The notes below the pieces were generated by a model. That model searched no databases. It saw nothing but the letters and a program-made list of their open reading frames with translations, and had not been told where the DNA came from. Below, piece by piece: positions 1 through 64,000 of a stretch of DNA of 64,000 nucleotides (its first letter is position 1; each line of letters opens with the position of its first letter). Location: NCBI RefSeq assembly GCF_024298965.1, contig NZ_CP085193.1, positions 9,672,001 through 9,736,000 on the forward strand, read 5' to 3'. Source of the stretch: Streptomyces rapamycinicus NRRL 5491 (lineage in GTDB: Bacteria; Actinomycetota; Actinomycetes; Streptomycetales; Streptomycetaceae). The position numbers and the translations under genes were made by a program.

Positions 1-2
1 AC

Positions 3-554
3 GCGGGCGACTGGTGCCGGTTCGCGACGCTCTGGTCGGACGACGGCACGATGAGCGCGACCTGGTTCCAGGGCTCGGCGCACGATTTCATTGAGGCGAG
101 CCGCCGCGGGTGGGAGAAGGGGGTCCGCATCTGGCATCAGCTCCACGGGTGTTCCGTGGACCTCGCGGGGGAGCGCGCGATCGCGCAGACGAAGATGACG
201 ATCCTGCAGCGTGCGAGGGTGACCGGGGTCGAGGTCGATGTCACCTGTCACGGCCGTTTCTACGATTTCCTCCTGCGCGGTCGTGAGGGCTGGCGGCTGT
301 GCCACCGCCAGCCCATCTACGAACGGGACCGGCTCGATCCCGTCAATCCGGCCGAGCGCCCCGCCTTGGACCGGGAGCGCCTGCTCGCCTGGCCCGAGGG
401 GTACCGTCACCTCGCCTACATCCAGGCCGAGGCGGGTTACCGCGTCGTCGCCGACCTGCCCGGCCTGACCGGAGAGCCGGTAGAGCGGCTGTACGCGCGC
501 GGGGATCTCTGGCTGGAGGGCGCGGCCCTGACCTTCGAGCCTCTGCCCATCTGA
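3..554 (+). CDS. SnoaL-like / NTF2-fold polyketide-cyclase-type protein, 5' end outside the window
   Basis: The open frame runs to the left edge. The codons before the first ATG (position 51) already read as SnoaL-like protein (CRFATLWSDDGT just ahead of MSATWFQGS), so the ATG at 51 is internal and the start lies outside the window. The visible 183 residues look like a nuclear-transport-factor-2 / SnoaL-like domain, with a tryptophan-rich first half and a GRFYDFLLR strand typical of the cone-shaped fold. Members bind or convert small aromatic or aliphatic substrates, and the substrate here cannot be told. The IclR gene that follows 38 nt downstream, with an aromatic-acid-type transporter beyond it, suggests a catabolic setting. 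The family call is fairly safe; the function is not assigned. Confidence 0.7.
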   Translation, partial: AGDWCRFATLWSDDGTMSATWFQGSAHDFIEASRRGWEKGVRIWHQLHGCSVDLAGERAIAQTKMTILQRARVTGVEVDVTCHGRFYDFLLRGREGWRLCHRQPIYERDRLDPVNPAERPALDRERLLAWPEGYRHLAYIQAEAGYRVVADLPGLTGEPVERLYARGDLWLEGAALTFEPLPI

Positions 555-592
555 CGGCGCCGACGGCCCGCTCTTCCTGAAAAGATTGGCTC

Positions 593-1390
593 ATGGCGGG
601 CAACAGTCGTGACAGCGGACGCAGCACTCTGGACCGGACGTTCACCCTGCTCGACGCATTCACATTGGCCAAGCCGTCGCTGCGTCTGACTGACCTCGTC
701 GATCTGAGCGGTCTGCCGCGCTCGACCTGCCACCGCATCGCGATTGAACTCGTCGAGCTCGGAGTCCTTGAGCACACCGGCGACGGACGCTACGCCGTCG
801 GCCTGCGGCTGTGGAGCCTGGCCAGCAGCTCGCCCCGCCACCAGGGGCTGCGGCGGGTCGCGGCACCTTTCATGGCCGATCTCTACGAGGCGACCCGGGA
901 GAACGTGCAGTTGGCCGTCCCGGACGGTCTCGTCGCCCGGGTCGTCGAGAAGGTGTCGGGACCCGGGTCGGTCAGGAACGTCACGACCCCGGGCGGCCCG
1001 CTGTCGTTGCACTGCACCGGCGTCGGCAAGGTCATCCTGGCCTTCTCCGACCCCAGCCTGCTGAGCCAGGTGCTCGACGCCGGGCTGGAGCGGCACACGG
1101 CGTATACGCTCGTCGAGCCCGGTCGGCTGACCGCCAACATCGCGCAGGTGCGCCAGACATCACTGGGTTGGGCCATCGAAGAGCTGACCCTCGGAGCATG
1201 CTCAGTCGCCGCACCGCTCTTCGACGCTCAGGGCGAGCTGAAGGGCGCGCTGGGGATCGTGGCCCGTTCGTCGGCCAATCTGGAACGGGTCTCGAGCGCG
1301 GTCCGCATGGCGGCGCTCTCCGTGAGCCGGCTACTTGCCTCGCCAGCGGCTTTGCCGGACCAGCACCGTCACGGGCGTACATCCCACTGA
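593..1390 (+). CDS. IclR-family transcriptional regulator
   Basis: At 265 aa it has the usual IclR length. Residues about 10-70 form the winged helix-turn-helix, with RTFTLLDAF, then LTDLVDLSGLPRSTCHRI as the recognition-helix region. The remainder is the effector domain, including HCTGVGKVILAF and the closing EELTLGACSVAAPLFD segment typical of the family. IclR proteins bind small acids and usually repress or activate a neighbouring catabolic or transport operon. It lies just upstream of and co-directional with an aromatic-acid-type MFS transporter (72 nt gap), which is the most likely target. The ATG start follows the SnoaL-like gene by 38 nt, so the three genes may share a transcript. Confidence 0.9.
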   Translation: MAGNSRDSGRSTLDRTFTLLDAFTLAKPSLRLTDLVDLSGLPRSTCHRIAIELVELGVLEHTGDGRYAVGLRLWSLASSSPRHQGLRRVAAPFMADLYEATRENVQLAVPDGLVARVVEKVSGPGSVRNVTTPGGPLSLHCTGVGKVILAFSDPSLLSQVLDAGLERHTAYTLVEPGRLTANIAQVRQTSLGWAIEELTLGACSVAAPLFDAQGELKGALGIVARSSANLERVSSAVRMAALSVSRLLASPAALPDQHRHGRTSH

Positions 1391-1462
1391 GCGGACGCCG
1401 ACGCTGGTCGTGCAGACGGGTCCGCTGCGACCGTCACGTCAGCCCAGCGAAGGAGGCTGACG

Positions 1463-2716
1463 ATGTTGAAAGTCACATCCACCGATACCCCTCCCAACAG
1501 CTCAATGCCCGACGTGTGGCCCGCCATGCTCTGCTGGATCGCGGTCGCGCTCGACGGGTTCGACCTCGTGGTACTCGGCGCGGTGATCCCCACCCTGTCC
1601 AAGACGGGAGACCTCGGCTTCACCGACGCCTGGCTGACGACGGCCTCGACTCTGGGTCTCGTCGGCGTCGGTCTCGGGGCTGTGGCAACCGGCCCACTGA
1701 CCGACCGCTGGGGCAGGCGCCGCACCCTGCTCGGCAGCATCGCACTCTTCTCAGCCGCGACTCTCGCCGGCGGCTTCGCCCCCACGATGACTGCCTTCAT
1801 CATCCTGCGTTTCGTCGTCGGCATCGGACTGGGTGCATGTCTGCCGACCTCGCTGGCGTTCATCTCCGAACACGCCCGCGAGGGGAAGAACGCGACGGCG
1901 GTCACCATGGCCATGACCGGCAATCACGCCGGCGCCGTCCTGACCGCGCTGCTGGCACTTGTCCTCGTGCCCGAGCTTGGCTGGCGGTCGATGTTTGTGG
2001 TCGGCGGCCTTCTGGGCACCGCGCTGCTCCCGCTGCTGTGGGCCAAACTTCCGGAGTCCGAGACCTACCTCGCGGCCAGCCGGCAGCGAGAGACCTCGCC
2101 CGCGCCCGCACGGCGGAACCGAGCCGACGTTGTCCGGGGCGCGAACCTCGTCACCAGCCTCGCCCTGTGGGCGGCGTCGTTCATGGGACTGCTGCTGGTG
2201 TTCGGGCTGAACACCTGGCTGCCCCGGATCATGGGTCAGGCGGGCTACTCGATCCAAGCGGGCACCGCCCTCCTGCTGGTGCTCAACATCGGGGCCGTGA
2301 TCGGCCTGATCGTGGCCGGCCGGGTCTCAGACCACACTGGGCAGCACAAGACCACGACGCTCGCGTGGTTCGCCACCGCGGCCGCGCTGCTCGCGCTACT
2401 GTCGATTCGGCTGCAGAGCCAAGTCCTGGTCTACTGCGCCGTGCTCGTCACCGGGATCTTCGTCTTCAGCGCCCAGGTCCTCGTATACGCCTGGACAACC
2501 CAGCTCCACCCCCCGGAGTTGCGGGCGACGGCCCTGGGCCTCACCGCCGGGATCGGTCGTCTCGGAGCCATCCTCGGCCCCTTCCTGCTCGGCACGCTGG
2601 TCACCGCCGGCATCGCCTACCCCTGGGGCTTCTACGCCCTGGCCTGCGCCGCAGCCATAGCGGCGCTCGCCCTCTCGCCGATCTCGGTCCACCGCAAGCC
2701 GACAGTCCACGACTGA
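1463..2716 (+). CDS. MFS transporter, aromatic acid:H+ symporter (AAHS) type
   Basis: This 417-aa protein has twelve predicted hydrophobic segments. The first helix carries the DGFDLVVLGAVIP motif that marks the aromatic acid:proton symporters (BenK/PcaK group). GPLTDRWGRRRTLL, the MFS loop 2-3 motif, lies at residues about 75-90. The ATG at 1463 is preceded by an AAGGAGG-type ribosome site. Proteins of this group import benzoate, 4-hydroxybenzoate, vanillate and similar acids across the plasma membrane. The upstream IclR regulator and SnoaL-like gene fit an aromatic-compound uptake unit, but no ring-cleavage gene is visible here. Specificity is therefore open. Confidence 0.85.
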   Translation: MLKVTSTDTPPNSSMPDVWPAMLCWIAVALDGFDLVVLGAVIPTLSKTGDLGFTDAWLTTASTLGLVGVGLGAVATGPLTDRWGRRRTLLGSIALFSAATLAGGFAPTMTAFIILRFVVGIGLGACLPTSLAFISEHAREGKNATAVTMAMTGNHAGAVLTALLALVLVPELGWRSMFVVGGLLGTALLPLLWAKLPESETYLAASRQRETSPAPARRNRADVVRGANLVTSLALWAASFMGLLLVFGLNTWLPRIMGQAGYSIQAGTALLLVLNIGAVIGLIVAGRVSDHTGQHKTTTLAWFATAAALLALLSIRLQSQVLVYCAVLVTGIFVFSAQVLVYAWTTQLHPPELRATALGLTAGIGRLGAILGPFLLGTLVTAGIAYPWGFYALACAAAIAALALSPISVHRKPTVHD

Positions 2717-2760
2717 ACCGGCCCCGGGCTACAACCGAGTCCCCAGCCGGAACGCAATCG

Positions 2761-3135
2761 ATGCCGGCGGTGGAGACCTCGGTGAGCGGGTGGGGGCGGC
2801 GGCTGTTGATGTGGCCACTGATCAGGCGACAACGTAGCCGTCCGCAACGGATAGCTTCCGTGCTGTTGAGGGAGGTGTCCGAGGACGGCCTGCGCCGGCC
2901 CGACAGCCTCGCGCAGATCGCGGTCGGCTTCGGTATCTCCGTCGGCACCGCCCACGCCTGCGCGACGGCCGTCATCAAGTTGCTCGCCGATCGCGCGTCC
3001 GGCCTGCTGCGCGCTCCGCGCGAAGACGATCCCCGCAGCTTGCACACAGGGCAGTTCTCGACGGTTTCGGTGGGCCGCCGCAGGGCCCGGCCGGCTGTGG
3101 CCTTCCACCGCGCCCACCCCGCCGTGCTGATCTGA
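2761..3135 (+). pseudogene. IS5-type transposase remnant (N-terminal HTH part)
   Basis: The frame holds a stretch (about 2860-3035) reading SLAQIAVGFGISVGTAHAC followed by KLLADRASGLL. From memory this matches the N-terminal helix-turn-helix region of Streptomyces IS5-group transposases. The reading then loses similarity and stops at 3135, so the DDE catalytic domain is missing. No terminal inverted repeats were located. It is best read as a decayed insertion sequence. The open frame continues upstream through the MFS gene in another phase, but that part is a shadow and not coding. Confidence 0.6.
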
Positions 3136-3179
3136 GGCTGTTTGCGGGCAAGCCGCGCCGCCTTGGGGTTTCGGGCCTG

Positions 3180-3407
3180 TCAGGGGCAGCGGGACGGGAG
3201 CAGGCCGGTCAGGGCCCGGATGCAGTGGTGAGGGTCGGCACGGTGACCGGGGCGGGGGTTTCCCGGCGGCGATGCAAATTTCCCGCACGCCGGGATAACA
3301 GCCGGGGGAGGGGCGTGTTTGTGGTCGGCGATGACCTGGCAGGCGTAGCCGCCGGGGCAGGCATCGTCGGCGATGTTGATGAGGGTGTCTGATGGGATGC
3401 ACTCCAC
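3180..3407 (-). CDS. doubtful small ORF, 75 aa, in a 375-nt gap
   Basis: This is the only notable frame in the gap 3136-3510. It begins MECIPSDTLINIADDACPG and is rich in Cys, His and Pro. I do not recognise it. No convincing ribosome site precedes the ATG. The one argument for a function is a perfect 24-bp palindrome about 50 nt upstream (3456-3479), which could be an operator for it. It may equally be debris next to the IS5-type remnant. Treat as unproven. Confidence 0.2.
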   Translation of the reverse strand: MECIPSDTLINIADDACPGGYACQVIADHKHAPPPAVIPACGKFASPPGNPRPGHRADPHHCIRALTGLLPSRCP

Positions 3408-3455
3408 CCGGGCGCCTTGAAAATGTTCGGGTTCCCTTTATGCGCGCCGTACCTG

Positions 3456-3479
3456 TCGGCAAACGATCGTTTGCCGACC
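3456..3479. promoter_or_regulatory. perfect 24-bp palindrome, possible operator
   Basis: The half-site GTCGGCAAACGA is followed directly by its exact reverse complement, with the centre at CGATCG. It lies 31 nt beyond the stop codon of the SDR gene and upstream of the doubtful minus-strand frame at 3180-3407. A gapless symmetric site suits a TetR- or XRE-type dimer better than a terminator, because there is no loop. It may be an orphan operator left after gene loss. Confidence 0.4.
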
Positions 3480-3510
3480 GGCCGGGGCGGTAACCGTTGC
3501 GTGCTGATCG

Positions 3511-4248
3511 TCAGGCTTGGACCGTGGGGCGGACGACGATCTCGCTGACGTCGATGCCATCGGGCTGCTCGATTGCGTAACCGATGGCGGAGGCGATGGC
3601 CGATGGCGGCATGGCGATCTCGTCGCGCAGCTGCATCATCGTCGCTGCTGCTTCGGGGCTTGCTCCCTTGCCCACGCCCTCCGTGTCGGTGATGCCTGGC
3701 GAGACAAGGGTGACGCGCAGGTCCGGACCGGACTCCAGGCGCAGTCCTTCGGTCAGGACCTTCACCGCCGTCTTCGTGGCTGCGTACACGCCCTGGGGGG
3801 ACTTCACGACATAGGCCGCGGTGGAGGCCACATTGACGAACTGTCCGGAGCGCTGCTGCCGGAAGATGGGCAGTGCCGCCCCGATGCCGTTCAACAGGCC
3901 CGTGATGTGGGTGGCGACCATGGCGTCCCAGTCGTCCTGGCGCAGCTCGTCGAATGGTGAGACCGCCATGGTTCCTGCGTTGGAGACCAGGACATCGAGT
4001 CGGCCGAAGTGGTCGACTGCCGCATCGGTCAGGCTCTTGACGTCTTCGCGGCGTGTCACGTCGACGACAATCCCGATGGCTGAGCCGCCCTGCGCCGTGA
4101 TCCGCTCCACCACCGTGTCCAGCCGGTCCTTCCGCCGAGCTCCGAGCACCAGGCGGGCCCCTTGCTGGGCGAGATAGGTCGCTGTCGCCTCTCCGATGCC
4201 GCTGCTGGCGCCTGTAAGTGCGATGACCTTGCCCTTGATGCCTGACAT
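3511..4248 (-). CDS. short-chain dehydrogenase/reductase (SDR)
   Basis: This is a classical SDR of 245 aa. The N-terminal TGASSGIGEATA is the NAD(P)-binding glycine motif, and GARRKDR follows the second strand, with basic residues suggesting NADP. VSNAGTMA is the NNAG-type motif, and the catalytic Ser and YAATK (Tyr-x-x-x-Lys) are present. I chose the ATG at 4248 because AAGGGAC lies 8 nt upstream; a longer frame to 4326 would run into the divergent regulatory region. The gene is divergent from a TetR regulator, with an operator-like dyad between them, so it is probably the repressor's target. The substrate is unknown. Confidence 0.9.
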   Translation of the reverse strand: MSGIKGKVIALTGASSGIGEATATYLAQQGARLVLGARRKDRLDTVVERITAQGGSAIGIVVDVTRREDVKSLTDAAVDHFGRLDVLVSNAGTMAVSPFDELRQDDWDAMVATHITGLLNGIGAALPIFRQQRSGQFVNVASTAAYVVKSPQGVYAATKTAVKVLTEGLRLESGPDLRVTLVSPGITDTEGVGKGASPEAAATMMQLRDEIAMPPSAIASAIGYAIEQPDGIDVSEIVVRPTVQA

Positions 4249-4302
4249 GACCAGTCCCTTAGTGAGGTGTGTGCAGGTCATACCTTGACCTACAGTGGAA
4301 TT

Positions 4303-4345
4303 GGGGGCGCCTCCGATTAATGACACCCTAAGTGGGGACGCCCCC
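4303..4345. promoter_or_regulatory. imperfect inverted repeat between SDR and TetR genes, probable operator
   Basis: Left arm 4303-4319 starts GGGGGCGCCTCC and right arm 4329-4345 ends GGGGACGCCCCC. Thirteen of 17 positions pair across a 9-nt spacer. It sits between the divergent SDR (start 4248) and TetR (start 4387) genes, where autoregulating TetR repressors normally bind. The assignment rests on position and symmetry only. Confidence 0.5.
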
Positions 4346-4386
4346 GGTTAGCAACTGGAGAGCCTGAGAGGGGATGGCGAGCGCTT

Positions 4387-4971
4387 ATGGCCGAGGGAGC
4401 GCAACGGCCGTTGCGAGCTGACGCGCGGCGCAACCGGGAGAAGATCCTCACGGCGGCAGTGCGCCTATTCGCAACGGAGGGGCTCGACGCCCACTTGGAA
4501 CACATCGCCAAAGAGGCAGGGGTGGGCAGTGCCACGCTGTACCGCAACTTCCCCACTCGCGAAGCGCTGGTCGAGGCCGTCTACCGCAATGAAGTGGCCC
4601 AGCTGTGCGACGCGGCCCCCACCCTGCTGGCAGCGAAGCCGCCCTTTGAAGCCCTGCGTGCCTGGACCCGCCTCTTCCTGGACTACGTGACCGCCAAGTA
4701 CGGCATGATCGATGCCCTGCGCGCCATCGCAGCGACGGGGAGCAACCCCTACGGTCACAGCCGGGAGATGATCCAAGCCGCCCTGAGTGCCCTCATGACC
4801 GCCTGCGCGGCCGCCGGGACGATTCGTACCGACATCAGTCCCGCCGATATCGGCGCCGCCCTCGAAGGAATTGCCCTCACTTCGGCGAGCCCTGAACAAC
4901 GGCAGCGAGCAGAACGCCTGCTCGACCTCACCCTTGACGGCCTGAAGGCCCGTCCATCAAGGTCGGCATGA
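4387..4971 (+). CDS. TetR/AcrR-family transcriptional regulator
   Basis: The protein has 194 aa. Residues about 15-65 form the TetR HTH: RRNREKILTAAVRLFATEG, then HIAKEAGVGSATLYRNFPTREAL. The rest is a helical ligand and dimer domain with RAWTRLFLDYV. It is divergent from the SDR gene across 138 nt that hold an operator-like inverted repeat, which is the usual layout of a self-regulated repressor controlling a redox enzyme. The ligand cannot be inferred. The last codons overlap the decayed integrase fragment that follows. Confidence 0.9.
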   Translation: MAEGAQRPLRADARRNREKILTAAVRLFATEGLDAHLEHIAKEAGVGSATLYRNFPTREALVEAVYRNEVAQLCDAAPTLLAAKPPFEALRAWTRLFLDYVTAKYGMIDALRAIAATGSNPYGHSREMIQAALSALMTACAAAGTIRTDISPADIGAALEGIALTSASPEQRQRAERLLDLTLDGLKARPSRSA

Positions 4972-5190
4972 AGCGCAGCTCCGTCCCGGTGCGATCGAGA
5001 GAGGCCGGAATCGACCCGGCACCCGATCGGGCCTGCAGCACGTGGGCCGATTTCCTACGCTCCCAAGCTGGTGCCTTGCTGGCCTGCGATTTTCTGGAAA
5101 CGGTCACCTTGTCCGGGTCCCGACTGTATGTGTTGGCGGTGATCGAGCGTGTCAGTCGACGTATCCGGATCCTGGGTCCAGCAGCCCGAC
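4968..5190 (+). pseudogene. integrase-core (rve) transposase fragment
   Basis: The frame reads GIDPAPDRACSTWADFLRSQ, then LLACDFLETVTLSG and VLAVIERVSRRIRILG. This is the start of the DDE integrase catalytic core shared by a common group of Streptomyces transposases (the ACDFxETV segment carries the first catalytic Asp). Similarity ends near 5190 and the rest of the core is absent. A minus-strand fragment of what looks like the C-terminal part of the same kind of enzyme occurs at 49373-49516. It lies just left of the biosynthetic cluster. Confidence 0.65.
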
Positions 5191-5622
5191 GAGACGCTCC
5201 CGCAAATATCGCTGAGCTGTTCCTCGCTGGCTTCACGGCGAACCGGGCGGGTCAGCGAGCGGGTCGGGGCGGGACGCCGCTCGCGGGACTCCTACGCTCA
5301 CCGTCCCGCACGCCATCGTGATCGGAGGCCCTCCCACCGCGCGCTCGAACGGCCCCGCGCACTCCGCGGGGGGCTCCTCGCTGCCGGCTCGCCTTCCCTG
5401 CCCCCGTCGCCTTTCCTCCCACTTTCCGCCGCGTGAAATGTCAACGCGCCATTCCGGGGACTTCCTTGCCGGGGCTCGGCCCACTGAGGTTCGCTGGTCC
5501 GCGGCGCCACCACCGCACCGCCTCCTCCTCTCGTGTCCGAGACCGCATGTCGTGTTCCCCGTGCGGACGGTGTGCGAAGGGGCGCCGCCCCAGTGACGGT
5601 TCGTCCCACGGGAAAGGTGAAG
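5191..5622. other. intergenic stretch, no gene seen
   Basis: These 432 nt separate the transposase fragment from the first cluster gene. No frame carries recognisable protein and the base composition is not codon-biased. The promoter of the flavoenzyme gene should lie here, but I could not identify convincing -35/-10 hexamers. Confidence 0.5.
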
Positions 5623-7095
5623 ATGTCGGAAACAGTCGACGCGGCAGGCAGGTTGGACGTCATCGTCGTCGGAAACGGCGTTCTCGGGTTGACTGTCGGC
5701 GTGCAGTACGCCCGCGCCCATCCCGATGTCCGGGTGGCGGTCCTCGGCAAGCCGGCTCGGCAGTACGGCGCAACGCCCGCGGCCGGTGCCATGCTCGGTG
5801 CCTTCGGCGAGGTGACGGCCCATCTGCTGGCCTCGGAGCACGGCAGGAAGAAGCACGCGCTGGCCGTCCAGGCGCAGCGGCTGTGGCCGGAGTGGATCGG
5901 CGGCCTTGAGGCCGACGGCGACGGATCGGAGCGTATCCGCACCTCGGACGACACCGTGGTCCTGCTCAACACCGTGGGGCACACCGCCCTGGACGACGCG
6001 AACTTCGCCGCCGTGCTGACGGCACTGAAGGAGGCGAACGCGCCACACGAGGAGATCGAGGTCTCCTCCGTCGACTGGATCGATCCGGACCCCAACTCCC
6101 GCCCGCTGCGGGCCCTGCACATCGAGGGCGAGGGTTCGGTCGACTCCGGCGTGCTCCTGAGGGCGCTGGAGCGCTCCTTCCGGCAGGCCGGTGGCGTGAT
6201 GATCGCCGCGGACGCCACGGAGATCAGGACCCGTGACGGACGTACCGAAGGTGTCGTCACCGACGCGGGCGACTTCCTGCCGGCGGGCCAGGTGGTGGTG
6301 GCCGCGGGTGCCCGAAGCCAGCGGCTGATCGCCACTGTCCCGGGCCTGGAGCACCGGATTCCGCGGGTTTACGACGGCGTCGGGGTCTCCGCGCTCATCG
6401 ACACCTGGGACGGCTCGGGGCCGCCCACCGTCCTGCGCACCTCCAACCGGGCGTTCGCTTGCGGGCTGCACCTGGTGCCCCGGTCGGGTGGGTCGGTGTA
6501 CATCGGCGCGACCAACGCGGTCTGCCTGGAGCCCCGGGGCGGGGCCAGCATCGAGGAGGTGGTCTTCCTCTTCAACTGTGCCATCCACCAGCTGCACCGC
6601 AGCCTCAACGGCTCGGAGGTCCGTAAGGTCCAGGTCGGCAGCCGGCCTGCCTCGATCGACGGCTTCCCGCTCATCGGCGGCACCTCGGTGGAGGGCCTGT
6701 GGATGCTCTCCGGGACGTACCGCGACGGTCTGCACCTCTCGCCGCTCATCGCCCGGCACGTCGTGTCGCTCATGGCCGGCGGGCTGGGGCTCCCGGACCT
6801 CGCGGAGTTCGCTCCCGAGCGGGATCTGATCTCCGCGTGGAGCCGGGAGGAGGTCCTGGAGGACGTGGTCCGGCACACGATGGCGACGGGCTACGAATTC
6901 CCGTGGCGGCTGCCACTTGAGTGGCCGCACATGATGGAGACGTTCCTGCGTGGCCCGTTCGCCGAGCTCGCGGACCGGCTGAGCGACACGTACACCCCGC
7001 CCGCCGACCTGATGACGGCGATTATGTTCTCCGAGCCGGAGGACCAGGAGGAGCTCATCCGGTACTACGGAAACGTGTACCGGGAGTGGCACTGA
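5623..7095 (+). CDS. FAD-dependent glycine/D-amino-acid oxidase-like enzyme
   Basis: The protein has 490 aa. Residues 14-26 (VIVVGNGVLGLTV) form the FAD-binding Rossmann motif. VVVAAGARSQ and the C-terminal SRPASIDGFPLIGG (about 338-352) followed by LSGTYRDGLHLSP are the DAO-family signature. It is about 100 aa longer at the C-terminus than ThiO or sarcosine oxidase. I chose the ATG at 5623 because AAAGGTGA precedes it at good spacing; an upstream in-frame start at 5533 lacks a site. DAO enzymes oxidise the C-N bond of glycine or other amines to an imine plus H2O2. If the FemAB-like enzyme adds glycine, this enzyme could supply or modify that unit, for example towards an N-formimidoyl group. 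That is inference. A strong terminator follows. Confidence 0.8.
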   Translation: MSETVDAAGRLDVIVVGNGVLGLTVGVQYARAHPDVRVAVLGKPARQYGATPAAGAMLGAFGEVTAHLLASEHGRKKHALAVQAQRLWPEWIGGLEADGDGSERIRTSDDTVVLLNTVGHTALDDANFAAVLTALKEANAPHEEIEVSSVDWIDPDPNSRPLRALHIEGEGSVDSGVLLRALERSFRQAGGVMIAADATEIRTRDGRTEGVVTDAGDFLPAGQVVVAAGARSQRLIATVPGLEHRIPRVYDGVGVSALIDTWDGSGPPTVLRTSNRAFACGLHLVPRSGGSVYIGATNAVCLEPRGGASIEEVVFLFNCAIHQLHRSLNGSEVRKVQVGSRPASIDGFPLIGGTSVEGLWMLSGTYRDGLHLSPLIARHVVSLMAGGLGLPDLAEFAPERDLISAWSREEVLEDVVRHTMATGYEFPWRLPLEWPHMMETFLRGPFAELADRLSDTYTPPADLMTAIMFSEPEDQEELIRYYGNVYREWH

Positions 7096-7132
7096 CCCGG
7101 CGGCCGGGGCGCTGAGCCCCGGTCGGCCGACA

Positions 7133-7167
7133 CGGCCACGTGCCGGGGGCACCCCGGCACGTGGCCG
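7133..7167 (+). terminator. strong hairpin terminator after the flavoenzyme gene
   Basis: A 16-bp perfect stem (CGGCCACGTGCCGGGG and its reverse complement) encloses a 3-nt loop, 37 nt after the stop codon. It has no U-tract, which is common in Streptomyces. It should separate the flavoenzyme transcript from the alpha/beta-hydrolase gene at 7211. Confidence 0.75.
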
Positions 7168-7210
7168 ATCGCGTGTACGGGCGGGCTTCGACGGGGCGGA
7201 GGGGCGAACG

Positions 7211-7993
7211 ATGGCGACACTGACGGTGGGCGGTGGGCGGCAGGTGCGCTATCGGCGGGCGGGCAGCGGCCCGCCCGTGGTACTCGTCGCCGCGGGCGGG
7301 CCGGGCGACTTCTGGCAGGCCCACCAGGTACCCGCGCTGGCCGCCGTCGGCTATGAGGCGATCACCCTCGAACTGCCGGAGGCCGCCGGGCCGCGGGACG
7401 AACTGACCGCGCTGCTGGCGGACTCCGTCGAGCTGCTGGGCACCGGGCCGTGCGGACTCGTCGGATTCTCCTTCGGCGCGCAACTCGTCCAGGGGCTGCT
7501 CGTCCACCGCCCGGACCTGTGGACGCGGGCGGTACTCGTGGCGACCCGGGGCCGACCGGACCCGGTGGGCGGCGCCCTGCTCCGCGCGGAGCGCGCGCTG
7601 CATGCGGCCGGGGCCCAACCGCCGCCGCCCTACCAGGCGTTCTTCCAGGCGGTGCTGCACCTCGGGCCTCGCACCTGGGAGCGGGAGGGCGAGATCCTGG
7701 ACTGGCTGGACCTGTTCGAGGCCGGCGCGAGGACCGGCGGCGTACCCCCGGAACCGCCTGGCGACCAGGCCGACCAGCTCGCCGGGCTGCACGGGGTGAC
7801 GGGCCCGGTCCTCGTCCTGGGCTTCCAGTACGACATCGTGGCCCCTCCCCGGCTGGGCCGCGAGGTGGCCGAGGCACTGCCGGCGGGCCGTTACCGGGAG
7901 ATCCCCGACTGCGGCCACTACGGCTGCCTGGAGCGGCCCGGCACAGTCAACGAGGCGATGGTGGGGTTCCTCAGCGCCCCGGTCCCGCGCTGA
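7211..7993 (+). CDS. alpha/beta-fold hydrolase
   Basis: The protein has 260 aa and a complete apparent catalytic triad. Ser87 lies in the nucleophile elbow GFSFG, Asp208 in GFQYD and His236 in CGHYG. The N-terminus VVLVAAGGPGD contains the oxyanion-hole region. Small proteins of this kind hydrolyse esters, lactones or amides, or occasionally act as cyclases. It lies at the left end of the cluster, convergent with the ABC exporter genes (gap of 27 nt to the exporter stop codon). The ATG at 7211 follows a weak GGGGCGAACG site. A role in maturation or clearance of the product is possible but not shown. Confidence 0.8.
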   Translation: MATLTVGGGRQVRYRRAGSGPPVVLVAAGGPGDFWQAHQVPALAAVGYEAITLELPEAAGPRDELTALLADSVELLGTGPCGLVGFSFGAQLVQGLLVHRPDLWTRAVLVATRGRPDPVGGALLRAERALHAAGAQPPPPYQAFFQAVLHLGPRTWEREGEILDWLDLFEAGARTGGVPPEPPGDQADQLAGLHGVTGPVLVLGFQYDIVAPPRLGREVAEALPAGRYREIPDCGHYGCLERPGTVNEAMVGFLSAPVPR

Positions 7994-8020
7994 GGAGGGG
8001 CCGGGGCCGTCGTTCCGTGC

Positions 8021-9877
8021 TCAGCTGCCCGCCTCCGGGCCGCCCCCGGCCGCGGTCCACGACCGCCATAGCCGAGCGTACGCGCCGTCCTTCTCCAACA
8101 GCTCCTGGTGGCTGCCGAGTTCGACGATCCGACCGGACTCCATGACGGCGATCAGATCGGCGTCCTGTACGGAGTCGAGCCGGTGCACGATCGAGATGAC
8201 CGACCGCCCGGCGAGCAGCGCGGCCATGGACCGCTCCACCTGGCGGGAGGCGGTGGGTTCCATGAGGGCCGTGGCCTCGTCGAGGACCAGGGTGTGCGGG
8301 TCGGCGAGCAGCAGCCGGGCAAGGGCGATCTGCTGGGCGGTGACGGCCGGTACGTCTGTTTCCCCGGTGGCGACCGGGGAGCCCAGCCCGTCGGGCAGCT
8401 TGCGTGCCCACTCCTCCAGGCCCACGGTCCGCAGGGCGGCCCACAGCTCCTCGTCGCCCCAGGTGTCGTCGTCCGGCCCGGTCCTGCCGCCGGGGCCGCG
8501 CCGTTCCGGCAGGGTCAGGTTGTCCCGGACGCTGCCCGCGAAGACGTGGTTCTCCTGGGTGACCAGGGCGACCTCGCCGCGCAGGGTGCCGATCGACATC
8601 GCGCTCACCGGGGCGTCCCCGATCTCCAGCACGCCCGCCGTCGGGTGGTGAACCCCCGCCAGCAGCTTGCCGAGCGTCGACTTGCCGGCCCCGGAGGTGC
8701 CGACCACGGCGATGCGCCCGCCGGGCGGGATGTCGAGGTCGATGCCGTGGAGGACTTCGCGGCCGGCGTCGTAGCCGAACCGTACGCCACGCAGCCGGAT
8801 CCGACGGCCGGTCGGTACCGCGCCGGTGTCGGACCGCTCCACGGGAAGGCGCTCCACGCCCAGGATGCGCCGGAGCGCCGCGCTGCCGACCTGGAGTTCG
8901 TCGGTCCAGGAGAGCAGTTCGACCAGGGGTCCGTTGAGGCTCTGGAGATACAGCACCATGGCGGTGATCTCGGCCAGCCCCACCCGGCCGTCGCGGTAGG
9001 CGGCGCCGCCGGCCAGCAATGTGAACGCCATCGGGACCATGGTGGCCAGATCCAGACTGGGGTACCAGACCGTCTGCAGCCCGGTGATCCTGCGGCGGTG
9101 GCGGACGACCCGGGCCACGGCGCTCCCGTGGTGGTCGATGCGCCGCCTGGCCAGGCCGAGCGCCTCCACGCTGGCGGCACCGCGGACCGTCTCGTGGGTG
9201 CTGGTGAGCACCTCGGCCTCGTCCTTCAGCAGCTCCTCGTAGCCGCGGGTGGCGCGTGGCCGGTACCAGCGGGTGGAGAACACCGCGAACGGCAGCCCGG
9301 TGAGCAGGAGCAGGGAGAGCAGGGGCGAGGTGAGGAGCATCGCGACGACGGTCAGCGCCAGGGTGACGGCCGCCATCAGGATCCTCGGCATGGCCAGCCG
9401 GATGCCCTCGTTGAGCCGGTCGACATCGGAGGTGGCGCGGCTGAGCAGGTCGCCGGTGCCGACGGACTCCACCGTGCCGAGCGGCAGCCGCATGACGCGC
9501 CGCACGAAGCTCTCCCGGGTCTCGGCGAGTACCTTCTCGCCGAGCAGGGTCGTCTGTACCTGGGCGGCCCGGGTGAGCAGCGCCTGGACGGCGAGTACGG
9601 CCACGAGTACGAGCGCGACCATGTCCACGCGCCAGGTGGTCGTGGAGCGCTGGACGGACTCGACCAGGTAGCCCAGCAGCCGGGGGCCGACGAGACCGGT
9701 GCCCAGGGCGAGCCCGAAGAGGGTCAGCATCGCGGTGATCCGGCCGGAGTTGCCGCGGACGAACGTCCAGAACCAGTGGTGCACCTCCTGCTGCCTGGCC
9801 AGCGGCAACCGGGTTCCCGGCTGCTCGTCGGCGGGGGGCGCCAGGGGGTTGGCGTCGGCGGTCCGGGTGGTGGTCAT
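8021..9877 (-). CDS. ABC exporter half-transporter with normal Walker A and degenerate signature
   Basis: A type-I exporter of 618 aa. An N-terminal membrane domain (about 1-330) precedes a nucleotide-binding domain. Walker A GTSGAGKST (Lys399) is canonical, Walker B ends LVLDEAT with the catalytic Glu, and the H-loop is SIVHRLDS. The LSGGQ signature is replaced by AVTAQQ near residue 510. Its partner (9874-11556) shows the reverse pattern, so the two should form a heterodimer with one working ATP site and one degenerate site, as known for TM287/288-type exporters. The ATG overlaps the partner's stop codon (ATGA), so they are co-translated. It is likely the product exporter and part of self-resistance. 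Confidence 0.88.
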   Translation of the reverse strand: MTTTRTADANPLAPPADEQPGTRLPLARQQEVHHWFWTFVRGNSGRITAMLTLFGLALGTGLVGPRLLGYLVESVQRSTTTWRVDMVALVLVAVLAVQALLTRAAQVQTTLLGEKVLAETRESFVRRVMRLPLGTVESVGTGDLLSRATSDVDRLNEGIRLAMPRILMAAVTLALTVVAMLLTSPLLSLLLLTGLPFAVFSTRWYRPRATRGYEELLKDEAEVLTSTHETVRGAASVEALGLARRRIDHHGSAVARVVRHRRRITGLQTVWYPSLDLATMVPMAFTLLAGGAAYRDGRVGLAEITAMVLYLQSLNGPLVELLSWTDELQVGSAALRRILGVERLPVERSDTGAVPTGRRIRLRGVRFGYDAGREVLHGIDLDIPPGGRIAVVGTSGAGKSTLGKLLAGVHHPTAGVLEIGDAPVSAMSIGTLRGEVALVTQENHVFAGSVRDNLTLPERRGPGGRTGPDDDTWGDEELWAALRTVGLEEWARKLPDGLGSPVATGETDVPAVTAQQIALARLLLADPHTLVLDEATALMEPTASRQVERSMAALLAGRSVISIVHRLDSVQDADLIAVMESGRIVELGSHQELLEKDGAYARLWRSWTAAGGGPEAGS

Positions 9878-11556
9878 GGCGTCCGCTCCCCTCCGTGGTC
9901 GGCGTGGCCGCCGCCGGCGGCCACCCGGGCGAGCGTGACCACCTCGTCGGCGGCGTTCGACCACAGCGGGCTGCCGCTGAAGACGAGGGTGGTGCGCCCC
10001 GCGCGGTAGCGGGCCACCCGCCGGGCGATCAGCGCCTCGGTGGAGGAGTCGACCGCGGACGTCGGATCGTCGAGGACCAGGACGTCGGGGGCGGCGAGCA
10101 GGGCACGGGCCAGGATCAGCCGCTGCCGCTGTCCGCCGGACAGTGAGCGGCCGCCCTCGATGACGGCGTCGTCCAGCCCGTGCGGCAGCGCCTCGACCAC
10201 GTCCTCGGCGGCGGCCGCGTGCAGCGCCGCACACAGCTCCTCGTCGGTACGGGCCCGGTCGCCGGCGAGTTCGGCCCGGAGCGGGCCGCTGAACAGGATG
10301 TCGGTGTGGCTGCACAGGACGAGCCGACGGCGCAGCTCCGGCAGGGCGATCCGGTCCAGCGGGACGCCCGCGAGCCGGGTGCCGTCCACGGGGGCCGGGG
10401 GTCCGTAACGGGTGATCCTGGCCGCGGTCCGCGAACCGTGCTCGCCGCTGGTGGCCACGGCCGTGAGCCGGCCCGCCGGCGCCTCGATGCCGGTCGCCCG
10501 GTCCTCCAGCGACAGGGCGCCCGGGGGCAGCGTCAACGGGTCGTCCGGCGGCGGGGGATCGGGGACCAGGTTGAGGAAGCGGCAGATCCGGCCGGCCCCG
10601 ACATGAGCCTGGCTGATCGACTCCACGGCCTCCGTCGCCGTGCTCACCGGGATGACGAGGAACACCGACGCGCCGTAGAACGCGACGAGTTCGCCCGGGG
10701 TGATGACATCGGAGAGTACGAGCCGGGCACCGAGCCATGCGACGACGATGGTGACCAGACCGGGGAGGAACACCCCGGCGGCGCCGAGCCAGGCCTCCAG
10801 CCGCCCGGCCGACTCCCCTGCGCGCCGCACCTCCTGGCTGACGCCGACGAAGCGCTCCGTGAACTTCCGCTCCCCGCCGATGCCGCGCAGCACACGCAGC
10901 CCTGAGCAGATGTCGCCGGCCTGAGCGGTCGCCGTGCCCAGCCGGTCGCGCTGCTCCTCGTTGCGCCGCTGCAGCGGCCGGAGCAGCGGGCCGATCCCGA
11001 GCAGGGCCGCAGGTACGCCGATGAGCACCACGACGCCCAGGACAGGCGAGGTGACGGTGAGGGCGACTGCGATCGCCACGAAGGAGACGACGGCTCCCGA
11101 GGACCGGCCGACGACCTCGAAGGCGCTGCCGATGCTGGGGATGTCGCCGGCGGCGACTGCCACCACGTCGCCGGAGCCGGCCTTGAGCCGCAACGAGCCG
11201 CCCAGCCGGGTGGCCTGACGCAGCACGACCCGGTGGCTGGTGGCGACCGCGTGCATCTGGCCTCCAACCGCGGCCTGGATGAGCCCCGCGCCGGCGACGG
11301 CCTGGACCACAGCCAGCACCGCGACCACGATGACCCAGCCGGTGAGCGAGGAGGTCGATCCGTCGTCGATGCCCTCGTCGATGGCGTATCCGACGACCAG
11401 GGGGAGCAGGGCGAGTGGAAGCATCCACAGGGCGCCGAGGGCGGTGCTCAGCACCAGCAGCCGTGGACGGATCCGGATCAGCCACCACAGGTAGCGCCAG
11501 GCGCTGCGGTGGTCGGCTTCGGGAACGGTCGCCGGGGACTCAGCGGGCCGGAACAT
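9874..11556 (-). CDS. ABC exporter half-transporter with normal signature and degenerate Walker A
   Basis: The protein has 560 aa, with six predicted membrane segments followed by an ATPase domain. The signature LSGGQRQR (about 472-479) is intact. Walker A is replaced by TSGEHGSRTA (about 365-375) without the essential Lys, and Walker B is VLVLDDPTS with Asp in place of the catalytic Glu. These losses complement the partner at 8021-9877. Start choice is open: the ATG at 11556 gives MFRPAESP, while an in-frame TTG at 11568 has GGGAG 8 nt upstream and so a better-placed site. It is transcribed leftwards from the promoter near 11791-11820 and overlaps the next gene by 4 nt. Confidence 0.87.
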   Translation of the reverse strand: MFRPAESPATVPEADHRSAWRYLWWLIRIRPRLLVLSTALGALWMLPLALLPLVVGYAIDEGIDDGSTSSLTGWVIVVAVLAVVQAVAGAGLIQAAVGGQMHAVATSHRVVLRQATRLGGSLRLKAGSGDVVAVAAGDIPSIGSAFEVVGRSSGAVVSFVAIAVALTVTSPVLGVVVLIGVPAALLGIGPLLRPLQRRNEEQRDRLGTATAQAGDICSGLRVLRGIGGERKFTERFVGVSQEVRRAGESAGRLEAWLGAAGVFLPGLVTIVVAWLGARLVLSDVITPGELVAFYGASVFLVIPVSTATEAVESISQAHVGAGRICRFLNLVPDPPPPDDPLTLPPGALSLEDRATGIEAPAGRLTAVATSGEHGSRTAARITRYGPPAPVDGTRLAGVPLDRIALPELRRRLVLCSHTDILFSGPLRAELAGDRARTDEELCAALHAAAAEDVVEALPHGLDDAVIEGGRSLSGGQRQRLILARALLAAPDVLVLDDPTSAVDSSTEALIARRVARYRAGRTTLVFSGSPLWSNAADEVVTLARVAAGGGHADHGGERTP

Positions 11557-11790
11557 ACCGACGGGCAAGAGAATTTCTCCCAACAACTGTGGCGGAAGGC
11601 GAGAGCCGGGACATGCGGGTACGGCTGCGCACGACTCTGCCAGGGCGCCGGTCGCACGACGACCGGCCGTGTCGCTCACGCTACGGTTTGCGCCACGATT
11701 TCGACCGCTCCGCTGGCTGGTTCCTGTCGTTCGAACAGCGTTGCTTTCCCGGTTCGTACCGGCTGAAAGGCCCACGGCCGCGGCGCGCCG

Positions 11791-11832
11791 ATCATCTGTG
11801 CCGGTTAAAGGACATGTCAAGGAGATTCCTTG
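11791..11832 (-). promoter_or_regulatory. probable promoter and dyad operator for the ABC exporter operon
   Basis: On the minus strand TTGACA (11820-11815) is followed after 18 nt by GATGAT (11796-11791), a good sigma-HrdB-like pair. The inverted repeat CAAGGA-GAT-TCCTTG (11818-11832) overlaps the -35 element, so a repressor could act there. The whole divergent gap 11557-11979 is otherwise without a recognisable gene; a + strand promoter for the hydrolase gene must lie here too but was not identified. Confidence 0.5.
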
Positions 11833-11979
11833 GTGTGGAATGTCGGCGGCGATTCGTCCCGGCCCGAAGGGCATTCGTGTGTCGCGCCGTTGACGCCGGG
11901 AAGAACGGTGGCCAATCCTGTGGCCGACATGCCCGCAGCTCCCGATGAGGGAATGCGCAGGGCGTCGGGAGGAGGAATT

Positions 11980-12000
11980 ATGCCGGTGAGGATCCGCTGA
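11980..12000 (+). CDS. six-codon leader minigene (MPVRIR) ahead of the CocE-type hydrolase
   Basis: An ATG at 11980 has an almost ideal ribosome site, GGGAGGAGG, 4-5 nt upstream. It opens a frame of only six codons (Met-Pro-Val-Arg-Ile-Arg) ending in TGA. The last A of that TGA is the first base of the hydrolase ATG at 12000 (TGATG). The layout suggests a leader peptide that couples translation to the hydrolase. Two of six codons are Arg, one of them the rare AGG. Whether it is translated is unproven; the hydrolase also has its own GGTGAGGA site. Confidence 0.4.
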   Translation: MPVRIR

Positions 12001-13721
12001 TGCGCATCGTGGTGGAACACGACCTGGAGATACCGCTGCGGGACGGCACCGTATTGCGGGCGGACCTTTATCGGCCGGATTCCCGCGTTTCGCTGCCGAC
12101 GCTGATTCGCCGTACCCCCTACGGCCGTGCCGGCGAATCCGCCGGACCCGGGCTGGACACCCGGCGACTGCTGACGGCCGGCTACGGCCTGCTGGTCCAG
12201 GACGTCCGCGGCCGAGGCTCCTCGGGCGGGGAGTTCGAGCCGTTCTGGGCCGAGGGCGTGGACGGCGCCGACACGGTCGACTGGGCCGCGGCGCAGCCGT
12301 GGTGCGACGGCAGGGTCGGCATGCTGGGGCGGTCGTACGAAGGCAGCACCGCGCTGCTGGCCGCGGGCCATGTCCCAGAGGCGCTCCACGCGGTCTCCGC
12401 GTACATGGCCGGGTCCGAGTTCCGGGAGGGCTGGTGCTACCAGGGCGGTGTGTTCCAGCTCGGCTTCGTCCTGCACTGGGCCCTGGCCGACCTGTTGCTG
12501 CCGGGGCTGCTGGCGGCCGACTCAGGCAGCACGGGCGCCGGGGCGGAGCGGGTGCTCCACGCCCTCGACTCCATCGAGGACCTGTACCGGACCCCCGACC
12601 TCGCCTGGAAGCTCCTGGACGAACTGGCCCCGTACGTGCGGCGGTGGCGCGAGCATCCCCGGCCCGGCCCGTACTGGCGGCGCGCCGCACCCAACCAGAC
12701 CTATCCGGCCATGCGGGCGGCCGGACTGCACATCGGAGGCTGGTACGACATCTTCCTCGGCGGAACGCTGGAGAACTACGACGGGGGACGCCGACACTGC
12801 GGTTCGGCTGCGGCGCGCGAGCACACCACGCTGGTCGTCGGCCCCTGGTCGCACTGTGTCCGCGGCGGGGTGTTTCCCGGACGGCGCTACGGGGTCCGGG
12901 CCGACGACCAGGTGCTGGATGTGACCGGGCTGCACATCGACCACTTCGACCGGACGCTGAAAGGAACGGGCGGGCCGCCGGCGGAGCGGGTGCGGCTCTT
13001 CCTGACCGGCGTCGACCGCTGGCAAACCTTCCCGGACTGGCCGGTGCCGGACGTCAGCCCCGCGGCGCTGTACCTGACCAGCGGCGCCCGGCATGCCAAC
13101 TCCGCCACGGGTGACGGTGCCCTGCTGCCGGACCCGCCCCCTGCGGCCGGCGCGGACCACTTCCTCCACGACCCCGAAGACCCGGTGCCCACCACCGGTG
13201 GGGCGACCCTGATGACCGGCATGTTCGTCGGCGCCGACTGCGGGCCGCGGGACCAGCGGGCCGTGGAACGCCGCGCCGACGTGCTCTGCTACACCGGCGC
13301 ACCGCAGACCGCCGCGCTGACCGTGGTGGGCGAGGTGACGCTCGTCGTGTACGTCTCCTGCTCCGGGCCCGCCACGGACATCGCGGCCAAATTGGTGGAC
13401 GTGGCCCCGGACGGCCGTGCCGAGATCCTGTGCGACGGGATCCGCGCCGGCTACGCGGAGTGCACCGACGGGCCGTCGCCACCCGGCCGGACCGTCGAAG
13501 TCACCGTGCGGCTCGGCGCCGTGGGCCATGTGTTTGCCCCCGGCCACCGTGTACGACTGGAGGTGGCCGGCAGCAACTTCCCACGTTTCGAGGTCAATCC
13601 CGGCACCGGCGGTGACCCGGCCGAGCTCTGGGCCCGGCCGTACGAGACGGTCACCGCCACCATCCACCACGGCCGGCCACTCCCCTCCCACCTCCTGCTG
13701 TCGGTCCTCACCACCGACTGA
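12000..13721 (+). CDS. CocE/NonD-family (X-Pro dipeptidyl-peptidase S15-like) hydrolase
   Basis: The protein has 573 aa. The N-terminal alpha/beta domain starts VVEHDLEIPLRDGTVLRADL, followed by GLLVQDVRGRGSSGG and the nucleophile elbow GRSYEGS with Ser112. WYDIFLGG and PWSHC provide the regions of the Asp and His of the triad. The C-terminal third is the jelly-roll domain typical of CocE and S15 enzymes (VTLVVYVSCSGPATDIAAKLVDV). These are cytoplasmic esterases or amidases that act on acylated small molecules such as cocaine or cephalosporin acids. Its place between exporter and regulator suggests removal or addition of an acyl group on the product, as maturation or resistance. That role is inferred. 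Confidence 0.87.
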   Translation: MRIVVEHDLEIPLRDGTVLRADLYRPDSRVSLPTLIRRTPYGRAGESAGPGLDTRRLLTAGYGLLVQDVRGRGSSGGEFEPFWAEGVDGADTVDWAAAQPWCDGRVGMLGRSYEGSTALLAAGHVPEALHAVSAYMAGSEFREGWCYQGGVFQLGFVLHWALADLLLPGLLAADSGSTGAGAERVLHALDSIEDLYRTPDLAWKLLDELAPYVRRWREHPRPGPYWRRAAPNQTYPAMRAAGLHIGGWYDIFLGGTLENYDGGRRHCGSAAAREHTTLVVGPWSHCVRGGVFPGRRYGVRADDQVLDVTGLHIDHFDRTLKGTGGPPAERVRLFLTGVDRWQTFPDWPVPDVSPAALYLTSGARHANSATGDGALLPDPPPAAGADHFLHDPEDPVPTTGGATLMTGMFVGADCGPRDQRAVERRADVLCYTGAPQTAALTVVGEVTLVVYVSCSGPATDIAAKLVDVAPDGRAEILCDGIRAGYAECTDGPSPPGRTVEVTVRLGAVGHVFAPGHRVRLEVAGSNFPRFEVNPGTGGDPAELWARPYETVTATIHHGRPLPSHLLLSVLTTD

Positions 13722-13772
13722 ACACCCGTGCCGCAGACGGGCCTCCGGCACCGACCAGAGGAGGAGTGCGCC

Positions 13773-13964
13773 ATGGAGGGAACCTCGGGACCGAGCCATC
13801 TGCGGCTGGTGCGCGAACGCTGGGACGAGGCCGTCTCCGCCGCCCGTCGGCACGGGGATCCCGGCGCGGTGGTCGCAGAGGTGTTCGGCGACGCCGTGGA
13901 ACGGGATCCCGTGCACAGCCGCAGTCTGCGCGCGTTCCTCAGAGCCTTGCCGGGAACGCCGTAG
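13773..13964 (+). CDS. small hypothetical protein, 63 aa
   Basis: The ATG at 13773 has a GAGGAG ribosome site about 7 nt upstream. The protein begins MEGTSGPSHLRLVRERWDE and is mostly predicted helix with alternating charged residues (VRERWDEAVSAARRHGD). It follows the CocE-type gene by 51 nt in the same direction and is probably co-transcribed. A strong hairpin lies just after it. I do not recognise a family. It has no membrane segment or signal peptide. Confidence 0.55.
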   Translation: MEGTSGPSHLRLVRERWDEAVSAARRHGDPGAVVAEVFGDAVERDPVHSRSLRAFLRALPGTP

Positions 13965-13978
13965 CGGACCGGCGGCGT

Positions 13979-14010
13979 GCGCGGTGTGCCCAGGCCGGGG
14001 CACACCGCGC
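13979..14010. terminator. bidirectional hairpin terminator between convergent genes
   Basis: A 13-bp perfect stem (GCGCGGTGTGCCC and its reverse complement) encloses a 6-nt loop. It lies between the small plus-strand gene ending at 13964 and the minus-strand deoxyribosyltransferase-like gene ending at 14021, so it can serve both. Confidence 0.75.
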
Positions 14011-14020
14011 GGTGACGGGG

Positions 14021-14770
14021 TCAGTCTTCGCCGCCGTCACCGCCGAGGACTTCGCTTCCCCCGGTGTGCACCACGAGCGTGCGCACGGCCGCCTCGGTGG
14101 TGCCCGGCTCGTCCCAGACACCGCGCACCGCCCACTCCCGGGCCGGGGACCCGCGGGTCCACAGCACCTCTGCGGACCGCAGGGTGCGCCCCCCGCCGGT
14201 CTCCCGCCCGTACCACCGCCGGAACTCGGGCGCGCGCCACAGGTGGAGGGGGACCCACCGCTCACCGGCCCGCCGGCGCGCGCCCGTACCCAGGCGGCGC
14301 AGGGCCTCGGCGACGGCCTTCTCCAGCGAGTTGGCGACCGGGACGGCGTGTTCGCGGGCGAAGTGCAGCAGGTACTCGTTGCGCCGGGCCTCCGGCGGGG
14401 AGCCGAGGACGGCCCGGCCCGAGCGGTGCCAGGCGCCCCACTTGACGTTGGTGACCAGGCCGGGGAGTTCGGGCAGGGCGCGCGGCACATAGAAGAGGAT
14501 CACGTCGCTCATGCCCATCGCCTCCTCCTCCCATGCGATGTGCTCCTCGTAGGAGAGCGGCCGGCCCGGTTCCGGCTCGGGCAGGAAGACCACGGGTCCG
14601 TGGCCCTCGGGCCCTCCGTCCGCGACGAGTTCGCGGATCCGGCGGATGGCCTCGTCCCGCCAGAGCGGGGTGTCGGGGTTCCGTGCGGTGGGGCCGCAGA
14701 GGTAGAGGGAGGCCGACCAGGCCCCGGGGAACGGCTCTCCGGCGCGGACGACGGTGACGTCAGCGGGCAC
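14021..14770 (-). CDS. nucleoside 2-deoxyribosyltransferase-like protein
   Basis: The protein has 249 aa from the GTG at 14770. The first half looks like the Nuc_deoxyrib_tr_2 domain: SLYLCGPTARN at the start, LWRDEAIRRI, YEEHIAWEEEAMGMSDVILFYVP in the middle (the conserved Glu of the nucleophile region and the aspartate-containing strand), then NVKWGAWHRSG. The GTG start overlaps the stop of the upstream IclR gene by 11 nt, so translation is coupled. Real members exchange bases on deoxyribose; distant ones act on other N-glycosides. In a cluster thought to make an N-glycosidic antibiotic it could cleave or form such a bond, but this is speculation. A longer frame to 14824 lacks support. Confidence 0.65.
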   Translation of the reverse strand: MPADVTVVRAGEPFPGAWSASLYLCGPTARNPDTPLWRDEAIRRIRELVADGGPEGHGPVVFLPEPEPGRPLSYEEHIAWEEEAMGMSDVILFYVPRALPELPGLVTNVKWGAWHRSGRAVLGSPPEARRNEYLLHFAREHAVPVANSLEKAVAEALRRLGTGARRRAGERWVPLHLWRAPEFRRWYGRETGGGRTLRSAEVLWTRGSPAREWAVRGVWDEPGTTEAAVRTLVVHTGGSEVLGGDGGED

Positions 14771-15521
14771 GGCCGGCTCCCGCGGGCTGGGAGGTGTAGC
14801 GGGCCGCCTGGCCCAGCCGGGCAACGGTCCGCATCACCTCGGCCGCGGCCCGCCGGTGGGGTCCGGGGTCGGTCGAGCGGCGGACCAGCAGACTCACCGA
14901 GGCGACCGTGGCCGCGCCGCGCTGTACGGGGGCGGCCACCAGGTCCCAGCCGGGCAGCGCCGAGGGGGTGCGGGCATGGTTGAGGTCCCGGATGCGGCGC
15001 AGGACGGGATCGCCCGGGGCGACGCCGGGCAGCCGCGCGAGGAGGACCAGCCCGGCGGCGTCGGTGTACAGCGGCGCGCGGAACAGCGGGCCGGAGCGGT
15101 CGCCGTCGGCCAGGGTGGGCGCCAACTCGCCGGCCGGGTCGTAGCAGCAGCACAGACTGACCCGCAGCGGGGGCCGGAGCATGACGGGCACATGGATGAG
15201 TGCGGCGTCCCCTGCGCGGCTGCGCAGGGCGGACAGTTCGGTGTGCAGGGTCTCCAGCGAGACCGGCAGGTTGACGAGCGGGCCGGTGACCGGGCTGACG
15301 GCGGAGGGGGCCAGCCGGTACCTGCCGTATCCGGACTGGAGGACCGCGCCTTCGCGGACCGCGGACTGGAGTATGCGGTGAGCGGTGGAACGGGCCAGCC
15401 CGGTGAGGCGGGTGAGGGTGTCGAGGGAATGCGTGCCCGGACCGAGCGCGTCCAGCGCCCGAAGCACGCGAAAGGCCCGGTCAGCGGCCGTTTTGGGGGA
15501 AACTTCCGAAGTAGTGGACAC
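14760..15521 (-). CDS. IclR-family transcriptional regulator
   Basis: The protein has 253 aa from the GTG at 15521 (260 if the ATG at 15542 is used). I prefer the GTG because GGGAGA lies just upstream. The HTH region is DRAFRVLRALDALGPGTHSLD followed by LTRLTGLARSTAHRILQSA. The effector domain is less typical and carries a Cys cluster, LCCCYDP. It sits within the cluster and is translationally coupled to the deoxyribosyltransferase-like gene, so it is probably a local regulator. Its ligand is unknown. Confidence 0.85.
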   Translation of the reverse strand: MSTTSEVSPKTAADRAFRVLRALDALGPGTHSLDTLTRLTGLARSTAHRILQSAVREGAVLQSGYGRYRLAPSAVSPVTGPLVNLPVSLETLHTELSALRSRAGDAALIHVPVMLRPPLRVSLCCCYDPAGELAPTLADGDRSGPLFRAPLYTDAAGLVLLARLPGVAPGDPVLRRIRDLNHARTPSALPGWDLVAAPVQRGAATVASVSLLVRRSTDPGPHRRAAAEVMRTVARLGQAARYTSQPAGAGRAR

Positions 15522-15810
15522 AATTCTCCCAGCAGACTGCACATCGGCACGGGTGTGGTGCTACGAGACGTATCCTTGCGGGCCGCCATTCCCTTCCGCA
15601 ATGAAGGCGTCATTTCCAGAATCAATGGCTTCCGAAACGCTCCATAAGCAACGTCGGATGCCGCGGTGGAAGCCCGCCGGTCCGGTGTACCACCCCGACC
15701 TTCCCCACAATGAACCGCCCTACAGAGTCGCATTTCAGCCACCCGGGGTCGGCCAGCATTTCAAGCCAACGCGGGAGGCCGATACTAACCTCTTTTCCAC
15801 CGTCCGCACT

Positions 15811-15854
15811 AAGGGGTGTGACCCTTGACACAGAATCGCCTATCGAGACATGAT
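15811..15854 (+). promoter_or_regulatory. probable promoter of the XRE-type regulator, with overlapping dyad
   Basis: TTGACA (15825-15830) is followed after 18 nt by CATGAT (15849-15854). AAGGG-N6-CCCTT (15811-15826) is a dyad that overlaps the -35 element, resembling the situation at 11791-11832. The TTG start of the regulator is 45 nt downstream. The rest of the gap 15543-15898 contains a 75-codon open frame without a ribosome site, which I do not regard as a gene. Confidence 0.45.
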
Positions 15855-15898
15855 CGGGGCGGCCATGGCGGCTTTGGATCCAACCTGGAGGGAAGGCG

Positions 15899-16768
15899 TT
15901 GAGTGCAGGACACTCGGGTATAGACGAGGTAAGGAAGCACCTTGGCCGGTTATTGCGGAAATGCCGCGCCCGGGCCGTGGTGGATCCCGGTGATCCCCGC
16001 ATTCAGGGGCGCCGCCGGGGCATTTCCCAGGAAACCACGGCCGCCCTCCTCGGCTGTTCCACGCGATGGTACGCGACGCTGGAGTCCGGACGTATGAAAA
16101 ATCCGACTCCGGAATTCCTGGAAAGCGTGGTCGCGGTCCTGCGGATGAATGACCAGGAGCGCCAGTTCCTGTTCCTCTACGCCACCGGAGAGCTTCCCCT
16201 GGCCACCGGCCCGGCCGACTACGCGCTCCATCCCGGCTGGGCCCAACTGGTCGAGCGCCAGCCCCATCCCGCCTGCATCTACACCCGGCGCTGGGACCTG
16301 ATCGCCGCCAACGCCGGCTATCTCGACCTGCTTTTCGGGGCGGAGGCCGGAAGCGTGGCCGAGCTGCCCGACCGTAACGTGCTGCGCTGGGTCCTGCTGA
16401 ACAAGGCCTGTCGCGCCGAACGGCTGGTCGACTGGCGCGACAGCTGGGCGGCGCCGATGCTCGGTGAACTGCGCGCCGCGATCGCGGCCAATCCCGACAG
16501 CCAGGACCTGATGACCCTGCTGGACAGTCTGCTGGCCGACCCGGTGGTGAAGGAGCTCTGGGACGCGGAGATCGGCGTCTTCCGCACCCACCCCGACGGC
16601 ACGATGCTGAGCATCGATGACCCGGCGCACGGCCGCGTGGACTTCACCATCCTCGCGGCGAACGTCATGCACGCCAGGGAACTGCGCTTTGTGGCGCTCA
16701 TGTCCACCGGGCCGGGCTTCCGCCCCGGCTCGGTGGAGGGCCGGGGCACCGCGCCCGCCTACCTCTGA
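15899..16768 (+). CDS. XRE-type regulator with MmyB-like ligand domain; TTG start and TTA codon
   Basis: The protein has 289 aa. Residues about 8-80 form an XRE helix-turn-helix: RLLRKCRAR, GISQETTAALLGCSTRWYATLESG, then the helix PEFLESVVAVLRM. The rest resembles the MmyB-like ligand-binding domain, with PACIYTRRWDLIAANAGYLDLLFG. Initiation is at TTG, preceded by GGAGGGAAGG. Codon 18 (15950-15952) is TTA, a codon in Streptomyces read only by the bldA tRNA, so the gene is probably switched on with development. Proteins of this group often activate antibiotic clusters. It is convergent with the carbamoyltransferase and their 3' ends overlap by 10 nt. Confidence 0.88.
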   Translation: MSAGHSGIDEVRKHLGRLLRKCRARAVVDPGDPRIQGRRRGISQETTAALLGCSTRWYATLESGRMKNPTPEFLESVVAVLRMNDQERQFLFLYATGELPLATGPADYALHPGWAQLVERQPHPACIYTRRWDLIAANAGYLDLLFGAEAGSVAELPDRNVLRWVLLNKACRAERLVDWRDSWAAPMLGELRAAIAANPDSQDLMTLLDSLLADPVVKELWDAEIGVFRTHPDGTMLSIDDPAHGRVDFTILAANVMHARELRFVALMSTGPGFRPGSVEGRGTAPAYL

Positions 16769-18462
16769 ACCAGGAACGGCCCCAGGGCCAGGGCATCGAG
16801 CGGTGCACGGGCGAAGGTGGCCAGGGCGTCGCGGGGTGAGCAGACCACGGGTTCGGCGTTGCCGTTGAAGGAGGTGTTCAGCACAACCGCCCGCCCGGTG
16901 CGCTCCTCCACCTGTCCCAGCAGTCGGTGGTAGAGCGGGTTCGCCCCCACCGAGACGGTCTGCGGACGGGTGGTGCCGTCCACATGGGTGGCTGCCGCGA
17001 GGTACCGCCGGTGCCGCTCGGGCACCGGGGTGGTCACGATCATGTACGGCAACGGCCGGTCCAGTCCAAGAAGTTCGGCCGCCGACTCCTCGCGCAGGCT
17101 GGGCGCGAACGGACGCCACCGCTCACGGTCCTTGATGGTCAGGTTGATCCGGTCCTGCTGCTCGGCGGGGTACGGCACGGCGAGGATGCTGCGGTGCCCG
17201 AGCGCCCGGGGACCGCCCTCGCTGCGCCCCTGGTGCCAGCCCACGATCCCCCCGCGGGCGAGCATGTCCGCCGTGGCCACCGCGATGTCGGCCGGTTCGG
17301 TGTAGCGCGTCCCGGTCGCGTCCAGCACCTGCCGGACGGCGTCGGGACCCCACCGCGGCCCCCACGCGACCGTGCCCGTCATGGGCCGGACCCGTTCCCC
17401 GGCCTGGGAGGCGACCCAGCCGGCGGCGCCCAGGCTCACCCCCTGGTCACCCGCGAGCGGCTGGACGAAGAGGTCGTCCACCTCCGGCAGCCGCATCAAC
17501 TTGCCGTTGAGTGTCGCGTTGAAACCCACGCCGCCGGCCACCAGCAGGGTCGACTCCCCGCTGTCGCGCAGCAGCCCGCGCACCAGGGCGAGCACGCACT
17601 GCTCCAGCGCCTCCTGTGCGGTGGCTGCCAGGTCGCGGTAGTCGTACGGGTCACGCGCGGTCCGCTTGGTGTAGCGACCGAGCATCGGATCGAAGCCGCG
17701 GGAGACGGCATTGGGCGGCAGGGTCAGCGTCTTCTCCAGCCGGTTCACCCACAGCCGGATCGTGTCGTCCTCCTCGTCGGTGCGGCCGCGCGAGAGCAGG
17801 TTCTCCGGCACGGCCTCGACGCTGTAACCGTCCCCGTGTACCTGCAGCGCGCCGCCGAAGGTGGTGTCCCCAGGCGTCCCGTACGGGGCGAGGCCCATGA
17901 GCTTGCCCGCGGCGTCGGCACCCAGACCGGCGTACTCGCAGACCGCGGCGTAGAAGTACCCCAGCGACCACCCCGGCGAGATCGACCGGAGCAGTTTGAG
18001 GTCGCCACCGCTGCCGACGGCCAGGGTGGCGCTCTCGTTCTCGCCCTGCCCGTCGAGGATCAGCACCGCCCCACTGTCCCGGCCCGAGAAGTAGTAGGCG
18101 CTCGCGGCGTGGGCCATGTGGTGCTCGACGAAGATGAGCCGGGGGTCCCGGCGCCTGGGGAAGACACCGCGCGGCAGCAGGAAGTCCAGCGCTTCCTCCG
18201 GGGTGGGGAACCATTCCAGACCGCGCCGGGCGAACAACTCGGGCATCTCCCACCCGTGGGCCACGAAGTCGATGTCCTCGATGGACAGCCCCGCCTCGGC
18301 CAGGCACCACGCCACGGCGTGGTGCGGGGCCTGGCCGTAGGAGTGCTTGGCGCGGGTGAAGCGCTCCTCCTCGGCGAAGGCGATGACCTCCCCGTCGACA
18401 AGCAGGCAGGCCGACGCGTCGTGGCTCGCCCCCGGCCATCCATTCACACCGAGAATACGCAT
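16759..18462 (-). CDS. O-carbamoyltransferase, NodU/CmcH/TobZ family
   Basis: The protein has 567 aa. The N-terminal Kae1-like half has MRILGVNGWPGASHDASACL, then EEHHMAH-type residues (FVEHHMAHAASAYYFSG) and ILDGQGENES. GGVGFNATLNGK follows near residue 310. The C-terminal YrdC-like half contains RSEGGPRALGHRSILAVP, RPFAPSL and NTSFNGNAEPVV, all family hallmarks. The ATG has GGAGGAG 6 nt upstream. The enzyme transfers carbamoyl from carbamoyl phosphate through carbamoyl-AMP to a sugar hydroxyl. Streptothricins carry exactly such a carbamoyl on D-gulosamine. It is divergent from the FemAB-like gene. Confidence 0.93.
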   Translation of the reverse strand: MRILGVNGWPGASHDASACLLVDGEVIAFAEEERFTRAKHSYGQAPHHAVAWCLAEAGLSIEDIDFVAHGWEMPELFARRGLEWFPTPEEALDFLLPRGVFPRRRDPRLIFVEHHMAHAASAYYFSGRDSGAVLILDGQGENESATLAVGSGGDLKLLRSISPGWSLGYFYAAVCEYAGLGADAAGKLMGLAPYGTPGDTTFGGALQVHGDGYSVEAVPENLLSRGRTDEEDDTIRLWVNRLEKTLTLPPNAVSRGFDPMLGRYTKRTARDPYDYRDLAATAQEALEQCVLALVRGLLRDSGESTLLVAGGVGFNATLNGKLMRLPEVDDLFVQPLAGDQGVSLGAAGWVASQAGERVRPMTGTVAWGPRWGPDAVRQVLDATGTRYTEPADIAVATADMLARGGIVGWHQGRSEGGPRALGHRSILAVPYPAEQQDRINLTIKDRERWRPFAPSLREESAAELLGLDRPLPYMIVTTPVPERHRRYLAAATHVDGTTRPQTVSVGANPLYHRLLGQVEERTGRAVVLNTSFNGNAEPVVCSPRDALATFARAPLDALALGPFLVQR

Positions 18463-18700
18463 GGAATTCTCCTCCGAGTGATACCCGTGGGGATTCGCTA
18501 TTGACAGCGAGTCGCCCTCATGTCAAAACTTGAGAAAGCGCCCGCAGAATAGGGAATTCATCCTTGGCGGGTTTCTCATCCCATTTCTTGCTGGAATTGG
18601 ATTCTCACTTTGAGAGGGCATCGACCTCCTGTCAAGAGAGGTTCCACGATGCCTGTTCGGTTTCTTCGCTTCGATCTCGTCGGACCGGGAGGTCTTCCGG
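18463..18700. promoter_or_regulatory. divergent promoter region between carbamoyltransferase and FemAB-like genes
   Basis: The 238-nt gap is richer in A+T than its surroundings. TTGACA (18501-18506) and TGTCAA (18521-18526) form an inverted repeat with 14 nt between. Each arm can be read as a -35 element, for rightward and leftward transcription respectively. The -10 elements are unclear. Three TTGAGA/TCAAGAG-like words (near 18529, 18608 and 18634) recur and might be binding sites. The FemAB-like mRNA would have a leader of about 150 nt. Confidence 0.4.
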
Positions 18701-19582
18701 ATGCTGCACGTTCGAAACGCCGTTGAAGAACCACTGGGAAATATCGCGGGTACCGGCCGGAATGCGTCGGACGACTTCCATCAGGACTGGGAGCGCCTGC
18801 TCTTCCTGCGCCGGCAGGGGGTCGCCGTGCGCTTCACTGAGGTCTGGGAGGACACCCGGTGCCTGGCCACGATGCTGCTGGAGGAGGCCGACGGGTCCTG
18901 GTTCATGTGGAAGGGCCCGACCGGTGTGCCCGACCCGGAGGTCCTGAGCCGGCTCCTCACCGACATCGCCCGGCTACCGCGGGTCACCCTCGTGCTCCAG
19001 CCCGCCTGGGCGTTGCCCGGAGCACTGGCCGAGCACGGTTTCCGGCCGGGCCCGGAGTTCACCACGCTGCTCGTCGACGCCACCGGAACCGACGAGCAGA
19101 TCCTCGCCCGGATGCGCCCGAGCACTCGTGGCCGGGTCCGGCGGGCGCTGCGCCACGGCTTCACCTTCACCGACGACCCCGGGCTGCTGGACCGGTTCCA
19201 CCCGTTCTACACCGCGGCCATGCACAACGCGGACTCGCCCGACTTCGCCCCGCTACAGTACCTGCGGGAGCTGCTGGAACTGGAGCGCGTCCATCTGTTC
19301 GGAGCCGTGTACGGCACGGAGGTGGCGGCGGGTTCGGTGTGTCTGGTGAACGGTGACGCGGTGGAGTCCCGCTATGTCGCGACCAATCCCGCGTACCGTT
19401 CCCAGGCGGCACTGAACTTCGTCCACTTCCAGACCATGAAATGGGCGGCCGAGCGTGGGCTGCGGCATCTCGATCTGAGCGGTATCGACACCGGCGAGAC
19501 GAGCGAGAAGACCCGACTGATCAACCGCTTCAAACTCGGCTTCGGTGGATCGGAGTTCCGGTACGCCACCTATTCCCGCTGA
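18701..19582 (+). CDS. FemAB/FemX-family aminoacyltransferase, presumably tRNA-dependent
   Basis: The protein has 293 aa. It is built from two GNAT-like folds, seen as two similar beta-alpha sections. The C-terminus has LRHLDLSGIDTG followed by TRLINRFKLGFGG, the signature of FemX and related peptidyl transferases. The ATG at 18701 has GGGAGG 8 nt upstream. FemX enzymes transfer an amino acid from aminoacyl-tRNA to an amine. In BD-12/citromycin biosynthesis a FemXAB homologue attaches glycine to the streptothrosamine core in this way. Since no beta-lysine machinery is visible here, the same job is likely. The 3' end overlaps the convergent glycosyltransferase by 13 nt. Confidence 0.8.
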   Translation: MLHVRNAVEEPLGNIAGTGRNASDDFHQDWERLLFLRRQGVAVRFTEVWEDTRCLATMLLEEADGSWFMWKGPTGVPDPEVLSRLLTDIARLPRVTLVLQPAWALPGALAEHGFRPGPEFTTLLVDATGTDEQILARMRPSTRGRVRRALRHGFTFTDDPGLLDRFHPFYTAAMHNADSPDFAPLQYLRELLELERVHLFGAVYGTEVAAGSVCLVNGDAVESRYVATNPAYRSQAALNFVHFQTMKWAAERGLRHLDLSGIDTGETSEKTRLINRFKLGFGGSEFRYATYSR

Positions 19583-20619
19583 ACGGGAAGCGGGGCGGGC
19601 GCGGGCGTGCGGAAGACCGACAGGTCGGCCACGGGCTCGATGACCCGGCCCCGCTCCCGATGGGCCCGCCGCAACCGGATCCGCTGCGCCGGAGTCAGTT
19701 CCGGACAGTGCTGGGGAACGGCGTGGAGCATCCTGGTGCGGCGCGCGGCCGCCGGTATCCGGTGGCGCACCCCGAACGGGTCCCGAAGCAGGTGGTAGAG
19801 CGTTCCCGTGTGGTACGTGGCCTGGAGCAGCGCGTAGAAGGCCGCGGCGAGCGGCCCCTTGGCTCGCGCGCAGCCGAGCAGCGTCCGCGCCGAGTCGTAC
19901 AGCCGCCACAGCACGGGCACGGCCGGCGTGGTGAAGACGCCCAGCTGCTGGCCGATGCCCTCGCCGACGCCGTAGCGCCAGTAGCTGCGAAGGTTCTGCA
20001 GACCGTGCTGGGCGTCGTGGTGGATGACCGCGTCGGGCAGGTGGACCACGGGGATCTCGGCGAGCTGGAGCCGGAAGTCGAACTCCCGGTCCTCACACCA
20101 GTGGACCAGCGGGTCGTAGTGGTACCCGCCGATGTGGTCGGCGACCCGCCGGTCGTAGATCAGCGGTGGGGAGAGGGCGCTGACGTAGTCCCCCTCGTCG
20201 TACTCGCGGACCCGGGCGGTGAGCAGGCTCAGCACCCCGCCCCCCACCCCGTACACCACCTGGCCCTTGACCACGGGGTGTTCGAGCACCGAGCGGACCA
20301 TCATCCGCACCGCGCCCGGGGCGAAGACGCAGTCGGAGTCCATGTAGAGCAGGTACTGCCCGCTCGCCGCCTCGGCGCCCGCGTTGTAGGCGGCCCCGAG
20401 GTTGCCCGAGTCGGGGATCTCGGTGACCACGAGCGGGCGCGGGTGGTCGGCCGCGATGCGGCGAATCTCGTCCGAGGCGCCGTTGAGCGCCAGCACGATC
20501 TCCACCCCCGGCTCGTCCACCGACGCGATCGCTTCGACGATTCTGACGTCGTCCTTGAGCGCGATGACGATACTGGTCCTGGTGAGGCCCGCGGTGAGTT
20601 CCGCCTCGGTGACGGTCAT
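19570..20619 (-). CDS. family 2 glycosyltransferase (GT-A fold)
   Basis: The protein has 349 aa from the ATG at 20619, which follows AGGAAGAGG. TSIVIALKDD opens the nucleotide-binding domain. GNLGAAYNAGAEAASG leads to YMDSDCVF with the DSD (DxD) motif for metal and UDP-sugar. HWCEDREFDFRL carries the acidic catalytic-base region. A longer frame exists upstream but overlaps the methyltransferase. GT2 enzymes use nucleotide sugars. In this cluster it may join the amino sugar (for example UDP-GlcNAc-derived) to the guanidino heterocycle. It is the last gene of a long leftward operon that starts near 30.4 kb. Confidence 0.88.
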   Translation of the reverse strand: MTVTEAELTAGLTRTSIVIALKDDVRIVEAIASVDEPGVEIVLALNGASDEIRRIAADHPRPLVVTEIPDSGNLGAAYNAGAEAASGQYLLYMDSDCVFAPGAVRMMVRSVLEHPVVKGQVVYGVGGGVLSLLTARVREYDEGDYVSALSPPLIYDRRVADHIGGYHYDPLVHWCEDREFDFRLQLAEIPVVHLPDAVIHHDAQHGLQNLRSYWRYGVGEGIGQQLGVFTTPAVPVLWRLYDSARTLLGCARAKGPLAAAFYALLQATYHTGTLYHLLRDPFGVRHRIPAAARRTRMLHAVPQHCPELTPAQRIRLRRAHRERGRVIEPVADLSVFRTPAPAPLPVQRE

Positions 20620-20657
20620 CCTCTTCCTCTCTCCTGCTGGCTGTTCCCGCCGCGCGG

Positions 20658-21392
20658 TCACTTCCTGCGCAGCACGTAGACGTGCGTGGTGTGGCTCGGG
20701 GAGTACGCGTCGCCCTCGATGTTCCGTACGGCGACGGTGTGCAGCCCGTGGGCGCGGGCGACCTCCTCCAGGGTGAAGGGGTCCACCGCGTACTGGATGT
20801 GGGTCTCGCGCCACAGGACCTCGCCGCCGCGGCTCAGGGTGAGCACAGTCCGGCTCCGGTCGTACGCCCGCTCCCAGACGTGCCGGCGGTGCAGCGTGTG
20901 GCCGTCCTTCTCCTGGGAGTACTCCAACGCCGCCCAGTCCGTGGAGAGCACCTTGCGTGTGGAGTAGTCGAAGACCATGTGGCCGCCGGGCCGCAGCGCG
21001 TCGGCCACACCGGCCAGGCAGCCCGCCAGCGCCTCGGAGGGCAGGTAGTTGAGGGCGTCGAACCCCGACACGACGAAGTCGAAGGCGCCGCCTGTGTAGC
21101 CCTCGTCCGCCCGGAAGTCGGCCATGTCACCGACGATCTGACGGTCTTTCGGGACCTTTCCCCAGTCGAGCATCTCCGGGGACCGGTCGAGCGAGGTCAC
21201 CTCAAGTCGGGGCAGCAACTCGCCCAGGACGCGCGTGCCGACGCCCGTACCGGCCCCGAGGTCGAGGACCCGGCCCGGGCCGTCGGCGAGTTTGGCCAGG
21301 TCCGCCGCGATCCCCTGCCGCCAGGTCTCCCGCGCGGTCTCCCCCTCGAACAGCTCGTAGGTGGCGGCCCACTGGGTGTAGGCGATCGGCAT
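20658..21392 (-). CDS. class I SAM-dependent methyltransferase
   Basis: The protein has 244 aa. RVLDLGAGTGVGTRVL (from residue 41) is motif I, EVTSLDRSPEML is motif II, and FDFVVSGFDALNYL is the acidic post-motif. AGGAGG lies 6 nt before the ATG. It belongs to the small-molecule N/O-methyltransferases. Related streptothricin-class products (BD-12, citromycin) carry N-methyl groups on the heterocycle or on the glycine, so one of these positions is a plausible target. It lies between the glycosyltransferase (38 nt) and ATP-grasp genes (74 nt) in the same operon. Confidence 0.88.
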   Translation of the reverse strand: MPIAYTQWAATYELFEGETARETWRQGIAADLAKLADGPGRVLDLGAGTGVGTRVLGELLPRLEVTSLDRSPEMLDWGKVPKDRQIVGDMADFRADEGYTGGAFDFVVSGFDALNYLPSEALAGCLAGVADALRPGGHMVFDYSTRKVLSTDWAALEYSQEKDGHTLHRRHVWERAYDRSRTVLTLSRGGEVLWRETHIQYAVDPFTLEEVARAHGLHTVAVRNIEGDAYSPSHTTHVYVLRRK

Positions 21393-21466
21393 CGGTTTCC
21401 TCCTGGATGTTGGTCGGGCAGGACGGTCGGTCGTGCGCGGGCGCCCCGGGTCGCCCGGTGGTGCTG

Positions 21467-22720
21467 TCAGCGGAAGCGGGAGCCCACCGGCTTCCCGGTG
21501 CCGCTGAGCCTGAGTGGCAGCCGGTCGAGGACCCGGTACGCCATGGCCTCGGCGCGGGCCGCGTCGGTCCCGGTCACGATCACCCCGGCCAGCGGGTCCG
21601 CCCCGCCGCTGTACGGCGGCAGTGTCGCGCCCACCCGCAGTTCACGGCCCCAGAACAGGTCGTAGACCTGCGGCGGGGTCCGGACGGCGGCGAGGTCGCC
21701 CACCCAGTCGACGGTTCCGCCGTGGGCGGGGAGGAAGCGCTGGACGACGGCCTGTCCGCCGCCCGGTGCCAACTCGTCCAGGACGAGCGGGCGGCCGAGG
21801 GCCAGCCGTACCGCGTTGGGGAGCGGATCGACCCCGGTGCCCAGCGGCATGATCTCGGTGGCGATCCGCGCGCCGGTCATCCGGCAGGTGATCTCCAGCA
21901 GGTGGACACGGCCGTCCGGAGTGCGCAGCACGTCCGTGTTGACCACGGCGTCCCGCAGTTCGAGGGCGCGGACCCCGGCCCGCACCGTGTCCACGACGTC
22001 GTCCACCGTGCCCGGGGGGAGCGCCGAGGGCATGGTGTCGCCACCCTCGAAGAAGTGCGGCGCGAACTCCTCCTTTCGGCCGTACTCGCGGTCGGCGAAG
22101 CCGGTGAGATGGAAGGTGCCACCGGCCACCAGTCCGGCCACGGTGTGCTCGGTGCCCTCCAGGAACTCCTCGATCACGATGCGGCCCGTCTCACTCAGCC
22201 GCAGCGCCTCGCGGATCCGCTCCGGGGCGGTGTCGGGCGCGTCGAGCTTGGCCACGCCGGCCGAGTCCGACAGGTCGCGCGGTTTCACCACGGCCGGCAG
22301 TCCGATGTCCGCCAGCGCCGCCAGCGCGCCGGACAGGGCGTCGGCGGCTCGGTTCCGCGGCACCGGGAGTCCGGCGCGTTCCAGCACTGCCAGCCGCCGG
22401 TCCTTCAGATGGCAGTCCAGAGCGGTCTCCTCGTCGACGCCCGGGCAGCCGAAGCGGCGGGCGAGCCTGGCGACCACGGGCGGGTTGTCGTAGCCGAGCG
22501 ACAGCACACCGTCGACATCCCGCAGCCCGGCCGCGCCGACGGCCCGCCGTACCGCCTCCTGCCGCCCGGGGTCGGCCACGAGCACCTGATCCGCCACCCG
22601 CGTGACCCGTTCCGTCGGCCGGTCGGTGATGACCACGAGCTCAAGCCCCATCTCCTTCACGGCCGCGAGCGAGCGGTCCATGCCGGAGCCGATACCGCAC
22701 ACCAAGAGCCGCTCGGCCAT
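21467..22720 (-). CDS. ATP-grasp ligase
   Basis: The protein has 417 aa with the three ATP-grasp subdomains. The N-terminal Rossmann-like part starts LLVCGIGSGMDRSL. A central nucleotide-binding part contains LPAVVKPRDLSDSAGV (the Lys of the ATP site) and VIEEFLEGTEHTV. The catalytic region LLEITCRMTGARI supplies metal-binding Glu and Arg. The ATG has GGAGGAG upstream. ATP-grasp ligases activate a carboxylate as acyl phosphate and join it to an amine. This one could form an amide or the lactam of the heterocycle, or attach a second amino acid. I know of no assigned counterpart, so the role is open. Confidence 0.83.
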   Translation of the reverse strand: MAERLLVCGIGSGMDRSLAAVKEMGLELVVITDRPTERVTRVADQVLVADPGRQEAVRRAVGAAGLRDVDGVLSLGYDNPPVVARLARRFGCPGVDEETALDCHLKDRRLAVLERAGLPVPRNRAADALSGALAALADIGLPAVVKPRDLSDSAGVAKLDAPDTAPERIREALRLSETGRIVIEEFLEGTEHTVAGLVAGGTFHLTGFADREYGRKEEFAPHFFEGGDTMPSALPPGTVDDVVDTVRAGVRALELRDAVVNTDVLRTPDGRVHLLEITCRMTGARIATEIMPLGTGVDPLPNAVRLALGRPLVLDELAPGGGQAVVQRFLPAHGGTVDWVGDLAAVRTPPQVYDLFWGRELRVGATLPPYSGGADPLAGVIVTGTDAARAEAMAYRVLDRLPLRLSGTGKPVGSRFR

Positions 22721-22744
22721 GGCTACTCCTCCGATCGGTGTTCG

Positions 22745-22766
22745 GGGCGGGGCGCGTGCCCCGCCC
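22745..22766 (-). terminator. short hairpin inside the operon
   Basis: GGGCGGGGC and its reverse complement enclose a 4-nt loop in the 54-nt gap between the PIG-L and ATP-grasp genes. It is a small GC-rich stem without a U-tract. It may lower read-through or protect mRNA ends rather than end transcription. Confidence 0.3.
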
Positions 22767-22774
22767 GGGGGCGA

Positions 22775-23443
22775 CTACGAAGCGGGCGGCGTGCCCAGGC
22801 TGATGACCTCGAACACCTCGGCGTGCGTGGTGCCGGTGGCGACCGCCCCGCGGTACCGGGCGAGCGAGCGCACCGCGTCGTCCCAGGCCGCGTGGCGCAG
22901 CTGTGACTGGTACGCCCGCATCGCCTCCACCTTCTGGTCGACGAATCCGGTGACGTCCTCGGCGTACTGGAAGTCCGCAAGCGGCGCCCACACCTCGTAG
23001 CCGAGGACGAGCCGGGGCGTCGGGGCCGGCTTCCCGGTCTCCCCGAAGAAGTCGGAGGTGGCCATCCACAGCGCCTCGGTGGCGAGTTGGTTCACCATGC
23101 GGTGCTCCACGTCGCCGTCCTTTCGGTGCGGTATGTAGAGGATGTCGGGCCGTACCTCGCGGATCAGCCGGACGAGGTCGAGATGGGTCTTGCGGCTCGG
23201 CAGGAAGTCGCGCGACGGCTCGTCCCAGAGCTCCCAGCGGTGCACACCGAGGGCGGCGGACGCCTTACGGGTCTCGTCGGTGAAGTCGGCGTCGCTGCGC
23301 AGCCCGTCGTGCAGGCTCCGTTCCCTGGCGATCACGATGGCGACGGTCACCTCGGCGCCGTCGCTGGCGTGCTTGGCCATCGACGCGCCGCAGCCGATGA
23401 CCTCGTCGTCGGGGTGCGGCGCGACGACCAGGACACGGGTCAT
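22775..23443 (-). CDS. PIG-L family N-deacetylase
   Basis: The protein has 222 aa from the ATG at 23443. VLVVAPHPDDEVIGCG (residues 4-19) is the zinc-binding HPDD motif. HRKDGDVEHRM supplies the downstream metal His residues and DETRKASAALGV the family mid-motif. The start overlaps the stop of the epimerase gene by 4 nt (ATGA). PIG-L enzymes (MshB, LmbE) remove the acetyl from N-acetyl-glucosaminides. In the streptothricin group such a step frees the 2-amino group that the amino acid is then attached to. That fits a FemAB-like acyltransferase acting later. Both functions are inferred from family and context. Confidence 0.88.
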   Translation of the reverse strand: MTRVLVVAPHPDDEVIGCGASMAKHASDGAEVTVAIVIARERSLHDGLRSDADFTDETRKASAALGVHRWELWDEPSRDFLPSRKTHLDLVRLIREVRPDILYIPHRKDGDVEHRMVNQLATEALWMATSDFFGETGKPAPTPRLVLGYEVWAPLADFQYAEDVTGFVDQKVEAMRAYQSQLRHAAWDDAVRSLARYRGAVATGTTHAEVFEVISLGTPPAS

Positions 23444-24435
23444 GCCGCCCTGCCCTCGCGGGTGCGGCCCAAGCCGATCCATTCGGCCCAGGCGGCGGTC
23501 AGCGCCATGCCCGTGTCCAGGGTGGTGGTGCAGCGCACCCCGAGGGCACGGGCGGCCCGGTCGGAGGTGACCCGTCCGGTGGCGCGGTACAGCTCGGCCT
23601 CCCAGTCGGGCACCGCCGCCTCGGACGCGTCCGCTGGTGCCGCGGTCAGCCCCCGGATCGACCGGACGTGGTCGAAGAACCGGCCCCAGGTGGTGAGTTC
23701 CTCGGCCGCGAGGAGGAACCGCCCGCCGGTGGCGTCGGGGCGGTGGCAGGCGGCGAGGACCGCGTCAACGACGTCGTCCACATAGACGGCGTTGCACACG
23801 CCGCCGTCCCCACCGGACGGCAGGACCGCGAAGTCGACGGCGGACCGCACGAGTTGAGCGGTGGTCCACTGGCCACCCCACGGCCCGTACACCACGCCGG
23901 GCTGGAGGACGACGACGTCGATCCCTTCCCCGGCCGCGGCGAGGGCCAGCCGCTCAGCGGCGAGCTTCTGTTGCTCGTACTCGCGGTCGGCGGGATCGAC
24001 GGCCCGGGCCGGGGCCTCCTCGTCGAACGCCCCCTCGGCCGGCGCGTACACGTCGACGGTACTGAGGTGGACCACCCGGCGCACCCCTGCGGCCCGGGCG
24101 GCGGCCAGCAGGCGCGCGGTGCCGTCCACGGTGGCCGCCCAGCGCTCGTCGACCCCGCCGGAGCTGCCGAACGCGCAGTGCACGACGGTGTCGCAACCCT
24201 CCAGGGCACGGCCGAGCGCCGACGCGTCGGCGAGGTCGGCGACCCGGAAGCCGAGCCGGCCCTGCGGCAGCGGGGCGAGCCTGGCGGCCCGTCCGAAGCC
24301 GCGCACCACCGGGCGTACTTCGGCGTCGGTACCCAGGATCAGCCGCTCCACGACGCGGCCGCCGATAAAGCCGCTCGCTCCGGTGACCGCGATCCGGCCG
24401 CCGACTGATCCGGAGAACTCCGTCAGCTCGCTCAT
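23440..24435 (-). CDS. NAD-dependent epimerase/dehydratase (extended SDR)
   Basis: The protein has 331 aa from the ATG at 24435. RIAVTGASGFIGGRVVERL is the NAD-binding motif. Tyr153 and Lys157 in YEQQK are the catalytic pair, with VVHLSTVDVY before them. The start overlaps the Gfo/Idh/MocA stop by 4 nt and its own stop overlaps the PIG-L start, so three genes are tightly coupled. It probably changes the stereochemistry of the amino sugar (D-gulosamine differs from glucosamine at C-3 and C-4), perhaps with the neighbouring oxidoreductase. The exact step is not known. Confidence 0.88.
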   Translation of the reverse strand: MSELTEFSGSVGGRIAVTGASGFIGGRVVERLILGTDAEVRPVVRGFGRAARLAPLPQGRLGFRVADLADASALGRALEGCDTVVHCAFGSSGGVDERWAATVDGTARLLAAARAAGVRRVVHLSTVDVYAPAEGAFDEEAPARAVDPADREYEQQKLAAERLALAAAGEGIDVVVLQPGVVYGPWGGQWTTAQLVRSAVDFAVLPSGGDGGVCNAVYVDDVVDAVLAACHRPDATGGRFLLAAEELTTWGRFFDHVRSIRGLTAAPADASEAAVPDWEAELYRATGRVTSDRAARALGVRCTTTLDTGMALTAAWAEWIGLGRTREGRAA

Positions 24436-25484
24436 ACCGCGCTCCTCGTCCGGTTGACGGTCCACGGCTGGGGTGCGGCGCGCCGGGCCGGGCCGTGGTA
24501 ACAGGCGTCGATCAGGTCCACGACCCGCTTGCCGTCCTCGGCCGTCGAGTAGGGTGCGACGGCCTGCGGACCGCAGGCAGCGGCGAAGTTCTCCAACTGC
24601 TCGACGAACAGGGCCTCCCACTCGCCCCGGGCGGGGGCGACGGGGGCGACGTCGCCGCGGTGCAGGACCTCACCGGAGCGGGTGACCAGGGTGCACTCCC
24701 CGGCGGGGAAGTCGGTGCCGATGGTCACCTCGGCCTCGGTGCCGGTGATGGTGCAGCAGGTGCCGAGCGGGCGCAGCCGGCTGAGTTCGACGATGACGTC
24801 GATCGTGCCGAACCGCAGCCAGGTCCGGCTGTCGCTGTCCAAACCGCCCATAGAGTCGTCCTGATGGTCCATCAGGGTCATGTCCTCGCCCAGCCACCAG
24901 AACAGGCTGTCGAAGACATGCGAGCCGGTGTCCGTGAGCACACCGCCGTGGGCCAGTCTGCGGTCGAACATGGACCAGGTGACCGGCTCCCAGCTGTAGG
25001 GGTGGCCCTCGGTCCAGTGCACACGCTTGACGGTGCCCAGCGCGCCGTTGCGGATCAGCCGGTGCACCCAGGCGTACGCGGGGAACAACCGGCGCGGATG
25101 AGCCATGGCCAGCACGGTGCCCGGGCGGTCTGCCGCGGTCTTCAGCAGCATCTCGGCGTCGGCGGGCGAGGTGGTCATGGGCTTCTCCATGAGCACGTGC
25201 TTGCCGTGCCGCAGGAGGCCGTCGGCGAGCTGGGCGTGCCGGGTGTGCGGCGCGGCGACCACCGCCGCGTCGAACGACCCGAGCGCCTCCTGCCAACTGG
25301 TGGCCTGCTGGGGGGAGCCGCTCCCGCCGTACTCGCGGTAGACCTGGAACGCCCCCTCGGCGTGCGCCGCGTCGGGGTCCACCAGGGCGGTGAGCTGGAC
25401 GCCGGTGACCTGGGGGAGCGCGGGCAGATGGCAGGCCCGCGCGGCGGCGCCACAGCCGATCACGGCCAGGCGTATGGAAGACAT
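24432..25484 (-). CDS. Gfo/Idh/MocA-family oxidoreductase
   Basis: The protein has 350 aa from the ATG at 25484, which has GGAG 5 nt upstream. SIRLAVIGCGAAARACHLPAL is the Rossmann motif. KHVLMEKPMTTSP carries the conserved EKP motif, and HWTEGHPYSWEP and GGVLTDTGSHVFDSLFW belong to the C-terminal sheet domain (GxxxDxxxH-type motif). These enzymes oxidise or reduce sugar carbons with NAD(P). Coupled to the epimerase, it may oxidise C-3 or C-4 of the amino sugar so that re-reduction yields the gulo form. Confidence 0.88.
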   Translation of the reverse strand: MSSIRLAVIGCGAAARACHLPALPQVTGVQLTALVDPDAAHAEGAFQVYREYGGSGSPQQATSWQEALGSFDAAVVAAPHTRHAQLADGLLRHGKHVLMEKPMTTSPADAEMLLKTAADRPGTVLAMAHPRRLFPAYAWVHRLIRNGALGTVKRVHWTEGHPYSWEPVTWSMFDRRLAHGGVLTDTGSHVFDSLFWWLGEDMTLMDHQDDSMGGLDSDSRTWLRFGTIDVIVELSRLRPLGTCCTITGTEAEVTIGTDFPAGECTLVTRSGEVLHRGDVAPVAPARGEWEALFVEQLENFAAACGPQAVAPYSTAEDGKRVVDLIDACYHGPARRAAPQPWTVNRTRSAV

Positions 25485-25549
25485 GAGCACTCCGTTCGGA
25501 TGGCGGGGAATGTCGATGCGGTGGTTGCGGTCGGCGGACTGATGGCAGA

Positions 25550-26305
25550 TCAGGCAGGGTGGAACAGCCAGACGTTGGGCTCGACATAGGTGGCCGAGGC
25601 GTCCGGGTCGGCCTGTACGGGGGCGAGGGCGCCCGGGACCACATAGCCGCCCGGGCCCGGCATCGGGAAGCCCGCGGCCTGCTCCCAGCGCGCCACCGGC
25701 TGGTGGATCACCAGGGATCGCTCAGCGATGGCGAGCCGCTGGGCGCCCAGCCGCAGATGGGTGCGGAGCCAGGGGTCGAACGGCAGGCCGTCCGGGGTCC
25801 GCCAGCGGACGTACTCCGCCATCGGGACCAGCGGGTAGCGGGCCTTGCCGGTGGGGCGCACGGGGATGACCAGCCCGCGCAGCCCGGCACCGGACGCGTC
25901 CCCGCGGGCCCGGCGCAGCAGCAGCTCCGGCAGGCGTCGGCCGCGGTGCGAGGCCGCCACCGAGACCGACAGCAGGCACAGTGCGGTCGGCCGCTCCGCG
26001 AGATCGCCGTCGACGGCGCCCACCAGCACGTCGTCGGCGCCCGCCGGGAGACCGTCCACGGTGCCGTTCCAGCGGACGGGCAGGCCGTGGGCAGCGGCGA
26101 CCAGGGTGCCCCGCCCGTCGGTGACGCAGAGCTGGTGGGTGGCGAAGCGGTCGTGCAGGTGATGCCAGCGCCAGTTCCCCGGGGACTCCCACGTCATGAA
26201 GGCGGGCATGTTCTCGGTCACCAGCCGGTCCGCGGCGTCCGCCAGCCCGGGGGCGTCGCTGAGCCGGCTGACCGTCAGCTCCGCCGGGCCGGCACTCGCT
26301 CGCAC
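25550..26305 (-). CDS. GNAT-fold N-acyltransferase-like protein
   Basis: The protein has 251 aa. LCLLSVSVAASHRGRRLPELLLRRAR contains the V-x-x-x-x-R-G-R/G CoA loop of GNAT enzymes, here with RGRR. IPVRPTGKARYPLVPMAEYVRW follows, a segment also found in GNATs of NRPS-linked clusters. The protein differs from the short streptothricin acetyltransferases, so resistance is only one option; acylation of an intermediate is the other. It lies 6 nt after the arginine-hydroxylase-like gene and is clearly in the same operon. No ribosome site better than GGCACTCGC was seen at the start. Confidence 0.65.
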   Translation of the reverse strand: MRASAGPAELTVSRLSDAPGLADAADRLVTENMPAFMTWESPGNWRWHHLHDRFATHQLCVTDGRGTLVAAAHGLPVRWNGTVDGLPAGADDVLVGAVDGDLAERPTALCLLSVSVAASHRGRRLPELLLRRARGDASGAGLRGLVIPVRPTGKARYPLVPMAEYVRWRTPDGLPFDPWLRTHLRLGAQRLAIAERSLVIHQPVARWEQAAGFPMPGPGGYVVPGALAPVQADPDASATYVEPNVWLFHPA

Positions 26306-26311
26306 GGCTGG

Positions 26312-27340
26312 TCAGCCGATCAGCCGGGAGCCGGCCAGCGCTCGCATCTCACGGGACTTGCGCAGGTCGCTGGTGACGTTGACGCGCTTGAGCCAGCGGT
26401 CGGTGCCGTCGTAGCGGGCCCGGAAGGGGACCCGGCCATGGACCGCCAAGTGGTTGTTGACGCAGAGCACGTCACCCTGCCGCAGGGCGACTTCGCCCAG
26501 CGACCGGTCCAGGACCCCGGTTACGGCCTCCAGCGCGGCACGGGCCTGTGGGTCGTCCTCGGGCGTCTCCATGAAGTAGGGGTCGAGCCGCATGTACGGG
26601 CCGGAGCGCGAGCCGTACAGCACCGCGACCGGTTCGCGGTCGTTGATCAGCCGCTCGATCGTGGCGAAGCGCCTGGCGGACTCCTCGTGGTCCCCTGCCG
26701 AGTTGTTCTTGGGCAGGTGGGACTCGTCGGGGGCGATATGGAAGCGCTTCCGGAACAGCACCTCGACGTGCTCGGGGGCGAGGGCGTCCAGGTCCAGTTC
26801 GCCGATGGTGGTGGCGACGTCGTCGGGGTTGCGCAGCGCCGAGAGCAGCAGGTAGTCGCCGCGGTACGGGTGGAAGGCGTCCTCGGTGTGCCAGGTCAGG
26901 AGTTCGGAGCTGCCGGTGCCGAGCTGCTCGTGCTCGTGCTTGCGGATCGGGAACACGTCGTGGACGAGCCGCCCGTCCTGCTGGGTGGACCAGCCGAACG
27001 GCTCGCCGATGACGGCGCCGTAGAGCAGCAGCAGGATCTCCTCGGGGAATTCCGCGGCGGGCCGGGCCCGGGCCCGCCAGTGCTCCGGGGTCGGGCCGAT
27101 GCGGCCGGTGTCGATCCGGTGGCCGCGGAGCACGCAGTGGCCGTGCTCCTCCTCCAGCGCGAAGGCGCGCAGGAACTTGCGGGTGCGCTCGGGCAGCATC
27201 GCCGCGAGGAATGGCAGGTCGAACAGGAGTCGTGGGTCCTCGGGCGAGGCGTACTTCCGGGCCAGTTCGATGCCGAGGTCGGCGGAACGGTGCGCTTCCT
27301 GCGGGGTCAGTTCGAGGACGTTGCTGGTGCCGGTTGCCAT
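26312..27340 (-). CDS. Fe(II)/2-oxoglutarate-dependent L-arginine hydroxylase-like enzyme (VioC/OrfP family)
   Basis: The protein has 342 aa. The metal triad is His151-x-Glu153 in LTWHTEDAFHPYRGDYLLL and His301 in HLAVHGRVPF. The Arg that binds 2-oxoglutarate lies in DGTDRWLKRV. The HTEDAF-PYR-DY spacing and NPDDVATT are the hallmarks of the VioC, OrfP and MppO group, which hydroxylate free L-arginine at C-3 (OrfP at C-3 and C-4). Together with the VioD/OrfR-like gene two positions upstream in the operon, it should open the route from arginine to capreomycidine or streptolidine. The ATG is preceded by AAAGGATC. Whether it makes one or two hydroxylations cannot be seen. Confidence 0.9.
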   Translation of the reverse strand: MATGTSNVLELTPQEAHRSADLGIELARKYASPEDPRLLFDLPFLAAMLPERTRKFLRAFALEEEHGHCVLRGHRIDTGRIGPTPEHWRARARPAAEFPEEILLLLYGAVIGEPFGWSTQQDGRLVHDVFPIRKHEHEQLGTGSSELLTWHTEDAFHPYRGDYLLLSALRNPDDVATTIGELDLDALAPEHVEVLFRKRFHIAPDESHLPKNNSAGDHEESARRFATIERLINDREPVAVLYGSRSGPYMRLDPYFMETPEDDPQARAALEAVTGVLDRSLGEVALRQGDVLCVNNHLAVHGRVPFRARYDGTDRWLKRVNVTSDLRKSREMRALAGSRLIG

Positions 27341-27421
27341 GGTCGCGGATCCTTTCGGGTGCCCTCGGTGGCGAACGGGGCATGCGGGTGCGCGTGCGGG
27401 TCAGGGCCGGGTGACGCTGCG

Positions 27422-29254
27422 TCAGGTCCGATCGCTGAGGTGCCTGGCGAGCCGCCGGGGCGTGGGACAGTCGAACAGCGTGGCGACGCGCAGCCCGGCG
27501 GCCGCGGGCACATCTGTCCGCAACGCGCTCACCAGACGCATCGCCAGGATCGACTGGCCGCCGTGGGCGAAGAAGTCGTCGTCGGGACCGAGCGCGGGCG
27601 CCGCGAGCACGTCGCGGAACCGGTGGAGCACGACATGCAGGGGCTCGTCGACGGTGGACGGTCGGTCCGGTCCAGGCTCGGCGCCGGTCTCGGGCGGCGT
27701 ACGCACGGGGGCCGCGACCGTCGCCGCCGCCAGCGCCGCCGTGTCCACCTTCCCGTGCGGGTTCTTGGGCAGGTCGGCCGTCCAGTACAGCCGGGTTGGT
27801 ACGGCCCAGCTGGCGAAGGCCGCGGCGGTCGGCCCCACCACCTCCCCGCGCTGCCCGTCGGTGAGCCGGGCGGCGGTGCCGGACTCCGGGGCCAGCGCCC
27901 GGTCGGTCGGGACCAGGTAGGCGATCAGCGAGGTGGCGTCACCGGGGTCGATCAGGACGACGGCCTGGGCGACCGCGGGCGCAGACTCCAGCACCCGCTC
28001 TACCGCGGCCGCCTCCAGGCGGTGGCCGCGCACCTTCAGCCGGCTGTCGATCCGGCCCAGGAACTCCAGGGCCCCGCCGGGCAGCAGTCGGCCCAGGTCC
28101 CCGGTGGCGTAGACCCGCTCTCCGTCCGCATGCGGGTCCGGGCGGAACCGCAGCTCGGTCTGCTCCTCGTCGTGCAGATAGCCCCGCGCCAGCGAGGGAC
28201 CGGCGATGTGGATCTCCCCGGTCCGGCCGGGCGGCAGCACCCGCCCGTCGGCCCGTACGGAGACGGCCGCGTTGGACAGCGGTGTGCCGATGGGCACTTC
28301 GGTGGCGTCCCCGGGCAGTCGACCGGTGTACATGGTGGAGGTCACCGTGCACTCCGTCAGCCCGTACACGTGCACCAGCGCGGCCGGCTGGCGGCGCTGC
28401 CAGGCCCGGTAGGCGCCGGGCTCCATCCGCTCGCCGCCCACGAGGACCGCCCGGAGCGCGGTGGGGGTGGTCTCGTCGGCGGCGTCCAGCCAGCGGGCGT
28501 ACTCGCGCCAGTACTGGGTCGACAACTCGGCCACGGTCGCCTCGCCCTCCCGCAGCACGCGGTGCAGCTCCGGCGGTTCCAGCGGCAGGGTGTCGGGCCT
28601 GCACACCACGGCACCGCCGGTGGCCAGGACGGGGAAGACCTCCTCGATCACCACGTCGAAGCCGAGTGAGGCGATCTGCAGCCAGCGGTCGGCCGGGGTG
28701 AGGAGCAGCCGCTCGGCCACCGCATCGGCGAACCCGGCGAGCGCGCCGCGCTCTATCACGATGCCCTTGGGCCGACCGGTGGACCCGGAGGTGAACAGGG
28801 CGTACGCCGGCTGCGTGGGGTCTGCCGGGCCGCTGACGCACGGCACGGCGGGGGGCCCGGCTTCCATGGTGGCGAGGTCCAGACACGGCGTACCCAGCGG
28901 CAGCGGGGGCCCCTGCCGGGTGCTGTCGTGGAGCCAGAGCACGGCGCCCACCCGGGCGACCAGATCCTTGCGGGCCTCCGGTGGCAGACCGGGCTCCAGG
29001 ACGGTGAAGGCGGCGCCGGTCCTGAGCACGGCGAGCATGGAGAGGACCGCGTCCCGGGGCCGGTCGAGCGACAGACCCACCACGCTCCCGGGGCCGGCGC
29101 CCCGTGCGGCAAGCACCGATGCGAGCGCGCCGGCCCGCGCCTCGGCCTGGGCGTAGCTCCAGCGGGCCGTTCCCTCGATCAGGGCCGGTGCCCCGGGCCG
29201 GGTGGCGACCTGATGGTCCCACCGGTCGAGGAAGTCCGGCTGCCGCCCGCTCAT
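27422..29254 (-). CDS. free-standing NRPS adenylation-PCP didomain protein
   Basis: The protein has 610 aa. The adenylation domain holds LFTSGSTGRPKG (about 150-161, P-loop), LGFDVVIEEVF (with Asp235-type residue for an alpha-amino group), YGLTECT, YATGDLGR, GRIDSRLKVRGHRLE and NPHGKVD. The carrier domain has FFAHGGQSILAM with Ser568 for phosphopantetheine. No condensation, thioesterase or epimerase domain is present, and no MbtH-like gene was seen. The ATG overlaps the stop of the VioD/OrfR-like gene by 4 nt, so both are made together. It should load one amino acid, perhaps arginine-derived, on a carrier for tailoring or transfer. The substrate code cannot be read reliably by eye. Confidence 0.9.
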   Translation of the reverse strand: MSGRQPDFLDRWDHQVATRPGAPALIEGTARWSYAQAEARAGALASVLAARGAGPGSVVGLSLDRPRDAVLSMLAVLRTGAAFTVLEPGLPPEARKDLVARVGAVLWLHDSTRQGPPLPLGTPCLDLATMEAGPPAVPCVSGPADPTQPAYALFTSGSTGRPKGIVIERGALAGFADAVAERLLLTPADRWLQIASLGFDVVIEEVFPVLATGGAVVCRPDTLPLEPPELHRVLREGEATVAELSTQYWREYARWLDAADETTPTALRAVLVGGERMEPGAYRAWQRRQPAALVHVYGLTECTVTSTMYTGRLPGDATEVPIGTPLSNAAVSVRADGRVLPPGRTGEIHIAGPSLARGYLHDEEQTELRFRPDPHADGERVYATGDLGRLLPGGALEFLGRIDSRLKVRGHRLEAAAVERVLESAPAVAQAVVLIDPGDATSLIAYLVPTDRALAPESGTAARLTDGQRGEVVGPTAAAFASWAVPTRLYWTADLPKNPHGKVDTAALAAATVAAPVRTPPETGAEPGPDRPSTVDEPLHVVLHRFRDVLAAPALGPDDDFFAHGGQSILAMRLVSALRTDVPAAAGLRVATLFDCPTPRRLARHLSDRT

Positions 29255-30378
29255 CGCCCGCCCCGCGCGCCGCGCAGGAAGCCGGAGAGCCGGTCGAGAC
29301 CGGCGGCGAACTCCTTCTCGGCACCACCGAATCCGAGCCGCACTCCGTGCGGGAGGTCGAAGGCCGTGCCGGGCACCAGGAGCGTTCCGGTCCGGTCGAG
29401 CAACTCCAGGCAGAACCGCTCGACATCGGCCACGTGCGGCAGTTCCAGTAGCCCGCAGACGCCGCCGTGCGGACGCTGCCAGGCGACGACGTCCGCGTGC
29501 CGCTCGACCCAGCGGTCCATCAACTCCAGGTTGTGCCGGGCCTGTTCGACACGGGGGCCGATCAGCCGGGGTGCGGCGCGTACTGCATGGAGTGCGATGC
29601 GTTCGACGAGAGGCGAGAGGAAGAGCGTCGTGCGGTCGCGCAGCGGAAACGTACGCTCGATCAGTTCCGGCGGGGCGATGCACCAGCCGAACCGCAGTCC
29701 GGGCAGGCCGTATACCTTCGAGAAGGTTCCGTACGAGACGGTGTGCGGGTACAGCATTTCCGGGTTGGGCAACGGATCGGCGCCATGGGTGATTTCCGCG
29801 AAAGCCGCGTCCCAGACGAGCAGGGCGCCCGCATCCGCCACCCGGTCGAGGAATGCGCGATATCCGGTGCCGGAAAGGCTGAGGCCGGTCGGATTGTGCG
29901 GGAAATTCGCCACCACGGCCTTGGTTCCCGGCCCGATCGTGTCGCGCAGTACAGAGTCGGGAAAGGCTCCGTCGGACAGCTCTCCGAGCGGCAGGGTGCG
30001 AATCTCGCAGCCGCGCTCCCGCGCGAAGTGGCCGAGCGAGTGGTAGAGCGAATCAGACAGCACCACCCGGTCGCCCGGCTCCAGAAGGGTCCCCAGGGTG
30101 AGCGCGATGGCCTCGCTCGAACCATGAGTGACCATGACGTGTTCGCGGCGCCCCCCGGCGTACCGGTCGGCGATCGCCTGCCGCAGCTCCGGCGAACCCT
30201 GCGAGGTGCTGTCGTCCATGACGATGCCGTCGAGCTCGTCGTGGCCGATTCCGGCGATGCGGCGCAGTTCCGCGAAAGAATACGGCTGGACTCCGCTGGA
30301 ACTGATATCCAGTTCGGCCCTATCCAGATATCGCCGGTACCACTCTTCCAATATCGGTGGTGCTGGCGGACTGGTCAC
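29251..30378 (-). CDS. PLP-dependent capreomycidine synthase-like enzyme (VioD/OrfR family)
   Basis: The protein has 375 aa and a fold-type I aminotransferase fold. DISSSGVQPYSFAELR near the N-terminus is shared with VioD and OrfR. HGSSEAIAL, NFPHNPTGL and YGTFSKVYGLPGLRFGW follow, with Lys221 binding PLP. VioD cyclises beta-hydroxy-arginine to capreomycidine, and OrfR does so on dihydroxy-arginine for streptolidine. The start is uncertain: GTG 30378 matches the VioD N-terminus best, while in-frame starts at 30456 and 30516 would add 26 or 46 residues. None has a strong ribosome site. It heads the long leftward operon 30.4-19.6 kb. Confidence 0.87.
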   Translation of the reverse strand: MTSPPAPPILEEWYRRYLDRAELDISSSGVQPYSFAELRRIAGIGHDELDGIVMDDSTSQGSPELRQAIADRYAGGRREHVMVTHGSSEAIALTLGTLLEPGDRVVLSDSLYHSLGHFARERGCEIRTLPLGELSDGAFPDSVLRDTIGPGTKAVVANFPHNPTGLSLSGTGYRAFLDRVADAGALLVWDAAFAEITHGADPLPNPEMLYPHTVSYGTFSKVYGLPGLRFGWCIAPPELIERTFPLRDRTTLFLSPLVERIALHAVRAAPRLIGPRVEQARHNLELMDRWVERHADVVAWQRPHGGVCGLLELPHVADVERFCLELLDRTGTLLVPGTAFDLPHGVRLGFGGAEKEFAAGLDRLSGFLRGARGGR

Positions 30379-30572
30379 TGCGCCGTCGTTGCGTACGGGC
30401 GACAAATGGACTCCCGGATCGAGAACGGAGATAGCGGGGCAGTGGTTGCGCTTCATCGGAAGCAAACCCGACGCGTACTGTGGTCCGCAAGCGCTCCCGG
30501 TCCCTGGGGAGTTCACCTTCCATCGGGCGGAAACTTGTTTCGGGCTGATGACCGCCGGGGCAGGGTGGGGCC

Positions 30573-31496
30573 ATGGAGGCGTCAGCGCTCAGCGTTCCGC
30601 AGCTCGTTGACCACGCCGTCCGGCACGGCATCGCGGTGGCCCCTGGCTCCGCTGTAGTGGACGAGTCCGGCTGGGACTTCCGCGTCGTGCACTGCCGCGA
30701 CGAGCACGGCGGGGAGTGGATCCTGCGCTCCCCCCGACGCGCACAGGTGGTCGCGCCCGCGGCGGCGGAAGCTCGGCTGCTGCGACTGCTGCGCGACCGG
30801 CTGCCGACCCGGATCCCCGAGTGGCGGGTGCACACCCCGGAGTTCACCGCCTACCCGCGGCTCCCGGGGACGGCGGCGGGGGCGGAGGACCCCCGCTCGC
30901 TACGCTACCGCTGGGCGGTCGACCCGCTCGACCCCGCGGCGGAGTACCTGGGCCCACTGGCCGGTGTGCTGGTCTCGTTGCACGCCCTGCCGCCCGCGAC
31001 GGCCGGCCTGCCGGACACGGCACCGGACCGGCCCCGCGAGCGGGTCGCCCGCCAACTCCATGCGGCGCACGCCGCGTTCGGGCTGCCCCCAGGTCGCCGA
31101 GCCCACTGGCTGCGCTGGCTGGAGGACGACTACGGCTGGCCGACCGCGACGGTGCCCGTCCACGGCGACGTGCACCCCGGCCACACCCTGGTCTCCCCCC
31201 GGCCGGGCCGTGGGCTCCGGCTCGCGGGCCTGCTCGACTGGACCAACGCCCGGGTCGACGACCCCGCCGCGGACTTCGTGGACCTGTACTACGCGGGCGG
31301 TCCCGCCGTCCTGGACGCGCTGCTCGCCGCGTACCGGGGACAGGGCGGCACGGTACGGGAGGGAATGCGCGAGCACATCGTGGAACTGGGCGACTTCCTC
31401 TGGGTCCGGGTCGCCCTCCGTGGCCTGCGCACGGACCGCCCGCATCTGGTGACGACGGCCAGGGCCCGGCTCCGGGAGCTCGGGACGGTGTCCTGA
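30573..31496 (+). CDS. macrolide 2'-phosphotransferase-like / APH-family kinase
   Basis: The protein has 307 aa. VPVHGDVHPGHTLV gives the Brenner motif with His197-Gly-Asp199 as catalytic base. LLDWTNARVDDPAADFVDLYYAG follows, with Asp222 for metal. VHPGHTL and the DWT-A-VDDP sequence are characteristic of the Mph branch rather than of aminoglycoside 3'-kinases. Such enzymes phosphorylate a hydroxyl of an antibiotic with ATP or GTP. The gene is divergent from the biosynthetic operon at its start and is the last intact gene on the right. Self-resistance or a protective phosphorylation during synthesis is likely, though known streptothricin resistance is by N-acetylation or hydrolysis. Confidence 0.85.
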   Translation: MEASALSVPQLVDHAVRHGIAVAPGSAVVDESGWDFRVVHCRDEHGGEWILRSPRRAQVVAPAAAEARLLRLLRDRLPTRIPEWRVHTPEFTAYPRLPGTAAGAEDPRSLRYRWAVDPLDPAAEYLGPLAGVLVSLHALPPATAGLPDTAPDRPRERVARQLHAAHAAFGLPPGRRAHWLRWLEDDYGWPTATVPVHGDVHPGHTLVSPRPGRGLRLAGLLDWTNARVDDPAADFVDLYYAGGPAVLDALLAAYRGQGGTVREGMREHIVELGDFLWVRVALRGLRTDRPHLVTTARARLRELGTVS

Positions 31497-31734
31497 TCGT
31501 GGCGACAAGTGCGGTTGCCGGGCGGACGACCGTCACACCCTGACCCAGGGCATGCCACACCTTCGCGTTCACCGGGTCGCGATCCTCCAGGGATGATCGC
31601 GGCGGTCGTCCCGGGCGAACGGCCACTGCGCCATACAGGGATACGACCCCTCCAGGGGTGATGACGGCTCGGCCGACGATCCACTTGGCCGGGTTCTGGT
31701 CCCGTTGGGAACCCGCCAGGGCTCGGAGATCAGC

Positions 31735-31832
31735 TGGGGGCAGTGGGCGCCGAGCTGGCGGCGCTGCTCATCACGGCAGCCGCAGCGGCGGTAGACGCGC
31801 CCCACGGTCTCGTCGGCGCGCATGGTGATCAC
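31735..31832 (-). pseudogene. tyrosine-recombinase (phage/ICE integrase) N-terminal remnant
   Basis: The minus-strand frame reads RADETVGRVYRRCGCRDEQR and then QLGAHCPQL. From memory this is the N-terminus of Streptomyces site-specific tyrosine integrases. Similarity ends after about 30 codons and no catalytic domain follows. It lies 240 nt from the last cluster gene. The remainder of 31497-31973 holds no recognisable gene. Confidence 0.55.
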
Positions 31833-31973
31833 CTTCTACGGCGACATGGAATTGTTGCCAAGGGCATCGAGGGGAACCCGGCCGTGACACCACGGGCGCC
31901 ACAAGCGTCAGGAACAGGGAAGGGCTGTGATGGTGGTGGGACATGACGGGAAGGGAGGAGCGGGGGGCGGACT

Positions 31974-32243
31974 GCCGACTTCGACGAGCTCGTCACGAAG
32001 CTCAAAGCGGAGGTCACCAGTCACGTCCGGGACGAGGAGCAGAATCTCTTCGTCCAGCTTCGGCAGACGTGCGACAAAGGTGAGCTGGACGAGCTGGGGG
32101 AGAAGGTTCGTCGCGCGAAGAGGACCGCCCCCACTCGGCCGCACCCCAGTGCTCCGGCCACCCCGCCGGGCAACAAGCTGCTCGCCCCTGGAGCGGGGCT
32201 GGTGGACCGAGCCCGCGACTTTGTCACCGGACGCGGCAAGTAA
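31974..32243 (+). pseudogene. C-terminal fragment of a hemerythrin-domain protein
   Basis: The frame reads ADFDELVTKLKAEVTSHVRDEEQNLF in two parts and ends DRARDFVTGRGK. The HVRDEE segment is the last iron-binding helix of bacterial hemerythrin-like proteins. An in-frame TGA lies just upstream (31944) and no start codon is available, so the N-terminal iron ligands are lost. An intact homologue stands at 33716-34306. Just after it, at 32272, a truncated frame begins MNKEQLAKALGH and stops. Confidence 0.6.
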
Positions 32244-32313
32244 GCAGCGCGGCATCGAGGGCCGCTCGAACATGAACAAGGAACAACTGGCCAAGGCGCT
32301 CGGCCACTGACGG

Positions 32314-32347
32314 GAACCGCACCGCCCTCCCAGGGGCGGTGCGGTTC
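32314..32347 (+). terminator. hairpin terminator
   Basis: A 14-bp perfect stem (GAACCGCACCGCCC and its reverse complement) encloses a 6-nt loop. It follows the hemerythrin fragment and precedes the ferritin-like gene by about 135 nt. Confidence 0.7.
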
Positions 32348-32482
32348 AGAGCTTCGGCCACGTTCACTCAGCCGCCATTTTCGCCGAACTCCGCCAATTG
32401 GGTGAAATGCTCTGAATGTGCATATTTCGGGCGCGGAGACCGGGTAGGGGAGAGGGGTTCCCGTCGCTTCATAGGAGCCCGT

Positions 32483-33685
32483 ATGACGTTCAACCCGTTG
32501 GAGCAGCGGGGAATCCCGCTTGACCGTCAACTGCGCACATGGCGTGAGTTGGACGTCTCCCCGATCGACCCGGATCATTGCGACCCTTATACGCGGTGCC
32601 GGGTTATCGCGATGAACGGGATCGAGGTCGAGGCGATCCTGTTCAGCCACCAGATGGCCCGCCATTGCCAGGGCCAGGAAGTGAAGCGGCAACTGGCCCG
32701 TACCCGCTGTATCGAGGCACAGCAGCAGAAGGCGGTGAACTGGTTGCTGCCGGGAGTGGCCTCGGTGCTGGAGACGACGATCGCCTATGAGCAGGTGGCG
32801 GTGGATCTGACGGCGTGGGTGGCGCGCATGGAGCCCGATCCGTATCTCACGCAGGCGTACCAGTTCGGGGTGTTGGAGGACTTTGATCACTTGTACCGGT
32901 ACGCGAACCTGTACGAGATGATCGAGCACCGCAAGGCGGAGGAGATCGTCCAGGGTCTGACCGAGGTCATGCCCGGTCGGCCGACGAGATTCCATCACCG
33001 CAATCCGGTGGACAACGTCCGCGAGCCCTACGACCGGGCTCAGGCCAGCCCGCTGTCCAAGCTCCACGCACTGACGATCATGTCTGCGGAGCAGCAGACC
33101 ATGAACTTCTACATGAACGTCGGCCCGCAGTACATGGAGCCGATCGCCAGGCAGCTCTACCAGGAGATCGGGCTGATCGAGGAGGAGCACGTCACCCACT
33201 ACGAGTCCCTGGTCGACCCGGGCGAGACCTGGTGGGAGCAGCTGGTCAACCACGAGTACAACGAGTGCTACCTCTACTACTCCTTCATGGAGCAGGAGCC
33301 GGACGCGAAGGTGAAGGCCGTCTGGGAGCTGCACCTGAACATGGAGCTTGAGCACCTGCGTATCGCCTGCGACCTCATGCGCCGCAACGACGGACGCGAG
33401 CCCGAGGAGGTCGTCGCGCCTCAGTTGCCCAACGTGCTCACCTTCGAGCCCAACAAGGCATACGTCCGCGAGCTGCTGGCCACCCAGATGGACCTCACGA
33501 CGCTCGGCACCGGCTACGTCCGCGAGGCCCACGAGCGTTTTGAGGCCGTACAGGCGCAGCTCAACGACGGCGATCAGCCGCCGAGTGAGCGCGTGATGGA
33601 GCAGCACCGCGAGATGTTCGGCCGCGAATACCGGTTGGAAACCGAGGGCGAGCACCCCGCAGCGTCGCAGCGCTCACGCGACTGA
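32483..33685 (+). CDS. ferritin-like (di-iron type) protein of unknown function, 400 aa
   Basis: The ATG at 32483 has GGAG 5 nt upstream (ATAGGAGCCCGT). The protein is nearly all helix, with recurring Glu and ExxH motifs: TIAYEQVAV, MIEHRKAEEI, LIEEEHVTHYESL and ELEHLRIA. These are the pattern of a four-helix di-iron centre. LHALTIMSAEQQTMNFYMN is another conserved-looking helix. I do not recognise a named family. It is followed after 30 nt by an intact hemerythrin-domain gene, and both probably form one operon for oxygen, peroxide or nitric-oxide stress. It has no signal peptide or membrane segment. Confidence 0.75.
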   Translation: MTFNPLEQRGIPLDRQLRTWRELDVSPIDPDHCDPYTRCRVIAMNGIEVEAILFSHQMARHCQGQEVKRQLARTRCIEAQQQKAVNWLLPGVASVLETTIAYEQVAVDLTAWVARMEPDPYLTQAYQFGVLEDFDHLYRYANLYEMIEHRKAEEIVQGLTEVMPGRPTRFHHRNPVDNVREPYDRAQASPLSKLHALTIMSAEQQTMNFYMNVGPQYMEPIARQLYQEIGLIEEEHVTHYESLVDPGETWWEQLVNHEYNECYLYYSFMEQEPDAKVKAVWELHLNMELEHLRIACDLMRRNDGREPEEVVAPQLPNVLTFEPNKAYVRELLATQMDLTTLGTGYVREAHERFEAVQAQLNDGDQPPSERVMEQHREMFGREYRLETEGEHPAASQRSRD

Positions 33686-33715
33686 CCGGTCGGCCCGGCT
33701 CAAGGGAGGAACACG

Positions 33716-34306
33716 GTGAAAGATCAGACCCACGACGGCGACACCGGCGCAGGTGTCCAGGACGATGTGGTGGCGCTGCTGACGCGCCAGCACGGTGACA
33801 TCCGCACTCTCTTCGACGAGGTGGAGCGCACCACGGGCATGGAGCGGCAGGATGCCTTCCGTCGCCTGGTCCGGCTGCTGGCGGTTCACGAGACGGCGGA
33901 GGAAGAGATTGTCCACCCCGTGGCGCGCCGGTCCTTCGACGGCGGCGAGCAGGTGGTCGAGGACCGGCTGCGCGAGGAGAAGCAGGCCAAGGAGAAGCTG
34001 AGCCGCCTGGACGAGATGGGCCCGGAGGACCCCCAGTTCCTGCCCATGCTTCTCCAACTGCGCACCGAGGTCATGGAGCACGCCCGCTCCGAGGAGCGCT
34101 ACGAGTTCGCCCAGTTGCGGCGACGGACCGATCCCGGGCAGCTCGCCGCCATGGCCAACGCCGTCAAGGCCGCCGAAGCCCTGGCTCCCACGCATCCGCA
34201 TCCGGGCGTGGAGACGGCGGCGAAGAACATCGCCCTCGGTCCGATGGCGGCCATCATCGACCGGACCCGCGACACCGTCCGCAGGACCATGGGCAAGGAC
34301 GGCTGA
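33716..34306 (+). CDS. hemerythrin-domain (HHE) protein
   Basis: The protein has 196 aa from the GTG at 33716, which follows GGGAGGAACAC. The iron ligands are visible in LLTRQHGDIRTLFDEVE, LLAVHETAEEEIVHPVARR (HxxxE) and EVMEHARSEERYEF. The C-terminal NIALGPMAAIIDRTRDTVRR tail is common in actinobacterial members. Hemerythrin-like proteins bind O2 or NO at a di-iron site in the cytoplasm. Two further decayed hemerythrin copies lie at 31974 and 41721, which marks this as a repeatedly duplicated gene type. Confidence 0.88.
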   Translation: MKDQTHDGDTGAGVQDDVVALLTRQHGDIRTLFDEVERTTGMERQDAFRRLVRLLAVHETAEEEIVHPVARRSFDGGEQVVEDRLREEKQAKEKLSRLDEMGPEDPQFLPMLLQLRTEVMEHARSEERYEFAQLRRRTDPGQLAAMANAVKAAEALAPTHPHPGVETAAKNIALGPMAAIIDRTRDTVRRTMGKDG

Positions 34307-34326
34307 GGGCGTCTCCGTTGCCGGGG

Positions 34327-34773
34327 TCAGTCGGCTCCCACGGGATCGCCGTGCAGGCGCGCGAGCAGTCGTAGCCGGTGCAGATCCGTGACCGGCGCCA
34401 TCAGGTCTGGATGGCGCAGCTGCGGGGCCGCCCGCCGGTCGTACTCGTCGGGAGCGGTCAGCCGACGGAAATCGACCGGCGAGGCGGCGGTGTGTTCGCA
34501 CCCGGCGAGCGCGGCTACGGCCGTCTCGGCCAGGGCCGGAGAGGTGAGCAAACCGGCCGCCCAGCTCGCCACGACCTCGTCCACCCAGGTACGCCAGGCG
34601 TAGTCCGCTTCGTCCATCTCGTGCGGGTCTCCGCCCACGAGCCAGTCCAGCCGGGCCGAGCCGCCCGGCCCCGCCATCGCCACCAGCGCGGCGTCAATCG
34701 CCGTGGGGTACCGCAGCCACGCGGCCACCGTCACCGCCTGCCGGGCCTGCGCTTCGGCGAGCGCCGCGTTCAT
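34327..34773 (-). CDS. hypothetical protein, 148 aa
   Basis: The codon pattern is strongly GC-biased at third positions and GAGGGAGCG precedes the ATG at 34773, so the gene is probably real. The sequence starts MNAALAEAQARQAVTVAAWL, is helical and lacks membrane segments. EADYAWRTWVDEVVASWAAGLL is its most distinctive part. It is convergent with the hemerythrin gene (20 nt gap). I do not recognise the family. Confidence 0.5.
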   Translation of the reverse strand: MNAALAEAQARQAVTVAAWLRYPTAIDAALVAMAGPGGSARLDWLVGGDPHEMDEADYAWRTWVDEVVASWAAGLLTSPALAETAVAALAGCEHTAASPVDFRRLTAPDEYDRRAAPQLRHPDLMAPVTDLHRLRLLARLHGDPVGAD

Positions 34774-34989
34774 CGCTCCCTCGGCCGCCGGAAAGGCCCG
34801 GACCAGCCATTCCAGGTTGCATCACGGTGGTGATCCACAATGCGGGCCACGAGAACTCTGCGTTGCTTCACCCCAGCCAGACGCGCCGCACCGCCGGAAA
34901 CGGTCGCGCTCCGCACCTCCCGCGATCATCGCGGCAGGTTCGCCGAGAACCCTCGACGAACCTGCTCGGAGATCGAAGGGGGGTGGGAC

Positions 34990-35118
34990 GTGGGTGATGT
35001 AGACGATGTCAAGCTTCGCCGACGAGGTTGGACCGATGCCGAACGTTGGCAGGTCTATCTGGCGGCGGCAGGGTTGATCGTGGCCATCATCGCCGCTGTG
35101 GGGCAGTTCGTGCGGTAG
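34990..35118 (+). CDS. small single-span membrane protein, 42 aa
   Basis: The GTG at 34990 follows AAGGGGGGTG. After a charged start (GDVDDVKLRRRGWTDAER) a hydrophobic helix, VYLAAAGLIVAIIAAVGQFV, closes the protein. A strong terminator lies 45 nt downstream, which supports an expressed unit. No family is recognised. A longer upstream frame (from 34840) is basic and unlikely to be coding. Confidence 0.45.
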   Translation: MGDVDDVKLRRRGWTDAERWQVYLAAAGLIVAIIAAVGQFVR

Positions 35119-35163
35119 AAGTCCCACACACGAGACGCGGTCGGGACCGAGCTTCGTATGCAG

Positions 35164-35194
35164 AAGCCCGGTCGGTAATTGAGCGACCGGGCTT
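35164..35194 (+). terminator. hairpin terminator after the small membrane protein
   Basis: An 11-bp perfect stem (AAGCCCGGTCG and its reverse complement) encloses a 9-nt loop and ends in CTTG. It is the most classical terminator shape in the window. Confidence 0.75.
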
Positions 35195-35502
35195 GTGAAC
35201 TGCATTGGACGGGTCTGGCTCGGGGTGCCTCCCGAGTCGGGCCCTTCAGTGTCACTCGGGATTGGGTGGTTGACACCTCCCGATCGACAGGGAGGACCAT
35301 ACCTGGCTCAGGGCCACCATGGAGCTGGTTCCGACGGCGTCGCCAGCGGCCATGGGTCCCCCTACTTGGTGTCGGTTCGTCAGGACCATCCCAGAGGCAG
35401 TGCCATGGGACATCGTCCAGCCCAGCGATGGCGATCTTCGCAGAGTGCACGTGGGTCCGACCGGCGGCGGCCTGATCGACGAGGACGTATCCGAGGGTGA
35501 GG
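35195..35502. other. 308-nt stretch with no gene seen
   Basis: Several open frames cross it on both strands but none has a ribosome site, a family motif or the expected codon bias. It separates a terminator from the 3' end of an SDR gene. Confidence 0.5.
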
Positions 35503-36240
35503 TCACCAGGGTACGACCCCGTTGTCGTCGAACAGCTGGCCGGTCGGGCCGTCGTCCGGCAGGGTCGCCAGCCGGATGGCGATCGCCGCGCCCTGCTCGG
35601 GGGTCTGGGTCCCGCTGAATCCGTTGAGGTCGGTGGCCACGTAACCGGGGCAGGCGTTGTTGATCAGGATGTTGGTGCCGCTCAGCTCCTTGGCGTACTG
35701 GATGGTGACGGCGTTGAGGTAGGTCTTCGTCGGCGCGTAGGCCCCGCTGATCCCCCCGAGGTCGACGCCGGGCGTGGTCTGCAGTGTCAGGGAGCCGACG
35801 TGGCTGGACTGGTTGACGATCCGCGGGTGCGCCGAACGGCGCAGCAACGGCAGCATCGCGTTGGTGACCCTGATGACGCCGATGACGTTGGTCTCCACCA
35901 GCCGCCGCACGGTCTCAAGATCGATGGTCGTGGGTTCCTCCGGCCAGCCGCCGGCCACGCCGGCGTTGTTGACCAGTACGTCGAGCCGTCCTGCCCGCTC
36001 CTCGATCAGTTGGACCGCGGCGGCCACGCTCCCGCCGTCGGTCACGTCCAGGGGCACGCCGAACGCGTCGGCGCCAGCCGCGCGCAACTTCGCCACGGCG
36101 TCCTCCCGGCGCTGCTCGTCCCGGGCGCCGACACCGACACTCCAGCCCCGCGCACCCAGCCCGGCCGCGATCTCGTACCCGATTCCCTTGTTCGCGCCAG
36201 TGACCAGCGCGATTGTCTTCTCGCTCACGACAGCGAGCAT
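35503..36240 (-). CDS. short-chain dehydrogenase/reductase (SDR)
   Basis: The protein has 245 aa from the ATG at 36240 (or 241 aa from a GTG at 36228). ALVTGANKGIGYEIAAGL is the cofactor motif, VLVNNAGVAGG the NNAG motif, IVNQSSHVGS the catalytic Ser region and YAPTK the Tyr-x-x-x-Lys pair. TGANKGIG is typical of the carbonyl-reductase-like subgroup. It is divergent from a LysR regulator (94 nt), which presumably controls it. The substrate is unknown. Confidence 0.9.
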   Translation of the reverse strand: MLAVVSEKTIALVTGANKGIGYEIAAGLGARGWSVGVGARDEQRREDAVAKLRAAGADAFGVPLDVTDGGSVAAAVQLIEERAGRLDVLVNNAGVAGGWPEEPTTIDLETVRRLVETNVIGVIRVTNAMLPLLRRSAHPRIVNQSSHVGSLTLQTTPGVDLGGISGAYAPTKTYLNAVTIQYAKELSGTNILINNACPGYVATDLNGFSGTQTPEQGAAIAIRLATLPDDGPTGQLFDDNGVVPW

Positions 36241-36333
36241 GCCCGCACCGCAGCCGGGCACCAACACCCTCTCGGTAGTGCGGCGATACCCGCGCGATAT
36301 CGATCAGCCCTCTGCCGTCATTAGCCTGGGCTC

Positions 36334-37173
36334 ATGGAGATACGCGAGCTGCGGTACTTCGTCGCCGTCGCCGAGGAGCTGCACTTCGGCAAGGCTGCCC
36401 AGCGCCTTGGGATGGCCCAGCCGCCACTGTCCCGCGCGATCACCCAGCTCGAACGGCGGCTCGGAATCGCACTGCTGGAACGCGACAGCCGCAATGTCAC
36501 GCTCACCGAGGCCGGAGCCGTGCTGCTGGCCGAAGCACGCGCGATCCTCAGCGCAGTGACCGCAGCCGAGCGGCGTACCCAACGGGCCGCGACAGCGCAC
36601 CCCAGCCTTGTCCTCGCCGTTAAATCCGGCACCGCCGGCGAGCTGCTGACGAAACTGCTCGACGCCTACGCCGCGGAACCCGGCGCAGCCACCGTCGATC
36701 TGCTGCTTTGCGAGGCACACCAGCACCAGCGGCTGCTGCGGGACGGGCAAGCCGACGTGGCTCTGCTGCACCTGCCCTTCGACTCAACAGCCGGGCTCGA
36801 CACCGAAGCCCTGTACACCGAGGGACAGGTCGCGATCCTGCCGGCCTCACACCCGCTCGCCAGCCGCACCCAGGTCCGGATGGCCGACATCACCACACTG
36901 CCAAAGCTCCCGCTGGCCCGCTGGCCCGGTCCCGGCGGCAGCTACCCAGAAGGACCGGGCGCAGAGGTACGGAACCTGACACAGCTCTTCCAACTGATCG
37001 CGCTCGGCCGTACCACCGTGGTCATTCCCGAGTCAGCCGGCGCCGACCTGCGTCGGGACCTCGCCGCCGTACCGGTCCTGGACGCTCCGCCCGTGACAAC
37101 GGTGATCGCCTGGCCGCCGAACAGCCGCCTTCGTACAGTTGCTGACCTGGTCCGCGTTGCAACAAGCCTTTGA
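36334..37173 (+). CDS. LysR-family transcriptional regulator
   Basis: The protein has 279 aa. The N-terminal winged helix is MEIRELRYFVAVAEELHFG followed by AAQRLGMAQPPLSRAITQLE, then LLERDSRNVTLTEAG. The effector domain follows with LLHLPFDSTAGLDTEALY. It is divergent from the SDR gene at 35503-36240, a classic LysR arrangement. The inducer is unknown. Confidence 0.92.
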   Translation: MEIRELRYFVAVAEELHFGKAAQRLGMAQPPLSRAITQLERRLGIALLERDSRNVTLTEAGAVLLAEARAILSAVTAAERRTQRAATAHPSLVLAVKSGTAGELLTKLLDAYAAEPGAATVDLLLCEAHQHQRLLRDGQADVALLHLPFDSTAGLDTEALYTEGQVAILPASHPLASRTQVRMADITTLPKLPLARWPGPGGSYPEGPGAEVRNLTQLFQLIALGRTTVVIPESAGADLRRDLAAVPVLDAPPVTTVIAWPPNSRLRTVADLVRVATSL

Positions 37174-37506
37174 ACTCGAATTGAGAGCGGCCATCCAACG
37201 GCAGCCTTGATCAAGCAACTGGCAGTTCAAACGCCTCCCTGTGCGCTGGCACAGCGCCCGCGTGAGACGTAGCGGGCCACGCCGCGTCGTCCAACACAGA
37301 CGTCAGGCAGTGACCGCACCGGGGGTGTCCCTTCGGCCATTGGACTCCGTCGCCCCGGTGGCACGTCACGATGCCCACCGAGAGGCCACGGGCCTTGCGA
37401 AGCGATCCCGATGAGCGTCGACCACGCGTACGACGGCAGCCACATCACGCAGTGGATGCCGGAAGCCGACTCGTTCGAAGACTTCCTCCAGAAGCATCGT
37501 CATCCA
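37174..37506. other. 333-nt stretch between convergent LysR and HxlR genes
   Basis: A short plus-strand frame from 37411 begins MSVDHAYDGSHITQW, but it has no ribosome site and runs into the HxlR gene on the other strand. No terminator stem longer than about 8 bp was seen. Nothing else is recognised. Confidence 0.45.
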
Positions 37507-37857
37507 TCAGGATCCGACGGGTTGGCTCGCCAACGCCCCGATCCGATCCATGTGGGCGTATCCCCATTCGCACAGCGGACGCAGCGCTTCAGCCAGACTC
37601 GAGCCGAACGGTGTCAGGGAGTATTCGACGTGAGGGGGAAGCTCCTGGAAGTCCTTGCGGACGACAATGCAGTCTGCCTCAAGGTCTTTGAGCGCACCGA
37701 TCAGCACTTTCTCGGTAACGCCGTCGACAAGACGGCGCAGTTGGCCGAACCGCTGGGGACCGTGCACGGCGAGCTGCCACAGCACCAGAAACTTCCACCT
37801 GCCCCCGACGACGGACAGTGCGGCGTCCAATCCGCAGTAGAACCCACGCTCAGTCAT
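37507..37857 (-). CDS. HxlR-family transcriptional regulator
   Basis: The protein has 116 aa from the ATG at 37857. CGLDAALSVVGGRWKFLVLWQL is the start of the winged helix typical of HxlR. RFGQLRRLVDGVTEKVLI and YSLTPFGSSLAEALRPLCEWG complete the fold. A longer frame to 37962 would include the operator. A 25-bp box 37 nt upstream recurs almost exactly at 39420-39444, in front of an OYE gene and a broken HxlR copy. This regulator may therefore control itself and the OYE. HxlR proteins sense electrophiles or aldehydes. Confidence 0.88.
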   Translation of the reverse strand: MTERGFYCGLDAALSVVGGRWKFLVLWQLAVHGPQRFGQLRRLVDGVTEKVLIGALKDLEADCIVVRKDFQELPPHVEYSLTPFGSSLAEALRPLCEWGYAHMDRIGALASQPVGS

Positions 37858-37893
37858 CTGGACATACCCTTCCGTCCGCCACCACCTGGAGGC

Positions 37894-37918
37894 ACTTACC
37901 CCAAAGTAGGTACTTGCC
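37894..37918. promoter_or_regulatory. HxlR-type operator box, copy 1
   Basis: Upstream of the HxlR gene. The core AAGTAGGTACTT is a dyad with AAGTA/TACTT half-sites, extended by an ACTTACC arm. Read on the minus strand, 22 of its 25 positions are identical to the box at 39420-39444. That identity in two intergenic regions, both beside HxlR sequences, argues for a shared protein-binding site. Confidence 0.6.
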
Positions 37919-38059
37919 GGCGGGAGGGGACTTGTTGTTGGCCGATAATCAGAGTGAGCCACCGGACCGCAGTCGAGGACTCATCCGTACATAAATCCGC
38001 TTCGGTGTACGGAGTCGTGCCTGAGCTGAATCGGTGCGGGCGGATGCCGGGACCCGACG

Positions 38060-39277
<1,218 letters not shown>

Positions 39278-39419
39278 GATCGATGTGCCTTTCGTGCACT
39301 CGGTTGGTTTGGGCTGCCTCCCCGACGCCGAGGCTCGTGCGCCCGAACCCGGGACGGGGCTTGACGGCTGGGCCGGTTGCCTACGCTGGAACCGAGGAAA
39401 CATGCCATTCCTTTCCATG

Positions 39420-39444
39420 GGCAAGTACCTACTTTTTTGTAAGT
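39420..39444. promoter_or_regulatory. HxlR-type operator box, copy 2
   Basis: The core AAGTACCTACTT, followed by TTTTGTAAGT, matches the box at 37894-37918 on the other strand at 22 of 25 positions. It lies between the OYE start (39277) and the broken HxlR copy (39484), the expected place for an operator controlling both. Confidence 0.6.
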
Positions 39445-39483
39445 GCCCTCCAGCGTGGGTGTTTTCGTAAAACAGGAGCCACG

Positions 39484-39630
39484 ATGAGAACCGATCGCCA
39501 GTACCACTGTGGGCTCGACGCAGCGCTTTCGGCGGTTGGCGGCCGGTGGAAAACGCCCCCTCTGCGAGTGGGGTTACGTCCACATGGACCAATTGAGGGG
39601 CGTACCAGATTCAATAGTTCAGAGAATCGG
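39484..39630 (+). pseudogene. HxlR regulator pseudogene with internal deletion
   Basis: ATG 39484 opens CGLDAALSAVGGRWK, nearly identical to the N-terminus of the intact HxlR at 37507. Directly after it a different frame reads RPLCEWGYVHMDQL, which matches the C-terminal part of the same protein. About 70 codons of the winged helix are missing and the joint is out of frame. This is a clean internal deletion of a paralogue that sat divergent to the OYE gene. Confidence 0.7.
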
Positions 39631-39762
39631 AATCGCTCATCACCTGGGCCGCGATCACCCTTATGGCCAGGCAGATCGCCCGTCGAAGTTCCCGCAGGAG
39701 CGGACAGTCGCGCCAAAATCGTAGGACAAGCTCATGCCCAGTTCTGCTCCGGCCGAAGCGGG

Positions 39763-40512
39763 CTATACCTGAGCCATACCGCCATCGATGCAGAGTTCTG
39801 CACCTGTCATGAAACTGCTCTCGTCCGAGGCGAGAAACAGCGCACCATTGGCGATCTCCTCGGGAAGCCCGAGGCGGCCCATTGGGACAAGGGTGCTCAT
39901 GTGGGCTCGGAGAGCTTCTGGATCTTGACCGAAGTACTCGGCCTGTCCGTCGATGATGAGCGTGTCGATCGGTCCCGGACTCAGCACGTTGACCCGAAGA
40001 CCCCGGTCGCCGAACTCTGCCGCCCACGTGCGCGCATAGGAGCGCACGGCGGCCTTCGCCGCGCTGTAAGCCCCTGCCCCGGGATCCCCCTTGAATGCCG
40101 TGATCGAGCCCAGCAAAACGATCGAGCCGCCCGTTCGTAGAAGCGGCAGCGCCTTCTGGACGGTGAACAGCGTGCCGCGGGCATTGAGGTCGAATGTGCG
40201 GTCGAAGTGTTCCTCGGTCACGTCCCCGAAGTTCATCCGCTCAATGCTTCCGGCGTTCGCGACGATCACATCGAGGTGCCCGCTCTCCTGACGGATAGCC
40301 TCGACCAAATCGTCGAGATCACCCGACGCTGCAGCGTCCGCGGTGACCGCCGTTACATGTCCGTCAATGGAAGCCCTCGCGGCTTCGAGCGCCTCCTTCC
40401 GTCGCCCCGTGATGTAGACGTGGGCGCCTTCACTTCCGAATCTCTGGGCAATCGCCAGGCCAAGGCCCGCGCTCCCGCCAGTGACGAGGGCTACCTTATT
40501 CGCGAGACGCAT
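39763..40512 (-). CDS. short-chain dehydrogenase/reductase (SDR)
   Basis: The protein has 249 aa from the ATG at 40512, with AAGGAG 5 nt upstream. ALVTGGSAGLGLAIAQRF binds the cofactor, ITGRRKEAL suggests NADP, VIVANAGSIE is the NAG motif, and YSAAK is the catalytic pair. The C-terminus ELCIDGGMAQV is the standard end of FabG-like SDRs. It is divergent from a LysR gene with a LysR-type dyad between them. The substrate is unknown. Confidence 0.92.
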   Translation of the reverse strand: MRLANKVALVTGGSAGLGLAIAQRFGSEGAHVYITGRRKEALEAARASIDGHVTAVTADAAASGDLDDLVEAIRQESGHLDVIVANAGSIERMNFGDVTEEHFDRTFDLNARGTLFTVQKALPLLRTGGSIVLLGSITAFKGDPGAGAYSAAKAAVRSYARTWAAEFGDRGLRVNVLSPGPIDTLIIDGQAEYFGQDPEALRAHMSTLVPMGRLGLPEEIANGALFLASDESSFMTGAELCIDGGMAQV

Positions 40513-40716
40513 GCTTTCTCCTTGAGCCGAGACTGTGAGCGCCGGACACATTGCTTTGCCTCGTCCTGCTTTTGACAGCCGGCGTCGCAGGACTTGCGCG
40601 CCTGCAGGACGCGGCCGCCGTCCCGCAGCTTCCCGGCCCCGGTGGCTGCGCTGGGCGTGCACCACGGTAGGACCGGCCCGACATAGAGGCAAATAGTGGC
40701 AACGTATAGTCTGCAT

Positions 40717-40733
40717 TGACATCTCCTATGTCA
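40717..40733. promoter_or_regulatory. LysR-type dyad TGACAT-N5-ATGTCA
   Basis: A perfect inverted repeat of 6 + 6 bp lies 19 nt before the LysR start at 40753 and in the shared region with the divergent SDR gene. It contains a T-N11-A core, the common LysR binding form. Confidence 0.55.
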
Positions 40734-40752
40734 TGTCGAAGGTTGGACTCGA

Positions 40753-41661
40753 ATGAACCTGCGCCAGTACGAATACGCCCTGGCCGTCGCCGACGAGGGC
40801 TCCATGACAGCGGCAGCAGAACGCCTGCGGGTCACTCAGCCCTCTCTGTCGCAGCAGATCGGCGCCTTGGAGAAGCACCTCGGGGTGCAGCTGTTCACCC
40901 GCACCCCGAGCGGGGTGACGGTGACGGTGGCAGGGCGGGCTTTCCTCGTGGAGGCGAAGATCGCGACGACCGCATCCCGGCGTGCCATCACGGCCGCCCG
41001 CGCCGCCGACGGGGAACTGGCAGGCGAACTCATCATCGCTGTCCACATGGGACTGGGAGCACGCCAGCTGCCCCAGGTATTGGGGCAGCTGCGCGATCGC
41101 CACCCGAAGCTGCAGGTGACTCTCCACGAGGAGCCCGATCCCGCGGACATGGAACGACTGGTCCGCCAGGGAACCCTCGACATGGTCCTCGTGCACCACA
41201 TCCCGGCCGGGTGCACCTTCGACATTCACCCTCTGGGCGAGGAAGCCTACGTCGCCGTCTTGCCGAAGGGGCACCCGCTTCTCTCGGACGGCGCCCCCCT
41301 GCGCCTGGAAGACCTGGCGTCAGAGGGGTGGATCCGGTTCCGGCGCGCCAGCCTGCTCGATGGCTACCTCGCCCGCCTGCTCGCCAACGCGGGCCTCAGC
41401 CCGCACACGGTGGCCCGAGCGTCACAGATCTCCACCGCGGTGCGGCTCGTGGCGCAGGGCTTGGGCGTCACCGTGGTCCCGGCCTCGGCCATCCCCGAAG
41501 GCTTCGAAGAACTGGCCTGCCCGCTACAGCCCTCCCTGACCGAGCCCGTCCTCGTCGGCGTGCGGCGCAATCCGGGTTCGGCAGAGACGGCCATGCTCGA
41601 CCATCTCAACCAGCAGAACTGGTGCGGTACAGGACTCCTCTGTCAGCCCGCAACTGTTTGA
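40753..41661 (+). CDS. LysR-family transcriptional regulator
   Basis: The protein has 302 aa. MNLRQYEYALAVADEGSMT followed by AAERLRVTQPSLSQQIGALE is the winged helix. LFTRTPSGVTVTVAGRAFL closes it. The effector domain contains LVHHIPAGCTFDIHPLGEE and DGYLARLLANAGLSP. It is divergent from the SDR gene (240 nt) with a LysR-type dyad near its own start, so autoregulation and control of the SDR are likely. Confidence 0.92.
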   Translation: MNLRQYEYALAVADEGSMTAAAERLRVTQPSLSQQIGALEKHLGVQLFTRTPSGVTVTVAGRAFLVEAKIATTASRRAITAARAADGELAGELIIAVHMGLGARQLPQVLGQLRDRHPKLQVTLHEEPDPADMERLVRQGTLDMVLVHHIPAGCTFDIHPLGEEAYVAVLPKGHPLLSDGAPLRLEDLASEGWIRFRRASLLDGYLARLLANAGLSPHTVARASQISTAVRLVAQGLGVTVVPASAIPEGFEELACPLQPSLTEPVLVGVRRNPGSAETAMLDHLNQQNWCGTGLLCQPATV

Positions 41662-41720
41662 GCGTTCACTTTCCACGTTGCACCAATATGGAACGACGTC
41701 GGGCCCCGAAGCCATTCACG

Positions 41721-41990
41721 ATGCCGCCCTGTCTCCACCGCTCGCTTTTTGAAGAGCTCCAGGCCGTCACTCCGGGAAGTTCCGAGCGCAAGCGGCTGCT
41801 GGACCACGTGACCATTGAATTGGTGCGACATTCAGTCGCTGAGGAAGAGCATCTCTATCCTGCCGTCCGCGAAAAGCTGCTGAATTGGCGAAGTCGGCAC
41901 CCGACGTTTTCTGGCGCACCCACGAAAAACGTCTTGCGGCGCTCGCCAAAGTGGCGACTGAGCCTGGATACACCCCTGGAAGTTGACTGA
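41721..41990 (+). pseudogene. decayed hemerythrin-domain gene fragment
   Basis: The frame reads CLHRSLFEELQAVTPGS, RKRLLDHVTIELVRHSVAEE and HLYPAVREK, which are the first and second iron-ligand helices of an HHE protein. After about 41880 the similarity is lost and the frame ends at 41990 without the last ligand helix. The 190 nt that follow (to 42181) hold no recognisable gene. Confidence 0.6.
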
Positions 41991-42181
41991 TCCTTCCCTC
42001 GGTCGGCGGGGCCCTTACCTGGCCGGTCTGCCGCTCGGAGGTCGCGGTCGACCACTCGCGTAGTGCGGGATCGATTTCCGCTGGCGTGAGAGTCCTCCCG
42101 CGTACCGGCGCGGAATGCCGCTACGCCGCCGATGCTGCGGGCGGCGTAGCGGTTCAAGGGGCCCCACCTGGGCCCATGCGG

Positions 42182-42694
42182 TTATGCGGGCAGATTCCCA
42201 GCCTTCGCCACGTGCGCCTCTGCGGCGCGGGCGAGGCGTTCGACCCAGTCCTGGTGATAGCGGTAGAGCGCACCGGGATGCTTGCGTCCGAGTTCCTCGA
42301 GGAAGAAGGAACCCTGCTGCGTTTCCTCGGTCAGTACGTGGCAACCATCATCCGTCGGCGTGATGACCCAGCCGTGGTACGCGCTCGAACCGGTTTCGTC
42401 ACCGTCGACCACCGTCTCCCACGAGAGCCTGCTGAAGGACTCGTATTCCGTCACCCTCAGACTCATCGGAAATCCAACCGTCACCCGGCTGTACTCGGTG
42501 CCGAGCGCCAGTGCCGGCTCACCACTGAGGATCTTGACCTGATCTTCGGGAGGAAAGTAGCTCGACCAGTTCTCGGCATCGACGAGCAGTTGCCATACCA
42601 CTTCCGGTGGTGCCTTCACATCGATGTCATTGAGTGCGTAGATAGCTGACGTCTTCGGGTCATACCGCTCGGGCCAATTCACCTTGTCGTACAT
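42182..42694 (-). CDS. SRPBCC (polyketide cyclase/START-like) protein
   Basis: The protein has 170 aa from the ATG at 42694; AAGGAGAAACG precedes it. IDVKAPPEVVWQLLVDAENWSSYFP is the N-terminal signature of the SRPBCC fold. SGEPALALGTEYSRVT and RLSWETVVDG follow, and the C-terminal helix is YRYHQDWVERLARAAEAHV. These helix-grip proteins bind hydrophobic ligands; some act as cyclases or aromatases. It stands alone between a hemerythrin remnant and a convergent-side LysR gene, so no pathway can be suggested. Confidence 0.82.
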   Translation of the reverse strand: MYDKVNWPERYDPKTSAIYALNDIDVKAPPEVVWQLLVDAENWSSYFPPEDQVKILSGEPALALGTEYSRVTVGFPMSLRVTEYESFSRLSWETVVDGDETGSSAYHGWVITPTDDGCHVLTEETQQGSFFLEELGRKHPGALYRYHQDWVERLARAAEAHVAKAGNLPA

Positions 42695-42814
42695 CGATCG
42701 TTTCTCCTTCTTGGACCTTTTGGAGAGCACTTTCGATGCGCGTCAACTGGCGGGCCTGAGGATTGATTCCCCTGTCGCCCGGGCTTTGGCCTTCGTATCT
42801 TTTATGGCTCCCCC

Positions 42815-43735
42815 TCAGCCAGTTGATGGCACCTCCGCCAGCTGATTCCGTACGTCGCGAGGCACCCGTACGCCGTGGTCGCGCAGGTGGGCGAGGAATC
42901 GGGTGAGGAGGGGGTCGGGTTCGGCGGACGTCACCGCGACCAACTGCCTGACCCACCGTGGGGTGAACGAGCGCACCGCGCCGGGGAAGCCCGCGCTGAC
43001 CGCGCTGACCGGGCTCACCGCGATTCCCAGCCCGGCGGCGGCGAGTTGTGGTGCCGCGGTGGTCACCGAGGTCCGCATCACCGTCTCGGGATGGACTCCG
43101 GCACGGGCCAGGGCCCCGTCCAGCCAACCGCTGAGGCCGTTGTCCGGTGCGAAGTGGACCAGCGGCGCGCCTTCGAGGTCTTCCAGACGCACGGCCGGCC
43201 GCTCGGCCAGCGGGTGGCCGGCGGGTGCGGTCAACACGATCTCCTCCTCGGCGACGGCGGTGATCGTGAAGTTGCCCGGTGGGGAGCCGGGCAGCAGCGC
43301 CACGTCGACCTCGTCGGAGTCGACGAACCGGAGCAGTTCGTCCATCGCGGTGGACTCGCGCAGGGTGATCGCCACTTCCGGGTGGCGGCGGTGCCATCCG
43401 TGGATCACCGGGGCGAGCAGGGCGACGCTGAGGCTCTGTGCGCAGGCCAGCCGCAGCATTCCTCCGGCGGCCTGACCGGCCGCACGCGCTGACCTGACCG
43501 CGGAGGCGGCCGCCTCGATCGCCCGCCTGGCGTCGGCGACGGCGGCACGCCCCGCGGGGGTGAGCTTGACCCCCCGGGGTTCGCGGCGCAACAGGGCCGT
43601 TCGGGTCTCGCGTTCCAGCGAGGCGATCTGATGGGAGACGGCGGGCTGCGAGGAATGCAGCAGCAGTGCGGCCTGGGTGATCGATCCGGTGTCCGCGACC
43701 GCGACGAGGCACTCCAGCGCGCGAAGAGAAGCCAT
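42815..43735 (-). CDS. LysR-family transcriptional regulator
   Basis: The protein has 306 aa. MASLRALECLVAVADTGS followed by AALLLHSSQPAVSHQIASLE is the winged helix. LRREPRGVKLTPAG ends the domain, and the effector domain has VDVALLPGSPPGN and VHFAPDNGLSGWL. It is divergent from the epimerase/reductase pair at 43873-45402, its likely target, with an inverted repeat between them. Confidence 0.92.
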   Translation of the reverse strand: MASLRALECLVAVADTGSITQAALLLHSSQPAVSHQIASLERETRTALLRREPRGVKLTPAGRAAVADARRAIEAAASAVRSARAAGQAAGGMLRLACAQSLSVALLAPVIHGWHRRHPEVAITLRESTAMDELLRFVDSDEVDVALLPGSPPGNFTITAVAEEEIVLTAPAGHPLAERPAVRLEDLEGAPLVHFAPDNGLSGWLDGALARAGVHPETVMRTSVTTAAPQLAAAGLGIAVSPVSAVSAGFPGAVRSFTPRWVRQLVAVTSAEPDPLLTRFLAHLRDHGVRVPRDVRNQLAEVPSTG

Positions 43736-43754
43736 TCGTCAATTTTATAGCAGA

Positions 43755-43781
43755 CCCTCGGAACATGATTGTTGTCGAGGG
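43755..43781. promoter_or_regulatory. inverted repeat CCCTCG-N15-CGAGGG between LysR and epimerase genes
   Basis: The dyad lies 20 nt from the LysR start and about 90 nt from the epimerase start, overlapping the AT-rich part of the gap. Position suggests a LysR site, although the spacer is longer than the usual N11. Confidence 0.4.
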
Positions 43782-43872
43782 AAGACCTGGAGGCCCCTCG
43801 TCGCTGAACCCCCGTGACAGCTTCTCGCCCCATGGCGGTCGAGAAGGCGAGCACACGGTGAAGGAGGTTTTC

Positions 43873-44805
43873 ATGGCGCGGGCGTTCGTCACGGGCGGTT
43901 CGGGGTTCATCGGTCAGGTGCTGGTACGGCGGCTCCTCGGTGAGGGACACGCGGTCCGTGTTCTGGTCAGAAGCGAGGGGTCGGCTGCGAAGGTGTCGGC
44001 GTTGGGCGCGGAGCCCGTACGGGGCGAGTTGACCGAACCGGCCACGTGGCGGAACCAGGTGACGGGCAGCGACGTGGTGTTCCACCTGGCCGCCGAGACG
44101 GACATCACCGCTGACCGTGAGCGTCATGAGCTGGTGTCGGTCCGCGGTACCCGGGCGGCGGTCGACGCGGCTCGTGACGCGCTGGTTCCCCGGTTCGTCC
44201 ACTGCGGGAGCGAAGCGGCTCTCCTGGCCGGCGACCCGCTGGTGGACATCGACGAGAGCGCGCCGCTGCGGCCGGACTCCGAGGCCGCCTACTGCGCGGT
44301 GAAGGCGGTCGCCGAGCGGATCGTGCTCGATGCGAATGCCCCCGGCTTCGCCACGGTCTCGATCCGCCCGCGGTTCGTCTGGGGCCCCGGCAGCATCCTC
44401 ACCGAGGGCCTGGTGGCGGCGGCGAGGGCGGGGCAGTTCGCCTGGATCGACGGAGGCCGGCACGCGACCGACGTCACCTTTGTCGACAACGCCGTCGAGG
44501 GCCTTGTACTCGGATGGCGGCACGGTCGGCCGGGACAGGCCTACTTCGTCACCGACCAGCACCGGGTCGTCCTGCGCGAGTTCATGGAGGCGTTGTTCGG
44601 GATCTACGGCGTCGATACGCCGATTCCCGACCTGGACGCCGGGACCGCCGCCCGCGAGGTCCCCGTACCCGCTCGGTGGTTCCTCGGGCAGCCGTGCCTC
44701 CTGTGCACGGACAAGGCCGTGGCCGAACTCGGATACAAGCCCATCGTTTCCCATGGCGCCGGTCTGGACGCCGTCAGGAACTCGGTGGCCGCCGGTGGCG
44801 CGTGA
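43873..44805 (+). CDS. NAD-dependent epimerase/dehydratase-like (extended SDR)
   Basis: The protein has 310 aa from the ATG at 43873, with AAGGAGG 5 nt upstream. ARAFVTGGSGFIGQVLVRRL is the NAD(P) motif. FHLAAETD, the catalytic YCAVK and RFVWGPGS follow. It resembles the dihydroflavonol-reductase / 3-beta-HSD branch more than sugar epimerases. Together with the small F420-reductase-like gene 54 nt downstream it forms a two-gene unit, divergent from LysR. Confidence 0.87.
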   Translation: MARAFVTGGSGFIGQVLVRRLLGEGHAVRVLVRSEGSAAKVSALGAEPVRGELTEPATWRNQVTGSDVVFHLAAETDITADRERHELVSVRGTRAAVDAARDALVPRFVHCGSEAALLAGDPLVDIDESAPLRPDSEAAYCAVKAVAERIVLDANAPGFATVSIRPRFVWGPGSILTEGLVAAARAGQFAWIDGGRHATDVTFVDNAVEGLVLGWRHGRPGQAYFVTDQHRVVLREFMEALFGIYGVDTPIPDLDAGTAAREVPVPARWFLGQPCLLCTDKAVAELGYKPIVSHGAGLDAVRNSVAAGGA

Positions 44806-44859
44806 AACACCACACGCGCAACCGGCACACATGAGGGTTCATTCAAAAGGAGAATTGGA

Positions 44860-45402
44860 ATGAAGATCGTCACGATCGGAAGAGGAATGATCGGCGGAGG
44901 TCTGGCCGGTCTGTGGCGGGCCGCGGGCCACGATGTCGACGAACTCGGCCGGGACGGCGGGGACGCCTCTGACGCGGACGTGGTCCTGGTGGCGGTTCCC
45001 GGCGACAAGATTTCCGACGCCCTGAGCAGGGTGTCGGGGATCGAGGGGAAAATCGCGATCGACGCGACCAACATCATGCCCGCGCGGCATGGCGATTTTC
45101 CGTCGTACGCGGATGAGGTGAAGTCCTTCACCCGCGGTCCGGTGGCCAAGAGTTTCAACATGAACTTCGCGGGCCTGTTCGGCGCGGTGCGCGAGCAGCG
45201 GGTGCGGCCGAGCAACTGGTATGTCGCGGACGAGGGCGCCCGCGAGGTCACCGAGCGGCTCATCCGTGACGCCGGCTACGACCCGGTGCGCGTCGGGGAT
45301 CTCTCACGGGCCCGCGACTTCGAGAACGCGGTCTGGCTGCTCATGGGCATCCAGCCGGTCGGCGGCGTCTTCTACCGGTTCGCCGTTCCCGGCGAGCTCT
45401 GA
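44860..45402 (+). CDS. NADPH-dependent F420 reductase-like protein
   Basis: The protein has 180 aa and AAAAGGAGAA precedes the ATG. MKIVTIGRGMIGGGLAGLW is the dinucleotide-binding motif (here with GRGMIGG). ADVVLVAVPG and IAIDATNIMP are the second-strand and loop motifs of the F420_oxidored/NAD-binding-2 group. VAKSFNMNFAGLF corresponds to the AFNT segment of the family. Such proteins move hydride between NADP and F420 or reduce small substrates. Two relatives lie on the other side of the terminator at 45573 (45709 and 47493). Confidence 0.8.
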   Translation: MKIVTIGRGMIGGGLAGLWRAAGHDVDELGRDGGDASDADVVLVAVPGDKISDALSRVSGIEGKIAIDATNIMPARHGDFPSYADEVKSFTRGPVAKSFNMNFAGLFGAVREQRVRPSNWYVADEGAREVTERLIRDAGYDPVRVGDLSRARDFENAVWLLMGIQPVGGVFYRFAVPGEL

Positions 45403-45572
45403 TCGAATCGATTGATCCAGCGGGGACGTTCCGCGTGGGCGTGTGCGTGTGCGCCAATCGGATCACCGCGGCGGCGAAGCCGTGACCTGGCGGAGCGCGC
45501 GAGATCACACCTGCGTCGGGAGCCGGAAGCACGATCGTTTACGGCATCCCCACCAGGTCAGGCAGATCGTGG

Positions 45573-45606
45573 AGGCCGCCGCACAGGTCGTCCTGTGCGG
45601 CGGCCT
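45573..45606. terminator. strong bidirectional hairpin between two converging operons
   Basis: A 15-bp perfect stem (AGGCCGCCGCACAGG and its reverse complement) with a 4-nt loop lies between the plus-strand unit ending at 45402 and the minus-strand unit ending at 45709. The rest of 45403-45708 shows no gene. Confidence 0.75.
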
Positions 45607-45708
45607 GCATCGACGACGGGTCCTACTTGTTGTCGATGCGTCCGGTCGGGTCGGCGGCTTCCGCGAGGGACACGGCCGGACCATGCTGCGGCCCGCGCCG
45701 GCTTGCGG

Positions 45709-46377
45709 TTATCGCGTTGCGGTGGCCAGTGCCGCGCGGATGGCGTCCTCGCCGGCCGACTGGCCCTTCTCGTTCGAGAACGGCCCGTACGGGGTCCCCC
45801 ACACCGGCGTGCCCGTCGCCTGTCGCCAGCTGTCGGCCAGCGCTCCCGCGTCCACCACGCCGTACCCGATGGATTCGATGAATCCGGTCACCGCCGCCTT
45901 CGCCGACACGGAGTCCCCGGCGATCGGCAGGTACGAACGGTCGGCCGCCCCCGCCGGGCGGGCGAGTGACAACAGGTGCTTGAAGAAGATGTTGTTGAAC
46001 GCTTTCACGAGCATGGCGTCCGGGGTGTACCGCAGCAGCAGCTCGCTCGAGGTGAGCGACTTGCTGTCGAGCTCGGGGATGTGCCCGTCACGCTCGGGGC
46101 CGTAGTTGCACGTGTCAATGACCGTCTTCCCGGCCAGTGGCGCGGCGGTCAGGTCGGGGAAGGACTTGACCGGCACCGTGACCACGACGATGTCACCGGC
46201 CGCCGCGGCCTCCCCGCTCGTCGCCGCGGACGCCCGCGGCCCCAGTTCCGCGGCCGTGTCCGCGAGCGTTTCGGGACCGCGCGAGTTGCTGAGCACGACC
46301 TGGTGCCCGGCCTCGACGGCGAGCCGCGCGATGGTACTGCCGATGTACCCGCTTCCGATGAATCCCACAGTCGTCAT
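45709..46377 (-). CDS. NADPH-dependent F420 reductase-like protein
   Basis: The protein has 222 aa from the ATG at 46377, with GGAAGGAC upstream. TTVGFIGSGYIGSTIARLA is the cofactor motif. VVLSNSRGPETL binds the NADP phosphate in this family, and DIVVVTVPVKSF and VKAFNNIFFKHL follow. It is the last gene of a leftward unit with the epimerase-like gene at 46450 and the frameshifted paralogue at 47493. The physiological substrate is unknown. Confidence 0.85.
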   Translation of the reverse strand: MTTVGFIGSGYIGSTIARLAVEAGHQVVLSNSRGPETLADTAAELGPRASAATSGEAAAAGDIVVVTVPVKSFPDLTAAPLAGKTVIDTCNYGPERDGHIPELDSKSLTSSELLLRYTPDAMLVKAFNNIFFKHLLSLARPAGAADRSYLPIAGDSVSAKAAVTGFIESIGYGVVDAGALADSWRQATGTPVWGTPYGPFSNEKGQSAGEDAIRAALATATR

Positions 46378-46449
46378 ACTTTCGACGTCCTTCCAGAAGA
46401 GCCGAACCCTTGTCATCAGCCGGACTCGTTGCGGTCCGGGTCCCCGCCG

Positions 46450-47388
46450 TCAGCCGGCGGGGAAGTAATGGCCGTTGTCCAAATCGGCGAGCAGGCCGGG
46501 CTGATCGGGTTGCCAGCCGAGGGTCCGGCGGGTGATGAGGTTGGACGCCGAGTAGCTCTGCGTGACGATGTTCGCGAGGAACCCGAAGTATCCCGGCACC
46601 ATCAGGACGTCCGCGGGAACACTCACGACGGGCAGGCCCAGACGGCTGCCGATGGCTTCGGCGATCTCGCGGAACGGGATGCCCCCGTCCCCGACCGCGT
46701 GCCAGTATTTGCCGGCCGGTCCCTTCTCCAGCGCCAAGCGGAACACGGAGGCGACATCGCGGGCGTGCACGGCGTTCCACAGGTTCGCGCCGTCCCCGGG
46801 GTAGCCGACGACGCCCTTCTCCTTCGCGAGCGCGATCAGCGTGGGGAGGAAGCCGGCACGATCGGTCGTGCTGTGCGCGATGTTGGCGATCCGCACGACC
46901 GAGGAGCGCACTCCCCGCTCGGCGAGGCCGATCACGGCCCTTTCCACGACGTTACGGACCCGCAGGGTGCCCTTGTGCTCATCGCCGCCGGGAAGGGCCG
47001 GGTCCTCCTCGATGGCCGGCCGGCCCAGGTGCTGCCCGGGCGAGCCGATGCTCCCCGCTGCGACCAGCGGCCTTCCGGTTCCCGCGAGCGCCTCGCCGTA
47101 CGCGAGCATGATCGGGAGCTCCGCGGCGGCCACGGCGTCGATCCCGCCGGAGGAAAGCAGGTCTTGCCTGTGCGCGACGTGGATGACGCCGTCGGAGTCC
47201 GCGGCCGCCTCCTTGAGCCCATCGAGATCCTGGAGGTCGCCGCGACGCACCTTCGCGCCGAGCGCGGACACCGCCGCCGCGGCTGTGTCCGACCGGGCCA
47301 GGCCGGTGACCTCGTGCCCGGCGGCGATGAGTTCGGGGATGATGTACGAACCGGAATGGCCGGTCCCACCAGCGACGAAAACGCGCAT
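46450..47388 (-). CDS. NAD(P)-dependent epimerase/dehydratase-like protein (atypical SDR)
   Basis: The protein has 312 aa. MRVFVAGGTGHSGSYIIPEL is the NAD(P) motif, with GxxGHSG instead of GxxGFIG, as in atypical SDRs. GVIHVAHRQD and AAGSIGSPGQHLG follow, and the region of the active-site Tyr is not obvious. HARDVASVFRLALEKG is the typical extended-SDR segment. It lies between two F420-reductase-like genes. Confidence 0.85.
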   Translation of the reverse strand: MRVFVAGGTGHSGSYIIPELIAAGHEVTGLARSDTAAAAVSALGAKVRRGDLQDLDGLKEAAADSDGVIHVAHRQDLLSSGGIDAVAAAELPIMLAYGEALAGTGRPLVAAGSIGSPGQHLGRPAIEEDPALPGGDEHKGTLRVRNVVERAVIGLAERGVRSSVVRIANIAHSTTDRAGFLPTLIALAKEKGVVGYPGDGANLWNAVHARDVASVFRLALEKGPAGKYWHAVGDGGIPFREIAEAIGSRLGLPVVSVPADVLMVPGYFGFLANIVTQSYSASNLITRRTLGWQPDQPGLLADLDNGHYFPAG

Positions 47389-47492
47389 CTTACTGTCCTT
47401 CTGTCCTTGTGAAGGTAGGTGGAGGGGCTGCTCTTCTCGTGCCGCAGACCGACTGGCGTGATGTGGCGCGAGATGTGGTGGCGCGGGTGCGC

Positions 47493-48124
47493 TCAGCCGA
47501 GCATGGTGACGCCGAGGGAGAAGTTGGCGTGCTTGACGGAGTGGCTGATGAGGCCCAGCTCCAGCAGGCCGACGTTCTCCAGTGCCCGTGCCATCGGCAG
47601 TTCCCCGGTGTCCATCGGACGCAGCCCCAGGCTCTCGATGAACGCCGACACGCGTGCCTTTGCCTGCGCGTCGTCGCCGGCGATGAACACGTCCAACGGA
47701 CGACCCTCGGCCGGACCGGCCGCCAGCACATGGGAGAACAGGGTGTTGAACGCCTTGACGACATGCGCGCCGGCGGGCGCGGCCTTGGCGATCTCCTGCG
47801 CGCCGGAACTGCCCTCGGGGGTGACAAAGCCCTGGAAATCGGAGGTGACGGGATTGGTGACGTCGATGATGACCTTGCCCTGCAGTGCGTCCCCGTACTC
47901 ACTCACCACCGCCGCCGCGCCGGCGTACGGCACGGCGAGGACAACGATGTCCCCCGCCGGGGCGGCGCCCGCCGTCCCGACAGTGGCGCCGCCGAGCGCG
48001 GCGGCCAATTCCCTGGCCTTGGCCGGTTACGGCCGATGATCTCCACGGCGTTGCCGCCGGCGAGCGCCCGGGCGGCCAGGGCGCGGGCCACGTTCCCCAG
48101 GCCGATAATGCTGATGCTGCTCAT
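47493..48124 (-). pseudogene. F420 reductase-like gene broken by a one-base frameshift
   Basis: From the ATG at 48124 the frame reads MSSISIIGLGNVARALAARAL and VEIIGRN, the cofactor half. Near 48024-48030 the reading must shift by one base to continue as KARELAAALGG, DIVVLAVPYAG and VVKAFNTLFSHVL, which runs open to 47493. The family pattern expects Pro-Ala-Lys at the joint, so a single missing C in a CCGG run explains it. It is either a recent inactivation or a sequencing error. Confidence 0.75.
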
Positions 48125-48359
48125 TGGTGTGCCTGCTTTCTGAAGCTGGAAAGGACGCCATACCTCGTCGCCGACGGCTGGGTCGTCGACGACGTCGAAT
48201 GACGCGATGGGCGGCGCTCAATTCCTGATGTGCTCGTTCAGGGCCTGGGCCCTGCTACCAAATTCCGCTGTCGAATTCTTATGCCGAATTCGCTTCGGCC
48301 CATTAGGTATTCAGGTTGCCATTTGGCCTGAGCGGGTGTCCAAGACCTCTTTCAACCGT

Positions 48360-48382
48360 GGTGATACCTTGGAGGCATCACC
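48360..48382. promoter_or_regulatory. LysR-type dyad GGTGAT-N11-ATCACC
   Basis: A perfect 6 + 6 bp inverted repeat with an 11-nt spacer lies 15 nt before the LysR ATG at 48398. The N11 geometry is typical for LysR sites and its position suggests autoregulation. Confidence 0.55.
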
Positions 48383-48397
48383 GGGCCGGGAGGTGCC

Positions 48398-49309
48398 ATG
48401 GATCTGGACCTGCGCAAACTGCGTTACTTCGTCGCCGTGGCCGACCAGTTGCACTTCGGCCGCGCCGCCGAAGAGCTGCATATCGCGCAGCCGGTGCTCA
48501 GCCGGCAGATCCGCGCGCTCGAGCAGGACCTCGGCGCCTCGCTGTTCACCAGGGACCGCCACGGCGTAGCCCTGACCGACGCGGGCCGACAACTGCTGGC
48601 CGACGCCGGCCCGCTGCTCGCCTCCGCGTACGCGGTCCGCCGCCGGGTGTCCGTGGCCGCCCGCGGCAGCCAGCGGCTGGTGGTCGGTTTCCGGGCCGGC
48701 ATCCCGGTCATCCCTGCGGCGCGGGCGTTCGAGGCCCGGCACCCGGACGTGGTCGTGGACGTGCAGCGGATCGAATGGGACGACCAGGCCCCGATGCTGC
48801 TCGACGGCCGCATCGACGTCGGCTATGTGCGGCTGCCCATCGACGAGGCCGGTCTGCGCGTCGCCCCGCTGTACACCGAGCCGCGGGTGGCGGTGCTGCC
48901 CGCCGGCCACCGGTTGGCCGGCAAGCAGGAGGTCACCGAGGCCGACGTGGCCGGCGAACCACTGGTCTGGCATGCCGACCCGAGCACGCAGCCCACCAGG
49001 CGCCCGCACCCTGACGCCGGGTACCTGGTGCGCGGGGTGGACGAGACGCTCGAGCATGTCGCGGCCGGCCGGGGCATCTCGTTCCTGGCCCGTTCGGCGA
49101 CCGTGTTCTACTCACATCCGGACGTCACCTATGTGCCCATCCCGGACCTGGCGCCCGACCAGGTCTGCCTCGCGATGGCGGCATCGCGCACCTCGCCAGT
49201 GGTCGATGACTTCTTCACCGCGGCTCAGGCAACGGCCCAGATCACCGCAGAATGCGGGAACTATGAAATGTGGCAACTTGCGAGCGGTGCCGCTTCAAAG
49301 CGCAGTTGA
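48398..49309 (+). CDS. LysR-family transcriptional regulator
   Basis: The protein has 303 aa and GGGAGG precedes the ATG. LDLRKLRYFVAVADQLHFG followed by AAEELHIAQPVLSRQIRALE is the winged helix, and LFTRDRHGVALTDAG ends it. The effector domain has VGFRAGIPVIPAARAF and GRIDVGYVRLP. It is divergent from the frameshifted F420-reductase-like gene and its operon (273 nt), its probable target. Confidence 0.92.
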   Translation: MDLDLRKLRYFVAVADQLHFGRAAEELHIAQPVLSRQIRALEQDLGASLFTRDRHGVALTDAGRQLLADAGPLLASAYAVRRRVSVAARGSQRLVVGFRAGIPVIPAARAFEARHPDVVVDVQRIEWDDQAPMLLDGRIDVGYVRLPIDEAGLRVAPLYTEPRVAVLPAGHRLAGKQEVTEADVAGEPLVWHADPSTQPTRRPHPDAGYLVRGVDETLEHVAAGRGISFLARSATVFYSHPDVTYVPIPDLAPDQVCLAMAASRTSPVVDDFFTAAQATAQITAECGNYEMWQLASGAASKRS

Positions 49310-49372
49310 GCAGTCCGGCTGACAACACCAGCGCCAGCAGCGGGCACGCGGCCACAACAGTGATGGCTGGTC

Positions 49373-49516
49373 TCAGGGCCGGAGGTATGCGGCCAGGACA
49401 TGGCGGGCGTGAGCTCCGTCGAGGATGAGCAGGTGGTCGAGGGCTTCTCGGCGGAGGGTGCCGATCACTTGTTCGCAGTGGGCGTTGGCCTTCGGCGCGC
49501 GGGCCGTCGTCTCCAC
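49373..49516 (-). pseudogene. integrase-core transposase C-terminal fragment
   Basis: Minus-strand reading gives APKANAHCEQVIGTLRREAL followed by DHLLILDGAHARHVL. This is the end of the rve integrase core (the ANxxCE..IGTLRRE segment carries the third acidic residue). The N-terminal part is absent. The plus-strand fragment at 4968-5190 is from the opposite end of the same kind of enzyme. Confidence 0.65.
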
Positions 49517-49595
49517 GGAGTGGTCACACGTGTCATGTCGTGTCCGTCACGAGTCTTGCCGCTCTTCCGTCCGGGGCAGTACGCTCCCCACAGAA

Positions 49596-49610
49596 TTGAA
49601 GTTAGTTCAA
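49596..49610. promoter_or_regulatory. inverted repeat TTGAA-N5-TTCAA upstream of the GMC operon
   Basis: A dyad of 5 + 5 bp in an AT-rich spot 110 nt ahead of the small leader gene at 49720. GTTCAA words also occur as direct repeats at 53540-53556 before the MDR gene, which suggests one regulator for both positions. Confidence 0.4.
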
Positions 49611-49719
49611 CCCCTGCCTTCGCGCCCCATCCGGCGCCCGGGTCGCCGTGGGACGACGACCCTCACGGCTGTCCGACCCGACCCACCACGCGCAGCGTCG
49701 CGCCAAGGGGAGCCGCACA

Positions 49720-49880
49720 TGTCCACCCAGTTGACGGATCCTTCGCTGTACCGCCTGTCCGAGTCCGCGGCAAGACGTCCACGACGGCCGCTCTTCGGTC
49801 ACGTCATCAATCATGAGCCCGTCGCCTCGCCCGACGGGGCGACGAGGTCCAGCGTGTGGATGGAGGTGGGGACACCATGA
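49720..49880 (+). CDS. small ORF (53 aa) coupled to the GMC oxidoreductase; possible aldehyde-dehydrogenase remnant
   Basis: The ATG at 49720 has GGGGAG at good distance. The peptide starts MSTQLTDPSLYRLSESAARR. Its middle part, PLFGHVINHEPVASPDGAT, resembles the N-terminus of aldehyde dehydrogenases (FIDGEWV...GAT). The frame then ends in a TGA that overlaps the GMC ATG (ATGA). Either an ALDH gene was deleted internally and its start now serves as a translational leader, or this is a true small gene. ALDH and GMC alcohol oxidases often neighbour each other, which favours the first reading. Confidence 0.45.
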
Positions 49881-51523
49881 CGCCGACAGTGGAAGCCGAC
49901 TGGGTGGTCGTCGGTGGCGGCAGCGCCGGGAGCGTGCTGGCGGCGCGTCTGAGCGAGGATCCGGCCAGCGAGGTCGTGCTGCTGGAGGCCGGGCGCGACT
50001 GGCGGCCCGCCGACGCCCCACCGCAGTTGCGCAGTATGAACGGCTGGCGGGCGCTGGACGAGAAGGCCTGCGCGGAGTTCCAGTGGCCAGGTCTTACGTC
50101 ACGGCGCAGCCGCGCCCAGGCGCCGCGGCCGCATGTGCGCGGACGGGGCCTCGGCGGTTCGTCGTCGGTCAACGGCATGATCGCCTTCCGGGCCATGCCG
50201 GACGACTACGACCGGTGGGCGGCGTACGGCTGTCCCGGCTGGTCGTACGCGGACATGCTGCCGTACCTGCGACGCATGGAGAGCGACGCGGACTTCGGGG
50301 ACCGCCCTCACCACGGCGATCACGGACCCATACCGGTGCAGCGGCTCGGCCGCGAGGACTGGGGCCCTGCCGACCACGCGCTCGCCGAGGCCGCGCTGGG
50401 ACGTGGCCATGCCTGGTGCGACGACCACAACGGGCCGGCGGGGACCGGTGTCTCGCCGTACGCCATCAGCTCTCGCGACGGTGCGCGGGTCACGACCAAC
50501 GACGGCTACCTCGAGCCGGCCCGACAGCGCCCCAACCTGCGGGTGTTCGGAGGCGCGACGGTGGACACGGTGCTCGTCCAGGGCGGCCGGGCCGTCGGGG
50601 TGCGGGTGCGCCGGGGGAACGACTGGACGGAAGTTCGTGCCCAGCACGTTGTCCTGTGCGCCGGAGCGGTGCACTCTCCGGCGATCCTGCTGCGGTCCGG
50701 TATCGGGCCGGACGGCCCGGTGGCGGCGCTCCCGGTCGGTGAGGGGATGCAGGAACATCCTCTGGCGCTGTTCTGGCTGTACGCCCGGCCCGGGAACCAT
50801 CCCGACGTCGATGCCCGGCAGACCAACTGCTGTCTGCGCTACTCCTCCGGACTGGAGGGAGCGGGTGAGAACGACATGATGATCGCCTCGATCAACCAGA
50901 CGCTCGCCCTGCCGGACCCCGGCGACTCGCACCTCGTCGCGCAAGGCACCGGCGGAACCTGGGGCGGCGCAGGTGGCGGCCACACCGCGGGCGGTCCTGG
51001 CCTGCTCTGTCTGTGGGCGAACCAGCAGTTCTCGCGCGGTGTGCTGCGCCTGGCCTCCGCGGACCCGGACGTGCATCCGGTGATGGACCAGGATCTGCTG
51101 AGCGACCGCGCGGACCTCGTCCGGATGCGTGACGGCGTCAGGCACTGCGTGGAGTTGCTGCGCAGCGGACCGTTCGACACCGCCTTCGAGCACATCGCCA
51201 TCGACATCGCCGGCCGGGGCCTCGACGCGCTGTCCGACGACGCGACGGTCGACCGCTGGCTGATGGAGACCATCGGCGACACCGGCCACATCTGCGGAAC
51301 CTGCCGCATGGGCGCGCCCGACGACCCCCGTACGGTGGTCGATCCGTCCGGCCGCGTCCTCGGCGTCGACGGGCTCTGGGTCGCCGACGCCTCCGTGTTC
51401 CCGGAGGTGCCGCGGGCCAATACGAACCTGCCGACCATCGCCGCCGCGGAACGGCTGTCGGACCTCATCCGCGGACGCCTCGCCGGCCCCATCGCGGGCG
51501 AGAGCGCCGTCACCCCAGCGTAG
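49877..51523 (+). CDS. GMC-family FAD oxidoreductase (choline/alcohol oxidase type)
   Basis: The protein has 548 aa from the ATG at 49877. ADWVVVGGGSAGSVLAARLS binds the ADP of FAD. RGLGGSSSVNGMIAFRAMP is GMC signature 1, HVVLCAGAVHSPAILLRSG is signature 2, and TGHICGTCRMG with WVADASVFPEVPRANTNLP holds the catalytic His and C-terminal motif. GMC enzymes oxidise primary alcohols to aldehydes. It is coupled to a 53-aa leader frame and followed by an OYE-type enzyme 8 nt downstream. The unit looks catabolic; the substrate is unknown. Confidence 0.92.
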   Translation: MTPTVEADWVVVGGGSAGSVLAARLSEDPASEVVLLEAGRDWRPADAPPQLRSMNGWRALDEKACAEFQWPGLTSRRSRAQAPRPHVRGRGLGGSSSVNGMIAFRAMPDDYDRWAAYGCPGWSYADMLPYLRRMESDADFGDRPHHGDHGPIPVQRLGREDWGPADHALAEAALGRGHAWCDDHNGPAGTGVSPYAISSRDGARVTTNDGYLEPARQRPNLRVFGGATVDTVLVQGGRAVGVRVRRGNDWTEVRAQHVVLCAGAVHSPAILLRSGIGPDGPVAALPVGEGMQEHPLALFWLYARPGNHPDVDARQTNCCLRYSSGLEGAGENDMMIASINQTLALPDPGDSHLVAQGTGGTWGGAGGGHTAGGPGLLCLWANQQFSRGVLRLASADPDVHPVMDQDLLSDRADLVRMRDGVRHCVELLRSGPFDTAFEHIAIDIAGRGLDALSDDATVDRWLMETIGDTGHICGTCRMGAPDDPRTVVDPSGRVLGVDGLWVADASVFPEVPRANTNLPTIAAAERLSDLIRGRLAGPIAGESAVTPA

Positions 51524-51531
51524 TCGCGATC

Positions 51532-53535
51532 ATGACCGAAGCCGGAGGGCCCATGGCCGCATCACATCTTCCATTGGCCGCCGCGCCGCTGGTCGTCGGT
51601 TCGTCGACGTTGCGGAACCGGCTGGTCGCCACGGCCCACGCCAGCGGTTTCGTACGGGACGGGCTGCCGGTTGGTGGCGACGCCGAGTACTGGGGCCGTC
51701 TGGCAGCCGGTGGCGCGGCGCTGCTGGTCTGCGGTGGTACGACGGTGGCGCCGGAGTCCGCGCCGCGGCAGGGGAACATCCTCTCGCTCCATCGTCCGGA
51801 GGCGGTCCAGCCGCTGCGGCGGCGGGTGGAGGCCATGCATGCTGAAGGCGCGGTCGCCGTCTGTCAGCTCGTTCATCTTGGCCGGGAGACGCTCGGCGCG
51901 CAGTCGTACTACGCGCCGGTCGCTCCCGCGGCCGTGCGTTCTCCCCGTGAGCCGACGGCGCCGCGTGCTCTGCTCGGCAGCGAGGTCGACGAGGTGGTGG
52001 AGGCGTTCCGCGTATCGTCCGCCCACGCTCTGGAGGCGGGGTTCGACGGGATCGAATTGCACGCCGCTCACGGCTATCTGCTGGAGCAGTTCCTCTCGCC
52101 GCGGACGAACCCGCGCGGTGACGGGCTCGAGGTGCTGGGGCGGGTGATCGCGGCGGTTCGCGGGCTGTCGGCCGACGCGTTGCTGGGCATCCGTTTCAGC
52201 GTCGACGCCTCGGAGGACGTGGCGCTGACGCCGGACGAGCTGGCCGTCCTGCTGCCGGCCGTGGATCCGCTGGTCGACTACGTCAACGTCACCGTCGGGG
52301 TGCGGACCACCTACGTCCGTGACATGGCCACCGAACGCCCCCCGGTGCTGGACGATCTGGCGCGGCTGCGGCCACTTGTCACCCGGCCGCTCGTGGCGTC
52401 CCACGCCTTTCGTACCGCTTCCGCGATCGGCGAGGCCTTGGCGGCCGGAGCCGACCTGGTGGGGATGGCGCGCGCACTCATCGCCGATCCGGACCTGCCG
52501 CGCAAGGTGCTCACCGGACGTGCGGCGGAGGTCCGGCCCTGCGTGGCCTGCAACGAGGACTGCCGGACGTTCGACCCGGTGCTGCTGTGTGTGGTCAACC
52601 CGGACCTCGCGCCGCCCGGCGAACCGCGTCGGCCCGCCGCACCGCTGGTGCGCGCGTGGGACCAGGAACGCGTCACCGGACAGCGCGTGGCCGTCGTGGG
52701 GGCGGGACCGGCGGGCCTGGAGTGCGCGCTGAGTCTCGCCCGCGCCGGGGTGGCGGATGTCGTCCTCTTCGAGGCCGCCGACCGGCTGGGCGGACAGCTC
52801 GCCACGGCGGCTCTGGCGCCCCACCGCACCGGTTGGGCCGCGCTGCTCGGCTTCTACGAACGGGGGCTGTCCGCCGCGGGTGTCGACGTACGTCTGGGGC
52901 GGACCGCGGGGCCGGGCGCCGAACTCGAAGGATTCGACGCCGTGGTGCTGGCCACGGGCGCGGTGGAGACATCGCCGCTACTGGAGACTGGGGCCATGGC
53001 CTCGTCGGTCGCGCTGGCGCGGGGAGTTCCGTCGCTGGCCGGTGCCGCGCAGGTGCTCGTGGCAGACGACGGGTTCGGCTGGTGGCCGGGGTGCGACGTC
53101 GTGGAACTGGCCGTAGCCGCGGGGGTTCCCCGCATCACCTTCGTCACGCCGGGAACGGCCTTCGCCGGGGCGATCCCGCCCGAGAGCCGCGTCCAACTGC
53201 TGGAACGTCTTTCGGGCACCTGCGAACTTGAGATCCTGCCGTTGTGCACGGCGACCGGCATCAGTTCCGAAGGCGTCACCGTCGCTCACCGCACCTCCGG
53301 AGGGACCACCACCGTGCCCGCGGACCGGGTCGTCGTGGTGGGGGAGCGCCGCCCGCGCTCCGCCCTGGACTGCGCCGCCCCCCTGGTACTGACGGTCGGC
53401 GACGCCGTGGTTCCGCGACGTGTGGCGCACGCGATCGCCGAGGGGCGGGAGGCCGCGGTCAGAGTCGCCACCGCTGTACGACAGCGTATGCCGCACAGCC
53501 GGGCTCGACCGTTGCGCCCGGTCATACCAAACTGA
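51532..53535 (+). CDS. OYE-type Fe-S flavoenzyme (2,4-dienoyl-CoA reductase / TMADH-like)
   Basis: The protein has 667 aa with three parts. The FMN barrel (about 1-330) has GGTTVAPESAP, VCQLVHLGRET, FDGIELHAAHGYLLEQFLSP and ADLVGMARALIADP. A 4Fe-4S site has Cys337, Cys340, Cys344 and Cys353 (CVACNEDC...LLCVVNP). An FAD/NAD domain follows with RVAVVGAGPAGLECALSLAR and VVLATGA. This order matches 2,4-dienoyl-CoA reductases and trimethylamine dehydrogenase. Between an alcohol oxidase and an MDR reductase it may reduce an enone intermediate. If the ATG at 51553 is used the protein is 7 residues shorter. Confidence 0.9.
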   Translation: MTEAGGPMAASHLPLAAAPLVVGSSTLRNRLVATAHASGFVRDGLPVGGDAEYWGRLAAGGAALLVCGGTTVAPESAPRQGNILSLHRPEAVQPLRRRVEAMHAEGAVAVCQLVHLGRETLGAQSYYAPVAPAAVRSPREPTAPRALLGSEVDEVVEAFRVSSAHALEAGFDGIELHAAHGYLLEQFLSPRTNPRGDGLEVLGRVIAAVRGLSADALLGIRFSVDASEDVALTPDELAVLLPAVDPLVDYVNVTVGVRTTYVRDMATERPPVLDDLARLRPLVTRPLVASHAFRTASAIGEALAAGADLVGMARALIADPDLPRKVLTGRAAEVRPCVACNEDCRTFDPVLLCVVNPDLAPPGEPRRPAAPLVRAWDQERVTGQRVAVVGAGPAGLECALSLARAGVADVVLFEAADRLGGQLATAALAPHRTGWAALLGFYERGLSAAGVDVRLGRTAGPGAELEGFDAVVLATGAVETSPLLETGAMASSVALARGVPSLAGAAQVLVADDGFGWWPGCDVVELAVAAGVPRITFVTPGTAFAGAIPPESRVQLLERLSGTCELEILPLCTATGISSEGVTVAHRTSGGTTTVPADRVVVVGERRPRSALDCAAPLVLTVGDAVVPRRVAHAIAEGREAAVRVATAVRQRMPHSRARPLRPVIPN

Positions 53536-53539
53536 TATT

Positions 53540-53556
53540 GGTTCAACATGGTTCAA
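53540..53556. repeat. two GGTTCAA direct repeats 10 bp apart
   Basis: GGTTCAA at 53540-53546 and at 53550-53556 lie on the same face of the helix between the Fe-S flavoenzyme and the MDR gene. They resemble the GTTCAA half of the dyad at 49596-49610. A second promoter or regulator site inside the operon is possible. Confidence 0.4.
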
Positions 53557-53620
53557 TTCATGCGCATGAACGATGACAGCGGAAAGGTCGTGTCATGACG
53601 CCCGTCACGGTGGTACCGGC

Positions 53621-54649
53621 ATGATGCGGACTGGACGGGAGATCCGGGTCAGGACGTATCCGGCCGGCAGCGTCAGCCCGGACGACTTCGAGGTGGTCGA
53701 GGTCCCTGTGCCCCGGCCCGGGCCGGGGCAGGTGCTCGTACGCAACACGTGGACATCGGTGGACCCCGGCCTTCGGCTGCGGCTGCGTCCCGACGCGCCC
53801 TCCGGCTACTTCGCCGCATTCGCTCTCGGCCGCGCCATGGACGGCATCATGACAGTGGGGGAGGTGGTGGAGTCCCGGGCCGAGGGCTTCGCCCCGGGTG
53901 ACGTGGTGTGGCACGCCCAGGGCTGGCGCGACTACGCGGTGGTGGACGCGGGTGCCGAGCAGCTCAGCGGACTCGGCACCCTGACACGCCTGGACGTCGA
54001 TGAATGCGAGCCGCAGTGGTATCTCGGCCCGCTGGGCGGTATGGGATTGACGGCCTACGCCGGTCTGCACGTCGTTGACGCGCTACGAGGTGGGGAAACG
54101 GTCTGGGTCTCGGCCGCTGCGGGGGCGGTGGGCAGCTTGGCCGTGCAGATCGCACGGCTCATGGGCAACCGGGTAGTGGCCAGCGCGGGCACCGACGACA
54201 AGGTCGACTGGCTGCGGGACCGCCTGGGCGCCGAGGCCTTCAACTACCGGGCAGGGAACATCGGGGAAAGGCTGGGCGACATCGCGCCCGACGGAATCGA
54301 CGTCTATTTCGACTCTGTCGGAGGGCTCCACCTGGAGGCCGCCCTGTCACACCTGAGGAGGGGTGGGCGCGTAGCGATGTGTGGCTCGATCTCGGAGTAC
54401 GAGTCCGGCCCGGCCGGGCCGCGGAACCTGTTCCTCGCGGTGTCCAAGGACCTGACCCTTCGTGGCTTCCGCGGGAGCGGCAACCTGCGTCTCATGGAGC
54501 AGATGCGGCACCGGATGACCGGGTGGCTTCGCAGCGGCGAGCTGGATTATCGCGAGACGGTTTTCACGGGTCTGGAGTCGGCTCCGCATGCGCTGACGGA
54601 GATGATCGCTGGCCGAACGGCTGGAAAGACGCTCGTCAGCCTCGGCTGA
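53621..54649 (+). CDS. MDR-family NADPH-dependent oxidoreductase (prostaglandin reductase-like)
   Basis: The protein has 342 aa from the ATG at 53621. VEVPVPRPGPGQVLVRNTWTSVDPGLRLRL is the N-terminal MDR domain without zinc ligands. LGGMGLTAYAGL and VWVSAAAGAVGSLAVQIARLMG form the cofactor domain, and VYFDSVGG and GRVAMCGSISEYE are family motifs. These enzymes reduce alpha,beta-unsaturated ketones with NADPH. In line with the GMC oxidase and OYE-type genes upstream (86 nt) it suggests stepwise oxidation and reduction of an unsaturated alcohol or terpenoid. The substrate is not known. Confidence 0.9.
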   Translation: MMRTGREIRVRTYPAGSVSPDDFEVVEVPVPRPGPGQVLVRNTWTSVDPGLRLRLRPDAPSGYFAAFALGRAMDGIMTVGEVVESRAEGFAPGDVVWHAQGWRDYAVVDAGAEQLSGLGTLTRLDVDECEPQWYLGPLGGMGLTAYAGLHVVDALRGGETVWVSAAAGAVGSLAVQIARLMGNRVVASAGTDDKVDWLRDRLGAEAFNYRAGNIGERLGDIAPDGIDVYFDSVGGLHLEAALSHLRRGGRVAMCGSISEYESGPAGPRNLFLAVSKDLTLRGFRGSGNLRLMEQMRHRMTGWLRSGELDYRETVFTGLESAPHALTEMIAGRTAGKTLVSLG

Positions 54650-54675
54650 CTCGATGGATGAGGCGAGGCCGCGCG

Positions 54676-54927
54676 ATGGCGACATTCAGTCGGAGGCGCT
54701 TCTTCTCGGCCGCCCTGCTGAGCGAGACCGTGGACCTGAGCGGCTACCGGAGGGATATCCCACGGACGTAGGTCCACCTTACCCGGGACCAGTGTTACGT
54801 CGAGGAACCGCGGCAGCGATCCATCGCGTTGCTCCGGGCGGAGGTCATCGACCTCGACACCGGTCACCTGGCAATGATCAGCGCGCCGGGAAAGCTCGCC
54901 GCCGTCCTCAACACCGTTCACGGCTGA
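54676..54927 (+). pseudogene. alpha/beta-hydrolase C-terminal remnant with in-frame TAG
   Basis: The frame reads RRRFFSAALLSETVDLSGYR, then IPRT, a TAG (54769-54771), and continues in phase as VHLTRDQCYVEE, LLRAEVIDLDTGHLAMISAP and KLAAVLNTVHG. This is the end of a lid-type alpha/beta hydrolase with the catalytic His in the TGH segment. A Tyr is expected where the TAG stands. The nucleophile half is missing, so the gene is dead. Confidence 0.6.
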
Positions 54928-55080
54928 GCTGACCTGATGATGGGCACCGCGCGGAGCTGGCCCACCGGCCTGCTCGCGCATGGCGGCGGCAACAAACGCC
55001 CAGCTCAGCGGCTGCAGTGCGGGGCCTTGGCGGCTCGGTAGGTGCGATCCATCCGGGTCCCGGGAGGCCCTGGGCCGGGT

Positions 55081-55773
55081 CTATGGCAGCTGGTGCAGTG
55101 AGCTGAGCGCGTCGTCGTACGAGGCGAACAGCAGGGCGATGGCCATGGCGCCGGGGTCGGGCACTCCGCGCGCGTGGTCGCCCGTATAGCTGGCGCGGCC
55201 GCGCCGGGCGCGCAGATCGGTGGTGGCGCGGGCGCCTTCGTGGGCGGCCGCCGCCGCCTGGTGGAGCGACTGGCCGGGCTCGGTGTCCGGGGCGCATTCT
55301 GCGAGCGCCAGTGCGGCCGGGACGAGTGCGTCGACCAGTGTCTTGTCGCCGACCTCGGCCTCGCCGACCCGCTGGATGGCGGCCGCGCCGGCGGCGGTAC
55401 CCGCGGCCAGTTCGCGGGTGCCCGCAGTGGCGGGGTTGGTGGCGACGGCGGTGGCGAGTTCCTGGAGCAGCAGTCCGAACAGCGGGCCGCTGGTGCCGCC
55501 CACGTCGTCGAGGAAGACCCGTGCCGCCGTGGCGAGCGGCACGGCGGGGGAGTCCCGGCCGGCGGGCGGGGCGTCGGACAGCGCGTCGAGCGCCCGGCGC
55601 ACCCCTGCCATCCCGCCCGCGAGATTGGTGCCGAAGTCACCGTCGCCGGCCCGCTGGTCGAGGGCGGTCAGTTCGGGTTCCACCGATTCGGCCGTGGTGG
55701 CGAAGCGGCTGAGCCAGGCTGCGGTGGTGTCATACGTGAGGTGGTGTGGGGCGGACGTCGGCGTCGCTGACAT
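55081..55773 (-). CDS. dhaL: dihydroxyacetone kinase subunit DhaL-like protein
   Basis: The protein has 230 aa from the ATG at 55773. ELTALDQRAGDGDFGTNLAGGM contains the GDGDxG motif that binds ADP-Mg. DVGGTSGPLFGLLL and GDKTLVDALVPA follow; both are DhaL hallmarks. It pairs with DhaK 92 nt upstream in the same direction. No DhaM phosphotransferase gene is seen, so it probably belongs to the ATP-dependent class that phosphorylates dihydroxyacetone or a tetrulose such as erythrulose. Confidence 0.88.
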   Translation of the reverse strand: MSATPTSAPHHLTYDTTAAWLSRFATTAESVEPELTALDQRAGDGDFGTNLAGGMAGVRRALDALSDAPPAGRDSPAVPLATAARVFLDDVGGTSGPLFGLLLQELATAVATNPATAGTRELAAGTAAGAAAIQRVGEAEVGDKTLVDALVPAALALAECAPDTEPGQSLHQAAAAAHEGARATTDLRARRGRASYTGDHARGVPDPGAMAIALLFASYDDALSSLHQLP

Positions 55774-55865
55774 GGCGGAGGACTCCTCGGGAATCTGTGG
55801 TCGTGCGGTCGGCATCATGTGCGGCGGTCCCGCCGCTCGGGGCCGTTCGGCCGGTCGTGAACGGG

Positions 55866-56864
55866 TCACAGCGGCCAGGCGGGGGTGCGGGCAGGCGCGT
55901 CCCACAGCCGCAGCAGTTCGTCGTCGGTGGCGAGCAGGGACAGCGAGAAGCCGCGCATGTCGAGGGCGCTGACCAGCGTTCCGGTCAGGGACCGGTCGAG
56001 GGCGACGCCGGTATCGTCCAGAGCCGCGGTGAGGGCGTGATGGATGCCGTACAGCTCCAGGGAGGTCGTCGCGCCGAGCCCGTTGACCAGGGCGAGCACA
56101 CGTGGCCGAGGGGTGTCGGGCAGCGCGGCCAGCAGCCGGGTGGTCATCGTCCGGACGAGTTGGCCGAGCGGCATGACGGGGGTGGTGCCCTCGGCGCGCT
56201 CACCGTGGATGCCGACGCCGAACTCCAGGACGTCGTCGGGCAGTTCGAAGGCCCGGCCCCCGGTTCCTGGCGTGGTGTGGGCGGCGGAGGCGACGGCCAG
56301 GCTGCGGGAGCGCCGGGCCACCTCGGCGCCGAGTGCGGCGAGTTCGTCCAGTCCGCGTCCCTCGTCGGCGGCGGCGCCGAGGATCTTCTCCACGATCAGG
56401 GTCGCGCCGGTCCCGCGCCGGCCCACCACGATGTCCTCGGAGTCGGTGGCGAGGTCGTCGTCCACCAGGACGCGGGCGCAGGGTATTTGCTCGTGGGCGA
56501 GGCGTTCGGCGGCGATGCCGAAGTTGATGCGGTCGCCGGTGTAGTTCTTGACGATGTGCAGCACCCCGCCGGGTCCGGCGACGGCGCGGCTGGCCTCGAA
56601 GATCTGCCGGTTGTGGGGCGAGGCGAAGATCCGGCCGGGGCATGCGGCGTCCAGCATCCCGGCCCCGATGAACCCCGCGTGCAGCGGCTCATGGCCGGAA
56701 CCGCCTCCCGAGACCAGCCCGACCCGGCGCTCGGGGGAGCGGTTACGGGTGCGCAGATAACCGTGGTCGGGGTGGTGGCTGACGAGGTCGGCGTGGGCGG
56801 AGGCGAATCCGGCGAGGGCGTCGGCGACGATCGACTCGGCCGAGTCGGCGAAGTAGCGCGGCAT
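55866..56864 (-). CDS. dhaK: dihydroxyacetone kinase subunit DhaK-like protein
   Basis: The protein has 332 aa. VGLVSGGGSGHEPLHAGFIG (residues 48-67) is the substrate-site motif. His220 in FGVGIHGE is the residue that binds the ketone covalently as a hemiaminal. HIVKNYTGDRINFGIA is another DhaK motif. It is followed by DhaL. Its neighbours are an MHS-type transporter and a DHDPS-type lyase, so the unit probably degrades a sugar acid or ketose; glycerol metabolism is less likely because no glycerol dehydrogenase is present. Confidence 0.9.
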   Translation of the reverse strand: MPRYFADSAESIVADALAGFASAHADLVSHHPDHGYLRTRNRSPERRVGLVSGGGSGHEPLHAGFIGAGMLDAACPGRIFASPHNRQIFEASRAVAGPGGVLHIVKNYTGDRINFGIAAERLAHEQIPCARVLVDDDLATDSEDIVVGRRGTGATLIVEKILGAAADEGRGLDELAALGAEVARRSRSLAVASAAHTTPGTGGRAFELPDDVLEFGVGIHGERAEGTTPVMPLGQLVRTMTTRLLAALPDTPRPRVLALVNGLGATTSLELYGIHHALTAALDDTGVALDRSLTGTLVSALDMRGFSLSLLATDDELLRLWDAPARTPAWPL

Positions 56865-56972
56865 GGTGGTGACTTCCCTGACGAGGTGAGGGCAAGGACG
56901 AGGTGCGGGCGGGCGGAGGGTTCCGCTCGACCCCCATGGTGAGGGGAGCGGGCGGGAGGGCTCCGGACGCGC

Positions 56973-58328
56973 TCATTCCGCGGCGGTGGGCGCACCTCCG
57001 GGGCGCCACCGCAGAGGCCGGTGGTCACCGCGCCGCAGGGCGAGGGTGCACACCCCCGACAGCAGTACGACGCCCACGGCGTAGAGGCAGACACCGGTCG
57101 GGCTTCCGTCGAAGGCGGTGATCAGCGCGGTGCCCAGCAGAGGTGACAGACCCCCGCCCAGCGTGGCGCCGACCTGCTGGCTGACGGACAGACCGGTGTA
57201 CCGCAGGGCGACCGGGTAGAGGTTGGCGAACAGCGCGCCCTGGGCGCCGTACATCGCGCCGTGCCCGATCGCCAGGCCCAGCGTCATCGCGAGGGTGATC
57301 AGAACCGGGTCGCGGGTCTGGACGAGCAGGAAGAACGGCACGATCAGCAGCGCCTGGAAGAGGGCGCCGCCCACATAGACCAGTCGGCGTCCGACGCGGT
57401 CGGAGAGCGCCCCGAACAGCGGGAGGGCCAGACACTCCAGCGCACAGGCGATGAGGATGGCGATGAGCACCGGCTGCTTGCCCACGCCGAGTTCATCCGT
57501 CGCGTAGGCGAGCGCCACGACGTAGTAGACGTTGAACAGACCGCTCTCCGCGATCTTGGCGATGATCGAGCAGCCCACCGAGCCCAGATGGCCGTCGGCC
57601 AGCCCGCGCAGCGGGATCTTCCGCACCTCGCGGTCGGCGCGCAGCTTCCGGAACTCCGGGCTCTCGCTCAGGGTGAAGCGCAGATACAGCCCGAGGCCGA
57701 CCAGCACGATGCTGGCGAGGAACGGGATCCGCCAGCCCCAGGCGTCGAAGGAGGTCTCGGACATGGTGGCGCTGAGTACGCTCACCAGACCGACCGGCAG
57801 CAGGACCCCGGCCGGGGTCCCGATGTGCACCAGGCTGGTGTACAGGCCCTGCCGTTCACGCGGGGCGTACTCCAGCGCCATGAGCACCCCGCCGCCGTAC
57901 TCACCGCCCATGCCGAGCCCCTGGATCAGCCGGATGAGGACCAGCAGGATCGGCGCGGCGATGCCGGTGGTGTCGTAGGAGGGCAGGAGGCCGATGCAGA
58001 AGGTGCCCAGGCCCATCAGCAGCAAGGTGGTCACCAGGACGGTCTTGCGGCCGAGCCGGTCCCCGAAGTGGCCGAAGACAACGCCGCCGAGCGGGCGGGC
58101 GAGATAGCCGACGAAGAAGGTGGAGAACGCCGCCAGGGTCCCGACCGCGTCGTTCACCGAGGGGAAGAAGACGTGGTCGAAGACGAGGGCCGCGGTGGTG
58201 GCGTAGAGCGTGAAGTCGTAGTACTCGACGGTCGTGCCGAGGGCGCTGGCGACGGCGACCCGCCGGGCGGCGGTGCGGTCGGCGCCGGGAAGCGTCGTCC
58301 GACTCAATGCTGAGGCAGGGGTGAGCAT
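56973..58328 (-). CDS. MFS transporter, metabolite:H+ symporter (MHS) type
   Basis: The protein has 451 aa with twelve predicted membrane helices. ALGTTVEYYDFTLYATTAAL is the MHS start, YLARPLGGVVFGHFGDRLGRK is the loop 2-3 motif with GHFGDRxGRK, and LIRLIQGLGMGGEYGGG follows. The group imports shikimate, citrate, proline-betaine or 2-oxoglutarate-type solutes. It is divergent from the DHDPS-like lyase and shares with it a region holding a TCTGA/TCAGA dyad, so it is likely induced together with the kinase and lyase. Confidence 0.9.
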   Translation of the reverse strand: MLTPASALSRTTLPGADRTAARRVAVASALGTTVEYYDFTLYATTAALVFDHVFFPSVNDAVGTLAAFSTFFVGYLARPLGGVVFGHFGDRLGRKTVLVTTLLLMGLGTFCIGLLPSYDTTGIAAPILLVLIRLIQGLGMGGEYGGGVLMALEYAPRERQGLYTSLVHIGTPAGVLLPVGLVSVLSATMSETSFDAWGWRIPFLASIVLVGLGLYLRFTLSESPEFRKLRADREVRKIPLRGLADGHLGSVGCSIIAKIAESGLFNVYYVVALAYATDELGVGKQPVLIAILIACALECLALPLFGALSDRVGRRLVYVGGALFQALLIVPFFLLVQTRDPVLITLAMTLGLAIGHGAMYGAQGALFANLYPVALRYTGLSVSQQVGATLGGGLSPLLGTALITAFDGSPTGVCLYAVGVVLLSGVCTLALRRGDHRPLRWRPGGAPTAAE

Positions 58329-58338
58329 CCGAGTCCTC

Positions 58339-58352
58339 TCTGATATTTCAGA
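58339..58352. promoter_or_regulatory. palindrome TCTGA-N4-TCAGA, probable GntR/FCD operator
   Basis: The dyad lies 11 nt upstream of the MFS start and about 100 nt upstream of the lyase. FCD-type GntR regulators bind short dyads of this size. The GntR gene at 59375 lies directly after the lyase, so it is the obvious candidate to bind here. Confidence 0.5.
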
Positions 58353-58454
58353 TTCCAGATGCTAGGCTTGCGTCATGGGTTCCGTCCAGGGATCAGCGCC
58401 CCGGAATCACCGCAGACGGCGCTCGCGGGGCCGTCGACACACGAGGGAGACAAC

Positions 58455-59345
58455 GTGACACTCGATCTGCACGGGATCATCTCGACCGTGGTGACCCCCT
58501 TCGACGGCGATGACCAGGTGGATCTGGACCTGCTCGGCCCCGAGATCCAGTACCTGCTGGACTCCGGCGTCACGGCCATCTGTGCGTGCGGCAGCACCGG
58601 TGAGGGCCACGCCCTGTCGGCAGAGGAGAGCGCCGCGATCTGCGCCCGGGTCGTCAAGGAGGTGGACGGCCGGGTCCCGGTGATCGGCGGCGTCATCCAG
58701 AACTCCACGGCGGAGGCCATCCGTTACGGCCAGGCACTCAAGGAAGCCGGGGTGGACGCCCTTCAAGTCACCCCGGTCCACTATGTCTTCGCCCCCGACG
58801 CGGACCAGACCGTCGACTACTTTCGCCGCATCGGCTCCGTGGTGGGCCTGCCGATCGTCGTCTACAACGTGGTGCCCTGGGCGCTGGTCCCGGTGGACGT
58901 CATCGAGCGGCTCGGCGACGTCCCGGAGGTGATCGCGGTCAAGCAGAGCGGCGGCGACATGCATCTGCTCGCCGATCTGCTGCACCGCGTCCGGGACCGC
59001 TTCACGATCCTCGCCGCCCTCGACGACCTGCACTACCCGGCGTTCGCCATGGGCGCCCATGGCGCGCTCGCCGCCATCCCCACCGTCACCCCCCGGCTCA
59101 GCGTGGAGCTGTGGGAGGCCGTCCGGCGCGGGGACCACGGTGAGGCGCTGCGCCTCCACAACGTCATACTGGGGGTCTGGCGCGCGATCGACGGCCCCAA
59201 CCTGCCGGCCAGGCTCAAGGCGGCCCTGAAGCTTCAGGGCCGCGACGGCGGCCTGCCGCGCCACCCGTTCACTCCCGCGACAGACGAGGAGCGCGCCGTC
59301 ATCGCCGACGCCCTGGGGAAGGCCGGTCTGCTGACGGCTCCTTGA
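58455..59345 (+). CDS. dihydrodipicolinate synthase (DapA)-family lyase/aldolase
   Basis: The protein has 296 aa from the GTG at 58455, which follows GAGGGAGACAAC. IISTVVTPFDGDDQVDLDLL opens the barrel. CGSTGEGHALSAEES is the GxxGE motif, Tyr137 lies in VVYNVVPW, and Lys163 in IAVKQSGGD forms the Schiff base. The substrates of such paralogues are 2-keto acids (KDG, KDPG, 4-hydroxy-2-oxoglutarate). Here it is linked with DhaK/L, an organic-acid transporter and GntR, so a sugar-acid pathway is more likely than lysine biosynthesis. Confidence 0.9.
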   Translation: MTLDLHGIISTVVTPFDGDDQVDLDLLGPEIQYLLDSGVTAICACGSTGEGHALSAEESAAICARVVKEVDGRVPVIGGVIQNSTAEAIRYGQALKEAGVDALQVTPVHYVFAPDADQTVDYFRRIGSVVGLPIVVYNVVPWALVPVDVIERLGDVPEVIAVKQSGGDMHLLADLLHRVRDRFTILAALDDLHYPAFAMGAHGALAAIPTVTPRLSVELWEAVRRGDHGEALRLHNVILGVWRAIDGPNLPARLKAALKLQGRDGGLPRHPFTPATDEERAVIADALGKAGLLTAP

Positions 59346-59374
59346 CCGGACCGCGATCGTAGAAGGTGAGCTCG

Positions 59375-60091
59375 ATGAACCCCCCGACCCCGTCCCCTCC
59401 GACCGCTTCTCCGCTCGGCGCGCCCGAGCAGCCGGTGGTGGTGGAAAAGCTGCCCGACCAGATCTATCGCGTGCTACGGCACCGGATCGTGCACGGCCGG
59501 ATGAGGGCGGGCTCGCGGATCGCCATCAACGACCTCACCGAGGAGTTCGGCACGTCCAAGACGCCGGTGCGCGAGGCGCTCAACCGGCTGGAGTACGACC
59601 AGCTCATCATCACCCGCCCCCGGTCGGGCACCTTCGTGGTCCAGCCGACGGCCGACGATGTGGTCGAGGTGTGCCAGCTGCGCAAGGGCATCGAGTGGGT
59701 GGCCACCGGTCTGTCGGCCCGGACGATGCCCGAGGCGCTGCTGCGTGAGCTGCGCGAGGAGATCGTGACGGCCAAGCGCCATGCGGACGAGGGGGATTTC
59801 GAGCCCTTCTTCGAGAGCGACTTCCGGCTGCACAACCTGATCGTGACCCACGCGGGCAACACCCGCCTGGTGCGGGCGCGCAGTTCGGTCGAGCCGTTCG
59901 TCCAGTGGCTGCGGGTCCTGGGCGCCACCGGCCCGCACCGCATCGCCGGGTCCACCCGCCGCCATCTGGAGATCGTCGACGCGATGCTGGACCGGGACGC
60001 GGAGGCCGCCATGGCCGCCGCGGCGCTCCATGTCGACGAGGTGCAGCAGTGGACGGTGGAGGACCTCGGCGGCGCGCTGGGCGGCGACTGA
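59375..60091 (+). CDS. GntR-family (FCD domain) transcriptional regulator
   Basis: The protein has 238 aa from the ATG at 59375, where GAAGGTGAG provides the site (a GTG at 59366 would add three residues). QIYRVLRHRIVHGRMRAGSR and LTEEFGTSKTPVREALNRLE form the winged helix. The C-terminal FCD domain contains metal-site residues in SDFRLHNLI, THAGN and RRHLEIVDAM. It probably senses a sugar acid and controls the transporter, kinase and lyase genes around it through the dyad at 58339. Confidence 0.9.
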   Translation: MNPPTPSPPTASPLGAPEQPVVVEKLPDQIYRVLRHRIVHGRMRAGSRIAINDLTEEFGTSKTPVREALNRLEYDQLIITRPRSGTFVVQPTADDVVEVCQLRKGIEWVATGLSARTMPEALLRELREEIVTAKRHADEGDFEPFFESDFRLHNLIVTHAGNTRLVRARSSVEPFVQWLRVLGATGPHRIAGSTRRHLEIVDAMLDRDAEAAMAAAALHVDEVQQWTVEDLGGALGGD

Positions 60092-60111
60092 CCGCCGCGC
60101 GCGACGCGCCG

Positions 60112-60150
60112 GGCCCCGCCGGACAGGGATTGGTCCTGACCGGCGGGGCC
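60112..60150 (+). terminator. hairpin terminator after the GntR gene
   Basis: An 11-bp perfect stem (GGCCCCGCCGG and its reverse complement) with additional CAGG/CCTG pairs in the loop region follows the GntR stop by 20 nt. Confidence 0.7.
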
Positions 60151-60172
60151 TTCGTATGCGCGGCACCGCTGC

Positions 60173-60206
60173 TTGACAATGAACTCAAGCAACTGCTTGA
60201 GTTCAT
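60173..60206 (+). promoter_or_regulatory. TetR promoter with a perfect 28-bp palindromic operator
   Basis: TTGACA (60173-60178) is followed at once by the dyad ATGAACTCAAGCA, two bases, and its exact reverse complement (60179-60206). The dyad ends 3 nt before the GTG of the TetR gene and covers the -10 position and transcription start. Autorepression is therefore very likely. GCTTGACA recurs in front of the SnoaL-like gene (60888-60895). Confidence 0.7.
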
Positions 60207-60209
60207 GCC

Positions 60210-60848
60210 GTGGCACGGGGTGAAAAGACGGATTTGCGTAGGGTGGCCGGTCAGCGCACGCGGGACGGGCTGCTGACGGCCGCCCTGGAACTGCTCGCGG
60301 AAAGAGGGCAGGAAGGCCTGACGCTCCGCGAGGTCACAGACCGCGCCGGCGCCAATGTGGCCGCGGTGAGTTACCACTTCGGATCGTTGAACGGGCTGTG
60401 CGAGTCGGCGATCGAGCGGGCCTTGGAACGGTACCTGGACGCGCAGATCCTGGCCGTCGAATCCCTTGGTACCACTTCGACACTCCAGGAGCTGGCGGAG
60501 GCGTTCGCCCGGCCGATGGTGCGCGCGCTGGGGGCCGGTGGACAAGACCTCGCCGTGATGCGGACCGTGGCGCGCGTCGGAATCGATCCGCCCCAGGGGT
60601 GGGGCCGGCTGGCCGGCAAGTTCGACCGGGCCCGCCAGGATGCCCTCCGGGTGCTGATGGTGAACCTTCCCGGAGTCGAGGAGCAGGAGCTCATCTTCCG
60701 GACGCGGTGCGCCGCAGGCATGCTGAACTGGCTCGCCCTGGCGCCCATCGGCACCGAACTGGCCGCCATGCCCACCGAGCGGATTGGGCGTCAGCTGATC
60801 CCCGTGGTGGCCGGAGCGTTCCACGGATACCCCGTCGTCGGTCGCTGA
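60210..60848 (+). CDS. TetR-family transcriptional regulator
   Basis: The protein has 212 aa from the GTG at 60210. RDGLLTAALELLAERGQEGL followed by LREVTDRAGANVAAVSYHFG is the DNA-binding domain, with the YHFGS helix of the YcfQ/CecR-like branch. FRTRCAAGMLNWLAL lies in the ligand domain. The palindrome in front marks it as self-controlled. The SnoaL-like gene 113 nt downstream has its own promoter with a different dyad and may be a second target. Confidence 0.9.
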   Translation: MARGEKTDLRRVAGQRTRDGLLTAALELLAERGQEGLTLREVTDRAGANVAAVSYHFGSLNGLCESAIERALERYLDAQILAVESLGTTSTLQELAEAFARPMVRALGAGGQDLAVMRTVARVGIDPPQGWGRLAGKFDRARQDALRVLMVNLPGVEEQELIFRTRCAAGMLNWLALAPIGTELAAMPTERIGRQLIPVVAGAFHGYPVVGR

Positions 60849-60889
60849 CCAGGCCGGAGACGGTTCTACCCAACAATTCAAATGATTGC

Positions 60890-60938
60890 TTGACAGGGCT
60901 CCCAGGTGTCGGCATGATTCTAATCAATCGATTGATTA
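60890..60938 (+). promoter_or_regulatory. promoter and 18-bp palindromic operator of the SnoaL-like gene
   Basis: TTGACA (60890-60895) and CATGAT (60913-60918) are 17 nt apart. TAATCAATC and its exact reverse complement (60921-60938) lie at the predicted transcription start. That is a typical repressor position. The sequence differs from the TetR dyad at 60179, so a second regulator may bind here. Confidence 0.65.
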
Positions 60939-60961
60939 ACTTCATGGAAGGGAGAGCGGCG

Positions 60962-61429
60962 ATGTCCCCTCACGCAGCAGCCGTGGTAGAGGCGGCGTAC
61001 CACGCGGCGGAAGGCGCCGTCCTGGACGTCCAGGGATTCAAGGACCTGTTCGCCGAGGACGGCGTGTTCAACAATGTCGTCGCCGGGGAGAGCTTCCGCG
61101 GTGAGCACCTGGGCGACCAGGTCGTATCCATGGGCCGGCTGGTGCCGGACATCCACCGGGAGCTCCACCGGTTCCATGTGATGAGCGACATCGTGGCCGT
61201 CGAGCTGACCATCGAGGGCACCTTCGCCGGGCCGTTCGAAACACCTGTCGGCGTCGTCCAGCCGACCGGCGCGAAGCTCAGTGTCCCGACCGCCGACTTC
61301 TGGTACGTCGAAGACGGCAAGATCAAGGAGTTCAACTGCTACTTCGGCATCAGCGCCCTGCTCGCGCAGCTGGGCGTGCAGCCGGACTTCGCCTCCGCGG
61401 TCACGGGGACGGCCGAGGCCGACAGCTGA
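60962..61429 (+). CDS. SnoaL-like / NTF2-fold protein
   Basis: The protein has 155 aa from the ATG at 60962, with AAGGGAG upstream. AYHAAEGAVLDVQGFKDLFAEDG is the first helix of the NTF2 fold, GESFRGEHLGDQ follows, and VPTADFWYVEDGKIKEFNCYF closes the sheet. Family members are isomerases, cyclases or binding proteins for small hydrophobic molecules. The promoter is tight and operator-controlled, so it is probably induced by a xenobiotic or signal sensed by a TetR-type regulator. Confidence 0.82.
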   Translation: MSPHAAAVVEAAYHAAEGAVLDVQGFKDLFAEDGVFNNVVAGESFRGEHLGDQVVSMGRLVPDIHRELHRFHVMSDIVAVELTIEGTFAGPFETPVGVVQPTGAKLSVPTADFWYVEDGKIKEFNCYFGISALLAQLGVQPDFASAVTGTAEADS

Positions 61430-61453
61430 CCAAGCCCGCCGATCACGAGGGAC

Positions 61454-61497
61454 ACGAGGGAGGTGCGCGTCCGCGGGCGGACGCACACCTCCCTCGT
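61454..61497. terminator. long hairpin terminator
   Basis: ACGAGGGAGGTG pairs with its reverse complement, and inner CGTCC/GGACG pairs extend the stem with one internal mismatch pair. It lies 24 nt after the SnoaL-like stop and before the convergent gene ending at 61573, so it can act in both directions. Confidence 0.75.
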
Positions 61498-61572
61498 CCT
61501 GTTCCCGGCACAACCCGTAGGCGGGGCGGCTCGCGCCGTGCGGCGCGGGGCCTGGGCCTGGCCTTGCTGCCC

Positions 61573-61995
61573 CTACGCCGACGATTGAGCGCTGTCGGAG
61601 GCGAGCAGCCACGCCACGAGGGTGCGCCAACGATCGGGCTGGTCGGTGTCGCGCGGCCCGACCAGATAGACCTCCTCGACGAGGTCAGCAGAGCGCAGGC
61701 CGTTTCGGGCGGCAAAGGTGCCAACGGCGGCGTAGGTGAGGTCGAGGTCGTCGTGCGGACCGCAGTGGGTGGCGACGACGGCTGTCCGCTGAGGCAGGTG
61801 GAGCTCCCGTACGGCATCAGACGCTCCTGGCGGCAGGGGCGGCTCGGCCGGGAGATAGACGGTGGCACGGCCCTGGCCCTCGGTGAAGATCGTGTGTTCG
61901 TAGCGGCCGCCGGGCGGGAGCCCGCTCATGACCGCGAGCCTGCACCCTCCCGCTGGGAGAGACTCAAGCGGCTGACCGGACTCAGGCTCTGACAT
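61573..61995 (-). CDS. GyrI-like / MerR-type effector-binding domain protein without DNA-binding domain
   Basis: The protein has 140 aa. LESLPAGGCRLAVMSG, ATVYLPAEPPLPPG and ELHLPQRTAVVATHCGPHDD with YAAVGTFAARNGLR and VEEVYLVGPRDTD form a complete GyrI-like effector-binding domain of the kind that ends MerR and AraC regulators. No helix-turn-helix precedes it. It is either a stand-alone drug-binding protein or the C-terminal half of a truncated MerR regulator; the SGNH remnant just upstream favours truncation. Confidence 0.65.
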   Translation of the reverse strand: MSEPESGQPLESLPAGGCRLAVMSGLPPGGRYEHTIFTEGQGRATVYLPAEPPLPPGASDAVRELHLPQRTAVVATHCGPHDDLDLTYAAVGTFAARNGLRSADLVEEVYLVGPRDTDQPDRWRTLVAWLLASDSAQSSA

Positions 61996-62019
61996 AACCC
62001 GGCGGCCAGGCCGAGACCG

Positions 62020-62148
62020 TCAGTCGGGTCCGGAAGTCGGCTGTTGGCCTGGGCGAGCGATCCATCCGTGCCACGTGCCGGCGAGGACGATGTCAGTGAG
62101 CCTGCGGTAGCCCGCGCCGCTTGGGTGGGCACCATCAGCGGCGTCTCG
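62020..62148 (-). pseudogene. SGNH/GDSL hydrolase C-terminal remnant
   Basis: Minus-strand reading gives AADGAHPSGAGYRRLTDIVL and ends GQQPTSGPD at the stop 62022-62020. DGAHPSGAGY is the Asp-x-x-His block of SGNH esterases. A TGA just upstream (62151-62149) leaves only about 42 codons, so this is a remnant. Confidence 0.5.
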
Positions 62149-62202
62149 TCAGGTGGTCGGTGCGGCTGCGGTGGAGTGTGTCAATTGTCGCGGTGAAGTG
62201 CG

Positions 62203-63714
62203 CTATTTCTCGGCTGGGGCGGGGGCTTGGGGTAGGCGTAGCTGGAAGCATGCTCCGAGGGTCCGGGGGGTGAGGGTGAGGGTTCCTCGGTGGCGGTGGG
62301 CCAGGTCGCGGGCGATGGCGAGGCCCAGGCCGGTGCCGCCGTGGTCGCGGGAGCGGGCGTCGTCGAGCCGGACGAAGCGTTCGAAGATGCGCTCGGCGTC
62401 CTCGGGGGGCACGCCCGGTCCGTCGTCGTGCACCGTGAGGACGACCCAGGCGTCCTCGTTCCGGATGGTGATCTGGATGCGGTGTGCGGCGTGGCGGGCG
62501 GCGTTGTCGATGAGGTTGCGCAGCAGCCGTTCGTATTCGTCGGGGTTTCCGTGTGCGTGTGCGGGGGTGCTGCTGTCGCAGGTGAGCGTCAACGGTCGTT
62601 CGGTGAGGGGGTATTGCTCGGCCAGCCGGGAGGCGAGGGCTGTCAGGTCGACGGTTTCGGGGCCGGCTGTGGGGGTCGGGGTGTCGAGGCGGGCGAGGAG
62701 CAGCAGGTCTTCGGCGAGGGCCTGGAGGCGGCGGGTCTGTCGTGCGGCGGTGGTGGCCGCGGCGGGCCAGTCGGTGCGTTCCGGGTAGGCGAGCGCGACT
62801 TCCAGGCTGGCCAGCAGTGTGGTGAGGGGGCTGCGCAGTTCGTGGGCGGCGTCCGCGACGAAGCGGCGTTGCTGGGCGGCGGCGTTGTCGAGGCGTTGGA
62901 GGGTGGTGTTGATGGTGGTGGCCAGGGCGGTGATCTCGTGTCCCGTGGCGGGGACGGTGACGCGTTCGCGGGGGTCGTTCGCGGTGACCGAGGCGGTGAG
63001 GACGCGGATGGCTTCGACCGGCCGCAGCGCGATGCGGACGGCGAAGTAGGCGACGGTGGCGATCAGTACGAGGCTGACGAGCCCGGCCCGCAGCAGCAGG
63101 CGGTCGGTGGCCTTGGTGATCGCCTCGGCGATGTCCTCGCCCGCGTGCGGGAGCACCACCACGTAGACCCTCAGCCGGGCGTCGGCGCCGACGCCCAGAG
63201 CGGCGACTTTGTCACCGCTCAGTTCATCGGCCCTGACGTCGTCGTACATGACCGGGTAGGTCCCACCGTCCTTGCCGAACCGGTCCCCGGGCTTGGAGTC
63301 CTGGCGTGCCGGTATACGGATGGGGCGGGTCGTGTAGCCCCAGGCCGCCCCGTCATCCGGTGGGGCGGGCAGCTCGGCCTTCGGTGGGGCGGGCAGCACA
63401 TGGCGGGTGCCGGGATCGAACTCCTCCATGCCTCCGCCGTAGGCGACAGCGGCGCGTCGGCCGGTCGCGACGATCTCGTACGGCACGGTGCTTCGGCGAG
63501 CGGGAACCGCGCCCTCCTTCAGCTGATCGACGAGAGCCAGGAGTTGTTCCTGCGCCTGCCCTTGGGCGATCTGTGTGCTCTGGCGGTAGACGTCGTGGTG
63601 GACCCACCAGCCGATGCCGACCAGGATCACAGCGGCGGCAGAGGCCGCCGCCAAGGCCGTGCGGGCTCGTACCGAACGCGGCCACCAGCGGCGTCGCGGC
63701 TCAGTCGCGTTCAC
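62203..63714 (-). CDS. two-component sensor histidine kinase
   Basis: The protein has 503 aa from the GTG at 63714. Membrane helices lie at about 18-38 and 207-228 and enclose an extracytoplasmic sensor domain. A HAMP linker (about 229-282) follows. The H-box VADAAHELRSPLTTL has His291 as phospho-acceptor, with NLIDNAARHA (N), DDGPGVPPED (G1) and GGTGLGLAIA (G2). The start overlaps the response-regulator stop by 14 nt, so the two form one operon. The sensed signal is unknown. Confidence 0.93.
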   Translation of the reverse strand: MNATEPRRRWWPRSVRARTALAAASAAAVILVGIGWWVHHDVYRQSTQIAQGQAQEQLLALVDQLKEGAVPARRSTVPYEIVATGRRAAVAYGGGMEEFDPGTRHVLPAPPKAELPAPPDDGAAWGYTTRPIRIPARQDSKPGDRFGKDGGTYPVMYDDVRADELSGDKVAALGVGADARLRVYVVVLPHAGEDIAEAITKATDRLLLRAGLVSLVLIATVAYFAVRIALRPVEAIRVLTASVTANDPRERVTVPATGHEITALATTINTTLQRLDNAAAQQRRFVADAAHELRSPLTTLLASLEVALAYPERTDWPAAATTAARQTRRLQALAEDLLLLARLDTPTPTAGPETVDLTALASRLAEQYPLTERPLTLTCDSSTPAHAHGNPDEYERLLRNLIDNAARHAAHRIQITIRNEDAWVVLTVHDDGPGVPPEDAERIFERFVRLDDARSRDHGGTGLGLAIARDLAHRHRGTLTLTPRTLGACFQLRLPQAPAPAEK

Positions 63715-64000
63715 GGTCGTCCACCAGCCGGTAGCCGGTACCCCGTACGGTCTGCAGGGACTGCCGGTGGAACGCGGCGTCCACCTTCTTGCGGAGGGCG
63801 CTGACGCGCGCCTCCACCAGGTTGGGATCCTCAGCTTCGTCGGGCCACGCGTGGTAGAGCAGATCCGCTTTGGAGACCGCCTGGCCCGCCCGGCGGGCCA
63901 GCAGCTCCAGCACGGCGAACTCCCTGGGTGTGAGTTCCACCCGGGTCCCGGCCCGGCGGCAGACCCGGCCGGCGACGTCCAACGAGAGGTCGCCCACGGC
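63701..64000 (-). CDS. OmpR/PhoB-type response regulator, C-terminal part only
   Basis: The window shows the C-terminal winged helix: ELTPREFAVLELLARRAGQ, LVEARVSALRKKVD and LQTVRGTGYRLVDD. These are the OmpR/PhoB DNA-binding motifs. The receiver domain with its phospho-Asp lies beyond the right edge, so the ATG at 63997 is not the true start. It is coupled to the histidine kinase gene that follows. Confidence 0.9.
   Translation of the reverse strand, partial: AVGDLSLDVAGRVCRRAGTRVELTPREFAVLELLARRAGQAVSKADLLYHAWPDEAEDPNLVEARVSALRKKVDAAFHRQSLQTVRGTGYRLVDDRERD

Follow-up and report, generated by a model that had tools for sequence, protein, structure and literature searches.

BD-12 is a known relative of the streptothricins in which a modified glycine replaces the usual β-lysine. 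The BD-12 cluster of Streptomyces luteocolor NBRC 13826 (LC122485), compared here at the sequence level through Orf1 alone, shares the streptolidine and carbamoyl-gulosamine genes with the locus that we describe in Streptomyces rapamycinicus NRRL 5491, and the two are not known to differ in gene content. Orf1, FemX and the same two gene sets are also shared with S. antimycoticus, one strain of which, 10362, is reported in PMC12560952 to produce BD-12 and to carry a complete conserved cluster. The β-lysine clusters, represented by the S. globosus LZH-48 plasmid and six further loci, have in common with our locus OrfP, OrfR, an A-T didomain, a GNAT-like protein, the sugar genes, the carbamoyltransferase, the ATP-grasp ligase, the CocE, NDT-like, kinase and hydrolase genes and an ABC pair; they differ from it in having an aminomutase, a T-C protein, extra A domains and NAT, and the six loci show no match to its Orf1, FemX, methyltransferase or IclR regulator. 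The viomycin and capreomycin pathways combine a similar pair of arginine hydroxylase and PLP cyclase (VioC or CmnC with VioD) with a peptide NRPS assembly line.

The window, that is the whole 64-kb stretch of DNA that was analysed, contains an intact 21-gene cluster with clear boundaries at approximately 5617-31496; its 21 open reading frames are free of internal stops and range in GC3 from 0.80 to 0.94. The cluster comprises the OrfP/OrfR pair together with carbamoyl-gulosamine genes, a Fem-like gene (with putative use of glycyl-tRNA) instead of a β-lysine NRPS, and a formimidoyl synthase of the Orf1 type in which the catalytic and acceptor residues are retained. Judging by this gene content, it very probably represents a complete biosynthetic set whose predicted product is BD-12 (m/z 487.226) or a congener very close to it.

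In order to compare the locus gene by gene, we used the window, S. silaceus NRRL B-24166 (NZ_LIRJ01000067.1), the G172 stretch and the β-lysine clusters G309, G272, G362, G169, G092 and G006, with the S. silaceus cluster as a stand-in for LC122485; the Orf1 proteins of S. silaceus and S. luteocolor are 98.6% identical. Three loci with OrfP at 52-56% identity (G054, G180 and G363), which are without most sugar genes and without the OrfP marker residues, do not enter the cluster counts, nor does G130 (55%). The FemX-type clusters separated from the β-lysine clusters with a split support of 1.000. All 21 genes have counterparts in S. silaceus in identical order, at 51-86% identity, and that cluster differs in an additional 438-aa methyltransferase-like gene with the CocE and NDT-like genes on either side. 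When the fetched S. silaceus stretch was compared with the flanks of the window, only two proteins gave a match, one an unrelated fragment of 91 aa and the other a paralogous epimerase, indicating that synteny stops at Orf1 and at the kinase.

Orf1 (5623..7095, plus strand), an FAD-dependent N-formimidoyl/iminoacetyl synthase by its 944-bit match to PDB 7xqa, probably starts at the ATG at 5623, the open frame beginning with a GTG at 5617. It is identical to the S. luteocolor BD-12 Orf1 at 418 of 492 positions (85%) and shows 98% identity to the S. antimycoticus protein. The residues named in the published Orf1 study all match the S. luteocolor enzyme (23/23), with E at site 426 read as wild type, given that the reference sequence in the alignment has Q there, like the published E426Q mutant; about half of the acceptor contacts are not specific to BD-12.

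The FemX-like tRNA-dependent glycyltransferase of the Orf11 type (18701..19582, plus strand; Pfam GNAT/FemAB) is 97% identical to S. antimycoticus SSPO_009750 and 72% identical to its S. silaceus counterpart. A search of 61 related genomes at E 1e-40 returned it once, namely as the window's own copy, and a location of BD-12 clusters on plasmids was discarded, FemX having no match in the plasmid collection. Seen only beside FemX is a Pfam-recognized SAM methyltransferase (20658..21392, minus strand), which was found in S. silaceus and G172 and in none of the six β-lysine clusters. The mass of BD-12 equals that of formimidoyl-glycylthricin plus 28 Da, a difference that suggests two methyl groups; that a single methyltransferase was seen in the cluster counts against the BD-12 reading.

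A classical β-lysine streptothricin cluster, or a peptide cluster of the viomycin/capreomycin type, might be proposed for this locus on the grounds that OrfP, OrfR, the A-T gene and the sugar genes are common to streptothricin clusters and that the VioC and VioD family models exceed their cut-offs. As the original prediction had stated for the aminomutase and the β-lysine polymerase, tblastn queries with a lysine aminomutase, a T-C protein and a NAT taken from a β-lysine cluster gave no match in the window at E 1e-5, and the lysine aminomutase query found none anywhere in the genome, the same search being positive in two control β-lysine genomes. NAT is present in all six β-lysine loci, the aminomutase and the T-C protein in five, the sixth (G309) ending with its contig. 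The two stand-alone A-domain queries each had one match in the window, both in the cluster's own A-T gene, which is the single A-T gene of a cluster that holds no multimodular NRPS.

The marker residues of the hydroxylase likewise argue against this alternative. The OrfP-type arginine hydroxylase (26312..27340, minus strand; TIGR03946 above cut-off) scores 486 bits to 4m23 (OrfP) compared to 298 for CmnC and 291 for VioC, and it carries Gln139, Gly141 and Tyr255 along with the iron-site HTE. These Q, G and Y residues are, according to PMC9513391, the three marks that set OrfP apart from VioC and CmnC, and the residue numbering there is consistent with PDB 4m23 being OrfP. The hydroxylase also exceeds the NCBIfam GntD cut-off (422.5 vs 345), so that the pathway is not decided by family models alone. 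The original prediction would have fallen if the VioC/VioD-like pair had close relatives only in unrelated pathways, a scenario at odds with a hydroxylase that is nearest to OrfP and bears its markers. The OrfR/VioD-type PLP cyclase (29251..30516, minus strand, start uncertain) gave 443 bits to 4m2j, which we take to be OrfR, and 471.9 against a cut-off of 390.9 for TIGR03947; its lysine lies in an SK motif visible in the alignment to 4m2j, where a simple pattern search gave no match. Between the two genes, the NRPS A-T didomain identified by Pfam (27422..29254, minus strand) has its carrier-protein serine and the specificity residues DVEELGVVTK, nearly identical in FemX-type and β-lysine-type clusters; these ten residues were located by visual inspection of motifs relative to the GrsA positions, and suit cluster comparison better than substrate naming. 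Altogether, we assign a negligible probability to a β-lysine or viomycin-type cluster, and the assignment to the glycine (BD-12) type of the streptothricin class, already made in the original prediction, is upheld by OrfP/OrfR, FemX and Orf1.

The sugar and carbamoyl genes agree with the BD-12 reading. A family-2 glycosyltransferase (19570..20619, minus strand; 68-86% identity), a PIG-L deacetylase with an HPDDE motif (22775..23443, minus strand), an NAD-dependent sugar epimerase/dehydratase (23440..24435, minus strand) and a Gfo/Idh/MocA oxidoreductase (24432..25484, minus strand) were assigned by Pfam and occur in 8/8 related clusters, the latter two as separate genes here, unlike the six β-lysine clusters, in which the epimerase is fused to the Gfo/Idh protein. 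Both domains of the O-carbamoyltransferase (16759..18462, minus strand; 85% in S. silaceus) were recognized by Pfam. Likewise present in all eight related clusters are the ATP-grasp ligase (21467..22720, minus strand; Pfam, 59-79%), the CocE/NonD hydrolase (12000..13721, plus strand; TIGR00976 above cut-off), an alpha/beta hydrolase (7211..7993, plus strand; Pfam, 47-51%) and an Mph-like small-molecule kinase (APH; 30573..31496, plus strand), which shows HGDVHPGH and LLDW motifs and scores 165 bits to a macrolide 2'-phosphotransferase. The nucleoside-deoxyribosyltransferase-like (NDT-like) protein (14021..14770, minus strand) has a weak Pfam match over residues 21-126 (E 3.9e-5, below the Pfam gathering score), and its best fold match is the NDT-like 4mcj, on a weak model (pLDDT 71.5); the gene is found in the six β-lysine clusters and in S. 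silaceus and is absent from the G172 stretch. As anti-phage genes, the NDT-like, CocE and kinase genes had no PADLOC match.

These genes bear on the possibility of a new glycine-type structural variant, in which the ATP-grasp, NDT-like, CocE and kinase genes would add unusual groups. The enzymes are individually only 51-86% identical to those of S. silaceus, and sequence cannot distinguish congeners that differ in methylation. Such a variant is nevertheless very unlikely: all four genes belong to 6/6 β-lysine clusters and also to the S. globosus cluster that is already annotated, no gene of the 21 lacks an S. silaceus counterpart, and the compared Orf1 sites are unchanged. We regard the cluster as a further copy of the known BD-12 pathway, neither a new pathway nor a new variant. 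The original prediction therefore erred in suggesting a possible new variant and in calling these four genes non-standard, as they are ordinary core parts. Every enzyme family that it listed was recovered by Pfam or structure-database matches, the NDT-like one below the gathering score; the class drawn from this inventory was correct, but the decisive gene, Orf1, had been overlooked, together with the A-T didomain, the SAM methyltransferase, the GNAT-like protein, two ABC transporters and two regulators.

Transport is represented by two ABC exporter subunits on the minus strand, at 8021..9877 (Pfam ABC_membrane and ABC_tran; 79% in S. silaceus) and 9874..11568 (start uncertain; 78% in S. silaceus and 60-61% in 5/6 β-lysine clusters), and regulation by Pfam-recognized proteins of the IclR type (14760..15467, minus strand), shared with S. 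silaceus alone of the loci compared, and of an XRE/MmyB-like type (15899..16768, plus strand; 58% in S. silaceus). The latter gene contains the sole TTA codon among the 21, which could mean that the BD-12 cluster is silent or does not function in this strain, a situation compatible with the BD-12 assignment. We consider this improbable, since the 21 open frames are intact and the Orf1 residues, the OrfP HTE, the carrier serine, the PIG-L HPDDE and the kinase motifs are all present.

In the proposed pathway, OrfP would dihydroxylate L-arginine and OrfR would cyclise the product towards streptolidine, while the A-T didomain probably activates the arginine-derived amino acid as a thioester. Gulosamine would be made, attached and deacetylated by the Gfo/Idh, epimerase, GT2 and PIG-L proteins, and its carbamoylation by the carbamoyltransferase would give streptothrisamine. 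FemX is expected to use glycyl-tRNA to attach glycine to the amine of the sugar, and the methyltransferase to add methyl groups; Orf1 would oxidise free glycine and pass on the N-formimidoyl group via a cysteine N-O-S adduct, and the ABC pair may export the product. For OrfP, OrfR, FemX and Orf1, the reactions have been described in relatives, and we infer them from sequence in S. rapamycinicus.

The GNAT-like core protein (25550..26305, minus strand), with a CurA/SxtA GNATL fold in its AlphaFold model (pLDDT 83.7), is encoded in 8/8 related clusters. Its top fold matches are CurA, SxtA and GphF, with a profile match to CurA at E 0.00098, and the model is similar to the decarboxylase domains of CurA and SxtA. 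Among 115 aligned relatives (of 120 listed, five being removed by length, out of 3979 matches), His183 is kept in 114, the other having a gap; it aligns with a CurA His that is presumably the catalytic H389, and the Thr position is ambiguous. The kinase and GNAT-like genes are present in every streptothricin-class cluster examined. With low confidence, we advance the joint reading that both proteins are central to the class, the kinase in self-protection, where it would phosphorylate either the drug or an intermediate, and the GNAT-like protein acting with the A-T didomain on the carrier-bound arginine-derived amino acid, for example in streptolidine lactam closure. Such phosphorylation falls outside the protection mechanisms listed as documented for streptothricins in a 2024 review, and in the literature searched we found no report of this kinase or of a GNAT-like core protein in streptothricin pathways, judging by titles, abstracts and passages.

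The comparison of the window with S. silaceus, G172 and the β-lysine clusters divides the shared core genes from the side-chain genes. It also highlights as shared steps the A-T didomain, the GNAT-like protein, the ATP-grasp ligase and the kinase, for which the literature searched yielded no assigned role. The Orf1 described here is a natural, 85%-identical version of the N-O-S enzyme, and S. rapamycinicus NRRL 5491, as a probable producer of BD-12, calls for dereplication rather than for a search for a new scaffold.

The window lies at positions 9,672,001-9,736,000 of a single-contig genome of 12,466,108 bases, and a composition-based gene call combined with Pfam scans placed 21 intact genes in the interval 5617-31496. 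All gene families named in the original prediction were found, while its inventory had overlooked an FAD enzyme (Orf1, 5617-7095), an ABC pair (8021-11568), two regulators (IclR and XRE), a SAM methyltransferase (20658-21392), a GNAT-like protein (25550-26305) and an NRPS A-T didomain (27422-29254). TTA codons are a sign of bldA control; the 21 genes contain a single one, in the XRE/MmyB-like regulator gene (15899-16768), and the cluster may be tied to bldA. Directly beyond the cluster lies a 400-aa gene (32483-33685).

The decisive gene is orf1. Its product scored 944 bits against "N-formimidoyl fortimicin A synthase" structures (7xqa and others), whose accession codes belong, in the excerpts of PMC10156733, to BD-12 Orf1 of S. 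luteocolor, which converts glycinothricin into BD-12 through an FAD reaction and a cysteine N-O-S adduct. The two proteins share 418 of 492 residues, and window Orf1 has the wild-type residue at 23/23 sites named in these excerpts, reading site 426 as wild-type E, where the aligned reference row has Q like the published E426Q mutant. Residues were counted in the best 120 of 252 homologues, 116 of them outside the BD-12 group. In these listed 116, C281, H284, Y294, T298, R342, R368 and E426 are always kept (116/116), and the acceptor contacts F279 (116/116), R306 (60/116), T423 (75/116), E434 (56/116) and W435 (111/116) are also common; S310 (7/116), E312 (3/116), E313 (13/116), M438 (1/116), T466 (1/116) and F470 (0/116) rarely or never match window Orf1. 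Judged from these counts, about half of the acceptor pocket is specific to the BD-12 group, and that half is present in window Orf1. The conservation of the N-O-S residues in all 116, with six acceptor contacts differing in most, suggests that many formimidoyl or iminoacetyl products are still to be found.

The named best matches among those listed came from S. antimycoticus (98%), Streptomyces sp. NBC_00696 (90%), S. luteocolor (85%) and S. olivoreticuli (82%), and no further homologue among the best 120 of 252 exceeded 52% identity. Across 392 Streptomyces genomes searched, Orf1 above 50% identity was found in the window genome only; 21 of the 391 others encode a nearly full-length Orf1-like protein of 44-50% identity (L038-L058).

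S. silaceus has counterparts of all 21 genes (51-86% identity) in identical order, and its Orf1 shares 98.6% identity with the S. luteocolor enzyme and 85% with window Orf1; its cluster can therefore serve as a reasonable proxy for the reference BD-12 cluster. Outside the cluster, no gene order was shared with S. silaceus in the stretches compared. Between CocE and the NDT-like gene, S. silaceus carries an extra 438-aa methyltransferase-like gene (L091:2561-3877) without counterpart in the window cluster.

Window FemX shares 97% of its residues with S. antimycoticus SSPO_009750 and 72% with its S. silaceus counterpart, and excerpts of PMC12945691 and PMC10156733 give glycyl-tRNA as the substrate of the BD-12 equivalent, Orf11. 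Aminomutase, T-C and NAT queries from a beta-lysine cluster had no match in the window or in the loci of S. silaceus and G172 (a further FemX-type cluster). In six beta-lysine loci the same queries matched in 6/6 (NAT) and 5/6 (aminomutase, T-C), the sixth (G309) reaching its contig end. The aminomutase query had no match in the whole window genome or that of G172 and matched at 84-91% in two control genomes; for NAT, the window genome offered at best a partial match (31%).

In the compared loci (tblastn, E 1e-5), Orf1, IclR and the XRE regulator matched in S. silaceus only, FemX and the methyltransferase in S. silaceus and G172 only. In an unrooted phylogeny built from ten core proteins of nine clusters, the three FemX-type clusters and the remaining six formed opposite sides of a split supported at 1.000, the G172 cluster being sister to the BD-12 group. 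This third kind of streptothricin-class cluster (G172:C1:6446000-6485999, L069-L070), which carries FemX and the methyltransferase, may represent a genuinely new variant. Within the 40 kb covered, Orf1 and the NDT-like protein had no match; a second methyltransferase is encoded there, as are a 1079-aa T-C-A protein and a condensation domain and a carrier protein, both free.

According to excerpts of PMC10156733, NAT acetylates glycylthricin and not the formimidoyl form. As the NAT query also found no match in the three FemX-type loci, self-protection in the window cluster should rest elsewhere, with the ABC pair, the kinase or formimidoylation as candidates; resistance documented in the excerpted 2024 review comprises acetylation, hydrolysis, ribosome mutation and a putative rRNA methyltransferase (PMC11702664). 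BD-12 lies 28 Da above formimidoyl-glycylthricin (487.2 vs 459.2), consistent with two methyl groups, for which the methyltransferase found solely beside FemX is the candidate.

The closest solved structure to the window hydroxylase is OrfP, whose Gln142, Gly144 and Tyr257 stand, in excerpts of PMC9513391, where CmnC/VioC have Leu, Ser and Asp. Gln, Gly and Tyr occur in the window and all eight related clusters, and the set is missing from three more distant OrfP-like loci. Some OrfP-like match was present in 206 of 392 Streptomyces genomes searched, and one of at least 64% in eight (the window's and seven others).

All six beta-lysine clusters (G309, G272, G362, G169, G092, G006) contain abhydrolase, CocE, NDT-like, GT2, ATP-grasp, PIG-L, epimerase, Gfo/Idh, GNAT-like, OrfP, A-T and kinase; OrfR, the carbamoyltransferase and a full-length ABC pair occur in 5/6, G309 being a cut locus. 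Gfo/Idh and epimerase form one protein of 673-677 aa in these six, whereas they are two in the window (23440-25484), S. silaceus and G172. In the annotated plasmid cluster of S. globosus this gene set recurs alongside aminomutase and NAT; among its members are a "macrolide 2'-phosphotransferase", an NDT-domain protein, CocE, ATP-grasp and an XRE regulator. This complete beta-lysine cluster of strain LZH-48 (L095, NZ_CP030864.1 434993-471985) resides on a 562-kb plasmid typed mobilizable. The ATP-grasp, NDT-like, CocE and kinase genes, previously regarded as non-standard, are present in all six and in the S. globosus cluster and are thus standard streptothricin genes. The window cluster is of the BD-12 (glycine) type, an already known kind, and its host is probably a relative of S. 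antimycoticus, given 97-98% identity in two proteins; BD-12 production from a complete conserved cluster is reported for S. antimycoticus 10362 in excerpts of PMC12560952. The remaining interest lies in the core genes common to both cluster types, beyond those with an assigned role.
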